Below are positions 1-23,865 of a stretch of 23,865 nucleotides of DNA, piece after piece. The first letter of the stretch is position 1, and the number at the start of each line of letters is the position of its first letter. The translations under genes were made by a program, and so were the position numbers. The stretch spans positions 1-23,865 of IMG/VR virus record IMGVR_UViG_3300025892_000153. One strand, written 5' to 3'. The notes beneath the pieces were generated by a model. It saw nothing but the letters and a program-made list of their open reading frames with translations, did not search any database and was not told the DNA's origin. This DNA is from a virus.

Positions 1-41
1 CAATTGATCTTCCTTCATACTCCCAAGGTACGAATGAAAGT

Positions 42-467
42 TCACATATCAAAATCCTTCTTAAAATACCGTCCTTCAATGTTATCGTTTAAATATTCGT
101 CACTCTCTAATACTTCTAAACTAAATAAGTATTTGTTTTCTAAGTAAGTTAATTCTTTTTTAGAGAAAGCAGGTTGGAGTATTTCACGTTTAAAATCAGC
201 TTGATTACCTTTTTTAACTTCTTCCTTAATAAATTGGTGTGAACCATAATAGGTTTTCCAATCGCTTTCTTTTTGAATCATTTTAAATTTAGGTGGTCGA
301 CCTTTACCCTCATAGAGTGCTAGTTCTTTTTTACCTAACTTTTTCTTTAAATTATATATTAGCGATTTTTTGCCAACATATTTTTTACCAGTAGGGATAT
401 GGGTTGTTTGATAAACATACCCATATGTGCCTTTTGGAAATTCTTCGTAACTATTTGGTATTATCAT
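42..467 (-). CDS. GIY-YIG endonuclease (Seg-like / free-standing homing type)
   Basis: 141 residues. The GIY-YIG catalytic core is present: GYVYQ (16-20) as the GIY part, KKYVGKKSL (28-36) with YVG as the YIG part, conserved KESDWKTYYGS (66-76), catalytic-Glu candidate E110 in TYLENKYLF, and a closing Asn in YLNDNIEGRYF. Free-standing enzymes of this type in T4-like phages cut DNA and spread by homing; some instead act on foreign or host DNA. The size equals a single domain with no obvious separate DNA-binding module. It overlaps the end of the tail fibre gene by four bases, so it rides on late tail transcription, as homing genes often do. Which DNA it cuts cannot be told. Confidence 0.82.
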   Translation of the reverse strand: MIIPNSYEEFPKGTYGYVYQTTHIPTGKKYVGKKSLIYNLKKKLGKKELALYEGKGRPPKFKMIQKESDWKTYYGSHQFIKEEVKKGNQADFKREILQPAFSKKELTYLENKYLFSLEVLESDEYLNDNIEGRYFKKDFDM

Positions 468-2158
468 GTATCAAATCTTATAACGAATGTAGTATCAGTT
501 TCACTACTTGCTTTTATAGGTTGGCCTAATTTTCCTGTTACTAATAAATTACCATTATCATCATATAATCCTACAGATGTAATATATGGTTTAAAATTAG
601 AACCAGTTGCAAAATTAGCTATATCTTCGTTTTGGCTAAAAGGTATTTTACGTGCTGAAATATTTGTGGTAAATTCAAATTCATCCTCAGTCATAGTACA
701 CTGATATTCGTTTTCAGTAATTAAATGAGTATTCTTATAAGATAATGTATCTATAGAACCACCATCAAATAAACTCATATATTTTGGATGTGTTAAAACC
801 GCAAATCCATTATCATAGAATATATTACCTATTGGGTAAGTACCTGTAAAGGATTCTGAAATTTGGGCTATTTGAGCTGAAGACATTCCCTGATTCCATA
901 TTTGAAGTTGTTGGAATCTGAATCCGGATTGGGATGAGAATTGAGTAGAAGAAATATTATAAGTACCGTTAGGGTTTTGTTTTTTAAATAACGTTATATT
1001 GCTTTTATTTTGACAAATTCTTGTATTATCTGTTACCTGAGCGTTATTTCCATTTTCATCTACAGCAAGTACTCCATTTTTGTAAATTTCTAATATTCCA
1101 TCTTTTCTTTGTGCAATTACATGGATATGTGAACCAACATCTGAAGTATGAAATATGTTTCCTGACACAAAAGATCTATTTTCTCCATCAAATCTTTCAA
1201 ACATTAAAGAACCAGTACTTCCTATACCTTTAACTGATAATTTATAGGGGAATTGAGGGGAAGCTGGGATTGTAGTTATATCTAAAGCTCCCGTAATATT
1301 CATTGCAAATCCTCCTCCAGCTTCAGATCCTAAAGGTGGAGAGTCTTGTGCACCTTCTTTAGTAAGGATAAATTCGGTGACTTCAGATATTATAAGTGAA
1401 TTAAAATCTATTCCGGGCAAATAATAGAAACTTATACAAAAATCTTCATCATTAAAATTTAAGTAAGGAGCGTTTTGAATAGTAACTCTAGCATCCGTAT
1501 TGTTTCCTTGGGATATTAATTGAGTATTAAATTGTCCCGTTTGATTAAATTGATTTTTATGGTATGTTACTATATTTTGAAAATATGAATCATCATAAAA
1601 TGTTCTTGAATAACCATCAGGAAAAGGAGAATTAACATATTGATTACCTGTTTCTATATCTAAAGTTAAATCAGCTCTTTTAAACCCATTAACAGGAGCT
1701 AAATAAAATACCCTATTATCTTCGTTAGGAAAATTATCTTTTCCTATTGATGTATCATATAAATTACCAAATCCATCATCAGTAATTGTATAAGTATTAC
1801 CTCCATTACTAACTGTTAAATTGAAATTATTAGGTTGAACTTCTGAGCCAAATGTCTTTTGGCTTAAGCTTAATAAACTAGCACTTTGATATAATCTTCT
1901 TTCTTGGGTAGTATAAGTAGCATCATCTAATTCTAAACGATGTGCTCTTTCTCTAATATAGTCTCTATAATAGAGTTTATCTATTTGATAATATTTTTTA
2001 CTTCCAGTAGAAAAAGTACTTTTATTTAATCCACTCCAAGCTAAAGACGCAGTGCTAGCACCAATTGAAGCCAAATCAGTAGTGTTATACTGTTTATGGG
2101 CTTCAAAAGGTGTTATTTTTATATCATTAGCACTGAGCTTTTTAAATATACCCGCCAT
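464..2158 (-). CDS. Tail fibre-like protein with inserted LamG-like domain, long paralogue
   Basis: 564 residues. The N-terminus (1-170) corresponds to the first half of the neighbouring paralogue: LAWSG (39-43) and NNFNLTVSNGG (110-120). Residues about 215-440 form a LamG/concanavalin-like sandwich (ARVTIQNAPYLNFNDEDFCI, then DGILEIYKNGVLAV, ending FRFQQLQIWNQGMSSAQI). The shared ending follows: YPIGNIFYDNGFAVL (441-455) and YQCTMTEDEFEFTTN then YITSVGLYDDNGNLLVTGKL. Its larger size comes from the LamG-like insertion, which probably contributes carbohydrate binding and so host recognition. It is the last tail gene before the GIY-YIG gene and overlaps it by four bases (ATGA). Confidence 0.65.
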   Translation of the reverse strand: MAGIFKKLSANDIKITPFEAHKQYNTTDLASIGASTASLAWSGLNKSTFSTGSKKYYQIDKLYYRDYIRERAHRLELDDATYTTQERRLYQSASLLSLSQKTFGSEVQPNNFNLTVSNGGNTYTITDDGFGNLYDTSIGKDNFPNEDNRVFYLAPVNGFKRADLTLDIETGNQYVNSPFPDGYSRTFYDDSYFQNIVTYHKNQFNQTGQFNTQLISQGNNTDARVTIQNAPYLNFNDEDFCISFYYLPGIDFNSLIISEVTEFILTKEGAQDSPPLGSEAGGGFAMNITGALDITTIPASPQFPYKLSVKGIGSTGSLMFERFDGENRSFVSGNIFHTSDVGSHIHVIAQRKDGILEIYKNGVLAVDENGNNAQVTDNTRICQNKSNITLFKKQNPNGTYNISSTQFSSQSGFRFQQLQIWNQGMSSAQIAQISESFTGTYPIGNIFYDNGFAVLTHPKYMSLFDGGSIDTLSYKNTHLITENEYQCTMTEDEFEFTTNISARKIPFSQNEDIANFATGSNFKPYITSVGLYDDNGNLLVTGKLGQPIKASSETDTTFVIRFDT

Positions 2159-3228
2159 TAATAATCGAGTTTAATTTTAATAAGGGCTTCTTTTGTAAAA
2201 TCTTTTGGTAATGGTTGACTTAATTTTGCAACTGCTAATAAATCCTGGTTATCATTATATAACCCTACTGTAGTTATGTAGGTTTGTGGGTTATCAATCA
2301 TAGAATCAAAACTTAATGTACCATCATTTAGTGTAAATGAATCATTTGTAGTATAATTAAATTCTTGGTTTTTTACTCTACAAAAATAAAATTTACTGGC
2401 AATATCTTCTTGTGCATCTAATATAAACGAATTACCTAATATTAAAGCATCTTGTAGTTTAATAGGATTTTGTTCGCTAGTATTAGAACCTACTCCTGTT
2501 TCTAAGGCTATACCATTATCTGCAGCTGTGGCATCTAATGCATCAGCATTTAGAATAATAAATCCGGCATCAGGATAAATATAACCATAAGAACCACTAT
2601 CAGTAACATAAGTATTGCTACTTCCTACTCTTTCCCCATTAGATCCAGATACTAAATTAAATTCCCTACCTACACCAGCTCTAATAGCATTGGCTGAGCC
2701 TGAGGTTGTTACTGAATCTGAAGTTAATTTTAATAATTTAGTTGATCCCGAAAGTTGTAAATTAAAATTATTTAATCTAAGAGCATTTTTATATCTAGCT
2801 CTATTTATATTAATAACATAAATATCATCTGGAGTATAACCATTAAAACTAAAGTTTTGAGTTTCATCTCCACCAAATACTAAATTTCTATATTGGGTAT
2901 AAATTGATTTAGCAGCACTATAACCTTCAGCTCCTGTGCCAGAAGAAAAATCTAAAGACCCACTTCCTACTTTGTTTCCGTAAGCTATTGAAAATTGAGC
3001 TTCTTCATCTGTGTTAGCTTCTGGATCTTTATTATAAATTTCCATGTAAAAAGCACCACTTGATGTAGATGTTGTAGTGACATATTGGACACTAGAAGAA
3101 AAAAATCCTAAAGTAGCTAAATCATTTGTATTACCTGACCATGCACTAGTAAATACTCTATCTATAGAATCTACTGTATCTCCTCCTTGGAAAATTGTAT
3201 AAGTCGCAATGTTATTATTTGTCGCCAT
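2158..3228 (-). CDS. Tail fibre-like protein, short paralogue
   Basis: 356 residues, no enzyme motif. Shared features with the next protein are SAWSG (28-32), a Tyr/Arg-rich stretch SAAKSIYTQYRNLV (104-117), LNNFNLQLSGS (152-162), and YIYPDAGFIILN (216-227). The C-terminal module runs to the end (about 279-356): SKFYFCRVKNQEFNYTTN then YITTVGLYNDNQDLLAVAKL. The module is beta-rich and may form the distal knob or an attachment point. The protein matches the larger paralogue downstream apart from the latter's LamG insert, suggesting one gene arose from the other by duplication. It shares one base with that gene. Confidence 0.6.
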   Translation of the reverse strand: MATNNNIATYTIFQGGDTVDSIDRVFTSAWSGNTNDLATLGFFSSSVQYVTTTSTSSGAFYMEIYNKDPEANTDEEAQFSIAYGNKVGSGSLDFSSGTGAEGYSAAKSIYTQYRNLVFGGDETQNFSFNGYTPDDIYVININRARYKNALRLNNFNLQLSGSTKLLKLTSDSVTTSGSANAIRAGVGREFNLVSGSNGERVGSSNTYVTDSGSYGYIYPDAGFIILNADALDATAADNGIALETGVGSNTSEQNPIKLQDALILGNSFILDAQEDIASKFYFCRVKNQEFNYTTNDSFTLNDGTLSFDSMIDNPQTYITTVGLYNDNQDLLAVAKLSQPLPKDFTKEALIKIKLDY

Positions 3229-3242
3229 GTTAATCTATTTTA

Positions 3243-3920
3243 TTAGAATGAAGAAGCAGCTTGGGCAGCATTAGTGCCTGAGTTTGCATCTTTATTTACT
3301 TGTAAAGTTATTGTTGATCTAGCACCTGTATCTAAACCTACTACTATAATTGAAGTAGCTAATGCTGAATTACTACCAAATAATGTAGTTCCTGCTAATG
3401 ATGTACCTGTAAATGAGGTACCAATAAAGGTTTGAGATAAAGCAGTACCTGTAAATGGAATACCTGTTGTAGTACCTGCTCCTGTTCCCCCAGTTGAACT
3501 ACCTTGTTGGATTAATCTTCTATCTGCTATAGTAAATGAATAATTTGACTCTACAGTAGTATCAAAATTAAGAGTATTAGGTGTAATAGTAAAGTTAGCT
3601 GATCTCCCTACAGTAATATTTGTAGATTGTAAACTTAATACTGGGATTTTAGTAGTACCTCTTGGTAAGGTAACTAATTTTGAAACCATAGTATTATTTT
3701 CATTAGGAATAGCTTCAATTAATGGTAAATTTTCAATTGCTTCTCCATAATAAGCTGAACCATTTGGGTGGTTTTCATTATATAAAGTATAATCGATTTC
3801 ATCATCTGCTAAAGCAAATTGAGTAATATTGAAAGAACCATCCTGGCGTGATAAAAGTTCACGACCTTTTTTGGTTAATATAGCGTCTACAATAACGCTT
3901 GAATTGTCTAAATATCCCAT
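3243..3920 (-). CDS. Tail protein with Ig-like domain interrupted by pentapeptide-like repeats
   Basis: 225 residues. The start MGYLDNSSVIVDAILTKKGR (1-20) with FALADDEIDYTLYNE (35-49) is a motif I associate with conserved phage structural proteins. Residues 90-135 and 184-208 resemble two halves of an Ig-like beta-sandwich (VLSLQSTNITVGRSANFTIT and SIIVVGLDTGARSTITLQV). Between them (about 140-182) is a Gly/Thr-rich insert with five-residue periodicity, each unit ending in G with Phe or Leu at the centre (TSFTG, TSLAG, TTLFG). Such repeats form quadrilateral beta-helices in pentapeptide-repeat proteins. The last 18 residues are small and polar. A decorative or adhesive tail role is likely. 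Confidence 0.62.
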   Translation of the reverse strand: MGYLDNSSVIVDAILTKKGRELLSRQDGSFNITQFALADDEIDYTLYNENHPNGSAYYGEAIENLPLIEAIPNENNTMVSKLVTLPRGTTKIPVLSLQSTNITVGRSANFTITPNTLNFDTTVESNYSFTIADRRLIQQGSSTGGTGAGTTTGIPFTGTALSQTFIGTSFTGTSLAGTTLFGSNSALATSIIVVGLDTGARSTITLQVNKDANSGTNAAQAASSF

Positions 3921-3938
3921 TTAAATTTTATTTTGTTT

Positions 3939-3947
3939 ATAAATATA
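3939..3947 (-). promoter_or_regulatory. Candidate late-promoter element TATATTTAT
   Basis: Exact coding-strand TATATTTAT, 18 bases before the ATG at 3920 in the 29-bp gap ahead of the Ig-like/pentapeptide tail protein. The gap is nearly all A/T and has no -35/-33 partner. Confidence 0.5.
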
Positions 3948-3949
3948 TA

Positions 3950-4600
3950 TTATCTAAGGTTTCTGTTAGATTCATTTAATTTTATTAAGTTAGATGTATC
4001 TCCTCCAACATTTATACCTGCTCTAGTGAGAAAAAATAGTAAGTTATCCTTTATAAAAGGGTGTAAATTTTCGGAAATTATAACAAATTCTTTATTTCCT
4101 ATCCCTTCAGGTAATTGGTCAATTTTATCTAATTCAACTAATAAAGAAGGATTTTCATCATTTAATTTACTTATTATATAACTTCCACTAGTAAAAATTG
4201 GTGGGGTCACAGAATCATTAAATTCATTTACATCCACATATTGTTCTGAAACATAATCTTGGTTAAAAGAATATTTGTTACTTACTTCAAAATAAGGTGG
4301 ATTATTAGTAGAGTTATGACTTATAATTTCGCCTGTTGATAACTCCGCTAAGTTAGTAGTAAGTTTTGCCCCCCCTGAATTGTCATAACTACCTGTAAGT
4401 TTTGTTCTTATAGTATAATCATAATTAGGTATTCCTAAACCAACCACAGAATCACTATGAGGTCGGAAAGTTATAAAAAATCTCTTATCCCCAACCCATG
4501 AGGTATTATCTTTATAACCAAAAGCAGAATCTATAAAATCTTGGAATTGACTTCTTCCTAATACTTCAGTTGGTGTTTGAGTTTGTGGTTTACTTCCCAT
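3950..4600 (-). CDS. Unassigned tail-cluster protein
   Basis: 216 residues. The N-terminus is polar (SKPQTQTPTEVLGRSQF) and leads to a helix FQDFIDSAFGYK, then beta strands (DKRFFITFRPHSDSVVG). The C-terminal half contains PSLLVELDKIDQLPEGIGNK (about 150-169) and a helical, hydrophobic segment LHPFIKDNLLFFLTRAGINV that may be a membrane-inserted or buried helix. No family recognised. The 29-bp gap behind it carries an exact promoter-like nonamer, so this gene may end a transcription block before the next tail genes. Confidence 0.5.
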   Translation of the reverse strand: MGSKPQTQTPTEVLGRSQFQDFIDSAFGYKDNTSWVGDKRFFITFRPHSDSVVGLGIPNYDYTIRTKLTGSYDNSGGAKLTTNLAELSTGEIISHNSTNNPPYFEVSNKYSFNQDYVSEQYVDVNEFNDSVTPPIFTSGSYIISKLNDENPSLLVELDKIDQLPEGIGNKEFVIISENLHPFIKDNLLFFLTRAGINVGGDTSNLIKLNESNRNLR

Positions 4601-4613
4601 AATTATTTAAATT

Positions 4614-5849
4614 TTAAGGATTAGCAGGACCTGAGTCTGAATTAGAACCACCTGCCCAAGCAGGAGGGGTTGAAATTAATGAGCCCGTAAAAAACTTATC
4701 TATTATTAATTGTTGGTTATATATAGTAAATTCAGCTCCTAAATCATTTTGTGTACTAGAAGTAGCATAAAATAATTGATTAGATCCTGAATACCTTACA
4801 CCATATCCTGAACCCGTATTATCTGTATCATGTCTTTCTACTAATAACATTTTTTGGAGTTGACCAGAATTATTAAATATATTATAAGAAGATTTTAAAT
4901 TATCATCTATAGTTTCGTCAAAAAGTTTAATTTCAGCTTCAGAATTAATAGGGAAATCATGATAAAAAGATCTATAAAATCCTTTCTTTTTTACATTTGT
5001 TTCATCATTCCCTCTAATACTATGTCTAGTAATACTTAAATCATCATTAATTGTAAGATATTCATGCATAGTAATATATGAAAAACCTTCAAAATGAGTT
5101 AAAGTACCATCATCAATACTACTACTATTCATTCCTACTATTCTACTTCCTAAATAAATGTTTCTTGTATAATTTTGAAGAACAGGTGTTTTACCATAAG
5201 TGGTATCCCCATTAGTAAATTCATTAATAGTAGATGCTTGTAATTGTTTACCAGTATAACGTGATGAATTCCAAGCTTTAGTTTCTAAAACTGAGTCATT
5301 AAATTCAAATTGTTTAGAAATTATTTGTTTTTGACCTAATACTGAATCTCCTATCCATAATTTAATTTCTGTAAATCTAACATCATTATCTCCAGGATCA
5401 GGTGGTGGTGTTTCGTCAAAATTATCGAATTCAATTTTTAAAGTATATAATGTCTCTATGGGGGTATCTCCATTTTCTATATTATATGGAGTATCTGTAT
5501 ATATAGTAGTATTATATGATGATGCTCCTGTACTTTGTTCAATTGTAGTTTCATCTAGTCTTCCTTCATTAAATATAAGTTTATAACCTAATGCTACACC
5601 AACTGAAGTAGTGACTTTACCTAAACATTTTAATTCATTTCTAGTTTCATATAAACCATTTGTTCCAAAATTAAATAATACATGAGTAGTTTCACTATTA
5701 TTGTTTATAACAATACCATTCCCTACTGGTACATTGTTATCAAAAAGTTTAGTTAAATCATCATATAAACCATTTAAACTATGACTGACATTTATACTAA
5801 AATCACCATTATTATATTTAGTAGCAAGATCTAATTGATATAAACTCAT
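4614..5849 (-). CDS. Distal tail/baseplate structural protein, unassigned
   Basis: 411 residues, almost entirely predicted beta with short loops, Asn/Asp/Thr-rich like tail fibre or adhesin proteins. Notable segments are HEYLTINDDLSITRHSIRGN (about 270-290) and a Pro/Asp loop ETPPPDPGDNDVRF (147-160). The C-terminus is short and Gly/Pro/Ser-rich (PPAWAGGSNSDSGPANP), ending like a flexible tail. No domain family could be named. It overlaps the start of its neighbour by four bases at 5849-5846, linking its production to the large gpI-like protein. Function is inferred only from position in the tail cluster. Confidence 0.55.
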   Translation of the reverse strand: MSLYQLDLATKYNNGDFSINVSHSLNGLYDDLTKLFDNNVPVGNGIVINNNSETTHVLFNFGTNGLYETRNELKCLGKVTTSVGVALGYKLIFNEGRLDETTIEQSTGASSYNTTIYTDTPYNIENGDTPIETLYTLKIEFDNFDETPPPDPGDNDVRFTEIKLWIGDSVLGQKQIISKQFEFNDSVLETKAWNSSRYTGKQLQASTINEFTNGDTTYGKTPVLQNYTRNIYLGSRIVGMNSSSIDDGTLTHFEGFSYITMHEYLTINDDLSITRHSIRGNDETNVKKKGFYRSFYHDFPINSEAEIKLFDETIDDNLKSSYNIFNNSGQLQKMLLVERHDTDNTGSGYGVRYSGSNQLFYATSSTQNDLGAEFTIYNQQLIIDKFFTGSLISTPPAWAGGSNSDSGPANP

Positions 5850-8800
5850 GAGAAATAATATTTTTTGCTTAATCTTCCTTTTTGTGCTACATTTTCAACT
5901 GCAGTACTATAACTACCACTTTCAATATAAGCTACAACATCAATAAATACATCATGAACTGTTTCATTTGTAGAAGTTATAGATCCTGAAGGTGAATATT
6001 CAGCTAAATGTTCGGTTAATTGTTCATAGTCAATATTTGTACCAGCAATCTTTGTCCTCTCCAAATAATGTGGTTCAATAACTAAACCAGTTTTTAAATT
6101 AGCTTTTGCTGGGACAAATTCCTTAATCATTTTAAATAATGTATGATCAAAAAATTGTATGGTTCTTATGTAGTCACCTATTCCTAATTTTTTACTTAAT
6201 TTTTGAGTATATATGTCTCTAATAGTTTTTAAATCGGGATAACTACCAGAGGTATAGTGGGTTGGGTCACCAATATAATCATCTAATCTAAATCCACCTA
6301 AAGTATAAATTATATCTTCATTAACTTCAAAAGTTGGTGAGAAAAATACACCTACATCTGAATAATCAAGTGGTTGTCTATCTTGGGGTGATGTTTCAAC
6401 TGAAATAAATGGATCTAAGAAATTATCATCAAATGTACCATTATCAATTCTAACTTTATCTGATACCATTCCGGAACCTACTGTGTCAGGTGTTGTTAAA
6501 TGGTGGGTTTCTTCTATATTAACTGTTTTACCGGGGTAATAATATATGTTAGATATCCCGGTAAAACCATTTAATGATAAATTAGGGGCATAATTTAATT
6601 TATTTTGTCCATACCTAAGAGCTTCTGTTGCGTCAGAACTTGGGCCTGTAAGACCTAATGTGGATCCTAATGGAGATCTATATAATAATTCTTCATAACT
6701 AGAACTTATTGAATTGCCGTTATAATTAAAGGGTGATAAAGATTGAGATATTATAGTAGATTCATTAAGTACTTCTCTCCATATTCTAAGTTCTTGTATA
6801 GAACCAGTATATTCTATTCTTGGAGAAGTATCAGAGACTCCTATAAAAGTTTTATCTTGGCGAAGAGGTAAAACCCATAAAGTTTGGGATAGTATACCTA
6901 AATTAGTGTCAAAATAATTACCAGCATTTAAACTACATGAAGTTACATAGGTGTTTTTATTAAAAGTAGTTTGAGTAGCATACGCTGTTATATTTTCAGT
7001 ATTTTGATGGTCAAAATTAACAGTTATATTCCATGGTTTACCGTTATAAAAGGGGACTAATGAACTAGATACTACTTTTGTGAATGGACTAGTTAAATCA
7101 TTAGCTGAACTACCAGTTACTATAAGTAAATGTGCAAATGACCCACTTTCGTATAAATCATTATTTATACTTTGAGATATTTGAATAGCTATTTTACCTT
7201 GACCTGTGTTAGTCCCTATAGCTAATATTGTTTGGGTCCCTGTTTTGAAATTATTATCAGGTAAATATCTTACTTGGATACTTTTAGGTGTCGCTGCGTT
7301 TGTACCACCCCAAGCATTATCGTCAAAGATTCGAAGAGCTCTAAATACAGCAAAATCATATGAGTTTGAAAGGGATTCTTCATTACTTACCATTTGGCTT
7401 TCTTTCTGGTAACTAAATGTTCTAAATCCTGTTTTATCTACTAATGGTCCACCATATTCTTTAACATGTAATACAGTTTCAGGGATACCATAACAAGCAA
7501 TTAATGCTTTTAATCCACGTTCAGTACCTTTAGTTTTTAAAAGGTATGATGAATTATGATATAATCGTTTCCAGATTTCTTTAGCAATATCTCCTTTAGG
7601 AATGGGTGCATTAGAAGCAGAAATTAGAGTTGACCCATCAGTAGGACTATATTCAAACGTTCCTGTTCCATCATCACCAATAAGGTATTCATATAGTGAT
7701 GAGTTTGAAAATTGATCATATGCACTAATACCTCTTGAAGTTAATTGATTTAATACTAAATCTTTTGATATACCATCTTTTAATCCACTATGTGCTTCAT
7801 TTATATCGGTTATACTATCTATATAAGCCCAAATACCATCAAAGTGTTGAGCTATCATCTCAACAAACAGGATATACTTATCATTTTGTGTATTATCCTT
7901 AATATGAGGTGGGATAGTGTTTACTAAATTATGTTGATTAATTTCATCATATTTAGAAGCACTCAACATTTGTCCTCCATAATATGTGTTATTATAATCA
8001 CCTACAGGAGCTCCAAACCAAGATACAGCAGCTGCGGAATTTACTTTAGCATTTGTATGGGGTAAAGTATTACTTGTTTTGGGCCATGCATATGCTCCAG
8101 ATTCATAGTATAAGTATCTTTCATAGTAATCAAAGCCTTGAATTAATCTATCTTGTTTATTTAATATAATATTTTTATTTTCGCTTACAAAGGTAGACGA
8201 TGTTATATCTCCTGTGATATTATCTAATTTTGCTAATGAGCCCGAATACGTTTCTAATAATTCTAATTTATACTTAAAATTACTTAACCTTTCAGTGGCT
8301 GAGCTAAAATGAATAAAGTTTTCAAAATGATAGCCTGTAGATGTGTCAGGGTTATCAAATTCTAAATCAACTTTAATTTCACTACCACTTAATAAATTTT
8401 GTACATTATTAAAACTTGAACTTATAGATCCATTACTTAATATTTGATCAAAAGTTTTTTGGCTACTGGGTACTGTAAATATGTCTTCGTTTGATAATGA
8501 AAAATTGGGTGCACCAATATCGATACTAGTATCAATTAATGTTTCTTGTTCTAATTGAACAGTAACTTCTAAAGGATTGATTATTTCTTCAATAATATTA
8601 AAAGAATTTCCTATAGAAAGGTTAAACGGTAAAGGATTATATAATTTAATTAACCCAGTTTTATCTCTGCTTAATATAGCATTTAATACTAAAGTAGAGG
8701 ATTTGCCAGAAATTAAATTAATATCTCGTATAAATGGAGATATATTTAATATACTATTTAGTACACTTAAGGTATTTTCAAAATCTACTTGAGTAATATC

Positions 8801-9184
8801 ATTAGGAGTAATTCTGATTTCTCTTCTAGAAGGAGAAATTTCAGATATAATAAAAGCATCCTTATTAATATTTAAAATTTTTCTTCTAAAAGAAAAATTC
8901 ATTACATAAGTTCCCGAGCTATATCCATAGTCTTTAAGAACTTGTTCATAATCTATATCTATAGAGGTTACTTTAGGTGTACCACTAGTGCCAGGAGAAT
9001 TATAATAGGGAGTATATTCCCTAAAATTTTCATCAAAAAGTAATAATTTTCCTTGTTGGTCAAATATTTCAAGTTTAACAAAATCATTATCCTGCCCAAA
9101 ATTCCTTACTAACTGTGTAGTAGAAATTTGTTCTATATCTTGAGAATTTAAAGTCTCTATTATTTGGGTATTTAATATGGCCAT
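5846..9184 (-). CDS. Large baseplate/tail protein with P2 gpI-like and LamG-like domains
   Basis: 1112 residues, the largest gene here. Residues 1-330 are beta-rich with TTQLVRNFGQDNDFVKLEIF at 22-41. Residues 435-575 match the tail protein I type: YILFVEMIAQHFDGIWAYID (437-456), IAKEIWKRLYHNSSYLLKTK (533-552) then GTERGLKALIACYGIP, which is the characteristic gpI closing motif. A LamG/concanavalin-like sandwich spans about 635-815, ending in EYTGSIQELRIWREVLN. The C-terminus (880-1112) is a further beta domain. Tail protein I joins the baseplate to fibres; the LamG-like part may bind sugars. It is probably the functional stand-in for T4 gp7/gp8-type wedge proteins. It overlaps the next gene by four bases (ATGA). 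Confidence 0.72.
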   Translation of the reverse strand: MAILNTQIIETLNSQDIEQISTTQLVRNFGQDNDFVKLEIFDQQGKLLLFDENFREYTPYYNSPGTSGTPKVTSIDIDYEQVLKDYGYSSGTYVMNFSFRRKILNINKDAFIISEISPSRREIRITPNDITQVDFENTLSVLNSILNISPFIRDINLISGKSSTLVLNAILSRDKTGLIKLYNPLPFNLSIGNSFNIIEEIINPLEVTVQLEQETLIDTSIDIGAPNFSLSNEDIFTVPSSQKTFDQILSNGSISSSFNNVQNLLSGSEIKVDLEFDNPDTSTGYHFENFIHFSSATERLSNFKYKLELLETYSGSLAKLDNITGDITSSTFVSENKNIILNKQDRLIQGFDYYERYLYYESGAYAWPKTSNTLPHTNAKVNSAAAVSWFGAPVGDYNNTYYGGQMLSASKYDEINQHNLVNTIPPHIKDNTQNDKYILFVEMIAQHFDGIWAYIDSITDINEAHSGLKDGISKDLVLNQLTSRGISAYDQFSNSSLYEYLIGDDGTGTFEYSPTDGSTLISASNAPIPKGDIAKEIWKRLYHNSSYLLKTKGTERGLKALIACYGIPETVLHVKEYGGPLVDKTGFRTFSYQKESQMVSNEESLSNSYDFAVFRALRIFDDNAWGGTNAATPKSIQVRYLPDNNFKTGTQTILAIGTNTGQGKIAIQISQSINNDLYESGSFAHLLIVTGSSANDLTSPFTKVVSSSLVPFYNGKPWNITVNFDHQNTENITAYATQTTFNKNTYVTSCSLNAGNYFDTNLGILSQTLWVLPLRQDKTFIGVSDTSPRIEYTGSIQELRIWREVLNESTIISQSLSPFNYNGNSISSSYEELLYRSPLGSTLGLTGPSSDATEALRYGQNKLNYAPNLSLNGFTGISNIYYYPGKTVNIEETHHLTTPDTVGSGMVSDKVRIDNGTFDDNFLDPFISVETSPQDRQPLDYSDVGVFFSPTFEVNEDIIYTLGGFRLDDYIGDPTHYTSGSYPDLKTIRDIYTQKLSKKLGIGDYIRTIQFFDHTLFKMIKEFVPAKANLKTGLVIEPHYLERTKIAGTNIDYEQLTEHLAEYSPSGSITSTNETVHDVFIDVVAYIESGSYSTAVENVAQKGRLSKKYYFS

Positions 9185-10018
9185 TTATGAGTTAGGGTCT
9201 AAATCTGCTAATTTGTTTTTAATGATGTCTTTAAGTGCCTCTATGGCTTCAAATAAATCTTCTGTCCTTTGACCAGATGAACTTTTTTCAACATCAGCTT
9301 TCCATTGACTGTAAGTTCTATTTTGGTATTTAAGGTCACTAGATTTAGCTTTTTCATAAGCTTGTCTTAAATCTTTACCTGCTCGACTATCATCAAAATC
9401 AGAACCTACTATATTATTTGCCCTTATTTTGAGATCATTATAAGTCATTATGGGATTTTCAGGATCGCCACCTATTTGAGTTAAATAAGCATCATATGCA
9501 GCTTGAGCTTGTTGGCTATTAATTTGACCTTCTAAAGTATCTGCTATTTGTGTGACTAAAGTTTCAATTTCACCTTCTAATGTTGAAATTTGTCCTTCTA
9601 ATTCACTTATTTGACTATTTAAATTATCTACAACACCTTGAAGTGGGTTATTATAACTGCCTACATAATCTAAACTAGTTTCTATTATAGTAGTATGAGA
9701 ATTTTCTCCTTCTTTAGGGATATCAAAAAAGATTTCATTATAAAAATTAAAAAACTGATCAATTTCAATAGGAAGATTAGTACTATTTAATTCTTCAAAA
9801 GATATATTATTTTTATTATTAAATTCTTTTTTACTATATATAGTTCTAGTAAATGTTATATCCCCGTCGTAATTAGGAGGGACTGGATTTTCTTCATCTA
9901 CAACAGATGTAGAAAAATTTTGATTCATAGAACTATTATTTCTAGATTGAAAAATATCAGACGAAATATTATTTTCTTCTATAGTAGTATTTCCGTATTT
10001 AGTATTGTGCGAAGCCAT
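9185..10018 (-). CDS. Coiled-coil structural protein of the baseplate cluster
   Basis: 277 residues. The first 100 are polar, Asn-rich and probably extended. Residues 130-165 (LNSQISELEGQISTLEGEIE and a similar following stretch) form an unusually regular coiled coil with seven-residue steps, so a trimeric or dimeric rod is expected. The C-terminal part (180-277) is helical and highly charged, with RAGKDLRQAYEKAKSS and a final Asp-rich end. No known family. It lies between the DNRLRE-like protein and the large tail protein, and its stop is directly next to that start (9185/9184), so the products are likely to be assembled together. Confidence 0.55.
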   Translation of the reverse strand: MASHNTKYGNTTIEENNISSDIFQSRNNSSMNQNFSTSVVDEENPVPPNYDGDITFTRTIYSKKEFNNKNNISFEELNSTNLPIEIDQFFNFYNEIFFDIPKEGENSHTTIIETSLDYVGSYNNPLQGVVDNLNSQISELEGQISTLEGEIETLVTQIADTLEGQINSQQAQAAYDAYLTQIGGDPENPIMTYNDLKIRANNIVGSDFDDSRAGKDLRQAYEKAKSSDLKYQNRTYSQWKADVEKSSSGQRTEDLFEAIEALKDIIKNKLADLDPNS

Positions 10019-11184
10019 TATGATTTAACTATTTTAAAGTAACAATTTTCATCAAATACTCTTATACCATCATTATTCTCATGTTTAAATAAGAGTTTAT
10101 AATATCTTCCTTCTTGTAAACCATTCATATATAACTTAAAATACATACCTTCTAAGTCAGCACTTAGTTTAGACGTAGGTCCAAATGGTATAATAGTTTC
10201 TTCAGTAGCATAATCAATTAAAGAATAGTAAGATTCACTAGTAAAATATTTAGTGTCCAAATAATTTGAAGAAGTAACAAATCTACGTGTAGGATATAAT
10301 TCTCTAACATTAAGTCTAAATTTAGGTTCTTCTATACTTTTAAATGTACCTTTATTATTTCTTAAAGTTACATATATTTCTCCTGAATTTAAAATTGTAT
10401 TACTAGTAGCGGATCCTGTGTCATAGGATGAATCATCCCATGCAATGTCCAAATAAGGAGGATATATTGTATGGGTATCCATAGAGAAAAAGTTTAATTC
10501 CCCATCATTTATAGCAGTAAATTCTTGTGATCCTGAGCGTTTTAATATAAATCCATTATTAGTAATGCCATCAGGATAAGTTGCTGAATTATTACTGGCA
10601 CTATAGTGTTTTAAAACAGGTAATGTTATGTCTAAGGATATATCTAATTCATCATTATATCCATAACTCCTATCTACTTCAAAAGTAGATCCTGTGTACC
10701 ATACACCACCTCCTGGGGCATCATCTATCCAACTTCCCGTAGTACCCGCAGATAAACTGGCAGTATTCCAATACGTTCCGATAGCATTATATTTGGTTGC
10801 ATTTTCACTTCCATCGCGGTATTTCCAAGATACTCCATCAGTAATTTGTGGGATATTGTTTAATCTACCTGTACCATTTATCCAACTTTCAGCAAGAGGA
10901 TAAATTTCTAAATGTTGATCAGCACTTAATTCTTTATGTTCAGTTTGCCATAGCTTTAAACTAGCAGTGACAATATTTTTATTTTGGGCTTTATTATTAA
11001 TAACATCAACTAATTGGGTTGTATTAAACTGTATTAAAATTCTACTAGGATAAAAATTAGTATCTGTGTTAGATTTAATATCTCTTAATGTTAATATTTC
11101 ATCAATCCCCGTATTTAGAGTTTGATTTGTAGGACGAGAGTATATTGTAGCGTCTTTTTCAGGAAATAAGAAGTAATGTGCCAT
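10018..11184 (-). CDS. DNRLRE-like beta-sandwich tail/baseplate protein
   Basis: 388 residues. The N-terminal ~230 resemble DNRLRE/carbohydrate-binding-module-like domains: DATIYSRPTNQTLNTGIDEI (residues 11-30), then SRILIQFN, ASLKLWQTEH and QHLEIYPLAESWINGTG. In surface proteins such domains bind polysaccharide or stabilise beta-rich filaments. Residues 240-388 form a second beta region with TLRNNKGTFKS, then RLNVRELYPTRR, and a closing YYKLLFKHENNDG. No catalytic motif. Placed just after gp6, it is likely a wedge-attached protein, perhaps occupying the place of T4 gp7 or gp8, though no homology to those is claimed. It shares one base with the next gene. Confidence 0.6.
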   Translation of the reverse strand: MAHYFLFPEKDATIYSRPTNQTLNTGIDEILTLRDIKSNTDTNFYPSRILIQFNTTQLVDVINNKAQNKNIVTASLKLWQTEHKELSADQHLEIYPLAESWINGTGRLNNIPQITDGVSWKYRDGSENATKYNAIGTYWNTASLSAGTTGSWIDDAPGGGVWYTGSTFEVDRSYGYNDELDISLDITLPVLKHYSASNNSATYPDGITNNGFILKRSGSQEFTAINDGELNFFSMDTHTIYPPYLDIAWDDSSYDTGSATSNTILNSGEIYVTLRNNKGTFKSIEEPKFRLNVRELYPTRRFVTSSNYLDTKYFTSESYYSLIDYATEETIIPFGPTSKLSADLEGMYFKLYMNGLQEGRYYKLLFKHENNDGIRVFDENCYFKIVKS

Positions 11185-11193
11185 GGTTATTAA

Positions 11194-13068
11194 TTATCGA
11201 GTTACTCTACCAATTATATCACTATTAGGGTATTTTAATTCAAATATTGCAGGATCTACTGATGGATATATAATATTATTTCGAGTGGCTGCTTCAAAAT
11301 TATATTTAAATTGAGAATAACCATCATCAATACCATGTTTATTAGTAATAATAATTTGATCTACATTTTGAACACCATCAACGTTGTATAAAATATTATT
11401 TATATCGCCTTTTATAATTGGTTGATTAATTTGCCAATTATCAATATTAAAAAAATCCTTAAGCCTATTAATACATCTAATTAATACTGAATCATTATTA
11501 AATCCTTTTTTAACGCTAATATTAAATTCTACATTAAAGTTAAGAACAGAAGCATTTTTAATATTGATAGCATCTGTTAACATTCTATATTGCTCTAAAT
11601 AAGTAGCTAAATTTATTTTTGCAGCCGTTGGGAGGGTTTCTAATTTTTTATTAAAATTAAAACCTAAAACATATAAATTAAGAGCATTAGGGTTAGATAT
11701 TCTTTTATTGGTTTCTAATGAAATTTGATTGTCTTGGGTTATATATGCTTTAGCTATATTTCCAAATTGAACAGGCATAGACAATGTTCTAAATATATAA
11801 TCTTCTTTTGTTACAGTACGTTTTTGGGCAGCAAATTGAGCTATAGTATTAAGACGGATATCTTGTGCTGAATCACCAGGACCACCACCCAAAGCTGGTT
11901 CAGGATTAGTGCATGCTAAAGAATCTACAGCATCATTAAAAATCGAAGAATTTAAATTACCTTGACGAGGAGTTATAGTTACACTACCTATTCTATTAAT
12001 GACGTTTGAGTTAGTATTTGATTGGATCCCCCCACCAACTAAATATTTAATAGTTAAAGTAGTATTAGAAGGGGCTTCACCATAAGTTTTAGTATATAAA
12101 AAATTTGAAGGATCATATGCTTTATCTAATAATGATCTACCATCTTTAATACCCAATCCAATATTATCTGGGTTAGGAATAATAGTAGTATCATCACCTC
12201 CTGTTGATCCTGCTCCAAAATGAATTTCTAATTTTTTATTAGATTTAAATCTAGTAGTAAATCTTTTAGACACTTTTTTAGTCCTTAATAAGTAAGGAAT
12301 TTGACCATTATATTGGGGTAGGTCAGGATCATATGCTTCATTATTAGGTACCTCCTCAAATACAGTTTCTTGAGCTAAATAGGGAACTTCAGTCCAAGTA
12401 TTACCTTCTGAATCTGTAATAGATTGGATTTCAATTATGTTAGAATCTTCTAGTGATATAGTTTTAAATCTTTCAGCCCCTTGTATACTAAAAGTAGCAG
12501 TTTTAATATCAGCACTTATAGCTTTAACCGTTTTTTTAAGTAAAAAATAATCGGGCTGTCCATCATCTAAAGAATAAACTGTTTGTTCTGTAGGATCAGC
12601 AGATGATGAAAACGCAAAATCTACATCTTTTTCTATTATATATCTAATTCCACTTCCATTATTGGGTAAGAAGTCTGAGTTTTGTTTTACTTTATAGGCA
12701 TATCTCCAATCAGGATTACCACTACCATTAGCAGGAATTTGTTGGAATAATTCTAAGTTTACAATAGCAGGAGTAGTAACAGAAGGTTTATATCCTAAAT
12801 TATACGCTAGAGCAAATAAATTTTCTCTTTCTTGAGCATATTGTAAAAATACTTCTTGAATTTGTGAATCTGTATAGAATGAAAGAACGTCCCCTATATA
12901 AGAAGCCATTTCTATAAACATAGTTCCAGGACTGCCTTCAGTGAAATCGTTTAATAAGTCAGGGTAATATACCTCTGCCATATTAATTAAAGCATTTTTA
13001 AAATCATTAAAATCTTTATCTAAATACCTTACAGATTTAGTATTATTTTTTGCTGTTGAATATGCCAT
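11194..13068 (-). CDS. 6: Baseplate wedge protein gp6 (J-like)
   Basis: 624 residues, near the T4 gp6 length (660). The N-terminus has the family opening: VRYLDKDFNDFKNALINMAE (residues 13-32), then DFTEGSPGTMFIEMASYIGD and a long helix VFLQYAQERENLFALAYNLG with YKP at about 94. The centre contains a beta-rich domain and the segment AQDIRLNTIAQFAAQKRTVT (about 390-410). The C-terminal third has an alpha-beta domain (FNVEFNISVKKGFN and DINNILYNVDGVQNVDQIII) shared with phage mu gp47 / J-type proteins. Gp6 dimers form the inter-wedge ring of the baseplate. The start is ATG after A-rich sequence. It follows gp25 as in other T4-like phages. Confidence 0.88.
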   Translation of the reverse strand: MAYSTAKNNTKSVRYLDKDFNDFKNALINMAEVYYPDLLNDFTEGSPGTMFIEMASYIGDVLSFYTDSQIQEVFLQYAQERENLFALAYNLGYKPSVTTPAIVNLELFQQIPANGSGNPDWRYAYKVKQNSDFLPNNGSGIRYIIEKDVDFAFSSSADPTEQTVYSLDDGQPDYFLLKKTVKAISADIKTATFSIQGAERFKTISLEDSNIIEIQSITDSEGNTWTEVPYLAQETVFEEVPNNEAYDPDLPQYNGQIPYLLRTKKVSKRFTTRFKSNKKLEIHFGAGSTGGDDTTIIPNPDNIGLGIKDGRSLLDKAYDPSNFLYTKTYGEAPSNTTLTIKYLVGGGIQSNTNSNVINRIGSVTITPRQGNLNSSIFNDAVDSLACTNPEPALGGGPGDSAQDIRLNTIAQFAAQKRTVTKEDYIFRTLSMPVQFGNIAKAYITQDNQISLETNKRISNPNALNLYVLGFNFNKKLETLPTAAKINLATYLEQYRMLTDAINIKNASVLNFNVEFNISVKKGFNNDSVLIRCINRLKDFFNIDNWQINQPIIKGDINNILYNVDGVQNVDQIIITNKHGIDDGYSQFKYNFEAATRNNIIYPSVDPAIFELKYPNSDIIGRVTR

Positions 13069-13080
13069 TATACTTTTTTA

Positions 13081-13551
13081 TTAAAGATTAAGATAATTAT
13101 TTAAATCAGTAGTTGATGCTGTACTCGGGTCATTAGTAAAATTTAAGGCCACTGAATCTTCTTCTTCACTATTGTTTAAACTATAATTTACAGTTACAAA
13201 TAAAGTATGTCCTTGTAAACCACCATCCTGAAGAGCTATATTTTTTATAGTAATTTCAGGAATATATTGTTCAATTTGGGGGGTTATTACATTTCTTAAT
13301 TCATCGCCTGATATAGGGGTATTTTGTTGAAAAAGTCTATTTTTTAATCCCACTCCAAAATTTGGGTTATATAATCTTTCACCGGGTGAAGTTAATAATA
13401 CATTAATTAATTTAGATTTAGCATGTAATTTTGTAGTATAATCTAAATCAAATATCTTTTTTTTATTAAAAGGTAGACGTATCCCTACTGCGACTTTTTC
13501 ACTAATATCAACAGGATCTATTTTAACAGGTTTACGTAGTTTAATAGCCAT
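13081..13551 (-). CDS. 25: Baseplate wedge protein gp25
   Basis: 156 residues, slightly longer than T4 gp25 (132). The GPW/gp25 family layout is clear: GIRLPFNKKKIFDLDYTT (residues 23-40), a helix KSKLINVLLTSPGERLYNPN, then FGVGLKNRLFQ, with GER in the place of the conserved E-P-R loop. A second helix covers DELRNVITPQIEQYIPEI and is followed by antiparallel strands (LFVTVNYSLNN). In contractile injection systems this protein joins the sheath to the wedge core and bears the conserved lysozyme-like fold without lysozyme activity. Adjacent gp6 is its known partner, supporting the assignment. Confidence 0.92.
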   Translation of the reverse strand: MAIKLRKPVKIDPVDISEKVAVGIRLPFNKKKIFDLDYTTKLHAKSKLINVLLTSPGERLYNPNFGVGLKNRLFQQNTPISGDELRNVITPQIEQYIPEITIKNIALQDGGLQGHTLFVTVNYSLNNSEEEDSVALNFTNDPSTASTTDLNNYLNL

Positions 13552-13916
13552 TAGGGTCTAAATTCTTTTTTCTTTTCAATTGCTTTCATTACTGGACTCC
13601 AATCTTTATTTAAAAACTGATTTACAGGATCATTAGCAGCAAATGTTTGTTCTGGTGTAGGAGTTACAGCAGTTTCTGATAATAATGAATTAAGAGTATT
13701 ATTGCTTGTATTAAAATTAGGAGGTGGTATTTGTTCTCTTAATTTTGCTCTAAAATCTTCAATTTCTTGAGTATTATTTGTAGTTTCTATTACACGCTGT
13801 TGGGTGGGTTGGATAACTAACTCTTCTTTTAGTAATGCTATTTCACGTCTTAATGCATGATCTATTTCTTCTCGCACAACTTTTCTAATTATTTTTTCGA
13901 ATGCATTTATTTTCAT
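13551..13916 (-). CDS. Unassigned coiled-coil protein before gp25
   Basis: 121 residues. It starts with a strongly amphipathic, charged helix (FEKIIRKVVREEIDHALRRE, residues 6-25, continuing to about 35). A Gln/Thr-rich stretch and a second short helix (EDFRAKLREQIPPP) follow. Residues 70-105 are polar and probably disordered, and the end is basic (KAIEKKKEFRP). The first helix resembles helices in other proteins of this window (LIKEELNAF in the acidic protein). No enzyme motif is seen. Its stop and the gp25 start share one base (TAATG), so it is likely made in step with gp25 and may be a wedge assembly factor. Confidence 0.55.
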   Translation of the reverse strand: MKINAFEKIIRKVVREEIDHALRREIALLKEELVIQPTQQRVIETTNNTQEIEDFRAKLREQIPPPNFNTSNNTLNSLLSETAVTPTPEQTFAANDPVNQFLNKDWSPVMKAIEKKKEFRP

Positions 13917-13931
13917 CGTTATTAGTTTTTA

Positions 13932-13940
13932 ATAAATATA
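13932..13940 (-). promoter_or_regulatory. Candidate late-promoter element TATATTTAT
   Basis: Exact coding-strand TATATTTAT in the 31-bp gap, 15 bases before the ATG at 13916, ahead of the 121-residue protein, gp25, gp6 and the rest of the wedge genes. The surroundings are almost pure A/T and lack a -35/-33 partner. Confidence 0.5.
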
Positions 13941-13947
13941 AATTATT

Positions 13948-14820
13948 TTAATCTATTGTATTTTTTATTATACCTGTTTCATATAATTGGGTACCAGGAC
14001 CATTTTCCCTAACTTCATAATAAATTTTATATGATGGTAATATTATATCAGTAATTATAGTATTTAAATTAGAAGGATCTTTTATATATTCTTCTAGAGT
14101 AGTTCCTCCTAGAGGTTTATTATTGGTATTATCTCCATTAGTATTATCTCCTAATGCAGAATCATTTAAATTTAAAATAAAATTACCATATATAGAATTT
14201 AGCTGATCTAATAATGCTTGTAATTGATCTATAGTAGCTTGGGTATTATTAATACCTTGGTCTACAAAAGGTTCTAATTGATCTATTTCATCTATAAAAA
14301 ACTCAACAGGAGTATTTAAGTTAGATATAACTCCTTCAGTATTTTTTATTTTATCCTTAAAACTTTTTTTAAACTCACCTATTTTTATTACCACAGTACC
14401 ACTAATAACAGGGGCTACTTGGGAGGCTAATATCCCATCTAAAGTAGGTAATAATCCTTTTATTGTGTTAATTACACCACTAAAAATATTTGTAATTTCA
14501 TTTAAATTTTCAAAATTGTTTCTTATAGAATTAAATCTAGCTTTAATAGCTTCTAACTCTTCTTTTATTCCTTCTAATTTTTTTATAGCTTTTTCTAAAA
14601 AATTTTTAAACTTATTATAAGTTTGTTCAGCTTTTTGAAGAGCATTAGGAGAATCTAAAACTAATCCTTCTAGTTGTTGTTTAAAATCTTGGGGTGAAGG
14701 GATATTAGTTATAGTTTCTTCTTGTGCCCTTTTTTTAGCTACAACTAAAATTCGATCTTTAGTATCAGAAAGAGTAAAAGATGCTTGGTTAAGAATATTA
14801 TTTACTAATTTATTAATCAT
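13948..14820 (-). CDS. Coiled-coil baseplate-cluster protein of unknown role
   Basis: 290 residues. Residues 60-115 (KAEQTYNKFKNFLEKAIKKL and a following Lys/Glu run) form a clear coiled-coil, then helices continue to about 215, with QATIDQLQALLDQLNSIYGN near the end. A weakly hydrophobic part lies at 128-145 (TLDGILASQVAPVISGTVV). Repeated GDNTNGDNTN (about 226-235) makes a flexible polar linker before a compact C-terminus (YKIYYEVRENGPGTQLYETG). It overlaps the beta-helix gene by four bases and is followed by a 31-bp gap with an exact promoter-like nonamer. A baseplate or tail assembly role is inferred from position; no family is recognised. Confidence 0.55.
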   Translation of the reverse strand: MINKLVNNILNQASFTLSDTKDRILVVAKKRAQEETITNIPSPQDFKQQLEGLVLDSPNALQKAEQTYNKFKNFLEKAIKKLEGIKEELEAIKARFNSIRNNFENLNEITNIFSGVINTIKGLLPTLDGILASQVAPVISGTVVIKIGEFKKSFKDKIKNTEGVISNLNTPVEFFIDEIDQLEPFVDQGINNTQATIDQLQALLDQLNSIYGNFILNLNDSALGDNTNGDNTNNKPLGGTTLEEYIKDPSNLNTIITDIILPSYKIYYEVRENGPGTQLYETGIIKNTID

Positions 14821-15254
14821 TTAATGAATACTTTTTTACTTTCTATATCATCTAACCTAGACTTAATTTTAGCTAAGTCTTTTAAAATAACTTTATTTAA
14901 ACCATTATTAATACTGGGATTAGGACCCATTAAACCTGAGGTCATTGGGTATTGAACTTTAAAAAACATATCTAAAGCATTAATTAAATCAGTTAAGATT
15001 TGTTTTAATTCCCTACTTCTTACCGCGGGTATATTAACATCTTGTCCATTTTCAATAGGGCCTATGTAAATTTTAGATCCATTAATAAAAATATCATTTC
15101 TACTATTAACATGGAATTCACCATCTGTTTTGAATACAAACAGATTTTTAGACGAAAACACAATATCGTCACGACCATTAAATACTAATCGATCACTATC
15201 AATTAATATTTGTTTACCTACGTACTGGTCTTCTTGTATAAAATTAGTTGCCAT
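14817..15254 (-). CDS. Baseplate spike beta-helix-like protein
   Basis: 145 residues. The first ~75 are short repetitive beta strands of about eight to ten residues (QILIDSDRLVF, DIVFSSKNLFVFKTD, EFHVNSRNDIFINGSKIYIG), the pattern of a triple-stranded beta-helix like the C-terminal spike needle of T4 gp5. Residues 80-145 are helical and include a Met/Gly-rich break (PMTSGLMGPNP) and a terminal helix (LAKIKSRLDDIESK). It directly follows the spike/amidase gene with a one-base overlap, so the needle appears to be encoded as a separate chain. It may instead be a PAAR-like tip adaptor, though no PAAR motif was seen. Confidence 0.65.
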   Translation of the reverse strand: MATNFIQEDQYVGKQILIDSDRLVFNGRDDIVFSSKNLFVFKTDGEFHVNSRNDIFINGSKIYIGPIENGQDVNIPAVRSRELKQILTDLINALDMFFKVQYPMTSGLMGPNPSINNGLNKVILKDLAKIKSRLDDIESKKVFIK

Positions 15255-17224
15255 TATGTTACTAAGTTTGCTAATCTACTTGATTCGTTAACTAAATCAG
15301 AACCATTCCACTGGGCATAAAATCCTTTACCTGTGTTAAGGGTTTCTTCAAGAATATTACCACTTGATATGTTAATTTTATCACACCATTTAGGTACATT
15401 AAATAATGGACAAGGTTTATTAGAACATTGGTTGTGTCCTAATACTTTTATATCAGGATATAATTCAACATATTTACGGGTTAATCTTTTAAGAGTATTA
15501 ATTTGTCCTCTAGTAATATCAAAATTTAATGGTTCGCCAGGTCCTGAATATCCACCAATCCAATTTAAGTGGATACTATTAGAGTTGATCCCAGAAGCAC
15601 CATTAGTACTTATATCGTCCGAATACACCCTAGTACCATTACCATTTCTATCTATTATCCAATGGTAACCTCCTGTTTTCCAACCACTACCATCTCGTTC
15701 ATTAAAAAAGAACCTCATCAAACTAGCGGGGGTTGTTGATGTGCTAGAGCCAGCAGTGTGAATTACTAAATATTTAATATCTCGTTGAGTAGTTTTAGCC
15801 ATAGTTAAACTACGGTCAGGTAGAGGTAATACTAATAAAGCTCCTACTTTGTTTTTGAAAACGGCTTGTGTACCCCTTCTCCATTTATTTTCAGCATCTA
15901 TATTAATTTGTTTATAATCAACATCAACAGGTATTTCATCAGGTTGGAGATCTTCTAGTACACTAGGGTTAGGATAACTTACTTCTGGTTGATTATCAGT
16001 TGTAGGGTCAAATTCAGTTCCCCCTATTTCTATTGATTCTTCATTAAATACTAATAATTCTTCATCTTGTGCTTCATCTAAAGCAGCAAATACTGGATCT
16101 ATTTCTTCTACAGATTGGGTAGTTTCTATTTCTATTAATGGGTTAGAATCAATAATAGGAACATCAATATTAAATTGAATATTTTGGATTTGTAATTCTT
16201 GCTCTGGTAAAGTTTGAGGTATTATAGTTACAGGTTTTTTACTAATTTCTTCTAAAGGATTAGAAATGGGAGTATAAGTTGAATTTAAAGAATCAATATT
16301 AGTAGAAGTTGTATCTATAGGAATATTTTGATTTTCAAGCATATAAATCGAAGCAGCATCATTAGTTACATTTTCTTGAGACCCATTTCCTAAACTAAGA
16401 ACCATAGCTTTATCTCCTATACTAGAGTTTCCATCATCTGGGATATCTGTTACATTATTACTTATAGCATTAGTCCCCGTTGGTCCCGTAGTAGTAAAAC
16501 GAATTCTTTGTCCATTTTTACCTTCCATAATAGAATCTCCTTCACTTGGAATTAAAGGTCTTAATTCAGGGTTTTCTTTAAAATAATTCCCTAATTTTGT
16601 AGCAGCTTGCTCATTATCTTGTGAATCATCTAATCTAAAAATATAATTCCCATTTGCTGTTTGGGTTAGATTATATAATGGGGCATTGGGGTCATTACTA
16701 CCTGTATATCCTAGACTAACTAAATAATTATCTAATTGTTTTTTAGCTGTTTCTCTACTAGGTGATTTGAATTCTTTTTTAAATTCAAAAGATCTAACAT
16801 TAGTTTCTCTTTTAGATCTTAATTTTCTAGAATCTTTTTCTAAAGGTAAAGCATTACTAGTAGTATTATTATGAATATTGATAGCAGGAGTATAGTAATT
16901 AGTTGTAGTACTAATATCTCCTTCTAAATCATTATATATATCATCACTAGTTGATTCTATAATCTGGACTAATTCCCCAATTGTAGGATAAGTAAAGTTG
17001 TTTTTATTTAAAGGTTTAGCAGAAGGGAGAGTAGTAGAATCAGTATAATCTTGATTAAAACCAACTTCTACAAAAAATATAATACCTATATCTTCAGGAC
17101 TGTTATAAGATTTATGATCAGGAGATAGAATTATGTCAACAACCCTTTTAGTTGGGTTTTGATTTTTAGGATTTCCAGAATTACCTACTAAATTACCTTT
17201 GTTTTTATTATTCCTTAGACTCAT
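15254..17224 (-). CDS. gp5-like baseplate spike/hub protein with C-terminal T7-type amidase
   Basis: 656 residues. Residues 28-100 (VVDIILSPDHKS..., then IGELVQIIES) resemble the gp5-type N-terminal OB-like domain. A segment at 228-300 (GDSIMEGKNGQRIRF, then GDKAMVLSLGNG and DAASIYMLEN) is typical of phage baseplate hub proteins. An acidic low-complexity linker spans about 305-440. The C-terminus (484-620) is an N-acetylmuramoyl-L-alanine amidase of the T7 lysozyme type: H489, H597 and C605 as zinc ligands, with Y520 and K603 as catalytic residues. Spacings are close to T7 (H17, Y46, H122, K128, C130). It should cut peptidoglycan locally during DNA entry. T4 gp5 carries a glycosidase here, so the enzyme type has been swapped. 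It overlaps the next gene by one base. Confidence 0.85.
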   Translation of the reverse strand: MSLRNNKNKGNLVGNSGNPKNQNPTKRVVDIILSPDHKSYNSPEDIGIIFFVEVGFNQDYTDSTTLPSAKPLNKNNFTYPTIGELVQIIESTSDDIYNDLEGDISTTTNYYTPAINIHNNTTSNALPLEKDSRKLRSKRETNVRSFEFKKEFKSPSRETAKKQLDNYLVSLGYTGSNDPNAPLYNLTQTANGNYIFRLDDSQDNEQAATKLGNYFKENPELRPLIPSEGDSIMEGKNGQRIRFTTTGPTGTNAISNNVTDIPDDGNSSIGDKAMVLSLGNGSQENVTNDAASIYMLENQNIPIDTTSTNIDSLNSTYTPISNPLEEISKKPVTIIPQTLPEQELQIQNIQFNIDVPIIDSNPLIEIETTQSVEEIDPVFAALDEAQDEELLVFNEESIEIGGTEFDPTTDNQPEVSYPNPSVLEDLQPDEIPVDVDYKQINIDAENKWRRGTQAVFKNKVGALLVLPLPDRSLTMAKTTQRDIKYLVIHTAGSSTSTTPASLMRFFFNERDGSGWKTGGYHWIIDRNGNGTRVYSDDISTNGASGINSNSIHLNWIGGYSGPGEPLNFDITRGQINTLKRLTRKYVELYPDIKVLGHNQCSNKPCPLFNVPKWCDKINISSGNILEETLNTGKGFYAQWNGSDLVNESSRLANLVT

Positions 17225-17558
17225 CTTTTGCTACTTCTTCGGCTATTGCTTGTAATTGTCTAAGTTCTTCATCTGTTAATAATGAATCACCACCACCTGA
17301 AGCAGCATTATTTTGTAATCTCTGAATAACAGCCATCATTTTTATAAGATGTTCATCATTTTTTACACTAACCTCTAAATATTCTTTAATAAGAGGAACT
17401 ACTACAGGAGCATCACCAATGTTTTGAATTAATGGTTTTAATTCAGAAATTAAGGAATTTATTTGTTTATCCTTTTTTTTACTATTACCATATATCTCTT
17501 TAAATACGTCTGACGCTGTTTTACCGTCAAATATTATTGTATCTAATGGGTTACTCAT
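17208..17558 (-). CDS. Unassigned phage protein between gp55 and the spike gene
   Basis: 116 residues from the ATG at 17558. A TTG eight codons upstream is in frame but would lengthen the overlap with gp55 from 8 to 32 bases, so the ATG is preferred. The protein starts NPLDTIIFDGKTASDVFKEI (residues 3-22), followed by KKKDKQINSLISELKPLI and a helical stretch KNDEHLIKMMAVIQRLQN. A Gly-rich linker (SGGGDS) leads to an acidic tail (TDEELRQLQAIAEEVAKDESKE). No catalytic motif is evident. Its place directly before the spike/hub gene, overlapping it by 17 bases, suggests a small baseplate assembly or chaperone protein; this is inference. Confidence 0.6.
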   Translation of the reverse strand: MSNPLDTIIFDGKTASDVFKEIYGNSKKKDKQINSLISELKPLIQNIGDAPVVVPLIKEYLEVSVKNDEHLIKMMAVIQRLQNNAASGGGDSLLTDEELRQLQAIAEEVAKDESKE

Positions 17559-18258
17559 GACGATAAATATATCCTCTTTCAAGATATCCAGAATAACAGT
17601 TATGAAAAATACCTTTCATAATTTTAACTACTTTAGTTATTATAGTTGTTTCCATACCTGTGATTTCTCTAATGTAGATATAAATAGCCTTTTTATTAAA
17701 TATTTCTAAATGTTCTCTTCTTTTAAATATTGTTAGTATGGCATCTGCTACTATTATATCTTCTGGTTTTTTAAAGGTTGTAAGTAATATACTATCCATA
17801 TGATCTATATATAGATCTAAGAATTCTGCTTTTTCGTTTCTTACTTCTTGTCGCTCAAATTCATTTAATATACCATCATCAGTATCAGCTTCCAATGGGT
17901 CTGCTTTACCTTTCTTTTTAGCATAATTCTTATTATTATATAATATAAGGTAATTTTTACCCACAATGCTAAAATACGAGAATGCTTTACCTTTACCTGC
18001 TTTAAAGTAATGAAGTTTCTCGAGTAGGAAGCAGATAACCTCGTGTTTTAAATCCTCGAGGTCATCTACTTCGGTGTAATAAAATTTAAATGTATGAATA
18101 AGATTCTCGGCTAACTTATAAAACGAATGGTGAATTCGTGAATTATAAATCCGATTTCTCTCTGCTTGATCTTCGCTCGCTAAATATTCTATTATTGCGT
18201 GCTCTGTATCTTCTGTAAAATATTGTCTTTTACTTTTGCGTCCTCTTTTTTTAGTCAT
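17551..18258 (-). CDS. 55: Late-transcription sigma factor (T4 gp55-like)
   Basis: 235 residues, somewhat longer than T4 gp55 (185). The N-terminus is strongly basic (KKRGRKSKR). Residues about 38-115 have the sigma-70 region 2 layout: a first helix (RIHHSFYKLAENLIHTF), the acidic DDLEDLKHEV with FLLEKLHYFKAGKGKAFSYFS, and NYLILYNNKNYAKKKGK. No region 4 is visible, as in T4 gp55, which with the clamp and coactivator directs host RNA polymerase to late promoters lacking a -35 box. Central residues 120-150 are acidic and family-variable. The C-terminus (190-235) differs from T4 and would be the region to examine for clamp contact. The gene precedes the baseplate genes it presumably controls. 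Its 3' end overlaps the next start by eight bases and contains an exact copy of the TATATTTAT element. Confidence 0.85.
   Translation of the reverse strand: MTKKRGRKSKRQYFTEDTEHAIIEYLASEDQAERNRIYNSRIHHSFYKLAENLIHTFKFYYTEVDDLEDLKHEVICFLLEKLHYFKAGKGKAFSYFSIVGKNYLILYNNKNYAKKKGKADPLEADTDDGILNEFERQEVRNEKAEFLDLYIDHMDSILLTTFKKPEDIIVADAILTIFKRREHLEIFNKKAIYIYIREITGMETTIITKVVKIMKGIFHNCYSGYLERGYIYRHE
17563..17571 (-). promoter_or_regulatory. Candidate promoter element TATATTTAT at the end of gp55
   Basis: Exact coding-strand TATATTTAT encoding part of the gp55 C-terminus (GYIYRHE), only four bases before the ATG at 17558. A start this close would give an almost leaderless transcript, so it may be chance; it is listed because three other exact copies stand directly before genes. 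Confidence 0.25.
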
Positions 18259-18263
18259 TTAGG

Positions 18264-18512
18264 TTAGCGGAGGCGAAATTCGTTTAGTGCCTCCTGTATC
18301 TTCTTAACTTCGGTAAAAAACCAACCAATTTCATCATCAGTAATAAAGAAACCTTTATCGTCTATTTTACTTAATCTCTTATCACAAGAATCTATAGCTT
18401 CACTTTGTTTAACAATAAAATCTTCTAACTCTTCGTTTTTCTTAATTAAATTACGAATAGCAAATCCAGCTACAATTAGTAGGGCTAATAATATTCCAAT
18501 TAGTATTTCCAT
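18264..18512 (-). CDS. Membrane-anchored coiled-coil small protein
   Basis: 82 residues. Residues 2-18 (EILIGILLALLIVAGFA) form one hydrophobic helix followed by a basic stop (RNLIKK). The remainder is charged and helical with heptad-like Leu/Ile spacing (ELEDFIVKQSEAIDS, then EVKKIQEALNEFRLR). One N-terminal anchor plus a coiled-coil body resembles many small phage proteins, including i-spanin-like and lysis-control proteins, but no family is recognised and no outer partner gene is seen, so function is open. It shares one base with the HD-like gene upstream and lies five bases before the gp55 gene. Confidence 0.6.
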   Translation of the reverse strand: MEILIGILLALLIVAGFAIRNLIKKNEELEDFIVKQSEAIDSCDKRLSKIDDKGFFITDDEIGWFFTEVKKIQEALNEFRLR

Positions 18513-19294
18513 TAGTCAGTAAAGAATGAATCAATAATTGATTTAGTTTTTTCGTTGAAATTAGGATTATTTTCTACGTTTATCGCTTTAGCCTTCCTTA
18601 AATTTTTATCAGCTTTGGAGGCATTTGCGGGTTTAGACGGTTGTTGTATAACCGAACCTCCGGAATTCCAAATTTGGTATTCAATTTCTTGGGCTGTTTG
18701 GATAGCTTGGTGGAGGAGTAAAGGTAGGTGGGTTCTAAGTTTAGTTTCTTTTTGACCACTATAGAAATAAAATTTATTACTTTCATCAAATAAACCTTCT
18801 TGATTGCGGATGGCTAAATACTCATTATGTGAAATTTTAATACTAGCATCCTGTAGTAAATACATGGTGCGATCATAAATTTTCATAGCTGGTACATTTT
18901 CGTTAAATTTATATACCATACCTAAATTCTTAACGTGCCAATCAGAATCATTTTTAGTAAAATACTCACTATCCCAATCTCCTAATTTACCTAACTGACC
19001 AAATAGAGATACAAAATTAAGTTCTTCTACTGTATATGATTCATTAGCTTCATGGAATGAATATAATTTATGTAATTGGTTAGCTATTTTATTTACACGT
19101 AAAATATGATCTAAATAACCCCCTGGAAAAGCATTATTAAACCAATCTTTAGTGGATGCAGGAGCAAACATCATTCGCTCTTTTAAGCAATCCGTAAGTG
19201 TTTTTAACTTTTCTAGGCGTTCACCTTCAAAATTTGTTTCTAAAACACCGTTAAAGGTTTCAAAATTAACCTTAATTTGTTCTGCTCCTATCAT
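18512..19294 (-). CDS. Degenerate HD-domain protein
   Basis: 260 residues. Residues 58-75 (GGYLDHILRVNKIANQL) look like the first helix of an HD phosphohydrolase, with H63 in the place of the first metal-binding His. The motif that should read HD-x-G-K appears as FGQLGKLGD (98-106), so the His-Asp pair is replaced by G99-Q100 while G102 and K103 remain. A later helix LLLHQAIQTAQE (about 192-203) would hold the final Asp in active enzymes but has none in the usual place. The domain therefore looks catalytically dead, perhaps a binding or regulatory protein. The C-terminal 50 residues are Lys- and Asn-rich and probably disordered. Its gene overlaps both neighbours (four bases upstream, one downstream) in the run to gp55. 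A relation to active phage HD proteins is inferred from motif layout only. Confidence 0.6.
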   Translation of the reverse strand: MIGAEQIKVNFETFNGVLETNFEGERLEKLKTLTDCLKERMMFAPASTKDWFNNAFPGGYLDHILRVNKIANQLHKLYSFHEANESYTVEELNFVSLFGQLGKLGDWDSEYFTKNDSDWHVKNLGMVYKFNENVPAMKIYDRTMYLLQDASIKISHNEYLAIRNQEGLFDESNKFYFYSGQKETKLRTHLPLLLHQAIQTAQEIEYQIWNSGGSVIQQPSKPANASKADKNLRKAKAINVENNPNFNEKTKSIIDSFFTD

Positions 19295-19494
19295 TCTAAA
19301 AATCCTACTCGTGATTGATCTTTTTCAGGCGTTATGCTGATAATATTTTGGAGTTCTCCATACAACTCTTTTAAATCATTTTCCATATAATGGGTTGCTT
19401 TAGTATTTTCACCTCGTTTAACCATACTATGTACACGAGATAAGCCTTGATCTAAACGATCTAAGGCTATTTGTAATTGTCTTTTATAAGCCAT
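19291..19494 (-). CDS. Unassigned small helical protein
   Basis: 67 residues. Basic N-terminal helix (YKRQLQIALDRLDQGLSRV, residues 3-21), a short loop with KRGENTKA (27-34), then an acidic helix (NDLKELYGELQNIISI) and a polar tail. Two antiparallel helices are the likely fold. No family is assigned and no catalytic residues stand out. The last four bases overlap the start of the HD-like gene (ATGA), indicating coupled translation and suggesting that the two proteins work together. The start is an ATG after A-rich sequence without Shine-Dalgarno. Confidence 0.6.
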   Translation of the reverse strand: MAYKRQLQIALDRLDQGLSRVHSMVKRGENTKATHYMENDLKELYGELQNIISITPEKDQSRVGFLE

Positions 19495-19509
19495 ATTATT
19501 TATTTTTTA

Positions 19510-19518
19510 TTGAATATA
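19510..19518 (-). promoter_or_regulatory. Weak promoter-like element TATATTCAA
   Basis: Coding-strand TATATTCAA differs at two positions from the recurrent TATATTTAT motif but has the same spacing, 15 bases before the ATG at 19494, in a 33-bp gap. Its position is more persuasive than its sequence. Confidence 0.25.
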
Positions 19519-19527
19519 CGAACGTTT

Positions 19528-19806
19528 TTACCGCTTTCCAAATTTTTTATAATAAGAATTACATACTCTTAACCTTTCTTTAAAGTGAGTTTTACTTTGT
19601 GCTTCAGGGTTATGAGCTAAAAATTCACTACTTAAAATATTGAGTGAATTAAGAAATTCTAATGTTTCACCAACATAATGCAATTCCAACCTATTTTCTA
19701 GGGGGATTATATTTTTTAAGTGAATTAATTTTTGCCTAATAGAATTACGCCACGCATCGAATTGTGCGTCTATATCTATGGTATCGAAGAAACTATTTAA
19801 TGACAT
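19528..19806 (-). CDS. Unassigned small helical protein, first gene of the gp55 cluster
   Basis: 92 residues, not recognised. The composition is all-helical: an acidic amphipathic N-terminus (residues 1-20), a Leu-rich centre (LENRLELHYVGETLEFLNSL, about 36-55), and a basic C-terminus with one Cys (RLRVCNSYYKKFGKR). There is no membrane segment or catalytic motif. It is the first open frame after the 84-bp regulatory-looking intergenic region, so it may be the best-expressed gene of the set that ends in the sigma factor. The start is ATG at 19806, immediately after the repeated ATGCGAA element. A 33-bp gap separates it from the next small gene. Confidence 0.6.
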   Translation of the reverse strand: MSLNSFFDTIDIDAQFDAWRNSIRQKLIHLKNIIPLENRLELHYVGETLEFLNSLNILSSEFLAHNPEAQSKTHFKERLRVCNSYYKKFGKR

Positions 19807-19834
19807 GATGCGAATTATGCGAACCGGTGCGCAT
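19793..19834 (-). CDS. Possible 13-residue leader peptide with canonical Shine-Dalgarno
   Basis: ATG at 19834-19832 opens MRTGSHNSHHVIK and stops (TAG) inside the next gene. It is preceded by GGAGG at 19844-19840 with a five-base spacer, the only textbook Shine-Dalgarno noticed in the window. The peptide frame is +1 to the 92-residue gene, whose ATG (19806-19804) lies inside it. A leader peptide controlling the downstream gene by coupling is possible, but the frame may be chance. Confidence 0.25.
   Translation of the reverse strand: MRTGSHNSHHVIK
19817..19834. promoter_or_regulatory. 18-bp near-palindrome, operator-like
   Basis: ATGCGAACCGGTGCGCAT reads the same on both strands at 16 of 18 positions, centred on ACCGGT. 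A third ATGCGAA copy lies at 19808-19814, next to the start codon of the 92-residue protein. Symmetric GC-rich half-sites in AT-rich DNA suggest a dimeric DNA-binding protein site. It lies 10 bases upstream of that start. Confidence 0.45.
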
Positions 19835-19841
19835 TTCCCCC

Positions 19842-19864
19842 TCCTCCCCTACAGTAAGGGAAGA
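19842..19864 (-). promoter_or_regulatory. Strong hairpin in the leader of the gp55-containing gene cluster
   Basis: On the coding strand, the arms TCTTCCCTTA and TAGGGGAGGA pair over 10 bp (two G-U wobbles in RNA) around a three-base CTG loop. The 3' arm contains GGGGAGGA, a Shine-Dalgarno-like sequence that would be buried in the fold. No U-tract follows (GGGGGAAATG does), so an intrinsic terminator is unlikely; a translational or RNA-stability element, or a DNA inverted repeat, fits better. Confidence 0.5.
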
Positions 19865-19890
19865 TACGGCAAAAGGGATGAAAAGCCAAA

Positions 19891-21093
19891 TTATTTTTTG
19901 AGTCTATAACGAGGAACATCATCTGAAGGACCTGTTATGGCTATTGATTTACCTATCTCACCAGTAATTTCATCACCTTTTTGGTAGTCAATTTTACCAT
20001 TTTTATCTATATAAAGAATTCCATCAAACCCATATGCATCCATATATTCTTTAATTAGTTCTTTTGATAAATCAAGTCTAAACTGTCTATAATTCATTTC
20101 ATTTTCAGAAAAATATGAATCTAGGTTAAAAAATTCTCCTTTTGGATACCACTTAGATTGGTTATATATCTTAGATAAGACAGACATTACACCAGATTCA
20201 AATTTCTTTTTATCAAAATTATCTTGATCCGAATATAAATCATATATAAGAGCTAATTTAGTAGGCCAGTTTTTAGATATATCTAAATATTTTAAAGCAT
20301 CTTCTTCATCTTTTTTATCCATTCCTAAATTAACAACAAATTGTTCGAACTTTCCTTTCTTTTTAGTCTCACTCCATTTACCCCTATTATATCCCTTAGC
20401 TATAACTGCACCTCCAGCACCTGTAGAACCCTTTAGTTCTACATTATCTTCAGAACCAATAGTTAAATCACCACCAGTTTCTCTCTTTTTAGCATTCTTA
20501 AATAAAATAGAAAATAAAATTTCTCCGGGTCCAATATTTACATTTTTTTCATCTGATGTACTACCCATACTTCTATATAAAGCAGAAAGTTTATCTTTAG
20601 AAAGGCCTTTGGGCATATCATCAGCAAAATGGTCATTTTTAATATTTAAGTTAATAGGATTATCTATATAATTTGCAAAAGCATTTTCAAGATCTAATTT
20701 TTTTAATTCGGCCCTAAATTTACTTATATGTTTAGGTAATAAATTAGATTCTTTTGATTTTATGTTTAAATATTTTTTAATCTTTAAATTAATACGGGAA
20801 TTTTTTAAATATTCAAAAGCGTCTGATATTTCTTCATCATTAAGATTTGCTTCTTCAGCATATCGAGTTAAATCTTTTGCTGTAATTTTTTCTATAGGTT
20901 TACCTACTCCTTTTACAAGTAACTTTTCCATTTCATCATCAGAAAAAAGACTTAATTGCTGTTCAGGTAATTTTATACCTTCTTCTTTAAGAATGGTTTT
21001 CAAAACACGAAGATCAGAGGGGCTATCCATATCTGGATAGCCCTTCTCACATCGGTAGGCCCATTCATTAACTAAATTGTCAATGTTGACCAT
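19891..21093 (-). CDS. Putative PD-(D/E)XK-type nuclease-like phage protein
   Basis: 400 residues. The N-terminus carries LVNEWAYRCEKGYPDM (residues 7-22), a helical motif that recurs at the start of various phage proteins. A long helical Lys-rich linker follows. Residues 188-222 hold GPGEILFSILF then GGDLTIGS and NVELKGS. The helix Glu (E191), D209, E219 and K221 match the E...D...E-x-K layout of restriction-endonuclease-fold nucleases. The C-terminus (349-400) is a compact beta-rich segment (GFDGILYIDKNGK). If the pattern is real, the protein would be a metal-dependent DNase with roles such as packaging, recombination or host DNA degradation; a structural role is also possible. It ends just before the unusual 84-bp intergenic region and probably closes its transcription unit. 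Confidence 0.5.
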   Translation of the reverse strand: MVNIDNLVNEWAYRCEKGYPDMDSPSDLRVLKTILKEEGIKLPEQQLSLFSDDEMEKLLVKGVGKPIEKITAKDLTRYAEEANLNDEEISDAFEYLKNSRINLKIKKYLNIKSKESNLLPKHISKFRAELKKLDLENAFANYIDNPINLNIKNDHFADDMPKGLSKDKLSALYRSMGSTSDEKNVNIGPGEILFSILFKNAKKRETGGDLTIGSEDNVELKGSTGAGGAVIAKGYNRGKWSETKKKGKFEQFVVNLGMDKKDEEDALKYLDISKNWPTKLALIYDLYSDQDNFDKKKFESGVMSVLSKIYNQSKWYPKGEFFNLDSYFSENEMNYRQFRLDLSKELIKEYMDAYGFDGILYIDKNGKIDYQKGDEITGEIGKSIAITGPSDDVPRYRLKK

Positions 21094-21098
21094 AGGAA

Positions 21099-21539
21099 TT
21101 ATTTTTGTATGTTTGCAAGCTTTTGGAAGCGATCAGTGACAGTGTTAGGAACTTCTTTCTTAACTGATTCATTTAAACCCTGATTTACATCAGTAGCATC
21201 AGCTTTTACTTTTTGAACTTGATCTGCCTTATAATTAGGATATCCTACAGCTTCATCAACTCCTTCCTCATCATCCTCACCATCAGCAATTTCTTCTTCT
21301 TCAGTTTCTTCATCCTCTAAATCCATAACTTCTCCTTCCTCTTCCTCTTCTGGTTCAACCAAAGGTTTAAGCATGTTAAAAATCTGTCTTAAAGTATCTA
21401 AAGCTTCATCCCCATCTTCTACAGCGGGTTCATCAGTTGTTACTTCAATATCGTCACCAGCATCAACGTCATCGTCTTCTGCCTCAAGGAAAGCATTAAG
21501 CTCTTCTTTGATAAGTTTGTTTAATTCTTCAATAGTCAT
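21099..21539 (-). CDS. Extremely acidic small protein (scaffold-like composition)
   Basis: 146 residues. An N-terminal helix (LNKLIKEELNAFLEAE, residues 5-20) is followed by about 80 residues dominated by Asp and Glu (roughly 20-100), including runs such as EEEEEGEVMDLEDEE, then a more basic, hydrophilic C-terminus with DRFQKLANIQK. The low-complexity acidic core should be disordered. Such composition is seen in phage prohead-core or scaffold proteins (T4 gp67 is small and acidic) and in DNA-mimic inhibitors; the sequence does not decide between them, and no homology to gp67 is claimed. Five bases separate its stop from the start of the 400-residue protein gene. Confidence 0.6.
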   Translation of the reverse strand: MTIEELNKLIKEELNAFLEAEDDDVDAGDDIEVTTDEPAVEDGDEALDTLRQIFNMLKPLVEPEEEEEGEVMDLEDEETEEEEIADGEDDEEGVDEAVGYPNYKADQVQKVKADATDVNQGLNESVKKEVPNTVTDRFQKLANIQK

Positions 21540-21540
21540 T

Positions 21541-21969
21541 TTATTTTGTTTTGAAAAGTTCGTTAATTTTATTTCTAACTTCAGCTCTAATTGATTCTTT
21601 GAGCTTAATTTCTTTCATTTTATCCTCAGTAAATTTTTCAGTTACTTCTTTCATTGAGTGACCTTCTAATTCTTTTAGGAATGTTTTGAAAGATGGCTTA
21701 CTATCCATATTGCGGGTAACTGTTTCGTAGTGTTCCATGTATGAGTAGTAAGCAGGAACGTCTTTTAAGTTTTTAAAAACAGTTTCGGTAGCTTTTTCTC
21801 TTTGATCTTCATCTGATTCTCTAAGAGTAGTACCTAACTTTTCTAACTCAGTGTACATTCCTTTTTTAAACTCGTATGGGTTTACTGATTCAAAGTCTAA
21901 ATCAACCCCAACTTTACCTTTAACTTTGTTAGGTTTTCTGTTATATCCGTAAAATTTGTCGTTAGCCAT
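21541..21969 (-). CDS. Unassigned charged helical phage protein
   Basis: 142 residues; no family recognised with certainty. The N-terminus is basic (residues 1-20, RKPNKVKGKVG). The rest is strongly helical and charged, with Lys/Glu-rich segments at 95-142 and a C-terminal amphipathic helix IRAEVRNKINELFKTK. The spacing of Glu, Lys and Leu suggests helical bundles or coiled coil; there is no membrane segment or catalytic motif. It is followed directly by the very acidic protein gene (stop at 21541, next start at 21539), and the two may act together. Both look like small conserved phage proteins of the head-scaffold or morphogenesis type, but this is a guess from composition and position. It is the first gene behind the exact promoter-like nonamer at 21984. 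Confidence 0.6.
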   Translation of the reverse strand: MANDKFYGYNRKPNKVKGKVGVDLDFESVNPYEFKKGMYTELEKLGTTLRESDEDQREKATETVFKNLKDVPAYYSYMEHYETVTRNMDSKPSFKTFLKELEGHSMKEVTEKFTEDKMKEIKLKESIRAEVRNKINELFKTK

Positions 21970-21983
21970 ATGTTGGTTTTGTT

Positions 21984-21992
21984 ATAAATATA
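21984..21992 (-). promoter_or_regulatory. Candidate late-promoter element TATATTTAT
   Basis: Exact coding-strand TATATTTAT in the 29-bp gap between the GH16-like gene and the next gene, 14 bases upstream of the ATG at 21969. No -35/-33-like element is visible upstream, as expected if a gp55-type sigma factor lacking region 4 reads it. It also resembles the Bacteroidota -7 box TAnnTTTG, except for the final G. Confidence 0.5.
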
Positions 21993-21998
21993 GTAAGA

Positions 21999-22727
21999 TT
22001 ACAAAGACTCGTATTTAAAATATTTAATAGTAAAATCACTATAATTTTCATCCTCAACATTAGCCCCACTAGAAATACTATTATTAATAATAACATTCAT
22101 TTTATGGTCTTTAAAATATGGAAGCAAACTCTTATCTAAACTCCTTACAGCTTTTCCATCATAAAATATAGTAATTTCATTAGGGGTAAATTTTAAACCG
22201 TATTTAATAAAAACATTAGCGGGATTTTTAAATCCAGTATAATGGGTTTTAGCTTTAGTATTAGTATTTTTACCTAATTTAATATCTTTATAGTGGAAAT
22301 TAGATTGTACATTCCAAAAACCTAAAGGATTAAATCGATTAAATTTTAAATATCCTTGTCTATTATTAGTATACCCTTCAAATATATCAATTTCGGGTGG
22401 CCAACTATTAGAACTCCACATCCAAAACGCAGGCCATAAATTAGGACCCGTGGGGAGTTTAGCTTCTATTTCAAAATAACCATACCCAAACATTTGTTTA
22501 GAAGAAACCAACCCTACAGAAATAGGGGATTCAACAATAGTTTGAGACCCATTTTGGGTCATTTTAAATTTTTTAGGGTCTCTTTTAGTTAATAAATGAA
22601 GATAATTATACTCATCTACATTTACACATTTAGCATTATACCAACAGTAAAGTTTTTCTGCATGTATTTGTCCCCATCTTTCTTGGGTCGACCATCTATA
22701 CCCAGACCACTTAAACTCTCTAACCAT
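21999..22727 (-). CDS. GH16-like beta-glucanase / concanavalin-fold glycoside hydrolase
   Basis: 242 residues. The glycoside hydrolase family 16 signature is explicit: PEIDIFEG at residues 111-118 gives the E-x-D-x-x-E catalytic pattern, with E112 as nucleophile, D114 assisting and E117 as acid/base. Other typical family segments are GYGYFEIEAKLP (81-92), the aromatic run LWPAFWMWS (97-105), and a C-terminal strand series with FYDGKAVR (188-195). Family members hydrolyse beta-1,3 or beta-1,3/1,4-glucans such as laminarin, or carrageenan and agar; the substrate cannot be read from the sequence. There is no signal peptide, so the enzyme is either carried on the virion as a depolymerase or released at lysis. 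Catalytic residues are intact, so activity is plausible. It lies between SNase and two small unassigned genes. Confidence 0.88.
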   Translation of the reverse strand: MVREFKWSGYRWSTQERWGQIHAEKLYCWYNAKCVNVDEYNYLHLLTKRDPKKFKMTQNGSQTIVESPISVGLVSSKQMFGYGYFEIEAKLPTGPNLWPAFWMWSSNSWPPEIDIFEGYTNNRQGYLKFNRFNPLGFWNVQSNFHYKDIKLGKNTNTKAKTHYTGFKNPANVFIKYGLKFTPNEITIFYDGKAVRSLDKSLLPYFKDHKMNVIINNSISSGANVEDENYSDFTIKYFKYESL

Positions 22728-22747
22728 AACATTTTGTAATTATATCT

Positions 22748-22756
22748 ATACATATA
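22748..22756 (-). promoter_or_regulatory. Candidate promoter element, variant TATATGTAT
   Basis: Coding-strand TATATGTAT, one mismatch from the recurrent TATATTTAT motif. It lies in the 30-bp gap between the nuclease and GH16-like genes, 20 bases before the ATG at 22727. No partner box is evident upstream. Weaker than the exact copies. Confidence 0.35.
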
Positions 22757-22757
22757 T

Positions 22758-23138
22758 TTACCTTTTCCCACCCCAATACTCAACTCCATGCCCTTCTTCT
22801 ATTAATTGTTTATTAACATTAACTTTAGTAATACCAGTTTCTGTGGATACCGGGGATAAAGTTTCTACGATTACTGTGGCTAACGCCCTTCCATACTTCC
22901 CAACTCCTGATACTTGTAAAACGCAGGTGTTGTCATTATATTCTAAGATTTCAACTAAACGAGCTTTAGCTGCTAATCCGCGTTCTTTCTCTTCTAGGTC
23001 TCTGGTGCGTGATTCAGGGGCATTAATACCCTCCATTCGCACCCTTATTTTTTTCCATACACTAAATCCTAAATCAATAGTGCAATCAAGAGTATCCCCA
23101 TCAACTACTCTATTAACAATAGCTTTATATTCGTACAT
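22758..23138 (-). CDS. Staphylococcal-nuclease-like (SNase) protein
   Basis: 126 residues, the size of a bare SNase (OB-fold) domain with no signal peptide. Family motifs are clear: VDGDT at residues 12-16 (D15 matching calcium-ligand Asp21 of staphylococcal nuclease), R34 and E42 in RMEGINAPE (matching Arg35 and catalytic Glu43, same eight-residue spacing), and R84 in KYGRALA (matching Arg87). The ligand equivalent to Asp40 is Asn39. The expected activity is calcium-dependent, non-specific cleavage of DNA or RNA. Without a signal peptide the enzyme should act in the cytoplasm, perhaps in host DNA degradation or nucleotide scavenging, or be packaged; the role is inferred. It overlaps the upstream membrane-protein gene by one base and lies 30 bp before the GH16-like gene. 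Confidence 0.88.
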   Translation of the reverse strand: MYEYKAIVNRVVDGDTLDCTIDLGFSVWKKIRVRMEGINAPESRTRDLEEKERGLAAKARLVEILEYNDNTCVLQVSGVGKYGRALATVIVETLSPVSTETGITKVNVNKQLIEEGHGVEYWGGKR

Positions 23139-23356
23139 TACTTAGCAAATTTTTCTAAGCCAGCTATACCAAAGCTACCTAATGTTACAAATACAAATGA
23201 ATTGTAAATAGTTTCATTGATAACTAGGTCTTCTCCAAAATAACCAGTTGCTAAATCAGTTAATGCAAATACTACCATAATAGCAAAGGATGCAAATCCT
23301 ACTACTGATTTTTCGTTAATGTCGTTTTCGTCTTTAAAAATTTCTTTAAATGCCAT
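23138..23356 (-). CDS. Small two-helix membrane protein (holin-like candidate)
   Basis: 72 residues. A charged N-terminus (residues 1-16, rich in Asp, Glu and Lys) precedes two hydrophobic segments, about residues 18-40 and 49-66, with a short polar loop (GEDLVINET) between them and a basic end (EKFAK). Size and topology suit a small phage holin or another inner-membrane accessory protein. No holin family motif is recognised, so lysis function is only a possibility. The start is ATG after an A/T-rich stretch without Shine-Dalgarno. Its stop overlaps the start of the nuclease gene by one base (TAATG), so the two are probably translationally coupled. No endolysin gene sits beside it; the only peptidoglycan amidase seen is part of the spike protein 6 kb away. 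Confidence 0.6.
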   Translation of the reverse strand: MAFKEIFKDENDINEKSVVGFASFAIMVVFALTDLATGYFGEDLVINETIYNSFVFVTLGSFGIAGLEKFAK

Positions 23357-23368
23357 AATTGTGTTGTT

Positions 23369-23865
23369 TTAAATTATTCTGTAATTAAAACCGACTGAAA
23401 AATCATGCCACGATCTATTCCAGTATTTATGGTATTTTCCTTGAGAAAATAATCCTAATTGTTTATTTACTTGCCATCCTAAAATTAACCCACCTGTGTA
23501 GTCAAACCAAGTATTACCATCAACAAAGTTAGTATATGAGTATTCATTTTTAGCACTTACATGGAGAGGTAACACACTTGCCCAAGAGTGAAGCCAAAAT
23601 GATTTAGTATAGTGATAATAATCATATCCTAATACTAACGAATGATTCCATTGGTAAGGTAATAATGCTCTTTCTTGATCAACATATTCACTTAATACAT
23701 TAGGAAGTGCTATAGCATTCCAAACTATATTATTTTCAGCAACCACAGCACCATCAGGATTAACCCATTCTCCCTCAAAATTAGTACCATAACCTTGTTC
23801 AATAGCTATATTTGTAAAGTCAGCTCCTGCTAATTCAGATAAAGGATTAAATCCATAGGGTTCCG
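23369..23865 (-). CDS. Outer-membrane beta-barrel-like protein (5'-truncated by window edge)
   Basis: The reading frame is open from the stop at 23369 to the window edge, so the gene begins outside; an internal GTG at 23744-23746 is not a convincing start, because about 39 more codons upstream stay open and protein-like. The visible ~165 residues are rich in Tyr, Trp and Phe. The last ~50 alternate polar and hydrophobic/aromatic residues with turns, ending in GFNYRII, which resembles the closing strands of an outer-membrane beta-barrel. No signal peptide can be judged because the N-terminus is missing. A phage-made barrel could alter the infected cell surface or block superinfection, but that is inference. 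It could instead be a beta-rich virion protein. No specific family is recognised. The gene for the small membrane protein follows 12 bases downstream. Confidence 0.55.
   Translation of the reverse strand, partial: EPYGFNPLSELAGADFTNIAIEQGYGTNFEGEWVNPDGAVVAENNIVWNAIALPNVLSEYVDQERALLPYQWNHSLVLGYDYYHYTKSFWLHSWASVLPLHVSAKNEYSYTNFVDGNTWFDYTGGLILGWQVNKQLGLFSQGKYHKYWNRSWHDFSVGFNYRII

Follow-up and report, generated by a model that had tools for sequence, protein, structure and literature searches.

N[A/C]TATTTAT, a probable late promoter box in a large T4-like virus group, mostly uncultured

Sequence comparison indicates that the element N[A/C]TATTTAT very probably serves as the late-gene promoter signal in a large T4-like virus group whose members are for the most part uncultured. 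We hold with good confidence that it is the late promoter of this T4-like lineage and that it is most likely recognised by the phages' own gp55-like sigma factor on the host RNA polymerase. The window, that is, the whole stretch of DNA analysed here, is a 23,865-bp virus record (G000) with its genes on the minus strand, including the baseplate genes gp25 and gp6 and an amidase gene, and gave no megablast match to phage records.

The whole window has five exact copies of TATATTTAT on the minus (gene) strand and none on the plus strand (Table 1). A sequence-only reading had listed these five copies and the distances of four of them to the next ATG, and a strand-wise motif search returned every copy and all four distances. 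Five gene-strand copies compare with 1.36 expected under dinucleotide shuffling (P ~0.01), which is weak when taken alone, and one-mismatch copies, 44 over the whole window against 67 expected, form an uninformative count. When each intergenic gap of at least 20 nt was shuffled separately, 3 of the 6 window gaps held the box against a shuffled mean of 0.04, and 0 of 2000 shuffles reached 3; the three intergenic copies occupy gaps of 29-31 nt. The copy at 2575, inside a gene, is what chance predicts. Gene starts are longest-ATG calls, save in annotated records. A glycosyl hydrolase family 16 domain (Pfam E 2e-14) was also seen in the phage gene at 21999-22727, whose product is perhaps a polysaccharide-degrading enzyme.

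Table 1. Predicted elements and associated genes in the window.
Feature	Position	Strand	Remarks
Predicted late promoter box TATATTTAT	21984..21992	-	14 nt before ATG of gene 21541-21969; predicted +1 = A21979
Predicted late promoter box TATATTTAT	13932..13940	-	15 nt before ATG of gene 13551-13916; predicted +1 = A13927
Predicted late promoter box TATATTTAT	3939..3947	-	18 nt before ATG of gene 3243-3920; predicted +1 = A3934
Predicted late promoter box TATATTTAT	17563..17571	-	Overlaps 3' end of gp55-like gene; 4 nt before ATG 17558-17556
TATATTTAT copy within gene 2158-3228 (codes Y-I-Y)	2575..2583	-	Chance-expected
Gene behind box at 21984	21541..21969	-	
Small gene behind box at 13932	13551..13916	-	Immediately before gp25; box upstream of gp25 and gp6
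Gene behind box at 3939	3243..3920	-	Orthologue of immuto26A_164; tail region
Gene behind box at 17563	17208..17558	-	Start set at conserved ATG 17558
gp55-like sigma factor (putative), 235 aa	17551..18258	-	Sigma region 2-like ~16-118; C-terminal helical domain 137-228
-33/-7-type promoter (predicted), TTG (19541-19539)-N20-TATATTCA (19518-19511)	19511..19541	-	Before gene 19291-19494; not late box

A scan with the gp55-like protein found at least 598 relatives, and words were counted in 80 of these loci together with the window. ATATTTAT was by far the commonest intergenic upstream 8-mer, being present in 148 of 375 regions. It stood upstream of genes 23 times against 0.12 expected in G001, a 168,946-bp relative, and in both G001 and the cultured Flavobacterium phage immuto ATATTTAT or words overlapping it ranked first for upstream versus coding enrichment. 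The genome-wide enrichment 10-25 bases before starts that the sequence-only reading had proposed as a check was found in G001, immuto and the 80 related contigs. A reversed-pattern control was dropped, since the reversed word TATTTATA itself belongs to many real sites. The 9-mer originally proposed is a real and conserved element, but it had to be redrawn slightly: its first position tolerates any base (C 43, T 24, G 9, A 7 at the gp55-like loci) and its second is A or C, because immuto late-side gaps without ATATTTAT frequently carry CTATTTAT. A supposed weaker relative at 22748 (TATATGTAT) does not fit N[A/C]TATTTAT.

The box is strongly conserved after the gp55-like gene, where [A/C]TATTTAT is found at 83/83 homologous loci and ATATTTAT at 81/83 (shuffled mean 4.5, maximum 9); logos were drawn after removal of near-identical sites, which the 83-locus count retains, many of these loci being near relatives. 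At L008-L011 the gp55-like frame stops before or within the box and the box is retained, so it is kept there as DNA and not as codons. These loci rule out a codon-driven origin of the 17563 copy, which reads Y-I-Y at the gp55 C-terminus; C-terminal tails of the gp55-like proteins include GYVKI and GYIYRHE. In L009 and L010 the script-extended gp55-like gene is interrupted by an in-frame stop close to its 3' end; the true ends lie earlier and the box is still there. Elsewhere, also in highly diverged phages, the box precedes 7 of 7 orthologues of gene 21541-21969, every full-length orthologue of gene 13551-13916 except L004 (which has ATATTTAA), and the orthologues of gene 3243-3920 in immuto (54% identity), G001, G003 and Microcystis phage Mel-JY01. 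Boxes in G001 precede counterparts of TerL, gp20, PhoH, head completion, sheath, tube, hub and tape genes, and those in Mel-JY01 precede gp20, tube and hub counterparts. Immuto, G001 and Mel-JY01 all lack a box immediately before the major capsid gene, and this gene would therefore need to be read from an upstream promoter.

The suggestion that the element is a late promoter is supported by a late-gene bias in the gaps of immuto and G001. Immuto gaps of at least 20 nt were split into 32 in a small-gene block at 60-78 kb and 36 from 78.9 kb onward, among the virion genes; judged by gene content, these blocks would be early and late, respectively. [AC]TATTTAT occurs in 20/36 late-side gaps (shuffled mean 0.92, maximum 4) and in 2/32 gaps of the small-gene block, and exact ATATTTAT in 11/29 and 0/32, respectively (Fisher P 8e-5). 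The corresponding counts are 12/19 late and 4/17 other gaps in G001 (P 0.02), where some boxes precede genes with non-structural matches, and 5/10 and 3/12 in Mel-JY01, a difference that is not significant.

Other promoter classes lie outside this late set. TATATTTAG is present in 16/32 immuto small-gene-block gaps and 0/36 late-side gaps, with GTTG exactly 24 nt upstream of 18/21 TATATTTAG sites vs 2/31 NATATTTAT sites. About 20 near-identical GTTG-N20-TATATTTAG-GTATCAATAATTAAAA promoters precede small genes in L099:10900-26200 (immuto 60-76 kb), and this is likely the immuto early promoter. The 19510 site in the window, previously taken for a weaker relative of the late box, appears instead to be a promoter of the -33/-7 type, with TTG and TATATTCA 23 nt apart in a register matching the immuto small-gene-block promoters; orthologues of gene 19291-19494 have no TATTTAT just upstream and lack the late element. 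A further upstream class, GG-N3-G[T/G]CARRR-N9-TATATTCA, was seen in G001 (L081-L089), G002 (L090-L093), L030, L032 and L066, with G[TG]CA exactly 12 nt before TATATTCA at 6/6 sites in G001, 7/9 in G002 (spacings 8-17) and 16/24 overall, a spacing reminiscent of T4 middle promoters (MotA box). In Mel-JY01 (L102-L105) a leader of the ACCTAACAGGA type recurs ahead of several genes around 130-131 kb and also at 69.9 kb; it is perhaps a leader of early genes or a signal for ribosome binding.

The box is improbable as a host -7 element of the TAnnTTTG type, which the host primary sigma would read at ordinary host-type promoters. The Bacteroidota primary sigma promoter has TTTG at -33 and TAnnTTTG at -7, and TATATTT shares TAnnTTT with the latter (PMC7366714); the immuto small-gene-block promoters also use the near-identical TATATTTAG. 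However, TTG at 23-24 nt accompanies 2/31 late boxes vs 18/21 small-gene-block promoters, and among 138 late boxes left after removal of near-identical sites only 5 have TTG 22-24 nt upstream, in agreement with the earlier remark that no -35/-33 partner is present. A free first base and a possible C at the second position argue against TAnn, the two promoter classes occupy separate genome blocks, and the cyanobacterial phage Mel-JY01 retains the box, which therefore tracks phage lineage and not host.

Recognition by the phages' own sigma factor directs attention to the protein encoded at 17551-18258, which is probably a far-diverged gp55 carrying an additional C-terminal domain. Sigma70_r2 matched 13 of 22 members (best 0.0017), the window member falling below the Pfam cut-off throughout; sigma factors were prominent among the best fold matches, none of the PDB matches reaching E 0.001; a PHROG late sigma factor match (E 7.5e-4) was obtained in 1/22 members; and hhalign against T4 gp55 gave P 0.02-0.04, marginal homology. 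The earlier description of the protein as a region-4-less gp55 goes further than these matches: the protein resembles sigma region 2, but similarity to T4 gp55 is marginal and an extra helical domain of ~100 aa (137-228) follows. Modelled alone (pLDDT 81), this domain found no credible match in the PDB; assignment as sigma region 4 or a gp33 fold was rejected on this result, and a natural gp55-gp33 fusion is unsupported for the same reason. Cyanophage gp55 loci, scanned only for deepening the T4-type profile, have no box after gp55.

Recognition of the promoter by some other phage factor is likewise improbable. The weak relationship of the gp55-like protein to T4 gp55 leaves room for one, but the resemblance to sigma region 2, by profile and fold, the position of the box immediately 3' of the gp55-like gene in all 83 loci, and the lone -10-like box, which is the T4 gp55 arrangement (PMC2988020), all point to the gp55-like protein. 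The T4-type clamp loader (phrog_168) was found in G001, G002 and Mel-JY01 and was not found in immuto (L098-L101) or the G003 fragment. A search for the T4-type sliding clamp PF02916 (gp45) found none in G001, immuto or Mel-JY01, which is weak evidence of absence and may reflect divergence because the proteins are so diverged. Late transcription in immuto may not be clamp-coupled. Two family-A DNA polymerases are annotated in immuto, unlike in G001, G002 and Mel-JY01.

The T4 late box is numbered from -13, and that of Aeh1 has a/gC at -13/-12 (PMC2988020). In this register the present box runs from -13 to -5 as N-13, A/C-12, T-11, A-10, T-9, T-8, T-7, A-6 and T-5; with N set at -13, the A/C choice falls on -12, as in Aeh1, and the T4 bases A-9 A-8 are replaced by T T. 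Among sites at least 8 nt from the ATG, the most conserved base outside the box is the A (88%) at T4-register +1, and A is found at the predicted +1 of 4/4 window sites (at 17558 for the 17563 site). Transcription would start at this conserved A, ~5 nt downstream of the box, with predicted leaders of 10 nt (21984 site), 11 nt (13932), 14 nt (3939) and 0 nt (17563). At the last site the predicted +1 coincides with the first base of the ATG (A), so that the mRNA would be leaderless. This would be unusual because only ~3.7% of leaders in B. thetaiotaomicron are <10 nt (PMC7366714). Immuto, G001 and the window have few Shine-Dalgarno-like sites, whereas such sites are common in Mel-JY01 (34%) and T4 (72%). 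In Mel-JY01, whose recorded source is Microcystis elabens, the box is retained but mostly stands further from the start codon, and leader length therefore follows translation mode. It is highly improbable that the box works at the level of RNA or translation, as a leader signal or processing site, and not as a promoter. The box does sit close to start codons in mRNAs that have no Shine-Dalgarno sites, but its distance to the ATG ranges from 0 to >40 nt and is greater in Mel-JY01, which uses Shine-Dalgarno sites; it is missing from early-side genes and from translationally coupled ones; and its spacing to the ATG after the gp55-like gene differs by subgroup (4 nt in one, 14-20 nt in others).

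As a late promoter, N[A/C]TATTTAT would be recognised by the gp55-like sigma bound to host RNA polymerase with no need of a -33 element, and starts at the conserved A would give leaders of ~0-15 nt in phages of hosts that make no use of Shine-Dalgarno sites; other genes would use other promoters, GTTG-N20-TATATTTAG in immuto and TTG-N20-TATATTCA in the window. We infer the start site, the late timing and recognition by the gp55-like protein from sequence features, the last of these from gene linkage, architecture and T4 precedent. The box is a variant of the T4 signal TATAAATA in which TT takes the place of the central AA, and its retuning probably went hand in hand with that of the phage sigma. 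A more far-reaching picture is tentative and rather unlikely as a whole: a deep and for the most part uncultured lineage with its own late code N[A/C]TATTTAT, in which the extra C-terminal domain of the diverged gp55 would replace gp33 and make this protein a natural one-piece late sigma, the code would be kept across Bacteroidota and Cyanobacteria hosts, and some mRNAs would be leaderless.

A literature search on the 9-mer with phage and promoter returned no paper on it, and no promoter work was found on the two cultured relatives, immuto and Mel-JY01. The box would supply a late-promoter sequence for a large environmental T4-like group (at least 598 sigma relatives), so that late genes and operons of these phages could be read from sequence alone. 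It would also offer a natural case in which box and sigma have moved away from T4 in step (AA to TT at -9/-8), which could help in locating the residues that set late-promoter specificity, and the cultured immuto permits testing, including of sliding-clamp coupling of late transcription.

Among the closest known systems is the T4 late promoter TATAAATA with gp55, gp33 and gp45, likewise a single -10-like box before virion genes without a -35/-33 element (PMC2988020). The two share a common register, an AT-rich core, T-7 A-6 and tolerance at -13, and both phages encode a region-2 sigma-like protein. A further likeness is that TATAAATA lies 14-28 nt before many starts in the T4 late region. As to differences, the predicted leaders here are mostly shorter, down to zero, A-9 A-8 are replaced by T T and T-5 is added, the sigma is very diverged with its extra C-terminal domain, and immuto has no detected clamp loader. 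As the sequence-only reading had noted, the element differs from the T4 late box: TATAAATA occurs in only 3/36 immuto late-side gaps, and N[A/C]TATTTAT is not a close variant of it. A review describes the late boxes of KVP40, 44RR, S-PM2 and Aeh1 as very like the T4 consensus or close relatives of it (PMC2988020), and none has been described with TT at -9/-8; the a/gC at -13/-12 of Aeh1 resembles the A/C at -12 here. The Bacteroidota primary-sigma promoter, which the immuto small-gene-block promoters and window positions 19511-19541 resemble, has the TTT of its -7 box in common with the late box, whereas the late boxes have no -33 element, accept any first base, allow C at the second position and end in T.
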